Positions 1-53,745 of a stretch of 53,745 bases of DNA are shown one piece after another (positions within the stretch are counted from its first letter, which is position 1; each line of letters opens with the position of its first letter). The stretch spans positions 1 to 53,745 of the forward strand of contig JAJZEB010000009.1 of assembly GCA_021805805.1 (NCBI GenBank). The letters run 5' to 3'. The stretch comes from Pseudomonadota bacterium (GTDB lineage: Bacteria > Pseudomonadota > Gammaproteobacteria > Burkholderiales > Burkholderiaceae_C). Under the pieces are notes generated by a model. The model saw only the letters and a list, made by a program, of their open reading frames with translations. It made no database searches and was not told where the DNA came from. The position numbers and the translations under genes were made by a program.

Positions 1-1
1 G

Positions 2-805
2 ACCCTGGAGCCGCGGCTTTACTACCTGTACACGCCGTACCGCGACCAGCAGAATCTGCCGAATTTCGACAGCGCCCCGCTCGGGCTGAATCTGGCCTCG
101 ATCTACACCGACAACCTGTTCTCGGGCAACGACCGCATCGCCGACGCCAGTGACCTGACCGCCGGCGCCACGACCAGGCTGCTCGACGCGCACACCGGCG
201 CCGAATACGCGCGCCTGACCGTGGCCCAACGCGTGCTGCTGCGCCGGCAGCGCGTCACGCTGACCGGAACGCCGGTACCGTCCGGGCTCAACGACACCTT
301 CGCGCTGGCCAGCGTGGCCTTCGATCCGCACTGGAACGCCACCGCCGGGATCGACTACAACCTGAGCGGCGCGCAGCTGGTGCAGGGCCAGTTCGGAGCG
401 TTCTGGCACCCGAGCTCGTTCCACACCCTGAGCGTGTCGTACCAGATCCAGAGCGCCACGGCGACACAGATCGCGCTCAAGTACGTCAACGCAGCGTGGC
501 AGTGGCGAATGTCGGGTCGCTGGTATTCGGTCGGTCAGGCCAACTACAGCATCCAGGACAAGCAGATCAACAGCAGCCTGTTCGGATTCGAATACGACGG
601 CGGCTGCTGGGTCGGCCGCTTCGTCCTCCAGCGCAACGCGCTGACCACCGCCACCGCGACCACGCGGGTGCTGTTCCAGCTCGAACTCACCGGCCTGTCC
701 AGGCTGGGAATCAACCCGCTGAGCGCGCTGGAGCAAAATATTCCCGGATATCAATTGTTGAACCAACCGTCGTCCCCACCGAGCCGTTATGCGAATTACG
801 AATAA
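2..805 (+). CDS. lptD: LPS-assembly outer-membrane protein LptD, C-terminal part (5' end outside window)
   Basis: The reading frame is open from base 2 to the TAA at 803-805, giving about 267 residues of the C-terminal beta-barrel. The conserved LptD stretch LEPRLYYLYTPYRDQ, followed by LPNFDSA and then NLFSGNDRIADASDLT, is near the start; alternating barrel strands with many Tyr, Gln and Ser follow. LptD with the lipoprotein LptE inserts lipopolysaccharide into the outer leaflet of the outer membrane. The signal peptide and the N-terminal jellyroll domain lie upstream, outside the window. The stop overlaps the next gene, surA, by 17 bases, so the two are co-transcribed; SurA is a main chaperone for LptD folding. 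Identity is firm. Confidence 0.93.
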   Translation, partial: TLEPRLYYLYTPYRDQQNLPNFDSAPLGLNLASIYTDNLFSGNDRIADASDLTAGATTRLLDAHTGAEYARLTVAQRVLLRRQRVTLTGTPVPSGLNDTFALASVAFDPHWNATAGIDYNLSGAQLVQGQFGAFWHPSSFHTLSVSYQIQSATATQIALKYVNAAWQWRMSGRWYSVGQANYSIQDKQINSSLFGFEYDGGCWVGRFVLQRNALTTATATTRVLFQLELTGLSRLGINPLSALEQNIPGYQLLNQPSSPPSRYANYE

Positions 806-2186
806 ACGCCTACCCGTCGCTGCGCTCGCGCTGATCCTGCTCGGGACAACAGCAGCTGCGCAAGGCCTGCAACTGTCGACTTCGACGGCTTCCCCGGCCG
901 GCCTGACCGCGACGCCTCCCGAGCCCGCGGCGCCTCCCGAGCCCGCGGCGCCTCCCGACCGCGACGGCATCGCGGCCGTGGTCGACAAGCAGGTCATCAC
1001 CGACTACGACCTCGCGCTGCGGGTGCGCGCGGCGGCCGCGCAGCTCTCCGCGAGGGGCGAAACGATGCCGGCAAAGGAATTGCGCGCCGAAGTCCTCAAC
1101 GACATGATCAACCAGCTCGCGCTTGCGCAGTTCGCGCACGACAGCGGAATCGAAGTCGGCGACGATACGCTGAACATGGCCTTGAAGCAGACTGCCGAGA
1201 ACTACAAGCTCGACGTCGCCGAACTGCGCCGTCAGGTCGAGTCCCAGGGAATGAGCTGGGACCAGTACAAGGACCAGCTGCGGCGTGAGATCCTGATCGC
1301 CCGGCTGCGTCAGCGCGACGTCGCGTCGCGGGTGAAGGTCAGCGACCAGGAGGTCGACGACTACCTGGCGCGGCAGGCGCGCCAGCAGCAGGCGCCGCAA
1401 GGCAAGCTGACGCTGGCGCAGATCTTCATCCCGCTGCCGTCGCATCCGAGCGCGGCGCAGGTCGCTTCCGCGCGCGCGCGCATCGACGCGGCGCTTGCGC
1501 TGTTGCGCCAGGGCCATGCGTTCGCCGAGGTCGCGCGGCTCGATTCCGAAGGCGCCGAAGCGCGCGATGGCGGACTGCTCGGATCCCGCGACGCGTCCCA
1601 GTGGCCCGACCTGTTCGTGTCCGCGGTCCGCGGGCTGCGTCCCGGTCAGGTCAGCGACGTGATCCGCAGCTCGGCCGGTTTCCATATCCTGCAGCTGGTC
1701 GCCGAGCCGCAGGCGGCAGCCCCCGCTGCCGAAACCGCGATGCAGGCACACGTGCGCGAGATCGTGCTGCGCATCGACGCCGGGCATCCGCGCGACAGCG
1801 TGCTGCACGAACTGCAGCAGGTGCGCGACGCCGTGATTCAGGGCAAGGTGACCTTCTCGGCGAAGGCGCGCGAGATTTCGCAGAACATCGGCAGCGCGGG
1901 CAAGGGCGGAGACATCGGCTGGGTGCTTCCGGGCGAACTCCCGCCTGCGCTCGACACCGCGCTGGACCACCTGAACCCGGGTCAGCTGTCGGAGCCGATC
2001 GCGCTGCCCGACAGCGCCGTGCTGCTGCAGCTGGTCGACCGCCGCGAACACGCTCTGGACGCTCGCCAGCGGCGTGCGGTGGCCCGCAACATTCTGCTGC
2101 AACGCAAGCTGCAGAAGGAATTCGCCGAATTCGTGCAGGAAGTGCGCGCGCGCACTTACGTGCGATTGGCGAGCCCGCAATCCTGA
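789..2186 (+). CDS. surA: Periplasmic chaperone and peptidyl-prolyl isomerase SurA
   Basis: A 465-residue protein. The ATG at 789 lies inside the end of lptD and opens a Sec signal peptide ([10 protein letters not shown], hydrophobic core, cleavage near TAAAQG). After a Pro-rich linker comes the SurA N-terminal chaperone region (residues about 55-190, with [15 protein letters not shown] and [14 protein letters not shown]), then two parvulin (PpiC) domains at about 200-310 and 320-430, and a C-terminal helix. The second parvulin contains the family pattern GGDIGWV. SurA escorts unfolded outer-membrane proteins through the periplasm to the BAM complex. The Pro-rich linker is encoded by an 18-bp tandem repeat at 915-956, so its length may vary between strains. 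In many proteobacteria pdxA follows surA; here rsmA follows directly. Confidence 0.95.
915..956 (+). repeat. 18-bp tandem repeat coding a PPEPAA linker in SurA
   Basis: The motif CCTCCCGAGCCCGCGGCG recurs with an 18-base period (copies begin at 915, 933 and 951, the last partial). It codes PPEPAA repeats between the signal peptide and the chaperone domain. In-frame repeats of this kind can change copy number without a frameshift. Confidence 0.8.
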
Positions 2187-2205
2187 GCGTGCGCGCGATC
2201 GGAGC

Positions 2206-2991
2206 ATGAAAGACGCGCACAGGGCGCCGACACGAATCGGCGGCCACACGCTGCGCAAGCGCTTCGGGCAGCATTTCCTGCGCGATGCCGCTGTCATCGA
2301 CGCGCTGGTCGCTGCGATCGATCCTCGCCCGGGCGAGAACCTGGTCGAGATCGGCCCGGGGCTCGGCGCATTGAGCCTGCCGCTGCTGCAGCGCGCCCGG
2401 CGGCTGACGGTGGTCGAGCTCGATCGCGACCTCGCCGCGCGCTGGCGCGCGCGCGATGACGTCACGGTGGTCGAGGGTGACGCGTTGCGCGTGGACTTCG
2501 CGGCGTTGGGGCCCGAACTGCGCCTGGTCGGCAACCTGCCGTACAACGTGTCCACGCCGCTTCTGCTGCATTTGCTCGAATCCGCCGATGGAATCATCGA
2601 CCAGCATTTCATGCTGCAGAAGGAAGTCGTCGACCGCATGACCGCGCCCCCGGCCTGCGCCGCTTACGGGCGGCTCTCGGTGCTGCTGCAGTGGCGCTAT
2701 GCCATGGACGCGCTGTTCGACGTGCCGCCGCAGGCGTTTTCACCGCCGCCGCGCGTGGTGTCCGCCGTGGTGCGGATGCGTCCGCGCCCGCTGTCGCAGC
2801 TGCGCGCGGTCGACCCCGCGCTGCTCGGACAGGTGACCGCGGCGGCGTTTTCGCAGCGCCGCAAGCTGTTGCGCCATGCGCTGGGGCCTTGGCTGCAGGC
2901 GCGCGGCTACTGCGGCGATTTCGACCTGCAGCGCCGCGCCGAAGAGGTCAGCGTCGACGCGTACGTCGAATTGGCGTGCGCGCTGCGCTGA
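2206..2991 (+). CDS. rsmA: 16S rRNA dimethyladenosine transferase RsmA (KsgA)
   Basis: A 261-residue SAM-dependent methyltransferase that dimethylates two adjacent adenosines in the 3'-terminal hairpin of 16S rRNA during 30S maturation. Visible motifs: the N-terminal [11 protein letters not shown] signature, the SAM-binding loop [11 protein letters not shown], acidic motif ELDRDLA, catalytic [11 protein letters not shown] (NLPY), and the C-terminal rRNA-binding region with [14 protein letters not shown]. The ATG at 2206 is chosen because it directly precedes the conserved N-terminus; GGAG lies just upstream but with very short spacing. It is 19 bases after surA and probably in the same transcript. 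An open frame upstream of the ATG overlaps surA and shows no family similarity. Confidence 0.95.
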
Positions 2992-3125
2992 TGCTCGGCG
3001 CGCTCAGGCCGCTTCGGCCAACCAGGCGCCGTACCACGGCGCGCACCGCACGCGCTGATGGCCGCCGAAGCGCATCAATCCCGGTACTGCTTCGCCCCGC
3101 ATCGCCACCCGGGCTGGCGTGCGGG

Positions 3126-3572
3126 TCACAGAAAAGAATAGAAGACCCTGAACTCGACTCCGTGCTCGTACCAGAAATCGGCCGCGTCGCGGAACACGTC
3201 GAGCAGGGTTTCGCGCGCTTCCTTGTCGAAGCGCTGCGTCACCGGCAGCTGTTCGAGCACGATGACGAAACCCGGCTGCGGCCCGGCCGACGCGATCATG
3301 TCGGTCATGCAGTCGCGCAAGGCGTCGAAGTTCTTGCCGAAATGTTTCGGAAACAGGAAACTGCGCGCGATGTTCTCGAGCACTTCCTGCTTCGTCGTCG
3401 CCTCGGCGACGTTGGCGTAAAGGAAATGCTGCTGCGCGTCCTGCGCTGCGGCCAACAACGCCGGCACACGAAAAGCGCGAATCGATTGGACAATGTTCGG
3501 CCGCAGCGAGCTGAGGTTGACGCCGCCCTCTGCCTCGCTGATCGATGGCGTTGAAACTTGCGTAGTGATCAT
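3126..3572 (-). CDS. Barstar-like protein (predicted ribonuclease inhibitor fold)
   Basis: A 148-residue protein, convergent with rsmA. The C-terminal two thirds match the barstar family: FLFPKHFGKNFDALRDCMTDM corresponds to the barstar helix region, followed by an acidic strand-turn and FWYEHGVEFRVFYSFL at the end. Barstar in Bacillus inhibits the secreted RNase barnase by filling its active site with an acidic helix. Chromosomal barstar-like genes in Betaproteobacteria usually stand alone, and no barnase-type RNase is visible beside this one. The ATG at 3572 starts a protein of normal length; the frame stays open further upstream, but that part is Arg-rich and unlike the family. No clear ribosome-binding site is seen. 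Target unknown. Confidence 0.8.
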   Translation of the reverse strand: MITTQVSTPSISEAEGGVNLSSLRPNIVQSIRAFRVPALLAAAQDAQQHFLYANVAEATTKQEVLENIARSFLFPKHFGKNFDALRDCMTDMIASAGPQPGFVIVLEQLPVTQRFDKEARETLLDVFRDAADFWYEHGVEFRVFYSFL

Positions 3573-3812
3573 CGGTGTAATAGCAAGGATCGGGGAGCCG
3601 CTTCGGCCCCCCGCAAACAATTCGTCGTGCTCCCCGGATACGACCACCTGCTGGCGGCAAGGTGCGATCGTGGCCCGCTCCTTGCAGGCCGCATGGCTTC
3701 GCCGCTGCGGGCAGCGGCGCGCGTCGCGCTCCGTCCGCTCGGCAACCATGGCTTGTGCTGTTGTTGTTCGATGCGCACGGCGAACCGGTACACGGATACG
3801 GATACGGATCTC

Positions 3813-3872
3813 TCGAGGAAACGCCGGGCCTTCCCCAGTTCCCACGGCGCACCCGCGCCGTCGCGGGTGCGC
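3813..3872. repeat. Dispersed intergenic repeat copy with 11-bp hairpin
   Basis: The 30-base stretch at 3813-3842 (core AAACGCCGGGCC) matches 39556-39585 at about 24 of 30 positions. Just after it is a perfect hairpin: stem 3847-3857 pairs with 3862-3872 around a 4-base loop. This looks like a REP-type intergenic element. The function is not evident; it could stabilise mRNA ends or act as an IS target. Confidence 0.55.
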
Positions 3873-4006
3873 GACAGTCGCTTGAGGAGATCAACGGGAC
3901 TCAGCGCCTGGACGCACCGCGCGCATTGCGGCGCGCCAAATCCGTAGGGTATTGGAAAACGGGCTCGAAAGCAAGTTTTCCGCCTATTTTTTGAGCAATA
4001 GGAATC

Positions 4007-4030
4007 CGTGAAGTGAGCAAGCACTTCACG
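4007..4030. terminator. 9-bp hairpin downstream of the malic enzyme gene
   Basis: CGTGAAGTG pairs with CACTTCACG around a 6-base loop, in an A+T-rich stretch about 80 bases after the leftward malic enzyme stop. A run of A on the plus strand (T on the minus) is not directly adjacent, so it is at best a non-canonical terminator. Confidence 0.3.
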
Positions 4031-4111
4031 AACATGGCGCGATTTGAATGGATATAAAACCGCGTTCTGACAATTAGGCCGAATCGCAATCCAACAGCTT
4101 CTGCCCCCCGG

Positions 4112-6403
4112 TCAGCGCGCGGCGTTCGCGTCCATCACCGTCAATGCCGTCATGTTGACGATGCGGCGCACCGTGCTCGACGGAGTCAGGATCGTCACCG
4201 GCCTGGCCGCGCCGAGCAGGACCGGCCCGATCGCGACGTTGTTGCTGGCAGCCGTTTTCAGCAGGTTGTACGCAATGTTGGCAGCGTCCAGGTTCGGGAA
4301 CACGAGCAGGTTGGCCTCGCCGACCAGGGTGTGCTGCGGCATCAGGCTCGCGCGCAGCGACGGGTCCAGCGCGCAGTCCCCGTGCATTTCGCCTTCGACC
4401 TCGAGCTCGGGCGCGCGCGCGTGCAGCAGATCGAGCGCCTCGCGCATCTTCAACGCGCTGGGCGCGTTGCTGGAGCCGAAGTTCGAGTGCGACAGCAGCG
4501 CGACTTTCGGGATCAGGCCGAGACGACGCATCTCCTCGGCCGCCATCAAGGTGATCTCGGCGACTTCCTCGGCAGTCGGATCGAGGTTGACGTGGGTGTC
4601 GACCAGCATGAGCTGGCGCCCGGGAAGCAGCAGCCCGTTCATCGCCGCGTAGACCTTCGCGCCGGCCCGGCGACCGATGACCAGATCGATGTAGTGCAGG
4701 TGCAGGTGGGTATTGCCCCAGGTGCCGCAGATCAGTCCGTCGGCTTCGCCCTTGTGCACCATCATGCTGGAGATCAGCGTCAGGCGCCGCCGCATCTCGA
4801 TTTTCGCGAATTCGGGCGTGATTCCCTTGCGTCCGGCCAACTGCTGGTACGTCTGCCAGTAGTCGCGGTACCGTTCGTCGTAGTCGGTGTTGACGACTTC
4901 GTAGTCGTGGCCCTCGCGCAGCCGCAGTCCGAAACGCTCGATGCGCTGCGCGATCACCGCCGGCCGCCCGACCAGGATCGGCCGCGCCAGCTGCTCGTCG
5001 ACCACCACGCGCACCGCGCGCAGCACCCGCTCGTCCTCGCCCTCGGCGTAGACGATGCGCTTCTTCGCTGCGTGGCGCGCGATCGAGAACACCGGGCGCA
5101 TCATCGCTCCGGACTGGTAGACGAACTGCTGCAGCTGCTCGCGGTACGCTTCCAGATCGGCGATCGGCCGCGTCGCCACGCCGTCGGCGGCGGCCGCGCG
5201 CGCCACCGCCGGAGCGATATGCAGGATCAGCCTCGGGTCGAACGGCTTCGGAATCAGGTACTCGGGGCCGAACGCGGGCACCTGCCCGCCGTAGGCCGCG
5301 GCGACGACGTCGCTCTGCTCGATCTGCGCCAGCTCGGCGATCGCGCGCACCGTGGCGATTTCCATCCCGGTGGTGATCGTCGTGGCGCCGCAGTCGAGCG
5401 CGCCGCGGAAGATGTACGGAAAGCAAAGGACGTTGTTGACCTGGTTCGGGTAGTCCGAGCGACCGGTGGCGATCACCGCGTCGCCGCGCACGGCCATGAC
5501 CTCTTCGGGCAGGATCTCGGGAGTCGGGTTGGCCAGCGCCAGGATCAGCGGGCGCGGCGCCATGCGCGCCACCATGTCGGCCTTGAGCACGCCGCCGGCG
5601 GACAAGCCGAGGAAGATGTCGGCGTCGCCGATGACGTCGGACAGCGTGCGCGCATCGGTGGCCTGCGCGTAGCGCGCCTTGTCGGGATCCATCAGCTCGG
5701 TGCGCCCGGCATGGACCACGCCGGCCAGATCGGCGACCCAGATGTGCGCGCGCGGCAATCCGAGTTCCTCGAGCAGGCGCAGGCAGGCCAGCGCCGCGGC
5801 GCCGGCGCCCGAACACACCAGCTTGACGTCGGCGATGTCCTTGCCGAGGACCTTCAGGCCGTTGAGCACGGCGGCGCCGACGATGATCGCGGTGCCGTGC
5901 TGGTCGTCGTGGAACACGGGAATGCGCATGCGTCCGCGCAGCTCGCGTTCGACGCGGAAGCATTCCGGCGCCTTGATGTCTTCCAGGTTGATTCCGCCGA
6001 AGGTCGGCTCCAGCGCAGCGACGATCTCGATCAGCCGCGCCGGGTCCTTTTCATTGACCTCGATGTCGAACACGTCGATGTTGGCGAATTTCTTGAACAG
6101 CACCGCCTTGCCTTCCATCACCGGCTTGGCCGCCAGCGGGCCGATGTCGCCCAGGCCGAGCACGGCGGTGCCGTTGGTGACCACGCCCACCAGGTTGCTG
6201 CGCGCGGTGAAGCGCGCGGCATTGGTCGGGTCGGCGACGATGTCCTCGCACGCCGCAGCGACCCCCGGCGAGTAGGCCAGCGCCAGGTCGCGCTGGTTGC
6301 TCAGCTGCTTGGTCGGCGCCACGCTGATCTTGCCGGGCTGCGGAAATTCGTGGTACTCAAGAGCGGCGCGGCGCAGCGCGGCCTTGGCGTCGGAAGTCGA
6401 CAT
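4112..6403 (-). CDS. maeB: NADP-dependent malic enzyme, MaeB type with phosphotransacetylase-like C-terminal domain
   Basis: A 763-residue protein, the normal size of the two-domain MaeB family. It decarboxylates malate oxidatively to pyruvate, giving NADPH. The N-terminal malic domain (about 1-160) has [13 protein letters not shown] and the metal-ligand region [10 protein letters not shown]; the NAD(P)-binding domain (about 165-410) has [14 protein letters not shown] and [10 protein letters not shown]. The C-terminal half (about 430-763) resembles phosphate acetyltransferase ([41 protein letters not shown]); in MaeB proteins this part is regulatory, typically sensing acetyl-CoA, and not a working transferase. 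The ATG at 6403 has a good AGGAG 9 bases upstream; the longer open frame extending beyond it runs antisense to thiL and is not coding. Confidence 0.95.
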
Positions 6404-6520
6404 GGTGGTCTCCTGGGAACCTGGGTTTGTTCTGATGATTCGCAGCCGTGTCGTAAGGGACGCGGAAGGATCGATTCTAGTTAGTGTCCGAAGCCGACGC
6501 CTTTTCAGCGCGCACCGCGC

Positions 6521-6532
6521 GACAATAGCCCC
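6521..6532 (+). promoter_or_regulatory. Putative -10 hexamer for a leaderless-type thiL start
   Basis: GACAAT at 6521-6526 ends 6 bases before the thiL ATG and no Shine-Dalgarno is present. The same layout recurs before purB, smg and the 17706 gene. No convincing -35 box is seen. Confidence 0.35.
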
Positions 6533-7510
6533 ATGAGCAAACACCCCGGCGAATTCGAACTGATCGCGCGCTTCTTCACCCGTGCGCCGAGCCGGGCCGT
6601 GCTCGGAGTCGGCGACGATGCCGCGCTGCTCGCACCGACTCCGGGAATGCAATGTGCGGTGACCGCCGACATGCTGGTCGAAGGCCGGCACTTCTTCGCC
6701 GGAACCGATCCGGAGGCTCTGGGCCACAAGGCGCTCGCGGTGAACCTGTCCGACCTGGCCGCGATGGGCGCCAGGCCCACGGCACTGCTGCTTGCGCTGG
6801 CGTTGCCCGAATCCGACTCCGACTGGCTCGCAGCGTTCAGCCGCGGCCTGTTCGCGCTGGCCGAAGCGCGCGACGTCGAGCTGGTCGGCGGCGACACCAC
6901 GCGCGGACCGCGCACCATCAGCATCACCGCAATCGGCGAGGTTCCGCCGGGGCAGGCGCTGCGCCGCGACGCGGCGCGCGCGGGCGACGCAGTGTGGGTC
7001 TCGGGCAGCCCGGGCGACGCGCGATTGGCGTTGGGGCACTTGCGCGGCGAGTGGCGGTTGCCTGAATTCGACTCCGCACTGCGCGCGCGGCTGGAGCGGC
7101 CGACCCCGCGCGTGGCCCTGGGGCTGGCGCTGCGCGGCGTCGCGAACGCCGCGATCGACGTCTCCGACGGCCTGCTCGGAGATCTCGGCCACGTGCTGCG
7201 TGCCAGCGGCGTCGGCGCCGAGCTGCAGGTCGACGCGATCCCGACCTCGGCCGCGCTGGCCGCGCAGCCCACGCTGCGGCGCCGCACCTGCCAGCTCGCC
7301 GGCGGCGACGACTACGAACTGCTGTTCACTGCACCGCAATCGGCGCACGGTGCGGTGCTGCGCGCCGCGGCCGCCGCGGCGACACCGGTGGCGCGAATCG
7401 GCAGCATCACCGCAGCAGCCGGGCTGCGCCTGCTCGACGCGACCGGCAACGCGTGGCCCGACGCCGACGTGGACGCCTTGGGCGGCTTCGACCATTTCCG
7501 CTCGCGATGA
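6533..7510 (+). CDS. thiL: Thiamine-monophosphate kinase
   Basis: A 325-residue ATP-dependent kinase that makes thiamine diphosphate from thiamine monophosphate, the last step of cofactor synthesis. Family features: FELIARFFTR at the N-terminus, GVGDDAALLAP (Mg/ATP site), VTADMLVEGRHF, KALAVNLSDLAAMGARP, VGGDTTRGP and the C-terminal substrate motif LAGGDDYELLFT. Length is typical. The TGA stop overlaps the ATG of pgpA by 4 bases (ATGA), indicating translational coupling. The gene is divergent from maeB across 129 bases that hold both promoters. Confidence 0.95.
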   Translation: MSKHPGEFELIARFFTRAPSRAVLGVGDDAALLAPTPGMQCAVTADMLVEGRHFFAGTDPEALGHKALAVNLSDLAAMGARPTALLLALALPESDSDWLAAFSRGLFALAEARDVELVGGDTTRGPRTISITAIGEVPPGQALRRDAARAGDAVWVSGSPGDARLALGHLRGEWRLPEFDSALRARLERPTPRVALGLALRGVANAAIDVSDGLLGDLGHVLRASGVGAELQVDAIPTSAALAAQPTLRRRTCQLAGGDDYELLFTAPQSAHGAVLRAAAAAATPVARIGSITAAAGLRLLDATGNAWPDADVDALGGFDHFRSR

Positions 7511-8026
7511 CCGCGCCGCCGCGCGCCGGCTGGCGCCTCATCCTGCGCGACCCGCTGCACCTGATCGCGGTGGGTTTCGGTACCGGGCTGGCGCCGCGCG
7601 CGCCCGGCACCGCCGGGTCGCTGCTGGGCTGGGCCAGCTATCTGCTGCTGCTGCGCTGGCTGCCGCCGCAGGCCTGGGGCCTGCTGCTGTTCGTCGCGTT
7701 CAGCGCCGGCGTCTGGCTGTGCGGACGCACCGCACGCGAGCTGGGCAGCGACGATCCGTCGGCCGTGGTGTGGGACGAGATCGTCGCCGTCTGGCTGGTG
7801 CTGTGGCTGCTGCAGCCGGCCCCCGGAGTTCCCGCCGTGTGGTGGCTTCAGGCGCTGGGCTTCGTGCTGTTTCGCGTATTCGACGCCGTCAAGCGCGGGC
7901 CGGTCGGCTGGGCCGACCGCAATGTCAAGGGCGGGCTCGGAATCATGTTCGACGATCTGGTCGCCGCGGTACTGACGCTGGCGGTGCTGTTCGGCGCGCT
8001 GCTCGCGATGGCCTGGATCCAGCGCC

Positions 8027-8037
<11 letters not shown>
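7507..8037 (+). CDS. pgpA: Phosphatidylglycerophosphatase A
   Basis: A 176-residue integral membrane enzyme that dephosphorylates phosphatidylglycerophosphate to phosphatidylglycerol in the inner membrane. Motifs: GFGTGLAPRAPGTAGSLLGW near the N-terminus, the acidic cluster DDPSAVVWDEIVAVW (metal/catalytic Asp and Glu) and DAVKRGPVGWADRN plus GGLGIMFDDLVAA near the C-terminus; four hydrophobic segments. The ATG overlaps the thiL stop by 4 bases, and its own end overlaps pncC by 11 bases, so the three genes form one unit. The thiL-pgpA-pncC order is common in Betaproteobacteria. Confidence 0.95.
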
Positions 8038-10680
<2,643 letters not shown>

Positions 10681-10713
10681 CGCCTCCCCGAACCGACCGC
10701 GAGGACCGCCCCG

Positions 10714-11079
10714 ATGCTCAAACTGCTGATCAAGTGGCTGTTGTCGGCCACCGCGCTGATGGCGCTGGCCTACGTGTACAGCGGCGTGGAGCTGTCCGGT
10801 TTCGCTGCCGCGCTCTGGGCCTCGCTGATCATCGGCGCGCTCAACGCGCTGGTGCGGCCGCTGCTCGTCGTGCTGACGCTGCCGATCACGGTGCTGACGC
10901 TGGGGTTGTTCCTGTTCATCGTCAACGCCGCGGTATTCGACCTGGCGTCTGCGCTCAGCGTCGGGTTCCATGTGCGCAGCTTCGGCGCGGCGCTGATCGG
11001 TTCGCTGCTGTACAGCGGCGCGGGAATGCTGATCGACAGCGCGCTCGAGGGGCTTTCGCTCGGCCAGCGGCGTCGCTGA
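10714..11079 (+). CDS. Small four-helix membrane protein, phage-holin IV superfamily
   Basis: A 121-residue hydrophobic protein with four predicted membrane segments (about residues 4-22, 30-48, 52-75 and 88-108). The pattern GALNALVRPLLVVLTLPITVLTLGLFLFIVNA is typical of the family called 4-TMS phage holin superfamily IV, which is widespread in ordinary chromosomes and not tied to prophages. No enzymatic motif is visible and the function is unknown. GAGGA lies 9 bases before the ATG. It follows purB closely and may be co-transcribed. No phage genes are nearby, so the family name should not be taken as a sign of a prophage. Confidence 0.8.
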   Translation: MLKLLIKWLLSATALMALAYVYSGVELSGFAAALWASLIIGALNALVRPLLVVLTLPITVLTLGLFLFIVNAAVFDLASALSVGFHVRSFGAALIGSLLYSGAGMLIDSALEGLSLGQRRR

Positions 11080-11117
11080 CGGCGCGCAGCGTTCAGCGCG
11101 CTGCGGTCGACGCGCGC

Positions 11118-11975
11118 TCAGCGCGCATGCGCGGCCGCGATCCGCATCAGCGCGGCAACACGTTCGTCGGTCGACGGATGGGTCGAGAAAAGCCGCGCGA
11201 TCGCGTTGCCGTGCAGCGGGTTGACGATCATCATCTGCGCGGTCGCCGGGTGCTCCTCGGCGATCGCGAACGGCGCGCCGTGCTGCGCCAGCGCCTCGAT
11301 GCGCCGCAAGGCGGCGGCGAGCGCCACCGGATCGCCGGTCAACTCGGCGGCGCCGCGATCGGCCTCGAATTCGCGGGCGCGCGAAATCGCCATCTGGATC
11401 AGCCCGGCCGCCAGCGGGGCGAGGACCGCCAGCGCGATCGCGGCGATCGGGTTGGCCCCGCGTCCCTCGCTGTCGCGGCTTCCGAACAGCAGCGCGAAGT
11501 TCGCCAGCGCCGCGATCGCGCCGGCCATCGTCGCACCGACGGTCGAGATCAGGATGTCGCGATGCCGCACGTGGCTGAGTTCGTGCGCCATCACCGCGCG
11601 CAGGCCGCGCGCGTCGAGCGCACCCAGCAGACCGCTGGTCGCTGCGACCGCCGCGTGGCGCGGACCCCGCCCGGTGGCGAATGCGTTCGGTGCCGCCTCG
11701 TCAATCAGGTAGACCCGCGGCATCGGCATCCCGGCGCGCTGCACCAGTTCGTGCACGATGCCGTAGAACTCCGGCGCGCTGCGCGCGTCGACTTCGCGCG
11801 CGTCGTACATGCGCAGCACCAGCGCATCGGAAAACCAGTAGCTGAACACGTTGCCCGCAGCGGCGAACGCCAACGCCAGCAACATCCCCTGGCGGCCGCC
11901 GAGCAGTCCGCCGAGCGCGACGAACAGCGCGGTGATCGCCGCCATCAGCACCGCTGTCTTCAATAGATTGCGCAT
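11118..11975 (-). CDS. htpX: Membrane zinc metalloprotease HtpX (M48 family)
   Basis: A 285-residue inner-membrane protease that removes damaged or misfolded membrane proteins. Two N-terminal membrane segments ([19 protein letters not shown] and the next), zinc motif [12 protein letters not shown] (HExxH) with third ligand in [10 protein letters not shown], two more hydrophobic stretches between them, and [14 protein letters not shown] at the end. I place the start at ATG 11975 because AGGAG lies 6 bases upstream; a TTG two codons earlier overlaps that site. The gene lies downstream of fmt on the same strand, separated by 167 bases with its own likely promoter. Confidence 0.94.
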
Positions 11976-12142
11976 CGCCAACTCCTGTGCACTGCTGCCG
12001 GTTCGACCTCGGGCGAGGCTGGAACGTTCATCGATTACATTCTGATACCTAAAGGCAACATTGTGGCATGCGCACGGATTTCAAGCCGCGAGCGCAGCGG
12101 CAATCCGATCGCAACCCGTACCGCAACCGCCGGCAACCGCCG

Positions 12143-13129
12143 TCAGTGGGATTCCGGCGCTCCGCCCGGCAGGCGCTGCCCAGGCACCAGTTCGGTGCTG
12201 CGCAGGAATTCGGCAGCGTCCAGCGCGCGGCCACCCGGGCGCTGCAGCCGGGTCAACCAGAGGCTGCCATCGCCGCAGGCGATCTCGACACCGCGTGCGT
12301 CGGCGCTCAGCACGGTACCCGGCGCGCCGCTGCCGCTGCCCAGGCGAGCGCCGTGCACCTTGAACTGCAGACCTTCGGCGCGCGCATGCGCGGCCGGCTG
12401 CGGCAGCAGCGCGCGCACGCGGCGCTCGAGCTGCGCCGCCGGCTCGCTCCAGTCGAGCCAGGTCTCGCGTTTGTCGAGCTTGGTCGCGTAGCAGATGCCG
12501 TCGTTCGGCTGCGCGGTCGGCTCGGCGACGCCTGCTGCGACATCGTCGAGCACTTGCAGCAGCAGCTCCGCACCAAGCGCTGCCAGACGGTCGTGCAAGG
12601 TTCCCGCGGTTTCCTCGGCGGACAGTTCGACTTCCGCCATGCGGTAGACCGGCCCGGTGTCGAGCCCGGAGTCCATCTGCATGATGCTGACTCCGCTTTG
12701 CGCGTCCCCGGCGGCGATCGCGCGCTGGATCGGCGCCGCGCCGCGCCAGCGCGGAAGCAGCGAGGCGTGGACATTGATGCAGCCCAGGCGTGGACGCTCG
12801 AGCACCCACGCCGGCAGAAGCAGCCCGTACGCGACCACCACGAGCACGTCGGCGTCGGCCGCGTCGAGCGCGTCGCGCGCCGCGGCCGCATCGTCGCCCC
12901 AGCGCCCATCCAGGCGCAGGCCGCGCGGCTGCGCCAGCGTCAACCCGTGGCCGGCAGCGACCTGCTTGACCGCGCTGGGCTGCAGGCGCATGCCGCGCCC
13001 GGCAGGCCGGTCCGGCTGGGTCAGCACCAGCGCGACCCGATGGCCGCGCGCGAGCAGCGCGCGCAATGCCACCGCGGCGAACTCCGGCGTGCCGGCGAAA
13101 GCCACGCGCAGCGGCTGCGCAGCGGTCAT
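12143..13129 (-). CDS. fmt: Methionyl-tRNA formyltransferase
   Basis: A 328-residue enzyme that formylates initiator Met-tRNA using 10-formyl-tetrahydrofolate. N-terminal Rossmann domain begins RVAFAGTPEFAAVALRALL; the folate and catalytic motif INVHASLLPRWRGAAPIQRAI is intact, followed by GVSIMQMDSGLDTGPVY; the C-terminal OB-like tRNA-binding domain covers about 205-328. The ATG at 13129 has GAGGG upstream. It lies 23 bases after def on the same strand, the classic def-fmt pair whose products act on the same N-terminal formyl-Met cycle. Confidence 0.96.
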   Translation of the reverse strand: MTAAQPLRVAFAGTPEFAAVALRALLARGHRVALVLTQPDRPAGRGMRLQPSAVKQVAAGHGLTLAQPRGLRLDGRWGDDAAAARDALDAADADVLVVVAYGLLLPAWVLERPRLGCINVHASLLPRWRGAAPIQRAIAAGDAQSGVSIMQMDSGLDTGPVYRMAEVELSAEETAGTLHDRLAALGAELLLQVLDDVAAGVAEPTAQPNDGICYATKLDKRETWLDWSEPAAQLERRVRALLPQPAAHARAEGLQFKVHGARLGSGSGAPGTVLSADARGVEIACGDGSLWLTRLQRPGGRALDAAEFLRSTELVPGQRLPGGAPESH

Positions 13130-13152
13130 CGACGCACCCTCGGTCGCTGCGC

Positions 13153-13668
13153 TCACGCCGCCTCGCCGGCCTCGCGCTGGCGCTTGAGCATCTTGGCCTT
13201 GATCCGGTTGCGCTTGAGCGGCGACAGGTAGTCGACGAAGACCTTGCCCAGCAAATGGTCCATTTCGTGCTGCAGGCACACCGCGAGCAAACCGTCGGCG
13301 TCGAGTTCGAAGGCCTCGCCTCGCGCATTCAGCGCTCGCACCCGAATCCGGTCGGGACGCACGACCTTGTCGTAGATGCCGGGCAGCGACAGGCAGCCCT
13401 CTTCCCACTCCTTGCTGTCGAGACTGCGCTCGACGATTTCCGGATTGATCAGCACCAGCGGCTGGTCGCGCTCCTCGGATGCGTCGGCGACGATGATGCG
13501 CTCGTGGATGTCGACCTGCGTGGCAGCCAGCCCGACGCCCTTGGCCTCGTACATCGTCTCGAACATGTCGGCGACGATCGCACGCACCCGCGCGTCGACG
13601 TCGGCGACCGGAGCGGCCACCTTGTGCAGCCGCGGATCGGGGTATTGCAATATCGTCAATCGGGACAT
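13153..13668 (-). CDS. def: Peptide deformylase
   Basis: A 171-residue metalloenzyme that removes the formyl group from nascent proteins. All three family motifs are seen: [10 protein letters not shown] (motif 1), EGCLSLPG (motif 2, metal-binding Cys) and QHEMDHLLG (motif 3, HExxH). Length is standard. The ATG at 13668 is preceded by GGAG; the open frame upstream is unrelated. First gene of the def-fmt pair, divergent from the LysM gene over a 252-base spacer holding a 12-base palindrome and a direct repeat. Confidence 0.97.
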
Positions 13669-13767
13669 CTTGGACTCCAGGGCCGGCTCCGGACGCACGG
13701 GCGGTGCGCGGCATTCGTGCAACTGCGTTCGCCGCGGGCTTGCGCTTTTCATTGCAGCGACTCGACG

Positions 13768-13779
13768 TTGTCGCGACAA
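13768..13779. promoter_or_regulatory. 12-bp perfect palindrome in the def/LysM divergent spacer
   Basis: TTGTCGCGACAA is a perfect dyad about 100 bases upstream of def. It could be an operator for a dimeric regulator. No regulator gene is adjacent, so the assignment is only by shape. Confidence 0.3.
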
Positions 13780-13852
13780 TGTAACAAGCCCATGATGACC
13801 GCCGCGCCGCCCAGGCTTTGTTCCTTGCGTTCAGATGGGGTGCCGCGCGCAG

Positions 13853-13887
13853 TTTGCAAGAAAATCGTTTGCAAGAAAATGCTTGCA
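13853..13887. repeat. 13-bp direct repeat and overlapping hairpin upstream of the LysM gene
   Basis: TTTGCAAGAAAAT occurs at 13853-13865 and again at 13868-13880 (15-base period). The second copy also forms a 6-bp hairpin, TGCAAG (13870-13875) with CTTGCA (13882-13887). It lies 34-70 bases before the LysM gene start and just before a TTGACA hexamer at 13893-13898. It may be a regulator site or part of a promoter. Confidence 0.4.
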
Positions 13888-13920
13888 CCATCTTGACATT
13901 CTCTTCCCGAGGCCTGATTC

Positions 13921-15084
13921 ATGCAATTCAAGTGCGTCAAGCTCGCAGCAACCTCGGCCTGCTTCGTGTGCGCGATGGCAGTTGCCAGCGCCACGCCGGC
14001 GTTGCCGGGGGGGACGGCACCCGAACTGCACGGCCTGCCCGATTACCCGGTTGCCGCGCAGCAGCGCGCGCGCGCCGAAGCCACCGCGCGCACCGGCGTG
14101 CCGCTGTCCGAACTGAGCGCCGGCGCGCCGGCGCGCTACACGGTCAGGCGGGGCGACACGCTGTGGGCGCTGGCTGCGATGTACCTGCGCCGGCCGTGGA
14201 ACTGGCCCCAGCTGTGGGGCATGAATCTGGCCAGGATCCGCAACCCGCACTGGATCTTCCCCGGCCAGGTGCTCGTGCTGCACGAAGCCGCGGGCCGCGC
14301 CTGGCTGTCCGCCGAGGGCAGCGGCGCGCTGCCGACGGTGCGCCTGGAGCCCGGCGTGCGCGTCGAAGCGCTGCCGCCGCCGGGAATCCCGACACTGGAT
14401 CCGCAAGTCGTCGCGTCGTTCCTCGCCCGGCCGCTGATCATCGAGCCCGAGCAACTCGAGCAAGCGCCGCGCATCGTCGCGCTGGCGTCGCAACGCGCGA
14501 TGCTGGCTGCTGGCGACCGCGCTTTCGTTCGCGGCCCGCTGGGCGCCGCGACCCACTTCGACGTCTACCGCCCGGCCCGGCCGCTGCGCGAGCCAGCGAC
14601 AGGCCGCATCATCGCCTGGCAGGCCGTGTACCTCGGGCGCGTCGATCTGACGCACGGTCCGCAGGGTCCGGACGCGGTGGCCACGGTCGACGTGCGTCAC
14701 GTCGTGCGCGACATGGGAGTCGGCGACCGCCTGATCGCGATGCCGCCGCGCCAGTTCCTCGACTTCACGCCGCACGCACCGGCGCACCCGATCCAGGGCA
14801 CCATCGTCGCGACCTACGGCGACTTTTCGCTCGCCGGACGCAATAGCGTGGTGGTGATCGACCGCGGCGCGGACAATGGCCTGGAGCGCGGAGACGTGCT
14901 GGTGATCGACCAGCCGGCACGCAAGGTCGAGGACCGCACCATGGCCAAGCCGGAGGACATCACGCTGCCTGCGCAGCGCGACGGTGTGCTGATGGTGTTC
15001 CGCCTGTTCCACCACGTCGCCTACGGACTGGTGCTGCAGTCGCCCCGCGAAGTGGTGGCCGGCGACACCGTGCGCGCGCCCTGA
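13921..15084 (+). CDS. Secreted LysM-domain protein
   Basis: A 387-residue protein with a Sec signal peptide (residues about 1-24, ending VASATPA). One LysM peptidoglycan-binding domain at about 74-120 (RYTVRRGDTLWALAAMYLRRPWNWPQLWGMN, then INPHWIFPGQVL-like text with PHWIFPGQVLVL). The remaining 260 residues are a conserved extracytoplasmic region without a known enzyme motif. This protein stands beside dprA in most Burkholderiales and probably binds the cell wall in the periplasm; its exact role is unknown. Divergent from def-fmt; dprA begins 60 bases after it. Confidence 0.87.
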   Translation: MQFKCVKLAATSACFVCAMAVASATPALPGGTAPELHGLPDYPVAAQQRARAEATARTGVPLSELSAGAPARYTVRRGDTLWALAAMYLRRPWNWPQLWGMNLARIRNPHWIFPGQVLVLHEAAGRAWLSAEGSGALPTVRLEPGVRVEALPPPGIPTLDPQVVASFLARPLIIEPEQLEQAPRIVALASQRAMLAAGDRAFVRGPLGAATHFDVYRPARPLREPATGRIIAWQAVYLGRVDLTHGPQGPDAVATVDVRHVVRDMGVGDRLIAMPPRQFLDFTPHAPAHPIQGTIVATYGDFSLAGRNSVVVIDRGADNGLERGDVLVIDQPARKVEDRTMAKPEDITLPAQRDGVLMVFRLFHHVAYGLVLQSPREVVAGDTVRAP

Positions 15085-15144
15085 CGCGCATCGCCCGGGG
15101 CCGAGGCCACGGGGCTTCGGCAGCGCCCGCCCGGGCCGGACCGC

Positions 15145-16233
15145 ATGGACCGCGACGAACTCACCGCCTGGCTGCGGCTGCTGCGAGCTCCCGGAGTCGG
15201 CACCGCAAGCGCGCTGCAGCTGCTGCGCGCCTTCGGCCTGCCCGAGCAGGTGCTGGCGCAGGACGCCGCGACACTGGCGCGGGTCGTACCGCGCGCCGCG
15301 GCGCTGGCGCTGCGCGCGCCCGCCAGCGCCGCGCTGCGCGAGCAGGTCGCGCGCACCGAGGACTGGCTGCGCCAGCCGGGCAACCACCTGCTGAGCCTGG
15401 CCGACCCGGGATACCCGGCAGCGCTGCTGCAGATTGCCGACCCGCCGCCCTTGCTCTATGCGCGCGGCCGCATCGAGCTGCTGCGCGCGCCGCGGCTGCT
15501 CGCGCTGGTCGGAAGCCGCCAGCCCAGCGCGCAAGGCGACGACGACGCCCGCGCCTTCGCCGCCGCGCTGGCTGCCGCCGGGGTCACGCTGGTGTCCGGG
15601 CTGGCGCTGGGAATCGATGCCGCAGCGCACCGCGGCGCGCTGCAGTGCGCGGCGCTGCCCGGCGCCGGCTCGACGATCGCGGTTCTGGGTACCGGCTGCG
15701 ACCGCGTCTACCCGGCCGCAAACCGCGCGCTGGCGCGTTCGATCGCCGCGCAAGGCCTGCTGCTGAGCGAATTCGAGCTTGGCAGCGCAGCGCTGCGCGA
15801 TCACTTCCCGCGCCGCAACCGGATCATCAGCGGCCTGTGCCGCGGCGTGCTGGTCACCGAAGCGGCGCTGCATTCGGGTTCGCTGATCACCGCGCGGCTG
15901 GCCGTCGAGCAAGGTCGCGAGGTGTTCGCGGTGCCTGGTTCGATCCACAACCCGCTGGCGCGCGGCTGCCACCGTCTGCTGCGCGATGGCGCGAAACTGG
16001 TCGAGCGGGTCGACGACGTGCTCGACGAATTCGGCTGGGCCGCGCCCAAAGGCGACGGCGGCGCACACGCTTTGCTTGACCTGGTCGGCGAAACCTCAGC
16101 GAGCCTGGATGAACTGGCTGCGCGCAGCGGCCGGGACCTGCGCTGGCTCGGCGAGCAGCTGCTCGAACTGGAGCTCCGCGGCGAAGTCGTGCGACTGCCC
16201 GCAGGCCGCTACGCACGCGGCCCGCGGGCGTGA
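15145..16233 (+). CDS. dprA: DNA-processing protein DprA
   Basis: A 362-residue protein that binds incoming single-stranded DNA during natural transformation and loads RecA. The Rossmann-like DprA domain (about 70-285) shows LLYARGRIELL, ALVGSRQPSAQGDDDARAFA, GVTLVSGLALGIDAAAHRGAL, GCDRVYPAANRAL, FPRRNRIISGLCRGVLV and GREVFAVPGSIHNPLARGCHRLLRDGA. A helix-hairpin-helix-like region precedes it (about 1-60), and the C-terminal 70 residues look like the winged-helix DML1-like domain. Length is normal. It follows the LysM gene and precedes smg as in other Burkholderiales. Confidence 0.95.
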   Translation: MDRDELTAWLRLLRAPGVGTASALQLLRAFGLPEQVLAQDAATLARVVPRAAALALRAPASAALREQVARTEDWLRQPGNHLLSLADPGYPAALLQIADPPPLLYARGRIELLRAPRLLALVGSRQPSAQGDDDARAFAAALAAAGVTLVSGLALGIDAAAHRGALQCAALPGAGSTIAVLGTGCDRVYPAANRALARSIAAQGLLLSEFELGSAALRDHFPRRNRIISGLCRGVLVTEAALHSGSLITARLAVEQGREVFAVPGSIHNPLARGCHRLLRDGAKLVERVDDVLDEFGWAAPKGDGGAHALLDLVGETSASLDELAARSGRDLRWLGEQLLELELRGEVVRLPAGRYARGPRA

Positions 16234-16302
16234 CCGTGCACACGGCGCGACGCCGCGGCACCGCGCTGCCGCAGGCCGGCGGCCGCACGCGCGCCTTGTG
16301 CA

Positions 16303-16315
16303 TAGAATGGGCGCC
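16303..16315 (+). promoter_or_regulatory. Putative -10 hexamer for a leaderless-type smg start
   Basis: TAGAAT at 16303-16308 ends 7 bases before the smg ATG, with TTGTG just upstream resembling an extended -10. No Shine-Dalgarno lies before the ATG. Confidence 0.35.
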
Positions 16316-16774
16316 ATGTTCGACGTCCTGATCTACGTGTACGAGACCTACTGGCACCCGGAGGCCTGTCCGGAGCCGGGACAGCTGTCGCGCAAGCTCA
16401 GCGCGGCCGGTTTCGAAACCGACGAGATCAGCGACGCGCTCGACTGGCTGCAGGGGCTCGAACGCGCCGCTGCTGCGGCGCGCGGCGTGGGCGCCGCGCG
16501 CGGCGATTCGATCCGCCTGTACACCGCCGACGAGCTCGAATGCCTGGGCGTCGACGCAATCGGCTACCTGAATTTCCTCGAATCGGCCGGAACGCTGGAA
16601 CCGCATCTGCGCGAACTCGTCGTCGAACGTGCGGTAGCCACCGGAATCAAGCAATTGCCGCTGGAACAGCTCAAGACCATCGTCCTGATGGTGTTCTGGC
16701 GACTCAACGAGGAACCCGACGCGCTGATTCTCGACGAGCTGTTCGTCGAGACCGACGACCGCGTCGTGCACTGA
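16316..16774 (+). CDS. smg: Smg family protein (DUF494)
   Basis: A 152-residue protein starting MFDVLIYVYETYW, the signature of the Smg/DUF494 family, which is found next to dprA and topA across Gamma- and Betaproteobacteria. Typical inner motifs LSRKLSAAGFETDEISDALDWL and the C-terminal LKTIVLMVFWRLNEEPDALILDELF are present. The molecular function is not established. The expected topA gene does not follow; a lipoprotein gene is found there. Confidence 0.92.
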   Translation: MFDVLIYVYETYWHPEACPEPGQLSRKLSAAGFETDEISDALDWLQGLERAAAAARGVGAARGDSIRLYTADELECLGVDAIGYLNFLESAGTLEPHLRELVVERAVATGIKQLPLEQLKTIVLMVFWRLNEEPDALILDELFVETDDRVVH

Positions 16775-16808
16775 ACGCAGCCGCAGCACCCATCCTGGAG
16801 ATTCCCAG

Positions 16809-17588
16809 ATGCCACGCCATTTCCGACGCGCCGGCCTCGGCGCCGCGCTCGTCATGCCCCTGTTGCTCGCCGCGTGCGGCGGCGGCAGCCAATACGACGG
16901 ATCGATCCTCAGCGGCCAGGTCTTGATGAGCGCCGCCAACCCGGTCTACGACGCCGGATACGGCAACGTCTGCGTCTACGCGATCACCTCCGGCCAGGGC
17001 AATCCGCTGAACACCACCGTGGTGCCGGCGACCAACACCGGCACGCTGCTGACATCGTCGTGCGTGCCGACCGACGCCAACGGCAATTTCTCGATCGATC
17101 TGAGCAGTTTCTACGGCCCGGTGCTGGTGCAGATCGCAGCCGGCAGCTACACCAACGTGGCCACCGGCGGCAGCGCAGCGCTGCCCAACCTGAGCAGCAC
17201 CAACGCCAGCCTGCAGGCGGTGGCCAACATCGGCGGCGGCGGCACCGTGAACATGGTGGTGACTCCGCTGACGACGATCGCCACGGTCAAGGCCAGCGCG
17301 ATGAGCGGTGGGCTCAGCGCAGCCGATTACGCTGCCGCGTCGGCCAACGTGGCCGGCCAGTTCCAGCTCGGCAGCCTGAACATCAACTCCGCCCCGGTGG
17401 CCGGCGACGCCTACGACAAGGCGCTGTACGGCGTGCAGCAGTACCTGGCCTCGGGGTCGGGAGCGAACGACGACCCGAACGCGAACAATCTGCTGACCTG
17501 GAACCTGGGCGCGAGTCAGGTGCAGGCCGATTACACGGCGGCCTACAACCTGATCAACCACAGCAGCGCGAGCTTCAGTTTCAACTGA
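16809..17588 (+). CDS. Predicted outer-membrane or periplasmic lipoprotein of unknown function
   Basis: A 259-residue protein with a lipoprotein signal: basic start MPRHFRRAG, hydrophobic core, lipobox LLAAC with Cys at residue 22, then Gly-rich CGGGSQYDG. The mature part (about 30-110) has a beta-sandwich look, GQVLMSAANPVYDAGYGNVCVYAI and ANGNFSIDLSSFYGPVLVQI, like carboxypeptidase-regulatory or transthyretin-like domains; the rest is Ala/Ser/Asn-rich. Such proteins are common and mostly uncharacterised in Burkholderiales. TGGAG lies 10 bases before the ATG. A gene of unknown function here takes the place usually held by topA. Confidence 0.75.
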   Translation: MPRHFRRAGLGAALVMPLLLAACGGGSQYDGSILSGQVLMSAANPVYDAGYGNVCVYAITSGQGNPLNTTVVPATNTGTLLTSSCVPTDANGNFSIDLSSFYGPVLVQIAAGSYTNVATGGSAALPNLSSTNASLQAVANIGGGGTVNMVVTPLTTIATVKASAMSGGLSAADYAAASANVAGQFQLGSLNINSAPVAGDAYDKALYGVQQYLASGSGANDDPNANNLLTWNLGASQVQADYTAAYNLINHSSASFSFN

Positions 17589-17604
17589 CCAGGCACCGCA
17601 CACC

Positions 17605-17622
17605 CCCCGCGTTCCCGGGGGA
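17605..17622. terminator. GC-rich hairpin after the lipoprotein gene
   Basis: CCCCCG (17605-17610) pairs with CGGGGG (17617-17622) around a 6-base loop, 17 bases after the lipoprotein stop. It is followed by AAAA and not by T, so rho-independent termination on the plus strand is doubtful. Confidence 0.3.
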
Positions 17623-17671
17623 AAAGGCGTCGCGGACCGCCCGCGGGCAAGTTTAGGCGGCCTGAGAGGTT

Positions 17672-17699
17672 TTGCAGCGGGCCCGAATCGGGGCACAAT
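17672..17699 (+). promoter_or_regulatory. Putative promoter of the 17706 c-di-GMP gene, leaderless type
   Basis: TTGCAG (17672-17677) and CACAAT (17694-17699) are 16 bases apart and the -10 ends 6 bases before the ATG at 17706. There is no Shine-Dalgarno, so the transcript would be leaderless or nearly so. Confidence 0.45.
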
Positions 17700-17705
17700 T
17701 GCCGG

Positions 17706-20700
17706 ATGCAGCCCGCGGCGTCCAGCCGGGGCCCGACCCAAGGTCCGTTTCCGCCCTCGATGCAGTCCCCGCCACCGACCCAGCACGTGCCGCCGCCGCG
17801 CGACGACACGTCGCGGGTCATGGCCCGGCTCGCCGCCGGAGGTCTGGCGCTGCTGCTGGCGATGGGCGCGGGAATCGCGTGGAGCCACTGGCAGGACGCC
17901 CGCCAGCGCGCTCAGCTGGTGCTTCGCTCCTACGCCGGCATCTACGCCCAGGCCTACGCCACACGGGCGGGCGAGCGGGAGCGGCGATTGCGCGACATCG
18001 CCGCCTTGCTGCAGACGACGCCGCAGCCGCTGGGCAAGGCACTGGCGCACGCGCTGCAGGGCTGGCCGCAAGTGCGCAATCTGGAGCTGCTCGGCGCCGA
18101 CGGCGCGGTGCTGGCGCGTTCGGGCGCGGCGTCGCGTGATCCGGCGCAGGACGGCAGCCTCGACGCCGTGCAGAAGCTCGCCTTGATCGGCTGCTCGGCG
18201 TCGTCGTCAACCTGCACCACGCCGCCTGTCCCGGGTCCCGCGGGCAGCCGGCTGACCGCCGACCTGCTGCGCCTGAGCCCGCCGATCGGCAGCGCCGCGT
18301 GGCTGGCCGCGGTCCGCGTGCAGCGCGACTCCGCACTGCTTCCCGACCTGCGCGCGGCTTATCCGGACGCCAGCCTGCAACTCGTGCGCAGCGATGGCCG
18401 GGTGCAATACGCGTATGCCCCCGCCGCGCAAGGCGCGCGCGCGATGCTCGACGGGCGAATCAGCGCCACGGTGGCGCTGCCGTCGATGCCGCTGACCGTG
18501 GTGGTGTCGCTGCCGCGCAGCGTGCTGCTGCGCCAGTGGCTGCGCGAGCTGCTGCCGTACGCGGCGCTGCTGGCGGTGCTCAGCGCGCTGGGCGCGGCGC
18601 TGATGGGCCTGGGCGCGCACCGCCTGCGCGGCGCCGAGCGGCAGCGTCGCGAAGCGATGCAGCGGCTGGAGCGCGCGTCGGCGTTCCTGGCCTTCCGTGC
18701 CAAGACCAACGAGCTGGTCGCCGGCGCCGGCGACGAGCACGAACTGCTGCAGGCCGTGTGCGAAGCCGCGATCGGAATCTCCGACTTGCGTCTGGCGTGG
18801 GTTGGCCGGCCCGACGCCAACGGCCACTGCACGGTGCTGGCCAGCGCCGGCGCGATCGGCTATCTGAACGGCGTCGACATCTCGGTCGACGCCGTGCACC
18901 CCGGATCCGGCGGGCCTTTCGGCCGGGCCTGGCGCAGCGGTGCGGCGCAGTTCAATCCGGGGTTCGCCGCCGGCGCCCTGCCGTGGGCCGAGCGCGCCGA
19001 GCGCCACGGCTTGCGCGCCAGTGCCGCGCTGCCGATCCGGCGCCGCGACCGCCACGATTCCATCCTGTCGCTGTACTGGGACGACACGATCGACTTCGAC
19101 TCCGGATTCCGCGCCATCATCGCCGAGGCCGCAGCCGACCTCGGCCGCGGCCTCGAGCGCCTGGACCTGGTCGCCGAGCAGCAGCGGGCGCTGCGCGCGC
19201 ACGAGCGCCAGGGTGAGTTGATGCGCACGGTCTTTTCGCAGATCGACGTGCTGATCGCGTCGCGCAACGAACAGGATCTGCTCGACACCGCGTGCACCCG
19301 ACTGCTCGAAGGCGGCCTGTTCGTCGCGGCCTGGATCGGCCAGCCCGACGCCTCCGGCGCGGTGCGCGCGCTGGCCGCCGGCGGCGAAGCGCTCGGAACT
19401 CTGGCGCAACATCCGGTGAACCTGAACGAGGTGCCGGACAGCGCGCTGGCGCGGGCCTGGGCCAGCGAATCCAAGGCGATCGAGACCGACCTCCAATCGC
19501 CGCTGATCGCGCCGTGGTCGATGTTCACCCTGCCCGACAGCCGGCCCGAAGCGATCACCCTGCCGATCCGCCGTTCCGAGCGCCTGTGGGGCTTGCTCGT
19601 GCTGGTCGCGCTCGACGGCGCCGATCTCGACGACATCGTGCAGAACACCTTGTTGCGCACCGCCGAGCTGATCGGCCAGGCGCTGACCGAGATCGACCTC
19701 AAGCAGTTGCTGCAGGCGCGCGAATCCGAACAGGCGCACCTGGCGCGCCACGACGCGCTGACCGGGCTGGCGAACCGTCTGGCGCTCGAGCAGCACCTGC
19801 CGCGCGCGATCGCGCGCGCCCGCCGCAGCGGCCACCAGCTGGCCATCGGCGTGCTCGACCTCGACGACTTCAAGCCGGTCAACGACAGCTTCGGCCACGC
19901 CGCAGGCGACCGGCTGCTGCAGGAGCTGGCGCGGCGACTGCAAGCGCAGCTGCGCGAAATCGACCTGCTGGCTCGGCTCGGCGGCGACGAATTCGTTCTC
20001 GTTCTCGACGACATCGACGGACTGCACCCGCGCCAGCAGCTCGCCGGCATCCTGGCGCGCATGCACCGCGCAGTGGAATTGCCGTTCGACCTCGGCGGCG
20101 GCGTGCAGGCCGAGGTCGGAATGAGCATGGGCCTGGCCTTGTACCCGGGAGACGGCGACGAGGCCGACCAGCTGCTGCGCCAGGCCGACGCCGCGCTGTA
20201 TGCGGCCAAATCGGGCAAGGGCCGGCGCGAGCGCTGGTGGCTGCTCAGCGGCGAGCACGTCGACGAGCCCGACGACGAGGAGATCGAACCTTACGGCGCG
20301 ACCGCCGCCGAACTGCTGGACCGCGCGGGCGACGCCGTGCGCGGGCTGGAGGACGCGTTCATCGACGCGTTCTACCAGAGCCTGGCCGACGACCCGCCCA
20401 GCGCGCGCATCATCGACATGCTGTCCGAGCGCGAAGTCGACCACCTGAACGAACAGCAAAGACGCCACCTGCGCCAGCTGCTGTCGCCGACGCTGACGCG
20501 GCGCGAACACGAGCATTGCGCACAGCGCCTGGGCCGCACCCACGCCACCGTCGGCGTCGACGGCAGCGCGGTGATGGTCGCGATGAGCCAATACGGCGCC
20601 GCGCTGCACCGCGCCACCCAGGGACTGCCGCTGCGCCTGGATGCACGCGTCAAGCTGCAGGCCGTGCTGCAACAGCGGCTGGCGACCGAGTTGCAGTCGA

Positions 20701-22502
20701 CCCAGCGTGGCGGCCTCGAGGTCGAGCACGAGCGGCAGGCGCACCTGACGACCCTCGAAATGGGTCTCGACGGCTGGGAACAGTCGGGCCAGCTGCCGCG
20801 CCAGGTGGTCGACCACCTGGCGATGCTGCCTGGAATCTGCGGCGTGGCATGCGGACGTCCGGACGCCGACAACCGCTACGTGCTCGAGTTCGCCGCGGGC
20901 AATGCGTCCGCCTACCTGCAGGGCTTGCGCGACGCCGACATCGACCTCGATTTCCAGCGCGCCTCGAGCGAGCCGGCGGGACCGACGCAGCGCGCGTGGA
21001 GCAGCGGCGTGATCGCCACCGAGCCGAACGAAGTGCGAGCCCAGACATTCGGCTCGGTCGCACGCCGCTTCGGCGTGCGCAGCACCGCAGCGCTGCCGCT
21101 GCTCGATCGCAGCGGCCACGTGCATCAGGTCATCACCCTGCTCGGCCAGTACCCTGGGCAGTTCGACGCGCCCGGCATGCGCCTGTGGATGGAGTCGGTG
21201 CAGCACCAGCTCAACCCGGCGTTCCAGCGCGTTCTCGCCGGGCAGGCGCAGCCGATCGCTGCGACACGTCGGGCGCATCTGCACGAATTGCTGTTCGGCA
21301 ACGGCCTGATCCTGTACGCACAGCCGCTGGTCAACATGGTCTCGGGCGAAATCGACAAGGTCGAGATCCTCGCCCGCCTGCAGGACGGCGAACGCATCCT
21401 CGCTCCGGGCGAATTCCTCGAGGCCTTCGGACACCACGAGCTGCGCATCCTGTTCCGCAAGGGAATCGACCAGGCATTGCGCTGGGTGCGCGAGTGGGAC
21501 GCGCAAGGCCTGCACATCGACACCAGCGTCAATCTGCCGCCCAGCGTTTTGCTCGACCCGGATTGCAGCAGCTGGATCGCGCACGCGCTCGGCGAACATC
21601 AGGTCGACGCCAGCCGGCTGTACCTCGAATTGCTCGAGACCTACGAGGACCTGCTCGACGGTGCGCGCCGCGACGCGGCGATCGCCAGCCTGTCGCGGCT
21701 CGGCGTGCGCTTGATCATGGACGATCTCGGATCGGGCTACAGCAGTCTGAAGCGCATGCGCAGCCTGCCGTTCCACACCGTGAAGATCGACCAGCAGATC
21801 GTGCTGCAGGCGCGAAGCGACCCGGGCAAGACCATCGCCTTCATCGGCGCGCTGGTGCGCATGGCCCAGGGCCTTGGCATGCAGGTGACGATGGAAGGGC
21901 TGGAGACTGCTGACCTGATCGAAATGGCGTTGAGCCTGGGCGTCGAGCACGGCCAGGGCTACGCGCTGTCGGCGCCGATGCCGGCCGCCGAACTGCCGCG
22001 CTGGGTGCTCGGCTGGCGCTGGGAGCGCGACGCAGGCCGGCCTGCGACCGCGCTCGGCCGCCAGGCGCTGCTGTACGCGCGCGACGTCACGCCGCTGGAC
22101 TGGACGCGGGTGATCGCATCGCACCAGGGCTACCGCAAAGGCATCGAGCGCACTTTGCGCGGCGAAGGTGTCCCTCTGCAATGGGCCGTCGTGCAGCGCG
22201 ACGACGCGTGCCTTCTCGGCCGCTGGATGAAGCGCCAGGAATCGACCATCTGGTCCGAGGCACGCCCGCTGTTCGCCAAAGTGCACGAGCTGCATACGCA
22301 GTTCCACCACCGCGCCGGCGCGCTGCTCAGGTTGGCGCAGCACGACGGCGACAGCGACGCCGCGCTGCGCGAACTCGACTCCGGCGCGCTGGACCGCACC
22401 AGCGACCGGCTGGTGCGCGCGCTGCACCAGCTGAGCTGGACCATGAGCGCCGACGCGGACGCGTCGGAGAGCGCCGAGCCGAGGACTGCGCGGGTCGGCT
22501 GA
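17706..22502 (+). CDS. Giant membrane c-di-GMP protein: TM-sensor-TM-GAF-GAF-GGDEF-globin-GAF-EAL-CZB-like
   Basis: A 1598-residue protein. Membrane segments at about 39-59 and 283-304 flank a periplasmic region. Two GAF-like domains follow (about 330-480 and 515-660). The GGDEF domain is at about 680-840: GGDEF at 759-763, with an RxxD inhibitory site (REID) five residues before it, so it should be an active, feedback-inhibited diguanylate cyclase. Residues about 855-1010 match the globin-coupled-sensor fold: proximal His921 in QRRHLRQLLS, RTHATVG after it, and Tyr in AFIDAFYQSL as candidate distal residue. A GAF (about 1030-1180) and an EAL domain (about 1190-1430) follow; E1220 (EILAR), VNLPP, LELLE, D1339-D1340, KID, MEGLE and GQGY are all present, so phosphodiesterase activity is plausible. 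The C-terminal part has H1473, C1502 (DDACLLGRW) and H1530/H1534 (HTQFH), matching the 3His-Cys zinc motif of CZB domains. Which activity dominates is unknown. Confidence 0.85.
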   Translation: MQPAASSRGPTQGPFPPSMQSPPPTQHVPPPRDDTSRVMARLAAGGLALLLAMGAGIAWSHWQDARQRAQLVLRSYAGIYAQAYATRAGERERRLRDIAALLQTTPQPLGKALAHALQGWPQVRNLELLGADGAVLARSGAASRDPAQDGSLDAVQKLALIGCSASSSTCTTPPVPGPAGSRLTADLLRLSPPIGSAAWLAAVRVQRDSALLPDLRAAYPDASLQLVRSDGRVQYAYAPAAQGARAMLDGRISATVALPSMPLTVVVSLPRSVLLRQWLRELLPYAALLAVLSALGAALMGLGAHRLRGAERQRREAMQRLERASAFLAFRAKTNELVAGAGDEHELLQAVCEAAIGISDLRLAWVGRPDANGHCTVLASAGAIGYLNGVDISVDAVHPGSGGPFGRAWRSGAAQFNPGFAAGALPWAERAERHGLRASAALPIRRRDRHDSILSLYWDDTIDFDSGFRAIIAEAAADLGRGLERLDLVAEQQRALRAHERQGELMRTVFSQIDVLIASRNEQDLLDTACTRLLEGGLFVAAWIGQPDASGAVRALAAGGEALGTLAQHPVNLNEVPDSALARAWASESKAIETDLQSPLIAPWSMFTLPDSRPEAITLPIRRSERLWGLLVLVALDGADLDDIVQNTLLRTAELIGQALTEIDLKQLLQARESEQAHLARHDALTGLANRLALEQHLPRAIARARRSGHQLAIGVLDLDDFKPVNDSFGHAAGDRLLQELARRLQAQLREIDLLARLGGDEFVLVLDDIDGLHPRQQLAGILARMHRAVELPFDLGGGVQAEVGMSMGLALYPGDGDEADQLLRQADAALYAAKSGKGRRERWWLLSGEHVDEPDDEEIEPYGATAAELLDRAGDAVRGLEDAFIDAFYQSLADDPPSARIIDMLSEREVDHLNEQQRRHLRQLLSPTLTRREHEHCAQRLGRTHATVGVDGSAVMVAMSQYGAALHRATQGLPLRLDARVKLQAVLQQRLATELQSTQRGGLEVEHERQAHLTTLEMGLDGWEQSGQLPRQVVDHLAMLPGICGVACGRPDADNRYVLEFAAGNASAYLQGLRDADIDLDFQRASSEPAGPTQRAWSSGVIATEPNEVRAQTFGSVARRFGVRSTAALPLLDRSGHVHQVITLLGQYPGQFDAPGMRLWMESVQHQLNPAFQRVLAGQAQPIAATRRAHLHELLFGNGLILYAQPLVNMVSGEIDKVEILARLQDGERILAPGEFLEAFGHHELRILFRKGIDQALRWVREWDAQGLHIDTSVNLPPSVLLDPDCSSWIAHALGEHQVDASRLYLELLETYEDLLDGARRDAAIASLSRLGVRLIMDDLGSGYSSLKRMRSLPFHTVKIDQQIVLQARSDPGKTIAFIGALVRMAQGLGMQVTMEGLETADLIEMALSLGVEHGQGYALSAPMPAAELPRWVLGWRWERDAGRPATALGRQALLYARDVTPLDWTRVIASHQGYRKGIERTLRGEGVPLQWAVVQRDDACLLGRWMKRQESTIWSEARPLFAKVHELHTQFHHRAGALLRLAQHDGDSDAALRELDSGALDRTSDRLVRALHQLSWTMSADADASESAEPRTARVG

Positions 22503-22526
22503 ACCGACCGCCTGCACGAGGACGCG

Positions 22527-23063
22527 ATGAAACCGTCGATCGCCCTGCTTGCCGTCTCATGCTGCGCCGCGCTGTGGACGCCGGCGGCGCGCGCGTTCAC
22601 GGTCTCCAGCAGCTCGCTTCGCGCCGACGGCAGCTTTGCCGCAGCGCAAGCCTACGACCTGCACGGCTGCGGCGGCGCGAACGTGTCGCCGGCGCTGCGC
22701 TGGACGCAATCTCCGCCCGGCACGCGTGGCTTCGCGCTGACCCTGTTCGATCGCGATGCGCGCGGTGGCCTCGGCTGGTGGCACTGGGTGGTCGTCGACC
22801 TGCCTGCGGGCACCCGCGCGCTTGCCGCCGGAGCTGCGCTTCCGGCCGGGGCCCGCGTCTGGCGCAACAGCTACGGACAGGACGCGTACGGCGGGCCCTG
22901 CCCGCCGCGCGGCGACCGCGCGCACCACTACGTGCTGACCGTGTACGCGCTGCCCGACGCCCGCATGCGGCTGCCGCGCGGCGACGACGCGGCGCAGGTC
23001 GCCGCTGCGCTGCAGGCCGCGGCGCTGGGCACCGCGCAGCTGGTCGGCACCTACGCCCGCTAG
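22527..23063 (+). CDS. YbhB/YbcL-type (PEBP family) periplasmic protein
   Basis: A 178-residue protein with a signal peptide (MKPSIALLAVSCCAALWTPAARA). The mature part is a PEBP/Raf-kinase-inhibitor-like fold: AYDLHGCGGANVSPALRWTQSP, FALTLFDRDA, GWWHWVVVDLPAGT, and GPCPPRGDRAHHYVLTVYAL, which hold the anion/ligand pocket residues. The E. coli homologues YbhB and YbcL are known; YbcL variants modulate host responses, but most have no defined ligand. GAGGA lies upstream of the ATG. It starts 24 bases after the large c-di-GMP gene, so co-transcription is possible. It is convergent with the next gene over a shared hairpin. Confidence 0.9.
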   Translation: MKPSIALLAVSCCAALWTPAARAFTVSSSSLRADGSFAAAQAYDLHGCGGANVSPALRWTQSPPGTRGFALTLFDRDARGGLGWWHWVVVDLPAGTRALAAGAALPAGARVWRNSYGQDAYGGPCPPRGDRAHHYVLTVYALPDARMRLPRGDDAAQVAAALQAAALGTAQLVGTYAR

Positions 23064-23064
23064 T

Positions 23065-23100
23065 TAGTCCACTGCGTCAGGGAAATGGCGCAGTGGACTA
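23065..23100. terminator. 12-bp perfect hairpin between convergent genes
   Basis: TAGTCCACTGCG (23065-23076) pairs perfectly with CGCAGTGGACTA (23089-23100) across a 12-base loop. It sits immediately after the YbhB-like stop, and its right arm includes the TAG stop of the leftward gene. Placement suits a bidirectional terminator or an mRNA 3'-end stabiliser; no T-run follows on either strand. Confidence 0.55.
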
Positions 23101-23460
23101 GCGGCCGAAACGGCTGATCGCCGCCAGGTTGCGCGTGCGGTCGATGCGGTCCTGGCGTCGCCGCGCCTGGTCGAACGCCTCTTCGAACGAGGCCCCCTGG
23201 CCCATGACGACGAACACGTCGAGGCCGGCATCCCAGTCGTCGTAACCCACCTGGTAGCGATGGCGGGTATCGAGCCTCGCGCGCAGGCTCTCGAGCTTGC
23301 TCCGGTAGTCGCGCGGTCGCGCCTGCTCGAGGCGCTCCATTTCGAGCTGCAGCGCCGCGCGCGCAGCCGCCGACAGGCCATAGCCCGGGCCGCGGTCGAC
23401 CACCCGCGCACGCGCGCCCCAGAGGCGGCGCGCTTGGTGCAAGGCGATGGATTCGTTCAT
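23098..23460 (-). CDS. Hypothetical 120-residue basic protein
   Basis: Start ATG at 23460 (MNESIALHQARRLWG). No family is recognised. The protein is rich in Arg and Ala; the middle (ARAALQLEMERLEQARPRDYRSKLESLRARLD) is probably helical or coiled-coil, and the C-terminal half has a distinctive YQVGYDDWDAGLDVFVVMGQ and ends ARRRQDRIDRTRNLAAISRF. It has no signal peptide or membrane segment. The stop codon is within a perfect hairpin shared with the convergent YbhB-like gene. The coding bias of this stretch fits a real gene, but function cannot be given. Confidence 0.6.
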   Translation of the reverse strand: MNESIALHQARRLWGARARVVDRGPGYGLSAAARAALQLEMERLEQARPRDYRSKLESLRARLDTRHRYQVGYDDWDAGLDVFVVMGQGASFEEAFDQARRRQDRIDRTRNLAAISRFGR

Positions 23461-23549
23461 CTCTGGAAGAGCTCGGTGGGCTTTTGTGCCGATTGTCGAC
23501 GATTTCGCTTCGGCCGCAACCCCCGGAGTCACCCATCCGTGCGGATCCG

Positions 23550-25025
23550 TCAGGCACCGGCCGGATTTCCCCCCAACGCCAGGAAAAGCTGCGCCGTATC
23601 GCGTTCGCGTGCCGCGCGCGCACGCAGCCAGCCGATGTCGGCGCGCTCGGCTTCGCGCTGCACCCGCAGCAGCTGCAGTCGCCCGACGTCGCCGGCGCGC
23701 AACCGCTCCCGCATCAACGCCAGCTCGGCGTGCGCCACGTCGCGCGCGCGCTGGCGCGCGGCCAGCACTTCGGCATCGTGCTGCAGCGCGCGCAAGGCGT
23801 CGGCGACCTGGCCGAAGGCGCGCAGCACCGTGGCCTGGTAATGCGCCGCCGCGGCGCGCACCGCCGCACGCGCGGCGCGCGCGCGCGCATGAAGCGCGCC
23901 GCCGTCGAAAACCGGCGCGAGCAGCCCGCCGAGCAGGCTCCAGCCGTTGCTGCCGGCGGCGAACAGGGTCCCGAGCTGCGTCGACTGCGGAACGAACGAC
24001 GCGCTGAGCACGATATGCGGGTAGAGGTCGGCCACCGCCACGCCGAGCTGCGCAGCGGCCGCGTGCAGCTCGGCCCGCGCCAGCAGGATGTCGGGCCGGC
24101 TGGCAACGAGTCGGGACGGAAGCACCAGCGGCAACGCGCGTGGCAGATGCAGGGTGTCGAAGGCCATGCGCGGCAGCCGCGCCGCGTCGGGCGGCTCGCC
24201 GAGCAACACGGCCAGCGCGTGCCGGGTCGCATCCAGGCGCTGCTCGAGCGCCGGCAGCTGCGCCGCGTCGGCGGCGAGCCGGGCCTGCGCGGCCAGCGGC
24301 GCGGCACCGCCGACAGCGCCGAGCGCGCGCGCCCGCCGCAACAGCTGCAGGCGCTGCGTGTCGGCGCGCAGAACCGCGCGCAAGCGCGCGCGCTGCGCGC
24401 GCAGCGCAGCCGCATCGATGCTCAGCTCCACCGACTCGGCGCTGACCTCGAGCGCCGCCGCGGCCACGCGTTGTCGCTGCGCTTCGGCCAACGCCTGCCG
24501 GCCGCGCAATGCCGCGCGCGCGCCGCCTGCGAGGTCCGGATCCCAGCTCGCGTCCAGGCCGAGCGCGTAATAGGTGAACGGCGGCTGCGGCGCGGAGTTG
24601 CCGAAGAACTCGGCGCCGTAGCGCTGGCGGCCGGCGCCTGCCTGCAATTCCAGCCTCGGCGCCAGCGCGCCGTCGGCGGCTGCGACCAGCGCACGTGCTT
24701 GCGCCAGCCGTGCGCCGGCCGCGGCCAGGTCGAGGTTGCCGCGCAGCGCGCGCGCCACCACGGCGTCGAGCCCCGGGTTGCGGTACAGCCGCCACCAGGC
24801 GCGCTGCACGCGCGCACAGGGAACCAGCCGCTGGTCCGGCTGCGCCGCATCGAAGCGAGGCGCGCGCGCAGTGTAGGCGCGCGCCTGCGGAGTTGCTGGA
24901 GTGCGCACGTCGGTTTGCGCGGCGCAGCCGGCGAGCAGCGCAAGGCCGAGCGCGCACGCGCCCAGCGCGGTGCGCGCCAGCGGGCAGCGCGCACGCACAT
25001 CCGGAGTCGGGCCGCGCAGCGTCAT
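23550..25025 (-). CDS. Outer-membrane efflux lipoprotein (TolC/NodT family)
   Basis: A 491-residue outer-membrane factor. A lipoprotein signal is seen (ALGLALLAGCAAQ, lipobox LAGC), as in the NodT/OprM group. The two repeated OEP halves are at about 60-260 and 275-480: WWRLYRNPGLDAVVARALRGNLDLAAA opens the first and SRPDILLARAELHAAAAQLGVAVADLYPHI the second; long Ala/Arg/Leu-rich helices form the periplasmic barrel. It provides the exit duct of the tripartite pump encoded just upstream. The ATG overlaps the stop of the MFS gene by 4 bases. It is the last gene of the four-gene marR-emrA-emrB-tolC-like operon. Confidence 0.93.
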   Translation of the reverse strand: MTLRGPTPDVRARCPLARTALGACALGLALLAGCAAQTDVRTPATPQARAYTARAPRFDAAQPDQRLVPCARVQRAWWRLYRNPGLDAVVARALRGNLDLAAAGARLAQARALVAAADGALAPRLELQAGAGRQRYGAEFFGNSAPQPPFTYYALGLDASWDPDLAGGARAALRGRQALAEAQRQRVAAAALEVSAESVELSIDAAALRAQRARLRAVLRADTQRLQLLRRARALGAVGGAAPLAAQARLAADAAQLPALEQRLDATRHALAVLLGEPPDAARLPRMAFDTLHLPRALPLVLPSRLVASRPDILLARAELHAAAAQLGVAVADLYPHIVLSASFVPQSTQLGTLFAAGSNGWSLLGGLLAPVFDGGALHARARAARAAVRAAAAHYQATVLRAFGQVADALRALQHDAEVLAARQRARDVAHAELALMRERLRAGDVGRLQLLRVQREAERADIGWLRARAARERDTAQLFLALGGNPAGA

Positions 25026-26575
25026 TCGAGCACCCCGTGCAGAGTGCCGTGGTCGTCGCCGGAGCCGTCCTGGCTGCCACCGGAGGGCGCCGCCGCGGCA
25101 TGTGATCGCGCGCTGCGCAGCAGGACGATCAACGGCAGCGCGGCGAGGCTGAGCAGCATCATCAACTTGAAGTCGTTGTCGTAGGCGATCATCATGGCTT
25201 GCTGACCGACCATCGCATCGAGCCGCGGCAGCGCGCCGTGCAGCAGCGCATCCAGCCCGTTGAGCCCGATCCCGTACGGAGTGATCTGCTCGGCGAGTTG
25301 TGCGTGCATCGTCTGGCCGCTGCGCACCAGCATGGTTTCGACGAATGAAATGCCGATGCTGCTTCCGACGTTGCGGATCAGGCTGAACATCGCGGTGCCT
25401 TCGTTGCGCAGCGCGCCAGGCAGCGTGGCGAAGGTGATGGTGGCCAGCGGGACGTAGACGAAGCCGGTTCCCAAGCCCTGAGCGAGACCCGACCACAGCA
25501 CCAGGTGGCTGTCCATCTGCAAATAGAAGCCAGTCATCTGCCATGCTGAATACGCCGTGATCGCGAACCCGGCACCGATGATCAGGCGCGCATCGATCCG
25601 CCCCATGATGCGGCCGACGACGAACATCGCCACCAACGTTCCGATTCCGCGCGGCGCGGTCAGCAGGCCGGTGAGGACCACCGGGTAGCCGAGCAGGTCC
25701 TGCATCAACGACGGCAGCAGCGCCAGGGTCGCGAACAGCACGACTCCGACGATGAAAATGAACACGTTTCCAGTCAGGAAATTGCGATCCTTGAACAGCC
25801 CCGGGCTGATGAAGGGATGCTTCGACGTCGTCAGCATGTGCACAACGAACAGGTACAGCGCAAGCAGCGCGACTCCGGCTTCGACGCGGATTTCGGTGGA
25901 GCTGAACCAGTCCTTGAGCTGGCCGCGGTCGAGCATCAGCTGCAGTGCGCCGATGGCCAGGCTCAGCGTGGCGAAACCGAAGAAGTCGAACGCGGTGCGA
26001 CGCGTCGGCGTCTCGCGCATGAACGTGGCCACGCCAAGAAACGACAGGATGCCGAAAGGCACGTTGATGTAGAACACCCAGCGCCAGTCGTAGTTCTGGG
26101 TCAGCCAGCCGCCGAGCACCGGGCCGACGATCGGCCCCAGCACCACGCCCATGACCCACAGCGCCATTGCCCGCGCGTGGTTGTGCGGCGGGTTGATGTC
26201 GAGCAGCGCGGCCTGTGACATCGGGATCAGCGCGGCGCCGGCGATTCCCTGCAGCAGCCGCGCGGCGACGATCTCGGGCAGGGTCTGCGCCAGCCCGCAC
26301 AGCGACGAGGCCACCGTGAATCCGACGATCGAGACCAGGAACACCCGGCGCCTGCCGACGCGCCCGGCGAGCCAGCCGCTCAGCGGCGTCATGATCGCCG
26401 CGGCAATGATGTACGAGGTCAGCACCCAGGTGATCTGGTCCTGCGTGGTCGACAACGAGCCCTGGATGTCGGGCAGCGCGACGTTGGCGATGGTGTTGTC
26501 CAGCGCCTGCATGATCGACGCCAGCATCACCGACAAGGTGATCATGCGCCGATGCGGGTAAGCGTCGGTCGTCAT
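25022..26575 (-). CDS. MFS drug:H+ antiporter, DHA2 (EmrB/QacA) family
   Basis: A 517-residue inner-membrane transporter with 14 predicted helices. Family markers: MLASIMQALDNTIANVALPDI in helix 1, GWLAGRVGRRRVFLVSI (motif A), ARLLQGIAGAALIPMSQA and VLGPIVGPVLGGWLT (motif C), then DWRWVFYINVPFG, typical of EmrB. It exports drugs or other toxic amphiphiles by proton antiport together with the adaptor and outer-membrane factor. The start overlaps the end of the adaptor gene by 4 bases, and its end overlaps the outer-membrane factor gene by 4. The substrate cannot be told from sequence. Confidence 0.95.
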   Translation of the reverse strand: MTTDAYPHRRMITLSVMLASIMQALDNTIANVALPDIQGSLSTTQDQITWVLTSYIIAAAIMTPLSGWLAGRVGRRRVFLVSIVGFTVASSLCGLAQTLPEIVAARLLQGIAGAALIPMSQAALLDINPPHNHARAMALWVMGVVLGPIVGPVLGGWLTQNYDWRWVFYINVPFGILSFLGVATFMRETPTRRTAFDFFGFATLSLAIGALQLMLDRGQLKDWFSSTEIRVEAGVALLALYLFVVHMLTTSKHPFISPGLFKDRNFLTGNVFIFIVGVVLFATLALLPSLMQDLLGYPVVLTGLLTAPRGIGTLVAMFVVGRIMGRIDARLIIGAGFAITAYSAWQMTGFYLQMDSHLVLWSGLAQGLGTGFVYVPLATITFATLPGALRNEGTAMFSLIRNVGSSIGISFVETMLVRSGQTMHAQLAEQITPYGIGLNGLDALLHGALPRLDAMVGQQAMMIAYDNDFKLMMLLSLAALPLIVLLRSARSHAAAAPSGGSQDGSGDDHGTLHGVLE

Positions 26576-27627
26576 CGACGGGTCTGCGTCCCGTGGCCGA
26601 ACAGGTGCCGGCGCCAGCCGGTATCGACGCTGACTTCGGCGCTCAGTCCGCTGCGCAGCGTCGGCGGCGGTGCGTCCAGCGCAATGCGCACCGGAAGCCG
26701 TTGCACCACCTTGACCCAGTTCCCGGTGGCGTTCTCGGGCGGAAGCACCGAGAACACCGCGCCGGTTCCTGGACTGAAGCTCGCGACATGGCCCTTGAGC
26801 ACGTCTCCGGGCAGGGCGTCGATGCGCACCCTGGCCGGGTCGCCGACGTGCATGTGCGCGAGTTGATCCTCCTTGAAGTCGGCCACCACCCAGGCATCTG
26901 CGGTGCGCACCAGCGCGAACGCGGGCTGCGCCGCGGCCATGTAGCGGCCCGGCTGCAACGCATCGACCCGGGTGACCACGCCGTCGGCAGGTGCGCGCAC
27001 CACACTGTGCGCCAGGTCCAGCCTCGCCTTCGCGAGTGCTGCGCGCGCCGCCAGCACGGCCGGGTTGCGCTGCCGCGCCGGCCCCAGCGCGGCCAACGCC
27101 GCGGCGCGTTGCGCACGCGCCGCGGCGACCCGCTGCACCGCCTGCTGCCACGCGTTCTCGGCCGCGTCGAGCTGCGCCTGCGAGGCGATCGCGGCGCCGG
27201 CCAGTCGACGGGTGCGGGCCAGTTCGCTTTGCGCGAAACGCTGCGCCTCGCTCGCGGCGGCCAGATCCGTTGCCGCGCGCGCCGCGTCGGCGCGCAGCAC
27301 GCGCAGCCGCAACCGTGCCGAGTCGAGCCGCGCCTGCGCCGCGTCGACCGCGATGCGCAATGCATCGTCGTCGAGCCGATACAGCACCTGACCGCGACGC
27401 ACCTGCGCGTTGTCGCTGACGTCGACCTCGCGTACGCGCCCGCCGATATCGGCGCTGATCGCCACCTGCGCGCAGTGCACGTAGGCGTCGTCGGTGGTCT
27501 CGCGTCGGCCGCCGCTGAGGTACAGCCACACGGCTGCACCGCAGGCCACGGCGACTCCGAGCACCATCAGCGGGCCGCGCAGGCGCGCGCGCAGCGCTGC
27601 GCGCGCAGCGGATTCGTGTTCAGTCAT
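26572..27627 (-). CDS. Membrane-fusion adaptor of efflux pump (HlyD/EmrA family)
   Basis: A 351-residue protein with one N-terminal membrane anchor (about 18-38, LMVLGVAVACGAAVWLYLSG), then the EmrA start TTDDAYVHCAQVAISADIGGRV of the lipoyl half-motif, a long helical hairpin (about 85-200) and the second half-motif VVRAPADGVVTRVDALQPG, followed by beta-barrel text AWVVADFKEDQLAHMHVG. It links the MFS pump to the outer-membrane duct. The start ATG at 27627 overlaps the marR stop by 4 bases. Order and overlaps indicate strict co-transcription with marR and the pump. Confidence 0.94.
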   Translation of the reverse strand: MTEHESAARAALRARLRGPLMVLGVAVACGAAVWLYLSGGRRETTDDAYVHCAQVAISADIGGRVREVDVSDNAQVRRGQVLYRLDDDALRIAVDAAQARLDSARLRLRVLRADAARAATDLAAASEAQRFAQSELARTRRLAGAAIASQAQLDAAENAWQQAVQRVAAARAQRAAALAALGPARQRNPAVLAARAALAKARLDLAHSVVRAPADGVVTRVDALQPGRYMAAAQPAFALVRTADAWVVADFKEDQLAHMHVGDPARVRIDALPGDVLKGHVASFSPGTGAVFSVLPPENATGNWVKVVQRLPVRIALDAPPPTLRSGLSAEVSVDTGWRRHLFGHGTQTRR

Positions 27628-28115
27628 GGGTCGCTTGGAACGGGCGGGGGATCGGCCGCATCGCACGCGGCCAGGTTGTCGCGCAATTGCGCCAGCACGG
27701 CCATGAATGCGTCGCGCCGGGGTGCGTCGACGCCGGAGAACGCTTCGGCGCGGGTCAGCGCCGACAACCGCTTGACCTCATCGAGCACCGGCTCCGCGGC
27801 CGCGGTCAGGTGCACGCTGTGCACCCGGCGGTCGTGCCGGCAGACGCGGCGCTCGATCAGGCCGTCGGCCTGCAGGCGGTCGAGCAGCCGCACCACGGCC
27901 ATCGGCTCGATCGCCGCCAGCTCGGCAAGCCGGGCCTGGCTGATTCCGGGGTGGCGCTCGAGATACGCCAGCACCCGACACGTCGGCAGCGTCAGCTGCA
28001 CCTCGCGCGCGCGCTGCTCGAACCGCCGCACGTAGCGGCGGCTGACTTCGGCGAGTAGGAAGCCGAACGGGGTCGATGGATCCGGGGACGACACGGGACG
28101 GTGGGTGCAGCGCAA
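27624..28115 (-). CDS. MarR-family transcriptional regulator of the efflux operon
   Basis: A 163-residue winged-helix regulator. The MarR fold is clear: LPTCRVLAYLERHPGISQARLAELAAIEPMAVVRLLDRLQADGLIERR holds the recognition helix, and the wing is RHDRRVHSVHLT. A likely repressor of its own operon, released by phenolic or drug ligands. The start is uncertain: a TTG at 28115 gives the full N-terminal helix; an in-frame GTG seven codons later is the alternative. An ATG at 28120 is out of frame. Eight bases upstream of the gene lies a perfect TGATAC-C-GTATCA dyad, the expected kind of MarR operator. The gene's stop overlaps the adaptor's start. Confidence 0.88.
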   Translation of the reverse strand: MRCTHRPVSSPDPSTPFGFLLAEVSRRYVRRFEQRAREVQLTLPTCRVLAYLERHPGISQARLAELAAIEPMAVVRLLDRLQADGLIERRVCRHDRRVHSVHLTAAAEPVLDEVKRLSALTRAEAFSGVDAPRRDAFMAVLAQLRDNLAACDAADPPPVPSDP

Positions 28116-28868
28116 TTCATCCCGAATGATACCGTATCAACTGATATTAAATGCCCGCACGTTCCGGAATGCGCGGCCCGCCGCGCGCTGCGCAGCCACT
28201 GGCGGCCGCTGGCCGTGGTCGGTCTGGGCAACTCGGCGATTCCGTTCACGCTGTTCGCGTACTCGACGCTGCACATCGGCGCCGGGCTCGATTCGATCCT
28301 CAACGCGACCACGCCGCTGTGGGCCGCGCTGGTGCTTCGCGCAGGTTACGGAGGTCGCCTGGGCCGCAGCCAGATCGCCGGTCTGCTGCTGGGGCTGCTC
28401 GGCGTCGCGGTCCTGGTCGGCACCCAGCTGCAGATGGCGTCGAGCGCGGCGGCGGCGGCCGCGCTCGGCGCCACGCTTTGCTACGGCTTCGCCGTGAACT
28501 ATGCGCGTCGCCATCTGGCCGGTGTGCCGCCGTACGCCGTGGCGCTGGGTTCGCAGGCCTGGGCCGCTGCGCTGCTGTTCGTGCCGGGCCTGGCGCTGTG
28601 GCCGGCGCAGCCGCCCGGCGCGCTGGCCTGGGGCTGCGCGGCGGGCCTGGCGCTGCTGTGCACGGCACTGGCCTACGTGCTGTATTTCCGCCTGATCGCA
28701 CACGCAGGCGCGACCTTCGCCGCGTCGGTCACCTTCCTGATCCCGCTGTTCGGCGTGCTGTGGGCTGCGCTGTTTCTCGGCGAGCGCGTGACGCCGGGCA
28801 TGCTCGGCGGCGGCGTCGTGGTGCTGATCGCGATCGGGCTGATCAGCCGCGCGCCTCGCGCCGGCTGA
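28101..28868 (+). pseudogene. EamA/DMT-family permease, 5'-truncated
   Basis: The frame from about 28194 on reads as a drug/metabolite transporter of the EamA type: HWRPLAVVGLGNSAIPFTLFAYSTL, then SILNATTPLWAALVLR and, in the second repeat, TALAYVLYFRLIAHAGATFAASVTFLIPLFGVLWA with LFLGERVTPGML. Intact relatives carry about 60 more N-terminal residues (the first two helices). Here those are replaced by a short polar stretch (from GTG 28101) that overlaps the marR start and operator, with no ribosome-binding site. Eight helices remain in frame without stops, so decay is limited to the 5' end. Most likely the gene lost its start when the efflux cassette was joined at this point. Confidence 0.65.
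28127..28139. promoter_or_regulatory. MarR-type operator palindrome
   Basis: TGATAC and GTATCA flank a single central base, giving a 13-bp perfect dyad directly upstream of marR; another half-like TGATAT follows at 28143-28148. Placement over the promoter suits autorepression of the efflux operon. Confidence 0.6.
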
Positions 28869-29019
28869 CCTGCACCGCGACAGCGACACCGCGGAACCCG
28901 AACCTTTGACGCCACGGCGAGTCTGACCCGGCATTTCACGCCCGTTTGACCCCAGGCAAAGGCCGGCGCCGCCAGTCGCGCTGAAATGGGAGTCCGAGCG
29001 AATCGATCAGGAGCCCGAC

Positions 29020-29493
29020 ATGCATGTCATCGATGCGATCGGCGAGCTGCGCAGCCACACGGTTCTGCGCGCGCTCGACGACGACCAGCTGCGCCGGCTG
29101 TTGGCGCACGCCAGCGAACTGAAACTGGCGACAGGAACGACGCTGTTCCACCAGGGCGAACGCGCCGACCGCTTCTACGTGTTGCGCGACGGCACGGTGC
29201 AGGTCGGCGTGCCGGCGATCAACGGACCCGAACTCGAGGTGCAGAGCCTGAGCCCGGGCGACGTGATCGGCTGGTCGTGGCTGATCGAACCGTACAGCTG
29301 GACCTTCGAGGCGCGCACGACCAGCGACGCCCGCCTGCTGAGCTTCGACGGCAAGGCGATCATCGCCGAATGCAACGAGGATCCGGCGTTCGGTTTCGCG
29401 CTGTTCAAGGTGTTCGCCGGCCTGATGTCGACCCGGCTGCAATCCGCGCGCACGCGGATGATGCAGAGCTGGGCTCCGCCCGGCTGGGCCTGA
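29020..29493 (+). CDS. Cyclic-nucleotide-binding-domain protein without DNA-binding domain
   Basis: A 157-residue protein made almost entirely of one CRP-like cNMP-binding domain (about 12-130): LFHQGERADRFYVLRDGTVQVGV, then SPGDVIGWSWLIEPYSWTFEARTTSDARLLSFDG. The usual phosphate-binding cassette (GE..L..R-S/T-A) is only partly recognisable: GWSWLIEPYSWTFEAR has W in place of key positions, so cyclic nucleotide binding is unsure. No helix-turn-helix follows. It has a good site (CAGGAG). Its stop abuts that of the convergent CBS-domain gene with no spacer (TGATCA). Similar cNMP/CBS pairs occur in other Burkholderiales; their function is unknown. Confidence 0.83.
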   Translation: MHVIDAIGELRSHTVLRALDDDQLRRLLAHASELKLATGTTLFHQGERADRFYVLRDGTVQVGVPAINGPELEVQSLSPGDVIGWSWLIEPYSWTFEARTTSDARLLSFDGKAIIAECNEDPAFGFALFKVFAGLMSTRLQSARTRMMQSWAPPGWA

Positions 29494-30081
29494 TCAACCC
29501 GACGCCAGCAGGTGCTCGATTTCGGCAAAGCTTTGCGGGCGCTCGTTCGCGTCGAGCTGCACGCCGAGCCGGCGCCCGATGCGGGTGATCGAGAAAATCC
29601 CGCGCACCCGCGGCGTGGCGCCGCGCTCGAGCACCAGCGCGTGCTGCCGCCCGCTGTCATGCAGCGTGGCGACGATGTCGCCGACGCTGGAGTGCTGCAC
29701 ATCGGCGAAGTCGAGAACCTGGACTCGGTCGTGCCGAACCATCACGCGTTCGATCGACACCGCGCCGTGCGCGATTCCGTCCTCGACTGCGATGCGCGTC
29801 GGCTTTTCGCCGAGCAGGTCGCGCGCGGTGACCAGCCCGAGCACCGCGTCCTGGGAATCGACCACGAGCAGCAAGCGGACCTGCGCGGCCACCATGCGCT
29901 GCTGCGCGGCCTCGACGCTGGCCTGCGGCCCGACCGTGACCGCGCGCACCCGGCGCAGGTCGGTCATCGCGTCGACCGCCGGCGCGTGCATCTCGAGCCG
30001 GCCCTCTCGAGCGTGATCGGGCTCGCAGACGCGCGCATCGTGCGGCAACACGGTCGAAGTCAGCTTGCGGTACTGCGTCAT
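29494..30081 (-). CDS. CBS-domain protein
   Basis: A 195-residue protein with two CBS motifs: the first at about 45-105 (VRAVTVGPQASVEAAQQRMVAAQVRLLLVVDSQDAVLGLVTARDLLG) and the second at about 115-185 (VQVLDFADVQHSSVGDIVATLHDSGRQHALVLERG, then RGIFSITRIGRRLG). CBS pairs bind adenosine nucleotides and serve as energy sensors. No catalytic domain is fused. The ATG at 30081 has AAGGAG at proper distance; an extended frame upstream is not needed. It is convergent with the cNMP-domain gene with touching stops, and divergent from the patatin gene. Confidence 0.88.
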   Translation of the reverse strand: MTQYRKLTSTVLPHDARVCEPDHAREGRLEMHAPAVDAMTDLRRVRAVTVGPQASVEAAQQRMVAAQVRLLLVVDSQDAVLGLVTARDLLGEKPTRIAVEDGIAHGAVSIERVMVRHDRVQVLDFADVQHSSVGDIVATLHDSGRQHALVLERGATPRVRGIFSITRIGRRLGVQLDANERPQSFAEIEHLLASG

Positions 30082-30263
30082 TGCATCGTCTCCTTCACGC
30101 GCCAGGCGGCGCGGCTCCGGGCCCAAGCATTCTACCATCGGCGGCCACGGTCAACCGGCAGCGTGCCTTGCACGGTCCGGATCATGCGCGCCTGCCTGCG
30201 CTTTGCCGACCGTTTGGCTGCGCGCGCCGGCCGCGGGCGCCTGCTCCGTGCCGCAAGCTGCCG

Positions 30264-31166
30264 ATGAAGCCGACCAGCATCCATACAGCCGCGCGGCGCC
30301 CGCGCCTGGGCCTTGCGCTGGGAAGCGGCTCGGCCCGCGGCTGGTCGCACGTCGGCGTGATCCGCGCGCTGGAGGCCGCCGGCGTGCGCCCCGACGTGAT
30401 CTGCGGCAGCTCGGTCGGCGCGCTGATCGGTGCGGTCTACGCGGCCGGCGAACTCGACCGCTTCGAACAGTGGATCCGCGGCCTGCGCTGGCGCTCGGTG
30501 CTGGCGCTGCTCGACATGAAAATCGACGGCGGATTGATCGAGGGTTCGCGGCTGGTCGAATTCTTCCGCCGACACTTCGCCGACCCCGGAATCGAGGGCC
30601 TGGCGCTGCCATTCGGCTGTGTCGCCACCGACCTGGCCACCGGCGCCGAGGTCTGGCTGCGCGATGGCGCGGTGATCGAGTCGGTGCGCGCCTCGGCCGC
30701 GCTGCCCGGACTGCTGACCCCGGTCGAGCGCGACGGCACGCTGCTGGTCGACGGCGGTCTGGTGAATCCGGTTCCGGTGTCGCTGTGCCGCGCGATGGGC
30801 GCCGAGATGGTCGTCGCCGTCGACCTGAACTGGAGCCTGATGCGGCGGCGCCTGCGCCGTGAACCGGCTCCGGCCCAGCAGGCACCGAGCGGGCTGGTCG
30901 ACGAACTGATGCAGCGCGTTCGCGGGCGCCGCCCACGCACGGGCCGGCAACTGCCGTCGCTGCTCGACGTGCTGCTGGGCAGCCTGAACATCATGCAGGT
31001 GCGCATCACCAACAGCCGGCTGGCAGGCGAACCGGCCGACGTCGTCGTGCGCCCCGACCTGAGCGATTTCGGTCTGCTGGATTTCCACCGCGCCGCGGTG
31101 GCGATCGCCGAAGGCGAACGCGCGATGTCGCGGGCGCTGCCGGCGCTGCAGGAATTGCTTGGCTGA
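30264..31166 (+). CDS. Patatin-like phospholipase (RssA-like)
   Basis: A 300-residue serine acyl hydrolase. Patatin signatures: oxyanion-hole GSGSARGWSHVGVIRAL, nucleophile elbow ICGSSVGALIGA (GxSxG, Ser about residue 53) and the catalytic Asp in LLVDGGLVNPVPV (DGG), with SAALPGLLTPV between. It resembles the E. coli RssA/YchK group; substrates are probably lipid acyl esters at the inner side of the membrane. No signal peptide. The ATG at 30264 begins just before the conserved region; the ribosome-binding site is weak. It lies about 100 bases before the second c-di-GMP gene. Confidence 0.92.
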   Translation: MKPTSIHTAARRPRLGLALGSGSARGWSHVGVIRALEAAGVRPDVICGSSVGALIGAVYAAGELDRFEQWIRGLRWRSVLALLDMKIDGGLIEGSRLVEFFRRHFADPGIEGLALPFGCVATDLATGAEVWLRDGAVIESVRASAALPGLLTPVERDGTLLVDGGLVNPVPVSLCRAMGAEMVVAVDLNWSLMRRRLRREPAPAQQAPSGLVDELMQRVRGRRPRTGRQLPSLLDVLLGSLNIMQVRITNSRLAGEPADVVVRPDLSDFGLLDFHRAAVAIAEGERAMSRALPALQELLG

Positions 31167-31265
31167 CGCAAATCGGCGCGCGTTCGGCATCCGTTATGCT
31201 GGACGAAGCCGCAAGGCTGCCCCGCCCCCCACCACCCAGGCCTTGCCTCGACCGATCCGCCGCCG

Positions 31266-34200
31266 ATGCATCTCGACCCTGCCACAGCGGACCTGCTGCA
31301 ACACGCCCGGCCGTTGTTGCTGGCCTTGCTGCGCAATCGCCACGCCGGCGTCTACGTCCGCGTCGATGCGGATTTCAGCCACGTCGATGCAGCGTTCGCC
31401 GGGCTGTTCGGCTACCGGCCCGACGAGCTTTGCGCCGGACTCGGTCTGCTCGACCTCGCCGACGCCGACGACCGCGCCCGGCTGCGCGCCGAGCTCGCGC
31501 GCGGCGGCGCCGACGAAGCGTCCGCGCTGCGCATCGACCTGCGCGCGCGGCGACGCGACGGCAGCCGTTGCGTCGTGCGCCTGCTCGACATCGGCGCACG
31601 GCCCGGCACGCGCACGCCCGCCATCGGACTGGCGCTCGGTCTCGACGAAGCGGACTCAACCGACGCGCGGCACTTCGTTCGCCAATTGATCGACACCGTG
31701 CCGAATCCTGTTTTCTACAAGGACCGGCAAGGGCGCTATCTGGGCGCGAACCGCGCCTTCGAACAGCTCACCGGGCACCCCGTCGACGCCGTGCTCGGCC
31801 GCACCGTGCATGCCTTGTATCCGGCCGCGATCGCACAGCGCTACGCAGCCGACGACGAGGCGCTTTTCGCCCATCCGGGCCACCGCATGCTCGAGCGCGA
31901 AGTCCCGCATGCCGACGGATCGCGCCGCGCTGTGGTGTTCAGCAAAGCGACTTTCGAGCGCGTCGACGGCTCGATCGGCGGCCTCATCGGCGTGATTCTC
32001 GACGTCTCCGAGCGCAAGGCCAGAGAACGCGCGCTCAACGACATGCACGCGCGCCTGGCGCTGGCCGTCGAAGCCGCGCAACTGGCGCTCTGGGACCTCG
32101 ACATCGCGACCGACCGGGTCCGGCTCGACCATCGCTGGGCGACGATGATCGGACTGCCGCCGCAGGACATCACCGTTGCCGGCGGCGCGCTGCTTGCGCG
32201 CGTGCATCCGGACGACCTGCCGCAGACCGTGCGTGCGGCAGTCGCCCTGCTCAAAGGCGACGCTCCGGGCTTCGACCGCGAACTGCGCGTGCGCACCGAG
32301 GACGGCCGCTGGATCTGGATCCGCTGCACCGGGCGCGTGATCGAGCGCAACGCCGCAGGGCGCGCGCTGCGCGCGCTGGGCAGCAACCAGGACATCACCG
32401 CACACAAGGCTGCCGAGCAGCAGATCGTGCATGCAGCATTCCATGACTTCCTCACCGGGCTGCCGAACCGCTACGCGCTGACCCGCCACCTGGACCAGGC
32501 GCTGGCACGCGCGGCGCGGCTGGGGTCGATGGTCGCGCTGTGCATGTTCGACCTCGATGACTTCAAGGGGGTCAATGACCGCCACGGCCACGAGACCGGC
32601 GACCGGCTGCTGCGCGAACTCGCCGAGCGGCTGCGCGCGCTGGTTCGCGAAGCCGACTTCCTGGCCCGCCTCGGCGGCGACGAATTCGTCATCGTCATTG
32701 CCGACCTGCAGCAGGCGAGCGCAGCAACCGAGATGGACGCGCTGCTGTCACGGGTGCACAGCGCGGTCGAGCAGCCGTTCGACGCCGCCGGCCAGCCGGT
32801 GCAGGTCGGCATGAGCGGAGGTCTGGCCTTGTATCCGCTCGACGCACAGGACGCCGACGCGCTGCTGCGCGAGGCCGACGTGGCGATGTACCAGTCCAAG
32901 CAGCACAAGCTCGACCGCAGCCGCTGGTGGCGCACGCGCAGCTGCCGCGAGGAATGGGTCGCGGAACCCGACCCGGCGCCCGACGCATTCAGCGCGCGTG
33001 CCGCCGAACTCCTGGCGCGCCACCGCGCGCTGCTCGACTCGGTGCTCGATGCGCACGCCGCGGCGTTCTTCGATCCCGCCACCTTCGATGCAGGGCGAAA
33101 GGCTCTGTTCGCGACCCTCAACGACGCCGAGCTGCAGCGGCTGCGCGTCGCCCAACGCAGCAATCTGGCTGCGCTGCTCGACGGCGCAGCAGACGCCGAC
33201 CGCGTCTGCGGCGAAGCGATGCGCATCGGTTTCGCGCATGCGCTGATGGGGGTCAGCGCGTCGGTGCTGGTGCAGGCAGTCGACCAGTTGCGCGCGCTGG
33301 TCGGAGAACACCTGAACAAGGCCTCGATGCTGGCCCGCGACCGCCACCGACTGCATCAGGTGATCGACTCCAGGCTGCGGCTGCAGCTGCGTGCGCAGCT
33401 GGGCGCGCTGGACATGGCGCAGGCGCAGTACGTCGGGCTTCTGTCGGACACGCTGCCGCCGCACGGCACCCTGTGGGCCGACGTCGTCGCCGACGAAATC
33501 GCGCAGCTCGGCGCGTTGGCCGGAGTGCGCGGCGTCACCTTGATGCGGCTGGGTCCGAACGGCGCGTTCGCGGTCGAAAGCAGCGCCGGCCCCGTCGGCG
33601 AGACGATCGCCGAGGTCTTGCAGCGCCCGGAGAGCGAGGCGGTGGTCGACCCGCAATCACCGCGCGGCCAGGGACTGAGTGCGGTCGCCTGGCGCAGCGG
33701 CGAGATCTGCAGTTCGCCGTCGTACACGAACGATCCGCGCTATGCGGCTTGGCGTGGCCGCGCGGCCGAGCTCGGCCTGCGTTCGACGCTGAGCGTTCCG
33801 CTGCGCGACGCCGGCGGCGCGATGGTCGCGGTACTGAGCTTCTTCGGCGCCTACCCGAACCAGTTCGAGTCGGCCTCGATGCGGCAGTTCGCGCGCGGCC
33901 TGCAGCAGCGCTGGGAACAGCTGTGGTCGCGCAGCACCACGCCGGCGCCGGTGATGCCGCAGCAGCGCGCGCGCCAGCTGCGCGAGCGGTTGTTCGCCGG
34001 CGGCTTCGTGCTGCATCTGCAGCCGGTGGTCGATCTGCGCAGCGGGCGCCTGGTCAAGCTCGAGGGGCTCGGGCGCCTGTGCATGGGCGACGAACTGATC
34101 GGCCCCGGTCTGTTTCTGCCGTTGCTCGGCGACGCCGAGCTCGACCACCTGTTCCGCCTCGGACTCGACCATGTGCTGGCCGCGCTGGTCGCGCTCGAGG

Positions 34201-34943
34201 CCGACGGCCTGCAGGTCGACGTCTCGATCAATATGGCGCCCAGTACCCTGCTCAACGCCGATTGTCCGCGCTGGGTCGACGATGCGCTGCGCCGGCACGG
34301 CGTGGCGCCGCAGCGCCTGCACCTGGAACTCCTGGAAAGCGCCGAGCTCGATCCGTCGGCGCAGGACGAGGCGGTCGAGCGCCTGGTCCGCGTCGGAGTC
34401 AAGCTGGCGATGGACGATCTGGGCGCCGGCTACAGCAGCCTGCAGCGCCTGTCGGCGCTGCCGTTCGACCTGATCAAGATCGACCAGAGCCTGATCCTGA
34501 ATCTGCGCCGTGCGCCGTTGCGCAGCCTGCCGCTGATCCGCTCGCTGATCCAGCTTGCCCGAGACCTCGACCGCCAGGTCGTCGTCGAAGGGCTCGAGGA
34601 CCCGGGAATGATCGAGGCCGCGCTTGCGCTCGGTGCCGAGTCCGGCCAGGGCTACGGAATCGCGCGCCCGATGCCACTGGACGCGGTGGCTGCGTGGCAC
34701 TCGGGCTACGCCGCGGCGCCTGCGAATGCGCCGCCGCGCAGCTACCTGGGCGCGCTCGCGCACCAGTGGCTGCTGACCCAGCGCGACGCGCCGGCCGACG
34801 AACGCGCGGTCGCCGCGTTCCTGCGCGGCTGCGCCGACCCCGAAGCAGCGCAGTGGCTGCAGCGGCTGGACGCGGCAATCGACAGCGGATCGACGCGGCA
34901 GGCGCTGCTGCGCTGGCTGGTCGAACGCGCGACGCGCGAGTAG
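31266..34943 (+). CDS. Soluble c-di-GMP protein: PAS-PAS-PAS-GGDEF-degenerate globin-GAF-EAL
   Basis: A 1225-residue protein with no membrane segment. Three PAS-like domains (about 15-130, 140-255 and 265-395); the second has FYKDRQGRYLGANRAFEQLTG, the third the PAC end WIWIRCTGRVIERN. GGDEF at 470-474, with READ as an RxxD inhibitory site five residues before, so cyclase activity is expected. At about 570-720 is a helical domain collinear with the globin domains of the genes at 17706 and 49881, but the proximal His position is Asn633 (AQRSNLAALL) and the distal Tyr position is Ala (VLDAHAAAF), so heme binding is doubtful. A GAF follows (about 735-885), then EAL (about 900-1140) with E933 (LEGLGR), INMAP, LELLE, DD at 1050-1051, KID, EGLE and GQGY intact. 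The last 75 residues resemble the C-terminus of the 49881 protein. Role: c-di-GMP turnover in response to PAS/GAF signals. Confidence 0.86.
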   Translation: MHLDPATADLLQHARPLLLALLRNRHAGVYVRVDADFSHVDAAFAGLFGYRPDELCAGLGLLDLADADDRARLRAELARGGADEASALRIDLRARRRDGSRCVVRLLDIGARPGTRTPAIGLALGLDEADSTDARHFVRQLIDTVPNPVFYKDRQGRYLGANRAFEQLTGHPVDAVLGRTVHALYPAAIAQRYAADDEALFAHPGHRMLEREVPHADGSRRAVVFSKATFERVDGSIGGLIGVILDVSERKARERALNDMHARLALAVEAAQLALWDLDIATDRVRLDHRWATMIGLPPQDITVAGGALLARVHPDDLPQTVRAAVALLKGDAPGFDRELRVRTEDGRWIWIRCTGRVIERNAAGRALRALGSNQDITAHKAAEQQIVHAAFHDFLTGLPNRYALTRHLDQALARAARLGSMVALCMFDLDDFKGVNDRHGHETGDRLLRELAERLRALVREADFLARLGGDEFVIVIADLQQASAATEMDALLSRVHSAVEQPFDAAGQPVQVGMSGGLALYPLDAQDADALLREADVAMYQSKQHKLDRSRWWRTRSCREEWVAEPDPAPDAFSARAAELLARHRALLDSVLDAHAAAFFDPATFDAGRKALFATLNDAELQRLRVAQRSNLAALLDGAADADRVCGEAMRIGFAHALMGVSASVLVQAVDQLRALVGEHLNKASMLARDRHRLHQVIDSRLRLQLRAQLGALDMAQAQYVGLLSDTLPPHGTLWADVVADEIAQLGALAGVRGVTLMRLGPNGAFAVESSAGPVGETIAEVLQRPESEAVVDPQSPRGQGLSAVAWRSGEICSSPSYTNDPRYAAWRGRAAELGLRSTLSVPLRDAGGAMVAVLSFFGAYPNQFESASMRQFARGLQQRWEQLWSRSTTPAPVMPQQRARQLRERLFAGGFVLHLQPVVDLRSGRLVKLEGLGRLCMGDELIGPGLFLPLLGDAELDHLFRLGLDHVLAALVALEADGLQVDVSINMAPSTLLNADCPRWVDDALRRHGVAPQRLHLELLESAELDPSAQDEAVERLVRVGVKLAMDDLGAGYSSLQRLSALPFDLIKIDQSLILNLRRAPLRSLPLIRSLIQLARDLDRQVVVEGLEDPGMIEAALALGAESGQGYGIARPMPLDAVAAWHSGYAAAPANAPPRSYLGALAHQWLLTQRDAPADERAVAAFLRGCADPEAAQWLQRLDAAIDSGSTRQALLRWLVERATRE

Positions 34944-34959
34944 CGCGGCCGCGTCTGGC

Positions 34960-35856
34960 TCAACCCGCCTCCTCTTCAGGCCGATGGTGCGCGCGCACGC
35001 GCTCGAGCCAGGCGCGCGCGGCGGCTGACAGGTGGCCGCCGCGGCGCCAGACCAGCGCCAGGTCCCAGCGCAGATGGGCATCGTCGAGCGGCAGCGCACG
35101 CACCCCGGGGTGCGCGCGCTGGTGCGCGATCGACGCCGGCAGGAAGCCCAGCCCCAGGCCGCTGGCGACCAGCTCGACGACGAAGTCGACCTGGCTCGAA
35201 CGCGTCGCGACCGTGGGCTCGAAGCCGGCGCGGCGGCACGCATCGACGATCAGCGGGTTCAGCGCGAAGCCTTCGCCGAACAGGATCAGCGGCTGCCCGG
35301 CGAGCTCGGCCAGCGCCACGCGCGCGCGCCGCGCCAGCGCATGGTCGGCGGAAACCAGCAGCTCGACGCGCTCGCGCTGCACCACCTGCCAGTCGAATGC
35401 GTCGGCCACCGGCAGCAACGACGCGGCCAGCTCGAGCTCGCCGGTCAGCACCAGCTCCTCGAGCCGCTTGCTGCCGCGCTCGACCAGCCGGATGTCGATT
35501 CCGGGGTGGCGGCGCCGGTAGTCGGCGAACACCGGCGCGAACAGCAGGCTGGAGCCGATCGCCGGCAGCCCCAGCCGCAGTTCGCCACGCTGCAGGCCGC
35601 GCAGCTCGGCAAGCTCGGCCAGCAGGTCGTCGCGCTCGGCCAGCATGGCCTGCGCGCGACGCAGCACGATGTCGCCGGCAGCAGTCAGCCGGATTCCCGG
35701 TACGCCGCGGTCGAGCAGCGGCGCGCCGATTTCGTCCTCGATCTGGCGCACCGCCTTGCTCACCGCAGACTGGGTGATGAACACCGTGCGCGCGGCGCGC
35801 GAGAAGCCGCCCTGGCGGACCACCTCGACGAAGACGCGCAGCGCGCGCAAATCCAT
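34960..35856 (-). CDS. LysR-family regulator, divergent from cidAB
   Basis: A 298-residue LysR protein: N-terminal winged helix-turn-helix (LRALRVFVEVVRQGGFSRAARTVFITQSAVSKAVRQIEDEIG) and substrate-binding domain (about 90-295) with LRLGLPAIGSSLLFAPVFADYRRRHPGI. Close in type to CidR/YwbI-like regulators that stand beside cidA/cidB and respond to acetate or overflow metabolism. The ATG at 35856 is chosen because GAAGGA is 6 bases upstream; an ATG two codons earlier touches that site. Likely autoregulated from the 84-90-base shared spacer and activating cidAB. Confidence 0.9.
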   Translation of the reverse strand: MDLRALRVFVEVVRQGGFSRAARTVFITQSAVSKAVRQIEDEIGAPLLDRGVPGIRLTAAGDIVLRRAQAMLAERDDLLAELAELRGLQRGELRLGLPAIGSSLLFAPVFADYRRRHPGIDIRLVERGSKRLEELVLTGELELAASLLPVADAFDWQVVQRERVELLVSADHALARRARVALAELAGQPLILFGEGFALNPLIVDACRRAGFEPTVATRSSQVDFVVELVASGLGLGFLPASIAHQRAHPGVRALPLDDAHLRWDLALVWRRGGHLSAAARAWLERVRAHHRPEEEAG

Positions 35857-35862
35857 GTCCAT

Positions 35863-35946
35863 TCCTTCTACGACTTCCTTGCAGTCGAATGATTCATTTT
35901 ATACATGGCATTCGGCGACCTACGATGGTTGCGAAAGGACCTGAAA
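35863..35946. promoter_or_regulatory. Divergent lysR/cidA control region
   Basis: This short A+T-rich spacer contains TATACA at 35900-35905 with TTGCAG at 35879-35884 (15 bases apart) for the rightward genes, and on the other strand TATAAA for lysR, so the two promoters overlap. Dyad-like ATGATTCAT and ATACATGGCAT elements could form the LysR site. Confidence 0.4.
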
Positions 35947-36369
35947 ATGACCACCCGCCCCCTGATCACCTCCGCCCGGCGCCGCGTGCGCGGCAGCCGA
36001 CTGCTGCAGCTGGCGCTGGTCGCCGCGCTGTGGCAGTTCGGCAACGCATTGGCCCGGCTGACCGGCTGGCCGCTGCCCGGCGGCATTCTCGGCATGCTGG
36101 CGCTGCTCGCGCTGCTGGCCAGCGGCCGCGTGCACGACAGCGCGCTGCGCAAGGGCGCGAACTGGCTGATCGGCGACATGCTGCTGTTCTTCGTGCCCGC
36201 GGTGCTCGCGGTGCTCGGCCACCCCGAGTTGTTCGGCTGGCTCGGCCTGAAGGTGCTGCTGCTGATCGTGCTCAGCACCGCGCTGGTGATGGGGGTGACG
36301 TCGCTGGTGGTCGAGTTCGGCCTGCGCGCCTCGCGCGCGGCCCGGGAGACGTGCGATGCCGCGCGCTGA
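35947..36369 (+). CDS. cidA: CidA/LrgA family holin-like membrane protein
   Basis: A 140-residue protein with four hydrophobic segments and the LrgA/CidA core: LARLTGWPLPGGILGMLALLALL, LRKGANWLIGDMLLFFVPAVLAV, then LLIVLSTALVMGVTSLVVE. In Staphylococcus, CidA and LrgA affect murein hydrolase release and overflow metabolism; homologues in Proteobacteria may transport by-products such as pyruvate. The ATG at 35947 has AAGGA upstream; an in-frame ATG at 35905 would overlap the promoter. The 3' end overlaps cidB by 14 bases. Confidence 0.9.
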   Translation: MTTRPLITSARRRVRGSRLLQLALVAALWQFGNALARLTGWPLPGGILGMLALLALLASGRVHDSALRKGANWLIGDMLLFFVPAVLAVLGHPELFGWLGLKVLLLIVLSTALVMGVTSLVVEFGLRASRAARETCDAAR

Positions 36370-37063
36370 TGCCGATGCCGCGCTGCTGGCGCATGCGCTG
36401 TTCTGGTCCGCCGCGACGCTGGGCTGCTACCTGGCCGGCAAGTTCACCCACCGCCGGCTGCAGCGCTGGTGGTCGACCCCGCTGCTGCTGGCCCCGCTGC
36501 TGCTGATCGCGCTGGCACTGGCGCTGCACGAGAACTACCCCGACTACATCCGGCAGACGCACTGGCTGGTCGCGCTGCTCGGCCCGGTGACCGTGGCCTT
36601 CGCCATCCCGTTGTGGGAGCAGCGCGCGCTGATCCGCCGCCACTGGCTGCTGCTGGGCAGCGGCGCGGTCATCGGCAGCGCCACGGCGATGCTGTCGGTC
36701 TGGCTGCTGGCCAGCGTGCTCGGGCTGCACGGCACCTTGCTGCTGAGCCTGCTGCCGCGGTCGATGAGCACCCCGTTCGCGATGGCCGTGTCGGCCGCGA
36801 TCGGCGGCCGCCCCGACCTGACCGCGGTGTTCGTGGTGCTGACCGGCGTGCTCGGCAGCGCGCTGGGCGACGCGGTGCTGGTGCTGCTGCCGCTGCGCTC
36901 GCGGCTGGCGCGCGGCGCGCTGTTCGGCATGGGCGCGCACGGTGCCGGAGTGGCCCGCGCGCACGGCATCGGTCGCGAGGAAGGCTCGATCGCCGGGCTG
37001 CTGATGGTGCTCGTCGGGGTGCTCAACGTGCTGATCGCACCGCTGCTCGCGCACTGGTTCTGA
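36356..37063 (+). CDS. cidB: CidB/LrgB family membrane protein
   Basis: A 235-residue partner of the preceding gene. It has six to seven hydrophobic segments and the LrgB core: YLAGKFTHRRLQRWWSTPLLLAPLL, QTHWLVALLGPVTVAFAIPLWEQ, LLPRSMSTPFAMAVSAAIGG (the most conserved stretch) and FGMGAHGAGVARAHGIGREEGSIAGL. Together with CidA it forms a membrane system linked to programmed lysis and by-product transport. The start lies within cidA, so translation is coupled. Confidence 0.92.
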   Translation: MPRADADAALLAHALFWSAATLGCYLAGKFTHRRLQRWWSTPLLLAPLLLIALALALHENYPDYIRQTHWLVALLGPVTVAFAIPLWEQRALIRRHWLLLGSGAVIGSATAMLSVWLLASVLGLHGTLLLSLLPRSMSTPFAMAVSAAIGGRPDLTAVFVVLTGVLGSALGDAVLVLLPLRSRLARGALFGMGAHGAGVARAHGIGREEGSIAGLLMVLVGVLNVLIAPLLAHWF

Positions 37064-37158
37064 GCGCGCCCAGCGATTGCTTGAGCGCCCCCAGGGCCGG
37101 GCTGCGCCGGCCGCCGCGGCTACCATGACCGCTGCACCACCGAGCGCGGCAGCCGGCG

Positions 37159-38496
37159 ATGAACGACACCCCGATCCTCGACGCCTATCAGGGCGACCTG
37201 CTCGACCTCGCCGCCGAGCCCGGCTGCGGAGTCGACGACCCCGCCGTGCGCTTTCGCCCCGACGGCTGGCTGCTGGTGCGCGACGGCCGCATCGCCGAGG
37301 TCCGCGACGCCGACGCTCCACCCGATGCGCGCTGGCGACGGCACGACTGGCGCGGCCACCTGCTGCTGCCCGGTTTCATCGACACCCATGTGCACGCGCC
37401 GCAGCTCGACGTCATCGCCTCGTACGGCACCGAGCTGCTCGACTGGCTGCAGCGCTACACCTTCCCGGCCGAGGCGCGCTGGGCCGATCCGGCGCACGCC
37501 CAGCGCAGCGCGCGACGCTTCGTGCGCGAACTGCTGGCGCACGGCACGACCGCGGCGATGGTGTTCCCGACCGTGCACCGCGCCGGTGTCGACGCGCTGT
37601 TCGAGGCCGCCGCCGGGCACGACATGGCGCTGATCGGCGGCCGCGTGCTGATGGACCGCAACTGCCCCGATGCGCTGCGCGACGACGCCGCCGCGGCCGA
37701 GCGCGACAGCGTGGATCTGATCGAGCGCTGGCACGGCCACGGCCGGCTGCGCTATGCGCTGACGCCGCGCTTCGCCGCCACCAGCAGCGACGCGCAGCTG
37801 GCCATGTGCGGCGCGCTGCTGCGCGCCCACGCCGCGCACCACGGCGGCCTGTACCTGCAGACCCACCTGGCCGAGAACCGCGCCGAGGTCGACTGGATCC
37901 GCGCCCTGCACCCGGACGCGCGCAGCTACCTCGACGTCTATGCCCGCGCCGGCCTGGTCGGGCCGCGCAGCGTGTTCGCGCACGCCATCTGGCTCGACGC
38001 CGCCGACCGCGCCCAGCTCGCCGCGGCCGGCAGCGCGGTGGCGTTCTCGCCGTCGTCGAACCTGTTCCTCGGCAGCGGGCTGTTCGACTGGGCGTCGACA
38101 GCGGCCGCGGGCGTGGCGATCAGCGTCGCCAGCGACGTCGGCGGCGGCACCAGCCTGTGCCAGCTGCGCAGCGCGGCCGACGCCTACAAGGTGCTGGCAC
38201 TGCAGGGCCAGCACCTCAGCGCCTGGCGCGCGCTGTACGCCATCACCCGCGGCGCGGCGCGCGCGCTGCGCCTCGAGCACGACATCGGCCACTTCGACCC
38301 CGGCGCGGCGGCCGACTTCGTCGTCTGGTCGTGGGCCGCCGATGCGCTGCAGCGCCACCGCGGCGCGCTGGCGCGCAGCCTGCACGAGCGGGTGTTCGCG
38401 TGGCTGACGCTGGCCGACCAGCGCAACCTGGCCGCGGTGCACGTGGCCGGGCGACGCATCGCGCTCGACGCGCCGCTGCCGGCCGACGCCGACTGA
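37159..38496 (+). CDS. guaD: Guanine deaminase
   Basis: A 445-residue amidohydrolase converting guanine to xanthine. Zinc-binding motif GFIDTHVHAPQLDVIASYGTELLDWL is specific for the family; further LTPRFAATSSDAQL, LQTHLAENRAEVDWI (His and Glu), HAIWLD, SPSSNLFLGSGLFDW, and the final ligand in ASDVGGGTSLC. Length is standard. Placed 95 bases after cidB on the same strand; a purine salvage gene beside a lysis/overflow pair is not an evident functional link. The start ATG at 37159 follows a weak ribosome-binding site. Confidence 0.94.
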   Translation: MNDTPILDAYQGDLLDLAAEPGCGVDDPAVRFRPDGWLLVRDGRIAEVRDADAPPDARWRRHDWRGHLLLPGFIDTHVHAPQLDVIASYGTELLDWLQRYTFPAEARWADPAHAQRSARRFVRELLAHGTTAAMVFPTVHRAGVDALFEAAAGHDMALIGGRVLMDRNCPDALRDDAAAAERDSVDLIERWHGHGRLRYALTPRFAATSSDAQLAMCGALLRAHAAHHGGLYLQTHLAENRAEVDWIRALHPDARSYLDVYARAGLVGPRSVFAHAIWLDAADRAQLAAAGSAVAFSPSSNLFLGSGLFDWASTAAAGVAISVASDVGGGTSLCQLRSAADAYKVLALQGQHLSAWRALYAITRGAARALRLEHDIGHFDPGAAADFVVWSWAADALQRHRGALARSLHERVFAWLTLADQRNLAAVHVAGRRIALDAPLPADAD

Positions 38497-38522
38497 CTGC
38501 GGCGGGCCGACCGGCCGGCGAC

Positions 38523-39524
38523 TCAGTCCACGCGCACCAGCTGCTTGCCCAGGTTGTCGCCGCGCAGCATGCCGACGAAGGCCTCGGGCGCGTGCTCCAG
38601 GCCCTCGGCGACGGTTTCGCGCCAGCGCAGCTTGCCGGACGCGGCCAGCGCGCCGAGTTCGCGCAGCGCCTGCGGCCACAGCTCCATGTGGTCGGAGATG
38701 ATGAAGCCCTGCAGAAGCAGCCGGTTGACCAGCGCCGCGCCCAGGTTCTTCATCCGGTACGGCTCGAGCGCGTTGTAGTCGGCGATCATGCCGCACAGCG
38801 CGACGCGCGCGAACGGCCGGGTGCGCGCCAGCAGGGCGTCGAAGATCTCGCCGCCGACGTTCTCGAACAGGCAGTCGACGCCGTCGGGAAGCGCCGCGCG
38901 CAGGTCGGCCCGCAGCTGCCCGGCCTTGTAGTCGACGCAGGCGTCGAAACCGAGCTCGTCGACCACGTAGCTGCATTTGCGCGCGCCGCCGGCGACGCCG
39001 ACCACGCGGCAACCCGCCGCCTTGGCCAGCTGCCCGACGACGCCGCCGACGGCGCCCGCCGCTGCGGTCACCACCACCGTCTCGCCCGCCTTCGGCCGGC
39101 AGATGCGCTGCAGGCCGTACCACGCCGTGACCCCCGGCATGCCCAGCGCGCCGAGGAAGGCCTGCGGCGGAACGCCGGCGACGTCGATGCGGCGCACCGC
39201 GTCGGCGTCGGTCACCGCGAAGCGCTGCCAGCCGAGCATGCCGACGACCAGGTCGCCGACCTGGATCCGCGCGTCGTTCGACGCCAGCACCTCGCCGACC
39301 GTGCCACCGGGCATCACGGCGTCGATCGCCACCGGCTCGGCATAGGACTTGGCGTCGGACATTTGCCCGCGCATGTACGGGTCCAGCGACAGCCAGCGGT
39401 TGCGCACCAGCAGCTGCCCCGCACCCGGCTCGGGCAGCGGCATGCGCTCGATGCGGAAGTTGCCGGGCTCGACCCAGCCCTGCGGCCGGCTGGCGAGGAC
39501 GATACGCACGTTGTGATCGGTCAT
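38523..39524 (-). CDS. NADPH-dependent MDR oxidoreductase (CurA / prostaglandin-reductase type)
   Basis: A 333-residue zinc-independent medium-chain dehydrogenase/reductase that typically reduces alpha,beta-unsaturated ketones with NADPH. Family marks: NVRIVLASRPQGWVEPGNFRIE at the N-terminus, LSLDPYMRGQM, GMPGVTAWYGLQRICRPKAGETVVVTAAAGAVGGVVGQLAK (nucleotide-binding loop), VDYKAGQLRADL, FENVGGEIFDALL and CGMIADYN. A very good site, GAGGAG, lies before the ATG at 39524. It is convergent with guaD, with 26 bases between. Its promoter region holds the REP-like hairpin. Confidence 0.93.
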   Translation of the reverse strand: MTDHNVRIVLASRPQGWVEPGNFRIERMPLPEPGAGQLLVRNRWLSLDPYMRGQMSDAKSYAEPVAIDAVMPGGTVGEVLASNDARIQVGDLVVGMLGWQRFAVTDADAVRRIDVAGVPPQAFLGALGMPGVTAWYGLQRICRPKAGETVVVTAAAGAVGGVVGQLAKAAGCRVVGVAGGARKCSYVVDELGFDACVDYKAGQLRADLRAALPDGVDCLFENVGGEIFDALLARTRPFARVALCGMIADYNALEPYRMKNLGAALVNRLLLQGFIISDHMELWPQALRELGALAASGKLRWRETVAEGLEHAPEAFVGMLRGDNLGKQLVRVD

Positions 39525-39555
39525 CAAAGTCTCCTCTATCGGGAAATCAAGGGCA

Positions 39556-39602
39556 TCGAGAAAACGCCGGGCCGCCCCAAGTTTTCTCGACCCCCGCGGG
39601 GG
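39556..39602. repeat. REP-like dispersed repeat: 9-bp hairpin followed by a GC palindrome
   Basis: CGAGAAAAC (39557-39565) pairs with GTTTTCTCG (39581-39589) around the core GCCGGGCCGCCCCAA, and CCCCCGCGGGGG (39591-39602) follows. The stretch 39556-39585 matches 3813-3842 at about 24 of 30 positions. The IS110 transposase gene begins its right flank only 20 bases beyond. Confidence 0.6.
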
Positions 39603-39622
39603 ATGAGTAACCGTGTTGAAAG

Positions 39623-40804
<1,182 letters not shown>

Positions 40805-40821
40805 ATACAAGGCGGGACCAG

Positions 40822-40908
40822 CGGCCGTGCCTGCGCACGGCCGCGCGCCCGCCGAATCCGAGCAGCCTACAGGCTGCGAGGTGGAACGGGCCGGGCACCG
40901 CCCGGCCC
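40822..40908. terminator. Three consecutive GC-rich hairpins after the leftward catabolic operon
   Basis: Perfect stems: 9 bp at 40822-40843 (4-base loop), 7 bp at 40862-40877 (2-base loop) and 9 bp at 40888-40908 (3-base loop). They sit between the operon's last stop (40922) and the IS110 end. No T-run follows, so they may block 3' decay or cause pausing more than intrinsic termination. Confidence 0.5.
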
Positions 40909-40921
40909 TGGGGGCCCACCT

Positions 40922-41764
40922 TTACGGGGCCGGGCTCGGCGGGTTGCTCCCGGCAGCCAGGTCCTGCGCGTGCTGCAGCACCAGATCGACGATCTTGCGG
41001 TGCGGCACGATGTACAGCTGTCGCGCCTGGATGCCGGCGAACGCTGCCGCGGCGATGTCGTCGGCGCTCAGCCGGCCGCCCTTGACGGCACGACCGAAGC
41101 CCTGCGCGTACGCCGCCGACGCCGCCGACAGCGGCCCCTCGGCGCCGAAACGCTCGGGACGGTGGCGCGCGCTGTGGTGGATCGCGGTCGGCACCCAGGC
41201 AGGGCACAGCACGCTGACCCCCACCGCGCTGCGCTGCGCGGCCAGCTCGTGGTACAGCGTCTCCGACAGCGCGACCACGCCGTGCTTGCTGACGTTGTAC
41301 GCCGCCATGCCCGGGCTGCACAGCAGCCCGGCAGCCGATGCGGTGTTGAGCACGTGGCCGCCGTCGGCCTGCTGCTGCATGCGCGGCAGGAAATGCTGCA
41401 GGCCATGGACCACGCTCATCAGGTTGACCCCCAGCACCCAGGCCCAGTCGCCGCTGCTGTGCTCGAGCAGCAGCCGGCTGTGGCCGACGCCGGCGTTGTT
41501 GCACAGCAGATGCACCGCGCCGAAGCGCGCGAACGCGGCCTCGGCCAGCGCCGCCACATCGTCCTCGCGGCTGACGTCGGCGCGCTGCAGCAGCACCCGC
41601 TGCGCATCGAGGCCGAGACCGTCGGCGGCCTCGCGCAGCCGCGCCGCGTCGAGATCGGCCAGCACCAGCTGCATGCCGCGCGCGGCCGCGGCGCGCGCCA
41701 GCGCCAGGCCGATGCCGCTGGCCGCGCCGGTGATCACCGCGGTGCGTTGGTTGAAATCGTCCAT
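40922..41764 (-). CDS. Short-chain dehydrogenase/reductase (last gene of the ACAD operon)
   Basis: A 280-residue SDR oxidoreductase. Cofactor loop TGAASGIGLALARAAAARG (TGxxxGIG), LADLD after strand 2 (Asp, favouring NAD), NNAGVG, catalytic triad in TASAAGLLCSPGMAAYNVSKHGV (Ser, YxxxK), and LCPAWVPTAIH. Probably oxidises a hydroxyl group of an acyl-chain or acyl-CoA intermediate. GGAGG precedes the ATG at 41764. It lies 20 bases after the acyl-CoA dehydrogenase gene, and ends at a cluster of hairpins. Confidence 0.9.
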   Translation of the reverse strand: MDDFNQRTAVITGAASGIGLALARAAAARGMQLVLADLDAARLREAADGLGLDAQRVLLQRADVSREDDVAALAEAAFARFGAVHLLCNNAGVGHSRLLLEHSSGDWAWVLGVNLMSVVHGLQHFLPRMQQQADGGHVLNTASAAGLLCSPGMAAYNVSKHGVVALSETLYHELAAQRSAVGVSVLCPAWVPTAIHHSARHRPERFGAEGPLSAASAAYAQGFGRAVKGGRLSADDIAAAAFAGIQARQLYIVPHRKIVDLVLQHAQDLAAGSNPPSPAP

Positions 41765-41784
41765 GGTGGCGTCCTCCCCCGGGT

Positions 41785-43041
41785 TCAATGCGCGCCGCCG
41801 CGCGGCGGCGTCAGATACGCGGCGCCCGCGCCGAACGCCTCCTGCCGCTGTCGGATCTCGGCGCGTGCGACCGACTGCAGATGCACCTCGTCGGGGCCGT
41901 CGGCGATGCGCAGCGCGCGAGCGCCGGTCCAGTGCTCGACCAGCGGCGTGTCCGGGCTCAGCCCCATGGCGCCGTAGACCTGCATGGCGCGGTCGCAGAC
42001 GGTGCACAGCATCTGCGGCACCACGGCCTTGATCATGGCGATCTCGCGCCGCGCGCCGCGCGCGCCTTCGCGGTCGATCAGCCACGCCGTCTTCAGCACC
42101 AGCAGCCGCGCCTGCTCGATCTCCAGCCGCGAGCGTGCGATCCAGTCGGCGATGGTTCCGTGCTGGTGCAGGTAGCGACCGAACGCGCGCCGCTCCAGAG
42201 CGCGCTCGCTCATCAGCTCCAGCGCCAGCTCGGCGGCGCCGATGGCGCGCATGCAGTGGTGGATGCGCCCCGGACCCAGGCGCGCCTGCGCCATGGCGAA
42301 ACCGGCGCCCTCGGCGCCCAGCAGGTGGTCGACCGGCACCCGCACGTCGCGCAGCACGATTTCGCAGTGGCCCTCGGGGGCGTGGTGGCCGACCACGCTG
42401 ATGTTGCGCACCACCTCGACCCCGGGCGCGTCGCGCGGCACCAGGATCATGCTCTGCTGGCGATGGGTCTCGGCCTGCGGATCGGTCTTGCCCATCACGA
42501 TGAGCAGCGCGCAGCGCGGATGCGCGGCGTTGGTGATGAACCACTTGCGGCCGTTGATGCGCCAGCCGTCGCCGTCGCGAACGATGCTGGTGGTGATGTT
42601 GGTCGCGTCCGACGAGGCCACGTCGGGCTCGGTCATGGCGAACGCCGAGCGGATGCTGCCGTCGAGCAGCGGCTGCAGCCAGCGCGCACGCTGCGCCTCG
42701 CTGCCGAACAGATGCAGCAGCTCCATGTTGCCGGTGTCCGGCGCGTTGCAGTTGAACACTTCCGAGGCCCACGCCACGCGGCCCATGATCTCGGCCAGCG
42801 GCGCGTACTCGAGGTTGCTCAGCGCCGTGCCCGGCGCGTCGTGCTCGAGCTGCGGCAGGAACAGGTTCCACAGCCCCTCGGCGCGCGCCAGCGCCTTGAG
42901 CTCGTCGACGAACGGCACCGGGAACTGCCCGGCGGCGAGCGCGTCGCGGTGCGCGCCGATGCGCGGCACGATGTGGCTGTCGACGAAGTCGCGCAGCTTG
43001 CTGCGCAGCGCCTCGACGCGTGGGGTGTAGGCGAAGTCCAT
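41785..43041 (-). CDS. Acyl-CoA dehydrogenase, ACAD10/ACAD11-like
   Basis: A 418-residue flavoprotein. Domains: N-terminal helical (about 1-125), beta-barrel with FAMTEPDVASSDATNI (FAD-binding), GDGWRINGRKWFITNAAHPRC, and C-terminal helical domain with IHHCMRAIGAAELALELM, MQVYGAMGLSPDTPLVEHWTGARALRIADGPDEVH. The last motif is typical of the ACAD10/11 and related bacterial group, which can act on 4-phosphorylated acyl-CoAs made by a linked APH-type kinase. That kinase is present in the same operon, so action on 4-hydroxyacyl-CoA derivatives is plausible, though ordinary acyl-CoA oxidation is not excluded. GGAGG precedes the ATG. Confidence 0.93.
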   Translation of the reverse strand: MDFAYTPRVEALRSKLRDFVDSHIVPRIGAHRDALAAGQFPVPFVDELKALARAEGLWNLFLPQLEHDAPGTALSNLEYAPLAEIMGRVAWASEVFNCNAPDTGNMELLHLFGSEAQRARWLQPLLDGSIRSAFAMTEPDVASSDATNITTSIVRDGDGWRINGRKWFITNAAHPRCALLIVMGKTDPQAETHRQQSMILVPRDAPGVEVVRNISVVGHHAPEGHCEIVLRDVRVPVDHLLGAEGAGFAMAQARLGPGRIHHCMRAIGAAELALELMSERALERRAFGRYLHQHGTIADWIARSRLEIEQARLLVLKTAWLIDREGARGARREIAMIKAVVPQMLCTVCDRAMQVYGAMGLSPDTPLVEHWTGARALRIADGPDEVHLQSVARAEIRQRQEAFGAGAAYLTPPRGGAH

Positions 43042-43059
43042 CGTGCCTCCGTGGGGTTG

Positions 43060-43839
43060 TCAGCCGATCAGGTAGCCGCCGTCGACCGGCAGGCACACGC
43101 CTGTGGTGTACGACGCGGCCGGCGAAGCCAGGTACAGCACCGCGCCGACCATTTCGTCGGGCCGCGCCACCCGCCCCAGCGGGATCTGGCGCAGCGCGGC
43201 GGCGAGGACGTCGCGGTTGGCGATCAGGGTCTGCGCGAAGCGGGTGTCGGTCAGCCCGGGCAGCAGGGCGTTGACGCGCACGCCGTCGGCGGCGCATTCC
43301 TTGGCGAAGGCCTCGGTCATCGCGATCACCGCGGCCTTGGTCACCGAATAGATGCCCTGCAGCGCGCCGGGACGCACGCCGTTGACCGAGGCGACGTTGA
43401 CGATGGCGCCGCCGCCGCTGCCGCGCATGCGCTGCACGGCTTGCGCGCACATGAAGAAATAGCCGCGGATGTTGACGTCGACGGTCTTCGCGAACGCCGC
43501 CGCGTCGGTCTCCCAGATCGGGCCGTAGTGCGGATTGGTCGCCGCGTTGTTGACCACGATGTCCAGTCGCGCGTGCTCGGCGTCGATGCGCGCGTACAGC
43601 CGGGCGATGGCGTCGAGGTCGCCGATATGGCAGGCCATCGCCTGCGCCGAGCCGCCGGCGGCGCGGATCGCCGCGGCCACCGCCTCGCAGGCCTCGGCCT
43701 TGCGGCTGCTGACGATGACGTGCGCACCCTGCGCGGCCAGGCCATGCGCGATGGCCTCGCCGATGCCGCGGCTGGCGCCGGTCACCAGCGCGACGCGACC
43801 GTGCAGATCGAACAGCGAGGCGGGGGAAGTTGGGGACAT
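43060..43839 (-). CDS. Short-chain dehydrogenase/reductase (FabG-like)
   Basis: A 259-residue SDR. Cofactor motif VTGASRGIGEAIAHGLAAQG, VSSRKAEAC (Arg, favouring NADPH), VNNAATNPHYGPI, Ser in NVASVNGVRPGALQGIYSVTKAAV with YxxxK, NALLPGLTDT, and the C-terminal TTGVCLPVDGGYLIG. Typical of classical SDRs that reduce or oxidise 3-hydroxyacyl groups. The ATG at 43839 follows AAGGAGA. Located 18 bases upstream of the acyl-CoA dehydrogenase gene. Confidence 0.92.
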   Translation of the reverse strand: MSPTSPASLFDLHGRVALVTGASRGIGEAIAHGLAAQGAHVIVSSRKAEACEAVAAAIRAAGGSAQAMACHIGDLDAIARLYARIDAEHARLDIVVNNAATNPHYGPIWETDAAAFAKTVDVNIRGYFFMCAQAVQRMRGSGGGAIVNVASVNGVRPGALQGIYSVTKAAVIAMTEAFAKECAADGVRVNALLPGLTDTRFAQTLIANRDVLAAALRQIPLGRVARPDEMVGAVLYLASPAASYTTGVCLPVDGGYLIG

Positions 43840-43871
43840 GCGTGGTTCTCCTTCGGAACGGGGTCGGTGGC

Positions 43872-44570
43872 TCAGCGGTGGCTGCGCAGTTCGCGCCCGC
43901 CGCCGAGGTGCGCCACCGAGTTGAACTGCAGCAGCCGCAGGCGGCCGTCGCGCCAGCCCAGCTGGGTCACGCTGGCGTTGAGAATCGCCCACAGCAGGTC
44001 CAGGGTCTGCGCGCCGGGCACGCGCAGCACCTGCTGCAGCAGCGCGGCGATGGTGCCGGCCGAGGTGAACACCCAGACGTCGGCGCCGTCGGCCTGCTGC
44101 AGCGCGCGGTGCGCGGCGTCGCCGCAGCGCGCGCCGAACGCGTCCCAGCTCTCGCCGTAGTCGGCGTCGTGGGCGCCGCCGGCCCAGCGCGCCACCGCGT
44201 CGGCGAACACGCGCTGGAACGCGGCGCGGGCGTCGGGCGCGGCGCCGAGCACGCGCTCGAGATGGCCCGGCTGGCCGAACTCGGGCGCGGCGCGCAGCAG
44301 CACTTCACGGTGGTCGAATTCGTCGAATCCCGGGTCGGGCAGCGGCTCCGGCAGCGTGGCGGTGTCGCCCAGCCAGGCCTGCAGACAGTGACGCGCGGTC
44401 TCGCGCTGGCGCACCAGGGTGCCGCTGCGCGGCCGCGCGCACGGCGTGCCGCTGGCCGCCAGCCAGGCCCCGAGCCGCCGCGCCTGCTCGACGCCCAGCG
44501 ACGACAGCTGGTCGTAGTCGCGGCTGCCGAAACTGGCCTGCCCGTGCCGCACCAGGTACAGGCTGGTCAT
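43872..44570 (-). CDS. Histidine phosphatase superfamily protein
   Basis: A 232-residue phosphatase of the phosphoglycerate-mutase-like fold: LYLVRHGQASFG (RHG with catalytic His about residue 9), LSSLGVEQARRLGAWLA, SGTLVRQRETARHCL, FDHREVL (acidic) and VWVFTSAGTIAALLQQVL in place of the usual second catalytic VxHGG; the second His position reads Ser in FTSAGTI, which may lower or alter activity. Placed between the kinase and SDR genes and translationally coupled to the kinase (ATGA overlap), so it may act on a phosphorylated intermediate of the same pathway. Confidence 0.88.
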   Translation of the reverse strand: MTSLYLVRHGQASFGSRDYDQLSSLGVEQARRLGAWLAASGTPCARPRSGTLVRQRETARHCLQAWLGDTATLPEPLPDPGFDEFDHREVLLRAAPEFGQPGHLERVLGAAPDARAAFQRVFADAVARWAGGAHDADYGESWDAFGARCGDAAHRALQQADGADVWVFTSAGTIAALLQQVLRVPGAQTLDLLWAILNASVTQLGWRDGRLRLLQFNSVAHLGGGRELRSHR

Positions 44571-45649
44571 GGAACGACCGTCCCCGCCTGCGCGATCAGC
44601 GCCAGGCAGCGACGCTCGAGCTGGGCCACGACCTGCGCCAGCGAAGCGAATTCCGGATTGCGCGCGTGGCCCTCGCGCCAGCGCTGGTAGATCTGCTGCG
44701 CGATCACGGCCAGGCGGAACAGGCCCTGCACCTGGTAGAAGGCGACATCGCCGACCGCGCGGCCGCTGCGTGCGGCGTAATAGGCGACGACCTCGTCGCG
44801 CGTGAGCATGCCCGGCAGCTGCGTCGGCTGGCGCCGCATGGCCTGCAGCGCGGCGTCGTCGCCGGCCTCGATCCAGTAGGCCAGCGCGTTGCCCAGGTCC
44901 ATCAGCGGGTCACCGACGGTGGCCATCTCCCAGTCGAGCACGCCGATCACGCGCAGCGGATCGGCGACGTCGAGGACCACGTTGTCGAACCGAAAGTCGT
45001 TGTGGATCACGCAGCGGCCGCTGTCGCGCGCCGGCTGGCGCGCGTGCAGCCAGTCGATCACGCCGGCGAACGACGGCGCGTCGTCGGTGTGCGCGCGCTG
45101 CCAGCGCGCGCTCCAGCCGTCGACCTGGCGGCGCACGTAGCCGTCGCCCCGGTCCAGCGCGCCGAGCCCGGCGGCGTCGACGTCGATCGCGTGCAGCTCG
45201 ACCAGGCGGTCGATCACGTTCAGGCACAGCTGGCGCGCCTGCGCCGCGTCGAGCGCCAGGCCGGGCGGCAGGTCCCGGCGCAGGATGATGCCGTCGATGC
45301 GCTGCATGACATAGAACGGGCAGCCGAGCACGGTCTCGTCGTCGCAGGTCGCCAGCACCTGCGGCACATGGCGGTAGACCGGTGCCAGCGCGCGCATCAC
45401 CGCAGCCTCGCGCAGCATGTCGTGCGCGGTGCCGTGGCGCTGGCCGAACGGCGGCCGGCGCAGCACCAGGCTGCGCGGACCAAAGTCGATCTGGTAGGTC
45501 AGGTTCGACGCCCCGCCGCGGAACTGGCGCAGCTGCGCCTCGCCGTGCAGACCCGGCACGGCAGCCCGCAGGTAGGCGTCGAGGCGCGCAAGATCGAGCT
45601 CCTCGCCGTCGCGCACCGCGCTCGGCCGATCGCTCAGGCTGTCGTCCAT
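44567..45649 (-). CDS. APH-family phosphotransferase (ACAD10/LvaA-like kinase)
   Basis: A 360-residue protein kinase-fold phosphotransferase. Gly-rich region RQFRGGASNLTYQIDF, LRREAAVMRAL-like text (MLREAAVMRALAPV), catalytic loop VIHNDFRFDNVVLD (HxDxxxxN) and metal-binding VIGVLDWEMATVGDPLMDLG (DWE). This is the group found fused to or next to ACAD10/11-type dehydrogenases; the known bacterial example (LvaA) phosphorylates 4-hydroxyacyl-CoA. It is the first gene of the operon. The ATG at 45649 starts just before the conserved part; its stop overlaps the phosphatase start by 4 bases. Antibiotic resistance is unlikely. Confidence 0.9.
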   Translation of the reverse strand: MDDSLSDRPSAVRDGEELDLARLDAYLRAAVPGLHGEAQLRQFRGGASNLTYQIDFGPRSLVLRRPPFGQRHGTAHDMLREAAVMRALAPVYRHVPQVLATCDDETVLGCPFYVMQRIDGIILRRDLPPGLALDAAQARQLCLNVIDRLVELHAIDVDAAGLGALDRGDGYVRRQVDGWSARWQRAHTDDAPSFAGVIDWLHARQPARDSGRCVIHNDFRFDNVVLDVADPLRVIGVLDWEMATVGDPLMDLGNALAYWIEAGDDAALQAMRRQPTQLPGMLTRDEVVAYYAARSGRAVGDVAFYQVQGLFRLAVIAQQIYQRWREGHARNPEFASLAQVVAQLERRCLALIAQAGTVVP

Positions 45650-45752
45650 GGCATGACCCTTCGCGGCCCGTGAACAGTGGGCCCGTGTGCACACTTTAAC
45701 GGCGTGGTTCAATGCGTCCAATGATTTATGCGCATCCATCCCGATTCATGTC
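45650..45752. promoter_or_regulatory. Divergent control region of the catabolic operon and its LysR gene
   Basis: The 103-base spacer holds a 10-base palindrome, GTGTGCACAC (45685-45694), and a more A+T-rich stretch with CAATGATTTATG near the LysR start. Both promoters must lie here. The LysR site cannot be pinned down. Confidence 0.35.
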
Positions 45753-46670
45753 ATGCATCTTCGACGAGTCGACCTGAACCTGTTCGTCGTCTTCGACGCC
45801 ATTTATACCGAGCGCAGCGTGACGCGGGCGGCGCACGCGCTGCACCTGACGCAGCCGGCGCTGAGCCACGCGCTGCGCCGGCTGCGCACGCTGTTCGACG
45901 ACACCCTGTTCACCCGCCACGGCCACGCCATGCTGCCGACTCCGCTGGCGCGCTCGCTGATCGCCCCGGTGCGCCAGGCGCTGCGCACCCTGGACGTCAG
46001 CGTGCGCCAGGCGCAGGCCTTCGACCCGGGCACCGCCGAGCGGGTGTTCACCATCGCGCTGCGCGACGTGCTGGAAGCCGAGATCCTGCCCGCGCTGACG
46101 CGGCGCGTGCGCGCGCTGGCGCCGCGGGTCAGCCTGCACGCGGTGCGCATCGAGCGCAACGAGCTGGCGTCGGAACTGGCCGCCGGCAGCGTCGACCTGG
46201 CGCTCGACGTCGCGCTGCAGCAGCCGCGCAGCGTGCACCGCGCCCGGCTGCTGCGCGACGCCCAGGTGGTCGTTCTGCGCGACGGCCACCCGGCGCTGGC
46301 CGCCGCGCTGGACCTGCCGGCCTACCTGGCGAACGACCACATCCTGGTCTCGGCGCGGCGCAGCGGCCCCGGGCTGCCTGACCTGGCGCTGGCGCAGGCC
46401 GACCTGAGCCGGCGCATCGCGCTGCGCTGCCAGCACTACGACGCCGCGTGCCGCGTGGTCGCCGCCACCGATCTGCTGCTGACCATGCCGGGGCTGTACG
46501 CGCGCATGGCCAACCAGGGGCTGGGCAACCATATCGTGCCGGTTCCGCTGGACATGGCCCCGCTGGACATCTACCTGTACTGGCACGACGACGCCGCGCT
46601 GGATCCGGCCAACAGTTGGCTGCGTGCGTTGTTGCGCGACTGCGTCGCAACCGCTGCGCAGCCGGCGTAG
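45753..46670 (+). CDS. LysR-family regulator of the divergent acyl-CoA operon
   Basis: A 305-residue LysR protein. The helix-turn-helix is VDLNLFVVFDAIYTERSVTRAAHALHLTQPALSHALRRLRTLFDDTLFTRHGHAMLPT, of the NodD/LinR-like type, followed by the effector-binding domain (about 90-300). The divergent position to the kinase-phosphatase-SDR-ACAD-SDR genes makes it their probable activator, with an operon substrate or intermediate as inducer. The ATG at 45753 starts exactly at the conserved MHLRRVDLN; an earlier ATG at 45687 overlaps the control region. Confidence 0.92.
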   Translation: MHLRRVDLNLFVVFDAIYTERSVTRAAHALHLTQPALSHALRRLRTLFDDTLFTRHGHAMLPTPLARSLIAPVRQALRTLDVSVRQAQAFDPGTAERVFTIALRDVLEAEILPALTRRVRALAPRVSLHAVRIERNELASELAAGSVDLALDVALQQPRSVHRARLLRDAQVVVLRDGHPALAAALDLPAYLANDHILVSARRSGPGLPDLALAQADLSRRIALRCQHYDAACRVVAATDLLLTMPGLYARMANQGLGNHIVPVPLDMAPLDIYLYWHDDAALDPANSWLRALLRDCVATAAQPA

Positions 46671-46734
46671 CGCGGACAACGTTCCGGAGTCGCTCCGGAG
46701 TCGCTCCGGCGTGCCGTCGGCGCCCCGCCGCGGC

Positions 46735-47976
46735 TCAGGCGCCGCCCAGCGCCAGCGCGGCCCAGAACGCGGCGACCAGCGCCGCCTGCGCCGCGGCGTT
46801 GCGCCAGGCGTAGCGCGCCGAGCCGGTGATGAACGCGGCCACGACCTTGCTCAGCGCGTTGGAGCTGAATGCGCCGGCGATGGCGCGCGCCGCGGTCGCG
46901 CCGTCGAGCAGGTGCTGGGCGTGCAGCTGCGCCGCCGAGGTCGAGGTGGCGTGGGCGTCGGCGAAGCCGGCCAGCACCGCGGCGGCCAGCACGCCGCGGT
47001 CGCCGAGATGGCTGCGCGCCAGGTCGGCGAGCAGCAGCATGGCGCCGACCAGCGCGGCGAACAGCAAGGCGTTGCGCGCGCTGAAAGGCTGCCGCGCAAC
47101 CTGCACCGTGTCGCCGGCCGGCCCGCCGCGCGCGCGCCACGCGTACCACGCGGTGGTCCCCAGCAGCAGCAGCGCACAGGCGCCCAGCGACGCCGCCAGC
47201 CGTGGCAGCAGCGACGGCGAAACGATCGCGACCAGCGAGCCGAGGCCGACCACGGTGGTCGCGCTCGACGCCAGCGCGGCCGCGGTGCAGGCGTCGAGCC
47301 GCTGCGGCTCGGCGCGCGCGCGCCGCCCCATCGCCGCCACCGTGGCCATGCTCGACACCACGCCGCCGAGCAACCCGGCCAGCAGCAGCGCGCGCCCGGC
47401 GCCGAACAGCCGCAGCGCGACATGCGCGCCGCCCTCGATGACCATCATCAGCACCGCCAGCAGCCACAGCAGGTGCGGGTTCAGGCCGCTGAGCCAGCGC
47501 AGCGGCCGGTCGGGAAGCAGCGGCAGCACGATCAGCACTGCCGCGGCCAGCAGCAGCAGGTGGTTGAGCTCGTCGGCGCTGAGCGCGTGGCGCACGAAGC
47601 CGTGCAGCCTGGCCTTGATCGCGAGCAAGCCGGCGACCAGCACCGCGAGCGCGGCGCCGAGCGCCGGATCGCGCATGCTCAGCGCGCCGAGCAACAGGGT
47701 GACGAGCAGCGCCAGCTCGCTGGTGATTCCGGGATCGTCGCCGCGGGCGCGCAGGTAGCCGGCGACCACCAGCGCACCGACGGCCAGCGCCGCCGCGGCC
47801 AGCGCGGCCTCGCCGAAGGTCTGCGCCAGCGCGCCGGCCAGCGCCGCCAGCGCGAAGCTGCGCATTCCCGGCTGGGCTTCGTCGGCGCCGTCGTCGCGCT
47901 GCCGCTCCAGCCCGATCAGCAGCCCGACGCCGAGCGCGGCGCCCCAGCCGGCAAGATGTTCGAGCGCAAAGGCCAT
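46735..47976 (-). CDS. MgtC/SapB N-terminal and DUF4010 membrane protein
   Basis: A 413-residue polytopic membrane protein with about 11-12 helices. The first 130 residues are MgtC/SapB-like: GLLIGLERQRDD (conserved ERQ), GMRSFALAALAGAL, and ITSELALLVTLLLGAL. The rest is DUF4010: GLLGGVVSSMATVAAMGRRAR, ASSATTVVGLG, and GFADAHATSTSAAQLHAQ. Family members are widespread; a role in ion or Mg handling is guessed from MgtC but not shown. GGAG is present before the ATG at 47976. Divergent from the CoA-disulfide reductase gene over 155 bases. Confidence 0.9.
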   Translation of the reverse strand: MAFALEHLAGWGAALGVGLLIGLERQRDDGADEAQPGMRSFALAALAGALAQTFGEAALAAAALAVGALVVAGYLRARGDDPGITSELALLVTLLLGALSMRDPALGAALAVLVAGLLAIKARLHGFVRHALSADELNHLLLLAAAVLIVLPLLPDRPLRWLSGLNPHLLWLLAVLMMVIEGGAHVALRLFGAGRALLLAGLLGGVVSSMATVAAMGRRARAEPQRLDACTAAALASSATTVVGLGSLVAIVSPSLLPRLAASLGACALLLLGTTAWYAWRARGGPAGDTVQVARQPFSARNALLFAALVGAMLLLADLARSHLGDRGVLAAAVLAGFADAHATSTSAAQLHAQHLLDGATAARAIAGAFSSNALSKVVAAFITGSARYAWRNAAAQAALVAAFWAALALGGA

Positions 47977-48131
47977 CGCTGCAGGGCTCCGTCGCCGTGG
48001 GTTGGCGGCCAGCATAGCGCGCGACCGCCGGCCTGCGGCCACATACCCACGGCAGTTTGTTTGCGCGACATCAAGGCGCGCCTCGGCAGTGCAGGCACGA
48101 TGGCGGCTGACCCTCTGTTGTGCATTCCGTG

Positions 48132-49871
48132 ATGAACTACCTGATCATCGGCGGCGTCGCTGGCGGCGCCACCGCGGCGGCGCGACTGCGCCGCATCGAC
48201 GAACACGCCCGCATCGTGCTGATCGAGCGCGGCCCCTACATCAGCTTCGCCAACTGCGGCCTGCCCTACCACCTGTCGGGCACCATTGCCGAGCGCGCAC
48301 AGCTGCTGGTGACCACCGAGGAACGTTTCGAGGCGCGCTACCGGATCGACGTGCGCATCGGCACCGAAGCGGTGGCGATCGACCGCGCACGCCATCAGGT
48401 CGTGCTGCGCGACGTGGCCAGCGGGCGCACCGTCACCGAGACCTACGATCGGCTGCTGCTGTCGCCCGGCGCCGAGGCGCTGCGCCCGCCGTTGCCCGGA
48501 ATCGATTCGCCGCGCGTGCACACCCTGCGCAACATCCCCGACCTGGATCGCATCGTGCGCGACCTCGACGGCGCGCGACGCGCGGTGGTCGTCGGTGGCG
48601 GTTTCATCGGCCTGGAAGTCGCCGAGAACCTGCGCGAGCGCGGGCTGCGCACGACTCTGGTCGAGGCCGCCGCGCAGGTCATGGCGCCGCTGGACGAGGA
48701 AATGGCCGCCATCGTCCACGCCAGCCTGCGCCAGCACGACATCGGCCTGCTGCTCGGCGAGCGCGTCGAGCGCTTCGACGACACCGGCGACGGCGTCGTG
48801 CTGTACCTGTCCAGCGGCCGGCGGCTGCGCGCCGACCTGGTCGTGCTGGCGATCGGCGTGCGCCCGGAGACCGCGCTGGCGCGCGCCTGCGCCCTGGAAC
48901 TGGGCGCGCGCGGCGGAATCCGCGTCGACCCGTTCCTGCGCACCTCCGACGCGGACATCTACGCCGTCGGCGACGCCATCGAGGTCGAGCACCGCGTCAG
49001 CGGCCGCGCCGCGCTGGTGCCGCTGGCCGGACCGGCCAACCGCCAGGCACGGCTGGCGGCCGACAACATGGCCGCGCCCGACGATGCGCAACGCCGGCGC
49101 TACCGCGGCGCGCTCGGCACCGCGGTGCTGAAGGTGTTCGATCTCGCGGTGGCCTGCACCGGACTGGGCGAGGACCAGCTGCGCGCGCAGGGCATCGCGT
49201 GCCGCGGCAGCATCACCCACGGCGCGTCGCACGCCTCGTACTACCCCGGCGCGCAGCCGCTGACGCTGAAGCTGGTGTGGGACGACGCCGGCCGCATCCT
49301 CGGCGCACAGGCGATCGGCGCCGCCGGCGCCGACAAGCGCATCGACGTGATCGCCGGCGCGATGCACGCCGGGCTCGACGTGCGCGAACTGGCCGAGCTC
49401 GAGCTGGCCTACGCACCGCCGTTCGGTTCGGCCAAGGACCCGGTCAACGTTGCCGGCTACGTCGCCGGCAACGTGCTCGACGGCAGTTGCCCGATGATCG
49501 ACTGGCGCACGCTGCGCGCGCGCCTGGGCGGCGGCGCGCCGCTGCAGCTCCTCGACGTGCGCAGCGCCGAGGAATTCGCCGTCGGCAGCCTGCCCGGCGC
49601 GCGCCACATCGCGCTCGAGACGCTTCGCGCGCGGCTGCACGAGCTCGACCCGGCAGCGCCCACGGTGGTCTTCTGCCAGGTCGGGTTGCGCGGCTACCTG
49701 GCGCTGCGGGTGCTGCTGCAGCACGGCTTCGCGGACGTCGCGAACCTGTCGGGCGGATTCAAGACGTATGCCTGGGCCTGCGGCCGCCAGGACAACCCCG
49801 ACCTGTTCGACGCCGAAGAGATCAAGCCGCGGCCGCAGCGCGTGATCGACGCCGCGCTGGCCGGCGACTGA
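48132..49871 (+). CDS. CoA-disulfide reductase with C-terminal rhodanese domain
   Basis: A 579-residue FAD-dependent pyridine nucleotide-disulfide oxidoreductase fused to rhodanese (CoADR-Rhd type). FAD motif YLIIGGVAGGATAAARLRRID; single redox Cys in SFANCGLPYHLSG (about residue 43); NAD(P) motif AVVVGGGFIGLEVAENL; FAD ribityl motif DADIYAVGDAIEV; dimerisation domain with LVWDDAGRILGAQAIG; and rhodanese domain (about 470-560) with LLDVRSAEEFAVGSLPGARHI and active Cys in VVFCQVGLRGYLALRVLL. The known relatives reduce CoA disulfide or CoA persulfide and process sulfane sulfur. The ATG at 48132 starts the FAD motif; ribosome-binding site weak. Confidence 0.93.
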   Translation: MNYLIIGGVAGGATAAARLRRIDEHARIVLIERGPYISFANCGLPYHLSGTIAERAQLLVTTEERFEARYRIDVRIGTEAVAIDRARHQVVLRDVASGRTVTETYDRLLLSPGAEALRPPLPGIDSPRVHTLRNIPDLDRIVRDLDGARRAVVVGGGFIGLEVAENLRERGLRTTLVEAAAQVMAPLDEEMAAIVHASLRQHDIGLLLGERVERFDDTGDGVVLYLSSGRRLRADLVVLAIGVRPETALARACALELGARGGIRVDPFLRTSDADIYAVGDAIEVEHRVSGRAALVPLAGPANRQARLAADNMAAPDDAQRRRYRGALGTAVLKVFDLAVACTGLGEDQLRAQGIACRGSITHGASHASYYPGAQPLTLKLVWDDAGRILGAQAIGAAGADKRIDVIAGAMHAGLDVRELAELELAYAPPFGSAKDPVNVAGYVAGNVLDGSCPMIDWRTLRARLGGGAPLQLLDVRSAEEFAVGSLPGARHIALETLRARLHELDPAAPTVVFCQVGLRGYLALRVLLQHGFADVANLSGGFKTYAWACGRQDNPDLFDAEEIKPRPQRVIDAALAGD

Positions 49872-49880
49872 GCTGCGCGA

Positions 49881-52800
49881 TCAGTGTGCCACGTGCGCCG
49901 CCAGCCAGGCCGACAGCTGCTGGCTCGCGGCGCGGCGCGAATCGGCGTCGCCCACCGCGTGCACCCGCTCGTGCCAGCGCATGGCCTGATCCACATCGGC
50001 CAACCCGCAGTCGCGCAGAAAAGCGCTCAGCACGCACGTCTCGACGTCGGCGCAGCGATGCACCGGGGCCTCGTGCATATGCATCCAGTGGTAGGCCAGC
50101 GCGCCCAGCGCGGTGCGCGCCGGACCGGCCGGCGCTGCCGCTGTGCCGCCTCCGGCACGGCGCGCCGCCCAGTCGGGGAAGTCCTCCGCGGGCATCGGCC
50201 GGGCGATTCCGTAGCCTTGCCCGTGGGTCGCGCCCAAGGTCGTCACGGCTTCGATGATGGCCGCGTTCTCGACTCCTTCGACAATGACTTCCTTCTCGAA
50301 ATCACGGCCGATCTGAACGATGGTCCGGATCAGGCTCAGCGCCTTGATCGGATCGCGGCCGATGTCGAGCACCAGCGCCTGGTCGACCTTGATGACGTCG
50401 AACGGAAGGCTGGCAAGGCGCTTGAGGCTGCTGAAGCCCGAGCCGAGGTCGTCGATCGCCAGTTGCACGCCCAGGCGCTTGAGCGCCGTGATCGCCGCGT
50501 CGCGGCGCGCTTCGTCGACTTCCTGCGTCTCCAGCAGTTCCAGCGTCAACCGGTCCGGCGGCAACGCATGCCGGCCCAAGGCCTCGCCGACCCAGTCGGC
50601 GCAATCCGGGTGCAGCAAGGTGCTCGGCGGCAGGTTCAGCGAAATCTCGACGTCGAGCCCATCGGCGCGCCACTGCGCAAGCAGCTCCAGGCTGCGCATC
50701 AGTCCCATGCGGAACAGTGCGTCGAGGTCGGCGTCGCGCAGCGCCGGCAGGAATGCTCCGGGAGCGATCACGCCGCCGTCGCGACCGACCAGGCGGGCAA
50801 GCGCCTCGACCTTGCGCAGGCTCCCGTCGTGCAACTGCACGACCGGCTGCACGTGCATGCGCAACCCGCCCGCGTACAGCAGCTGCCGGTAGGCGTCGGC
50901 GTCCTGCTGGCGCACCAGCGGCTGGCGCCGGCGCAACTGGTCGTCGATCAGGTTCCAGCGGTTCTGCACCGCGAGCAGGAAGGTGTGCGCCTGCTCGGTG
51001 TCGAACTGTCCCGGATACGCGCCGTACAGAAGCAGCACCGAATCCGTCTGCCCGGCGCGCCGCAGCGGAATCGCTGCCATGCTGCGGATGCCGAGTTCGG
51101 CAGCAGTCTGGCGCCACGGCTCAAGCGCCGGATTGCCCTCGTAATCGGCCGCGGTGGTGATCGCCTCCGTTCGCCAGGCCTGCGCGGCGGGCCCGCGACC
51201 GTTCGGGCTGTCGGGGTCGAGCGCCGACTCCAGCCCGGGCGTCGACAGCACCTGCGCGATGCGCTCGGCGTGCGTGCCGGCGCTGGCCTGCACGGCCAGG
51301 ATGCCGCTGCTGTCGGGGCGCTGCAGCGCACTGCCCTGGATTCCCGGCAGCCTGGCCAGCGCCTGCAGCTTGCCCTCGATGACTTCGGCCCAGGCCTGGC
51401 CGGGCCCAGGCGCCGGCCGCGCCAGGTAGGCGTTGTAGGCGCTTTGCACCTCGAGCATGGCATCGAGCTGGCCTTGCAGATCCATCTGCAGGCGCGCGTC
51501 GACCACCCGCAGCAAGCGGTAGCGGGCCCGCGCGTGGTGCCCGCTGGAGTCGAGGTGCCAGCCCAGCAATTCGCGCAGCAGCTGCATCGCAGCGGCCAGC
51601 CAGGCCGGAGTCACGCCGACCAGCGCATGCAGCACGCCAAGGCCGCGGGCGCGGTCGCGGATGTGCGCCGCCGTGGTGTCGGCGTCGAGCAGGAAACGCA
51701 GATGCCGGCGCTGGCCATCGCGAAGCCGCTCGATCCGCGCAGGTGACAGGGCAGCGAGGATCGCGCGCGTCGCCGTTTGCTGCAGCAGCTCGTCGTACAG
51801 GGTATCGACGAATCCCTGCCCGACGGCATCGAGCACCTCGCGGATCTGGCCCAGCAGCTGGCGCGCGTCGCTGCCGAACGGATCGAATGGCGGTTCGGCG
51901 ACCTCCTCGTCGGCGTTCGCGCCGGAGAGCAACCACCACGCGCTTCGCGTGGCCTTCTGATGCTTGATCCGGTACATGGTCTCGTCGGCCTTGCGCAGCA
52001 ACGCGTCGGGTACTTCGCCGTCGACCGGAGCGAGCACCACGCCCATGCTCAGCCCGACTCGCGCACTGCGCCCGGCGCCCAGCTCGAACGGCGTCTGCAC
52101 GGCGCCGTGCAGACGCTCGAGCGCGGCGTCGAGCTGGGCCGGAGCATGGCGCGGGTCGAGGTCCTCGATGACCAGCACGAACTCGTCGCCGCCGAGGCGG
52201 GCGACCATTTCATCGCCACGCATCAGCGCCTGCAGGCGCTCGCCGAGCTGGCGCAGCAGCGCGTCGCCGACCTCGTGACCGTAGCGATCGTTGACCGGCT
52301 TGAAGTCGTCGAGGTCGGCCAGCCCGACGGCGACCACCGAGCCCTGATGGCCGGCGCGCCGGATCGCCTGCTCCAGGTGCCGCTCCAGCGCGCGCCGGTT
52401 CGGCAGATCGGTCAACGGGTCGACCAGCGCCAGTCGCTCCAGCCGCCGCTGCAACTGCTCGCGCTCGGTCACCTCGACGATGGTCCAGACGACCATCGTC
52501 GCGCCGCCGCCGCCGTCGTCGACGCGACGCCCCGACAGGTCGACACAGGCCGGCGTGTCGTCCAGGCGACGCACGTCGAGCGCACGCGCCGACGCCTCGC
52601 CATCGCGCAGCGCGTGCCGCGTGAGGTCGGGCAGCGGCGCGCGCGCCAGCGCCGGAAGCAGGTCCGGAACCGTGCGGCCGATCGCGCGGCTGACGTCGTT
52701 CAGGCCGAAAATGCGCCCGATCGCGGCATTCGCCTCGACGATGACGCTGTCGGGGTAGCGCACCATGACCACTCCGGCGTAGGCATTGGCCAGCAGGCTG

Positions 52801-53615
52801 TTGTGCTGGCGCTGCAGATTGGCCTGGCGCCGGCGCATGCGCGCGATGATCGCGGTGGCCAGCGCGACCAGCGCCAGCACCAGCGAGCGACCCGCCAGGC
52901 GCCAGCCCAGCCCGCGGCTGTAGCTGCGCCAGACGCGCGCCTGCGTCCAGCCGACCTCGACGGCGAGCGGAAGCGCATGCACCGGCTCGCGCTCGCTGCG
53001 CACGATCGGCTGCGCGCCGGCGTGCTGCGGCTCGCCGACGATGCTCCGGCCGTCGCGAGTGTCGCGCAGCACCACGCGCCAGCCGCGGCTCGCGGCCAGC
53101 GTCGGCAGCAGCTCGTCGACGCGGTAGGGCGAGTCGATGAAATAGCGCACGGTCCCTTCCGCGGAACGAACCCGATACCGCATCGCGATGACTTCGGTGG
53201 CGAAGCGGCGCGACTGCCTGACCGATCCCAGCAGCAGGTCGGGGTGCCCGGGAAGCGGCTGCAATCCGGCAGCGCGCGACAGCGACCGGGACGCCAGCTC
53301 GGCGTTGGTCGACCACAGCAGCCGCGCGCCATCGGCCGATTGCACGGTCAGCGCCAGCAGTTCGGGATGCCGCGCTGCGAACTCGGCCAGCAATCCACGC
53401 GTGCGCGCGTCGATCGTCCCGGAGTCGCCGATCGCGCTGGCGAGAAATTCCAGCTCCTTGTATTGCAGCATCACGCGCAGCGCGACGCGCCCGCCGACAT
53501 CCAGCGCGAGCTCGCGGGCCTGCGCGGCGACCTGCTCGCGCGCGTCCAGATAATCGATGCGCTCGCGGTTCACCGCCCAGCCGACGATCAGCAGCAGCGG
53601 GAACCACAACAGCAC
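49881..53615 (-). CDS. Membrane c-di-GMP protein: TM-sensor-TM-PAS-GGDEF-globin-GAF-EAL, 5' end interrupted
   Basis: Third member of the GGDEF-globin-GAF-EAL set. Residues are numbered from the upstream in-frame ATG at 53741, which lies inside an IS end. TM1 at about 43-58, periplasmic region, TM2 at about 281-300, PAS (about 310-425), GGDEF (about 435-600; motif 517-521, preceded by RGDE, so the RxxD inhibitory site is imperfect). The globin-like domain is at about 615-775 with proximal His680 (QRRHLRFLL) and Tyr in GFVDTLYDEL. GAF (about 790-930) and EAL (about 950-1185) follow, with E979 (VEALAR), LNLPP, LELLE, DD, KVD, EGVE and GQGY intact. The last 80 residues match the C-terminus of the 31266 protein. 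The native start is lost: coding similarity stops at about 53620, where IS-like DNA begins. A GTG at 53615 could serve as a new start, but it lies at the edge of TM1, so the protein may be misplaced or not made. Confidence 0.8.
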   Translation of the reverse strand: MLLWFPLLLIVGWAVNRERIDYLDAREQVAAQARELALDVGGRVALRVMLQYKELEFLASAIGDSGTIDARTRGLLAEFAARHPELLALTVQSADGARLLWSTNAELASRSLSRAAGLQPLPGHPDLLLGSVRQSRRFATEVIAMRYRVRSAEGTVRYFIDSPYRVDELLPTLAASRGWRVVLRDTRDGRSIVGEPQHAGAQPIVRSEREPVHALPLAVEVGWTQARVWRSYSRGLGWRLAGRSLVLALVALATAIIARMRRRQANLQRQHNSLLANAYAGVVMVRYPDSVIVEANAAIGRIFGLNDVSRAIGRTVPDLLPALARAPLPDLTRHALRDGEASARALDVRRLDDTPACVDLSGRRVDDGGGGATMVVWTIVEVTEREQLQRRLERLALVDPLTDLPNRRALERHLEQAIRRAGHQGSVVAVGLADLDDFKPVNDRYGHEVGDALLRQLGERLQALMRGDEMVARLGGDEFVLVIEDLDPRHAPAQLDAALERLHGAVQTPFELGAGRSARVGLSMGVVLAPVDGEVPDALLRKADETMYRIKHQKATRSAWWLLSGANADEEVAEPPFDPFGSDARQLLGQIREVLDAVGQGFVDTLYDELLQQTATRAILAALSPARIERLRDGQRRHLRFLLDADTTAAHIRDRARGLGVLHALVGVTPAWLAAAMQLLRELLGWHLDSSGHHARARYRLLRVVDARLQMDLQGQLDAMLEVQSAYNAYLARPAPGPGQAWAEVIEGKLQALARLPGIQGSALQRPDSSGILAVQASAGTHAERIAQVLSTPGLESALDPDSPNGRGPAAQAWRTEAITTAADYEGNPALEPWRQTAAELGIRSMAAIPLRRAGQTDSVLLLYGAYPGQFDTEQAHTFLLAVQNRWNLIDDQLRRRQPLVRQQDADAYRQLLYAGGLRMHVQPVVQLHDGSLRKVEALARLVGRDGGVIAPGAFLPALRDADLDALFRMGLMRSLELLAQWRADGLDVEISLNLPPSTLLHPDCADWVGEALGRHALPPDRLTLELLETQEVDEARRDAAITALKRLGVQLAIDDLGSGFSSLKRLASLPFDVIKVDQALVLDIGRDPIKALSLIRTIVQIGRDFEKEVIVEGVENAAIIEAVTTLGATHGQGYGIARPMPAEDFPDWAARRAGGGTAAAPAGPARTALGALAYHWMHMHEAPVHRCADVETCVLSAFLRDCGLADVDQAMRWHERVHAVGDADSRRAASQQLSAWLAAHVAH

Positions 53616-53620
53616 TCTGG

Positions 53621-53745
53621 CTAGGAGGCTGTCGGACTTTGGCGCCTTTCCCTGGAGGCGGATCGCCGGGACAATGGAGGGGTGGCAACCCAACGTACCG
53701 CATGATGAGCCGCTTCGTCGCTGTTGACCGAGACACTGCATACCT
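53621..53745 (+). mobile_element. Left end of an IS1182-like insertion sequence (continues outside window)
   Basis: From CTAG at 53621 the sequence changes from GC-rich coding DNA of the c-di-GMP gene to a non-coding leader (GGCTGTCGGACTTTGGCGC at 53627-53645) with GGAGGGG, and then a transposase start. Only 125 bases are in the window, so the boundary and family need the adjoining sequence. Confidence 0.6.
53702..53745 (+). CDS. IS1182-family transposase, N-terminal fragment
   Basis: ATG at 53702 opens MMSRFVAVDRDTAYL, which runs off the edge. The pattern VDRDTAYL is typical of IS1182-family (DUF772 and DDE) transposases, whose N-terminus usually continues LLPPS and a DWLPEDHLARF-like stretch. 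Only 14 complete codons can be read, too few for more. Confidence 0.6.
   Translation, partial: MMSRFVAVDRDTAY

Follow-up and report, generated by a model that had tools for sequence, protein, structure and literature searches.

Two-headed c-di-GMP proteins of Thiomonas with a predicted sensor globin between their GGDEF and EAL domains

The diguanylate cyclases DosC/DgcO, PccGCS and BpeGReg start with a globin, which is followed by GGDEF, and they have no EAL. In DcpG the globin is also placed first; we know of no GAF between its globin and its EAL. Globin-coupled sensors have been defined by an N-terminal globin and a variable C-terminal part (PMC1457004, in excerpt). DosC/DgcO, PccGCS and BpeGReg are globin-coupled diguanylate cyclases, with families given in PMC8846402 (in excerpt), while DcpG, from Paenibacillus dendritiformis, combines a globin with GGDEF and EAL and has two gas-dependent activities (partial text of PMC10882959).

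The window which we have studied, that is the whole stretch of DNA analysed, has 53,745 nt. It comes from a bacterium of the genus Thiomonas with a genome of 3.27 Mb and contains three genes, here called W1, W2 and W3. An earlier note on this DNA had assigned to them the order GGDEF-globin-GAF-EAL. All three are indeed long open reading frames; the third had to be corrected, as it lies on the minus strand in positions 49881-53741. Only 4 bases separate its first ATG from the contig end (53745), so its N-terminus may be incomplete. The features are the following:

17706..22502, plus strand: W1 gene, 1598 aa; N-terminal GAF, GGDEF, protoglobin, GAF, EAL, CZB-like tail (predicted domains)
19743..20219, plus strand: W1 GGDEF, aa 680-838; GGDEF motif, I-site RxxD
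20286..20714, plus strand: W1 predicted protoglobin, aa 861-1003 (Pfam 867-996); distal Tyr and proximal His present
20757..21200, plus strand: W1 GAF in the interval between globin and EAL, aa 1018-1165
21276..21977, plus strand: W1 EAL, aa 1191-1424 (Pfam 1195-1424); catalytic residues intact
22122..22322, plus strand: W1 weak match to CZB (zinc-binding), aa 1473-1539; under the Pfam cut-off
31266..34943, plus strand: W2 gene, 1225 aa; PAS repeats, GGDEF, diverged globin, GAF, EAL, short tail (predicted domains)
32436..32909, plus strand: W2 GGDEF, aa 391-548
32982..33413, plus strand: W2 predicted globin, aa 573-716; proximal His present, Phe for distal Tyr; below the Pfam cut-off when scanned alone
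33447..33902, plus strand: W2 GAF, aa 728-879 (Pfam 784-877)
33975..34670, plus strand: W2 EAL, aa 904-1135 (Pfam 903-1135); catalytic residues intact
49881..53741, minus strand: W3 gene, 1286 aa, at the contig edge; PAS, GGDEF, protoglobin, GAF, EAL, tail (predicted domains)
51951..52430, minus strand: W3 GGDEF, aa 438-597; I-site RxxE
51453..51884, minus strand: W3 predicted protoglobin, aa 620-763 (Pfam 622-754)
50967..51419, minus strand: W3 GAF, aa 775-925 (Pfam 787-922)
50196..50894, minus strand: W3 EAL, aa 950-1182; catalytic residues intact
49893..50117, minus strand: W3 C-terminal tail, pattern H..W / C.L..FL / H..VH; homologous to the tails of W2 and of many family members

A protoglobin-type domain had been claimed between GGDEF and EAL, and this is what we find, with the predicted haem-ligand (proximal) His present in the three proteins. 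The profile search proposed in the earlier note gives GGDEF, GAF and EAL in all of them, and protoglobin in W1 and W3, with 41.6 and 48.5 bits in whole-protein Pfam scans (cut-off 25 bits). No protoglobin is listed in the whole-protein Pfam scan of W2; its globin stretch of 181 residues, scanned alone, matches Protoglobin with E 1.6e-4 and 22.2 bits, below the cut-off. The distal Tyr is found in W1 and W3, while W2 has Phe at that position. From sequence profiles the middle domain of the three proteins is a candidate for the 3-over-3 globin fold. Both enzymatic domains are well preserved: all three proteins retain the GGDEF motif together with the conserved residues D, F, K, N, D near it, and the I-site is RxxD in W1 and W2 and RxxE in W3. 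The EAL set E, N, E, D, D, K, E, Q is also complete, its metal and catalytic positions being taken by us as in RocR-type EAL; the letters themselves read EIL in W1 and EGL in W2.

When a profile of 83 globins of the family is compared with the PDB, four matches appear below E 0.05: 8h17 (Tlr1989 protein, E 2.4e-6), 2w31 ("GLOBIN", E 7.9e-5), 1or4 (HemAT, E 0.01) and 7o0i ("anti-anti-sigma factor", E 0.02), which we take to be an RsbR-type sensor globin. In all four alignments the His and the distal Tyr of the family are each aligned with the same residue in the target; this residue comparison covers HemAT, 2w31, 8h17 and 7o0i. Pfam Protoglobin recognises 75 of the 83 globins at E 0.1, and in the reverse search, with 30 protoglobin loci taken from other genomes, the family model picks up 28 at E 0.01.

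Like DosC/DgcO, PccGCS and BpeGReg, the three proteins combine GGDEF with a sensor globin, which belongs to one and the same Pfam family, but differ from them by having the globin after GGDEF. The globins appear to be of the sensor type (protoglobin-like) by the PDB profile matches and by Pfam, above the cut-off in W1 and W3 and below it in W2; however they stand in residues 861-1003, 573-716 and 620-763 of W1, W2 and W3, behind GGDEF and not at the N-terminus. Judged from its predicted domains, the family departs from the globin-first rule which defines globin-coupled sensors. That the globin of known globin-coupled cyclases sits first, as the earlier note had stated, agrees with the best protoglobin match in each of 30 genomes, a sample ranked by Pfam score which favours canonical globins: the globin precedes GGDEF in 23, GGDEF precedes the globin in none, and the other 7 have no GGDEF in the same frame. 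The combination of one globin with two opposing heads resembles DcpG, although in W1, W2 and W3 the gas dependence is putative. Acidithiobacillus AFE_1712 and WP_004872567 also have globin, GGDEF, EAL and CZB in one protein, as does W1 if its weak CZB match is accepted. In WP_004872567, the one plasmid protein scanned (A. caldus pACA1.1), the globin occupies residues 13-160 and GGDEF residues 327-484, unlike W1, W2 and W3, in which the globin lies behind GGDEF. A count of 80 Acidithiobacillus proteins with GGDEF, EAL and protoglobin is given in PMC6416229. A protein of Caballeronia sp. Lep1P3 (706 aa) has the globin-GAF-EAL order in common with W3 (32.5% identity, the alignment covering residues 3-566 of a W3 query of 566 residues); it has neither GGDEF nor an N-terminal sensor, and its protoglobin is under the Pfam cut-off. 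In a full-text literature search we did not find the order GGDEF-globin-GAF-EAL described.

This Thiomonas genome has 17 globin modules, distributed over 14 contigs. Of the 31 EAL domains in the genome, 16 belong to these modules; on a tree the family EALs group together, apart from the 15 others (support 99). Nine of the 17 copies combine GGDEF (GGDEL in one), the proximal His and the EAL set. GGDEF is degenerate in three copies and not in frame in another three; EAL is absent in one and degenerate in one. Among 130 members a GGDEF or GGDEL motif is found in 93 and the pair Tyr and His in 90, while the EAL catalytic set is complete in 118 of the 124 which have an EAL match. As far as the sequences tell, gas sensing and two enzymatic heads cannot be common to all members, since the His is lacking in 22 of the 130 and GGDEF or EAL are degenerate or missing in some. 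The architecture is also present elsewhere, where the earlier note had suggested to look for it: each of the 28 Thiomonas genomes searched has 2-20 family matches, and there is a patchy presence in Ferrovum, Halothiobacillus, Nitrospirota MAGs, Dyella, Oleiagrimonas and Acetobacter, which refutes a genus-restricted family. The order is not due to chance, because it recurs in 81 of 94 proteins (14 of this genome and 80 relatives among the matches listed, chosen by similarity to the globin-GAF-EAL of W3 and by EAL patterns, with GGDEF outside the query). By Pfam this genome has 13 protoglobins, against at most 4 in each of 57 other positive genomes (184 others were sampled).

We rejected several other possibilities. 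Spread by plasmids is not apparent: at least 80% of the W3 query is covered by one record among the best 5000 plasmid records, and 80% of the W1 query by none of the 2561 matching plasmid records. No genomic island is shown, because the Pfam neighbours in the window look like ordinary chromosome (SurA, malic enzyme, formyltransferase, DprA and others). A recent N-terminal swap on an identical core, considered for two G021 copies, does not apply: the two are 96% alike over 6.4 kb, one open frame being merely shorter. Copy C209 is not frameshifted: its GGDEF is in the same frame, severed by one stop codon.

The N-terminal inputs differ among the three genes, as had been proposed: Pfam gives GAF in W1 (GAF_2 is found three times in this protein, once past the globin), PAS repeats in W2 and PAS in W3. 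For the transmembrane stretches of W1 and W3 we relied on visual inspection only. Within one clade of nine rows (support 99) three copies have hemerythrin and GAF, MASE1 and GAF, and CHASE and PAS: different inputs on a constant core is the right description of this family. The different C-terminal parts were only partly right, because W2 and W3 have homologous tails, one stretch of about 70 residues with 34% identity; the tail of W1 does differ, by its CZB match (E 8.3e-5), which is weak and under the Pfam cut-off. Tails other than that of W1 have by eye an H/C/H/H-like pattern, to be compared with the three His and one Cys of CZB, which was searched in family tails by Pfam scans only. A PDB search for a known fold of the tail gave only unrelated weak matches.

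The presence of three genes within 36 kb had suggested a local duplication. We reject a recent tandem duplication, which is extremely improbable, because the genes belong to three clades remote from one another, where each has its nearest neighbour in another genome. Under the model used, a tree which forces them together has a log-likelihood 492.6 lower (p-AU 0.0007). Furthermore the globins of W1 and W2 have 29% and 36% identity to that of W3, less than the 47% of a copy on another contig. Going by domain order, the simplest way to picture the architecture is a sensor-GGDEF linked to a globin-GAF-EAL unit, which also occurs alone: 11 of the 94 proteins listed lack GGDEF, one of them severed from it by a stop codon. 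These forms are nested among GGDEF-bearing ones, with at least 4 changes on the tree; an ancestor with all four domains, from which GGDEF was lost repeatedly, fits at least as well as a fusion origin. An asymmetry in which GGDEF is lost and EAL never was dropped, because the 80 relatives, among the matches listed, had been selected by EAL patterns, and several copies have themselves lost their EAL or have it truncated.

We lean slightly towards the following mechanism. The fixed core GGDEF-globin-GAF-EAL-tail would receive interchangeable N-terminal sensors (PAS, GAF, CHASE, MASE1 or hemerythrin), which would act on the adjacent cyclase. The globin lies directly ahead of GAF-EAL, as a globin-coupled sensor normally precedes its output; it would bind haem through the conserved His and signal O2 (or NO/CO), with the EAL phosphodiesterase as its main target. 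With both heads active, synthesis and breakdown would be under different inputs within one molecule: the position of sensor-GGDEF ahead of globin-GAF-EAL suggests that gas acts mainly on breakdown and the N-terminal sensor on synthesis. Gas need not act on EAL alone, because loss of EAL is also seen. The W2 globin, weak by Pfam and with Phe for the distal Tyr, speaks against this mechanism, and so do the 22 of 130 members without the proximal His and the copies with degenerate or missing heads.

The idea of the earlier note, that gas sets the balance between synthesis and breakdown through the globin, is plausible. In its strict form, a two-way switch in which one gas state favours GGDEF and another EAL, with gas alone setting the balance, we find it rather doubtful. 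In its favour, 9 of 17 copies have two intact heads, and the globin contacts GGDEF and GAF-EAL through short, nearly constant linkers (22-24 residues from GGDEF to globin in 68 of 106; 25-27 from GAF to EAL in 114 of 124). However copies L009 and L011, with a degenerate GGDEF, keep the Tyr and His of the globin, which would be needless in a balance device, whereas L154, the third copy of this kind, has lost both; DcpG itself, a possible precedent, has its globin first. In that protein the O2-bound form is active as phosphodiesterase and the NO-bound form as diguanylate cyclase (partial text of PMC10882959). It is unlikely that the globin is a haem-free spacer or relay which carries N-terminal signals from GGDEF to EAL. 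Such a role would agree with the 22 of 130 members without proximal His and with the Gln found in 11 of 16 rows without it, seven of them in one clade; against it, the His is present in 108 of 130 members and in 15 of the 17 copies of this genome, and His and Tyr tend to be lost jointly, above expectation (Fisher p 6.9e-6 for 83 rows, only indicative because the rows are related).

The protoglobin copy number suggests that gas sensing weighs heavily in the c-di-GMP control of Thiomonas. Tentatively, with the odds against it, we may be dealing with a new class of globin-coupled sensors, in which the gas sensor would be a hinge between synthesis and breakdown, a shared O2 reference of the network and mobile between phyla. 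If so, the module would have been amplified to carry about half of the EAL domains of the genome, and each intact copy would add a second input of its own to a common oxygen reading. Oxygen would then be the common reference of the whole c-di-GMP network in bacteria which live across acidic oxygen gradients, a habitat in which the module would move between phyla. The family offers a natural series of one core, in which a head may be live, degenerate or missing and the haem ligand present or absent; with it one can ask directly how a gas sensor inside a protein is connected to two enzymes of opposite effect.

The window is the complete contig C125 of a genome of 3.27 Mb in 211 contigs. The three open reading frames described in the earlier note are all present in its sequence:

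W1: 17706-22502, plus strand, globin-family gene
W2: 31266-34943, plus strand, globin-family gene
W3: 49881-53741, minus strand, globin-family gene, with its start at the contig edge

The order GGDEF-globin-GAF-EAL had been claimed for all three. A Pfam scan bears it out for W1 and W3, where GGDEF, Protoglobin, GAF and EAL are all called; in W2 the globin is absent from the whole-protein scan. Scanned alone against Pfam Protoglobin, this stretch gives E 1.6e-4, under the cut-off, and it can be aligned to the other paralogues over its full length. Among the best 25 of 27, 32 and 29 NCBIfam matches of W1, W2 and W3, only GGDEF and PAS domain models reach the cut-off and no equivalog does so. An open frame of 1436 codons antisense to W1 (18207-22517) is probably a high-GC shadow frame. 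An IS110-type transposase gene lies between W2 and W3 (39623-40762).

A profile of 83 family globins was searched against the PDB. The best match is the Tlr1989 protein (8h17, 2.4e-6), followed by 2w31, whose chain is named GLOBIN (7.9e-5), HemAT (1or4, 0.01) and the anti-anti-sigma factor 7o0i, presumably RsbR (0.02). After these four come a designed helical repeat protein (0.08) and the globin-coupled histidine kinase 5ohe (0.67). All four leading alignments place a His of the target under the conserved His of the family and a Tyr under its Tyr, which we take to be the proximal haem ligand and the distal residue. These roles are given for a V. fluvialis relative in PMC10882959. Pfam Protoglobin is matched by 75 of the 83 globins at E 0.1; in reverse, a globin model built solely from 14 of the source-genome copies picks up, at E 0.01, 28 of 30 protoglobin loci from other genomes.

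The source genome has 17 globin-profile matches, spread over 14 contigs, and 13 Pfam protoglobin matches. A profile of globin plus GAF picks up these 17 loci again, together with 11 weaker matches, mostly to the GAF part. GGDEF precedes and EAL follows the globin in one frame in 13 of the 17 copies. Copies of this genome other than W1, W2 and W3 have hemerythrin, GAF, MASE1, PAS or CHASE ahead of the same core. By coordinate comparison, globin-family copies hold 16 of the 31 EAL matches of this genome and 15 of its 46 GGDEF matches, including one separated from its own globin by a single in-frame stop codon. In this copy (L018/L143, contig C209) the stop splits GGDEF (247 aa) from globin-GAF-EAL (682 aa); the split is either real or an assembly error.

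Of 94 proteins (14 from the source genome and 80 relatives among the matches listed), 81 have the order GGDEF-globin-GAF-EAL, 11 have globin-GAF-EAL and two are partial. Linkers between domains are nearly constant in length across members. The proximal His is retained in 108 of 130 members, Tyr and His together in 90; GGDEF or GGDEL is found in 93, and 20 have no GGDEF match. All nine EAL positions tested are intact in 118 of the 124 members with an EAL match. A clade of seven rows (L098, L105, L107, L112, L118, L124, L128) has Gln at the place of the proximal His and no distal Tyr; judged by sequence, it has probably lost haem and kept the remaining core.

Local duplication had been proposed as the origin of W1, W2 and W3. 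A quick maximum-likelihood tree covering 120 members, with SH-aLRT support only, groups W1 with a copy of genome G021, W2 with locus L120 and W3 with locus L050 (90% identity). A tree which holds the trio together is 492.6 log-likelihood units worse (p-AU 0.0007); local duplication is rejected under the model used. The 15 rows without GGDEF, not counting the C209 copy, need at least four changes on the 120-member tree. In an EAL tree 27 globin-family rows form a single clade against the 15 other EALs of the source genome. The nearest to it are on contigs C201 and C193; the C201 protein is GAF-GAF-GGDEF-EAL, with no globin found in it. Two loci of genome G014 (L168 and L169), oppositely oriented and separated by about 27 kb, are 100% identical across 4530 bases and have the EAL cut; their sequences indicate a very recent duplication. 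G021 also has small globin-GGDEF proteins in canonical order (L160:4935-5966, L164:586-1788), which directly adjoin globin-family members and have a degenerate GGDEF motif, EGDRF.

All 28 Thiomonas genomes searched, the source included, have 2-20 matches. In the comparison set outside Thiomonas 2 of 32 genomes match, with one weak match each. In a sample of the host's taxonomic family 15 of 200 genomes match; 12 of them are outside the genus, four with E < 1e-20. At least 13 of 369 genomes match at E 1e-20 in the class sample, source included, and at least 1 of 398, the source itself, in the phylum sample; these are lower bounds because scoring was limited to five candidates per genome, and some lineages known to have the family, such as Acetobacter, went undetected in the phylum sample. 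Matches at E 1e-20 are found in Thiomonas sp. FB-6 (14), T. delicata DSM 16361 (8), a Nitrospirota MAG (7), Halothiobacillus LH_M7 (3), Dyella ginsengisoli (3, one GAF-only), a Ferrovum MAG (2), Acetobacter garciniae (1) and Oleiagrimonas soli (1). Several genera with the family are known from acid mine drainage, and their names suggest that it may track this habitat.

The order GGDEF-globin-GAF-EAL was not found in searches of open-licence full texts, figures and supplements aside, with passages of the papers cited in this text and of PMC6450195, PMC9756655, PMC6956133 and PMC3770913. In Castro 2015 (PMC4331095) the sensor domains stand at the N-terminus, and a 2022 review (PMC8846402) describes the same position for globin or PAS domains that sense O2. 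The Thiomonas genome paper describes an island rich in GGDEF/EAL, with some proteins duplicated in two strains, and the word "globin" is absent from the part available (PMC2829063); a Thiomonas biofilm paper has, in the part available, arsenite-responsive diguanylate cyclase genes and no globin (PMC5481541). An Acidithiobacillus survey (PMC6416229) reports 80 GGDEF-EAL proteins that also carry Protoglobin, one of them denoted Protoglobin-GGDEF-EAL-CZB. Some of the 80 may have the internal order. The A. caldus plasmid relative has its globin first in a domain scan. Its Protoglobin-GGDEF-EAL-CZB gene (L196) adjoins a PilZ gene on pACA1.1, a plasmid of 27.5 kb typed as mobilizable.

GGDEF domains synthesize c-di-GMP and EAL domains break it down, and sensor globins pass gas binding to the output domain behind them. 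A two-way switch between GGDEF and EAL is a plausible but less likely role for the globin. We favour a reading in which the GGDEF would be served by the N-terminal sensors, and the EAL, behind the globin-GAF pair, by that pair.
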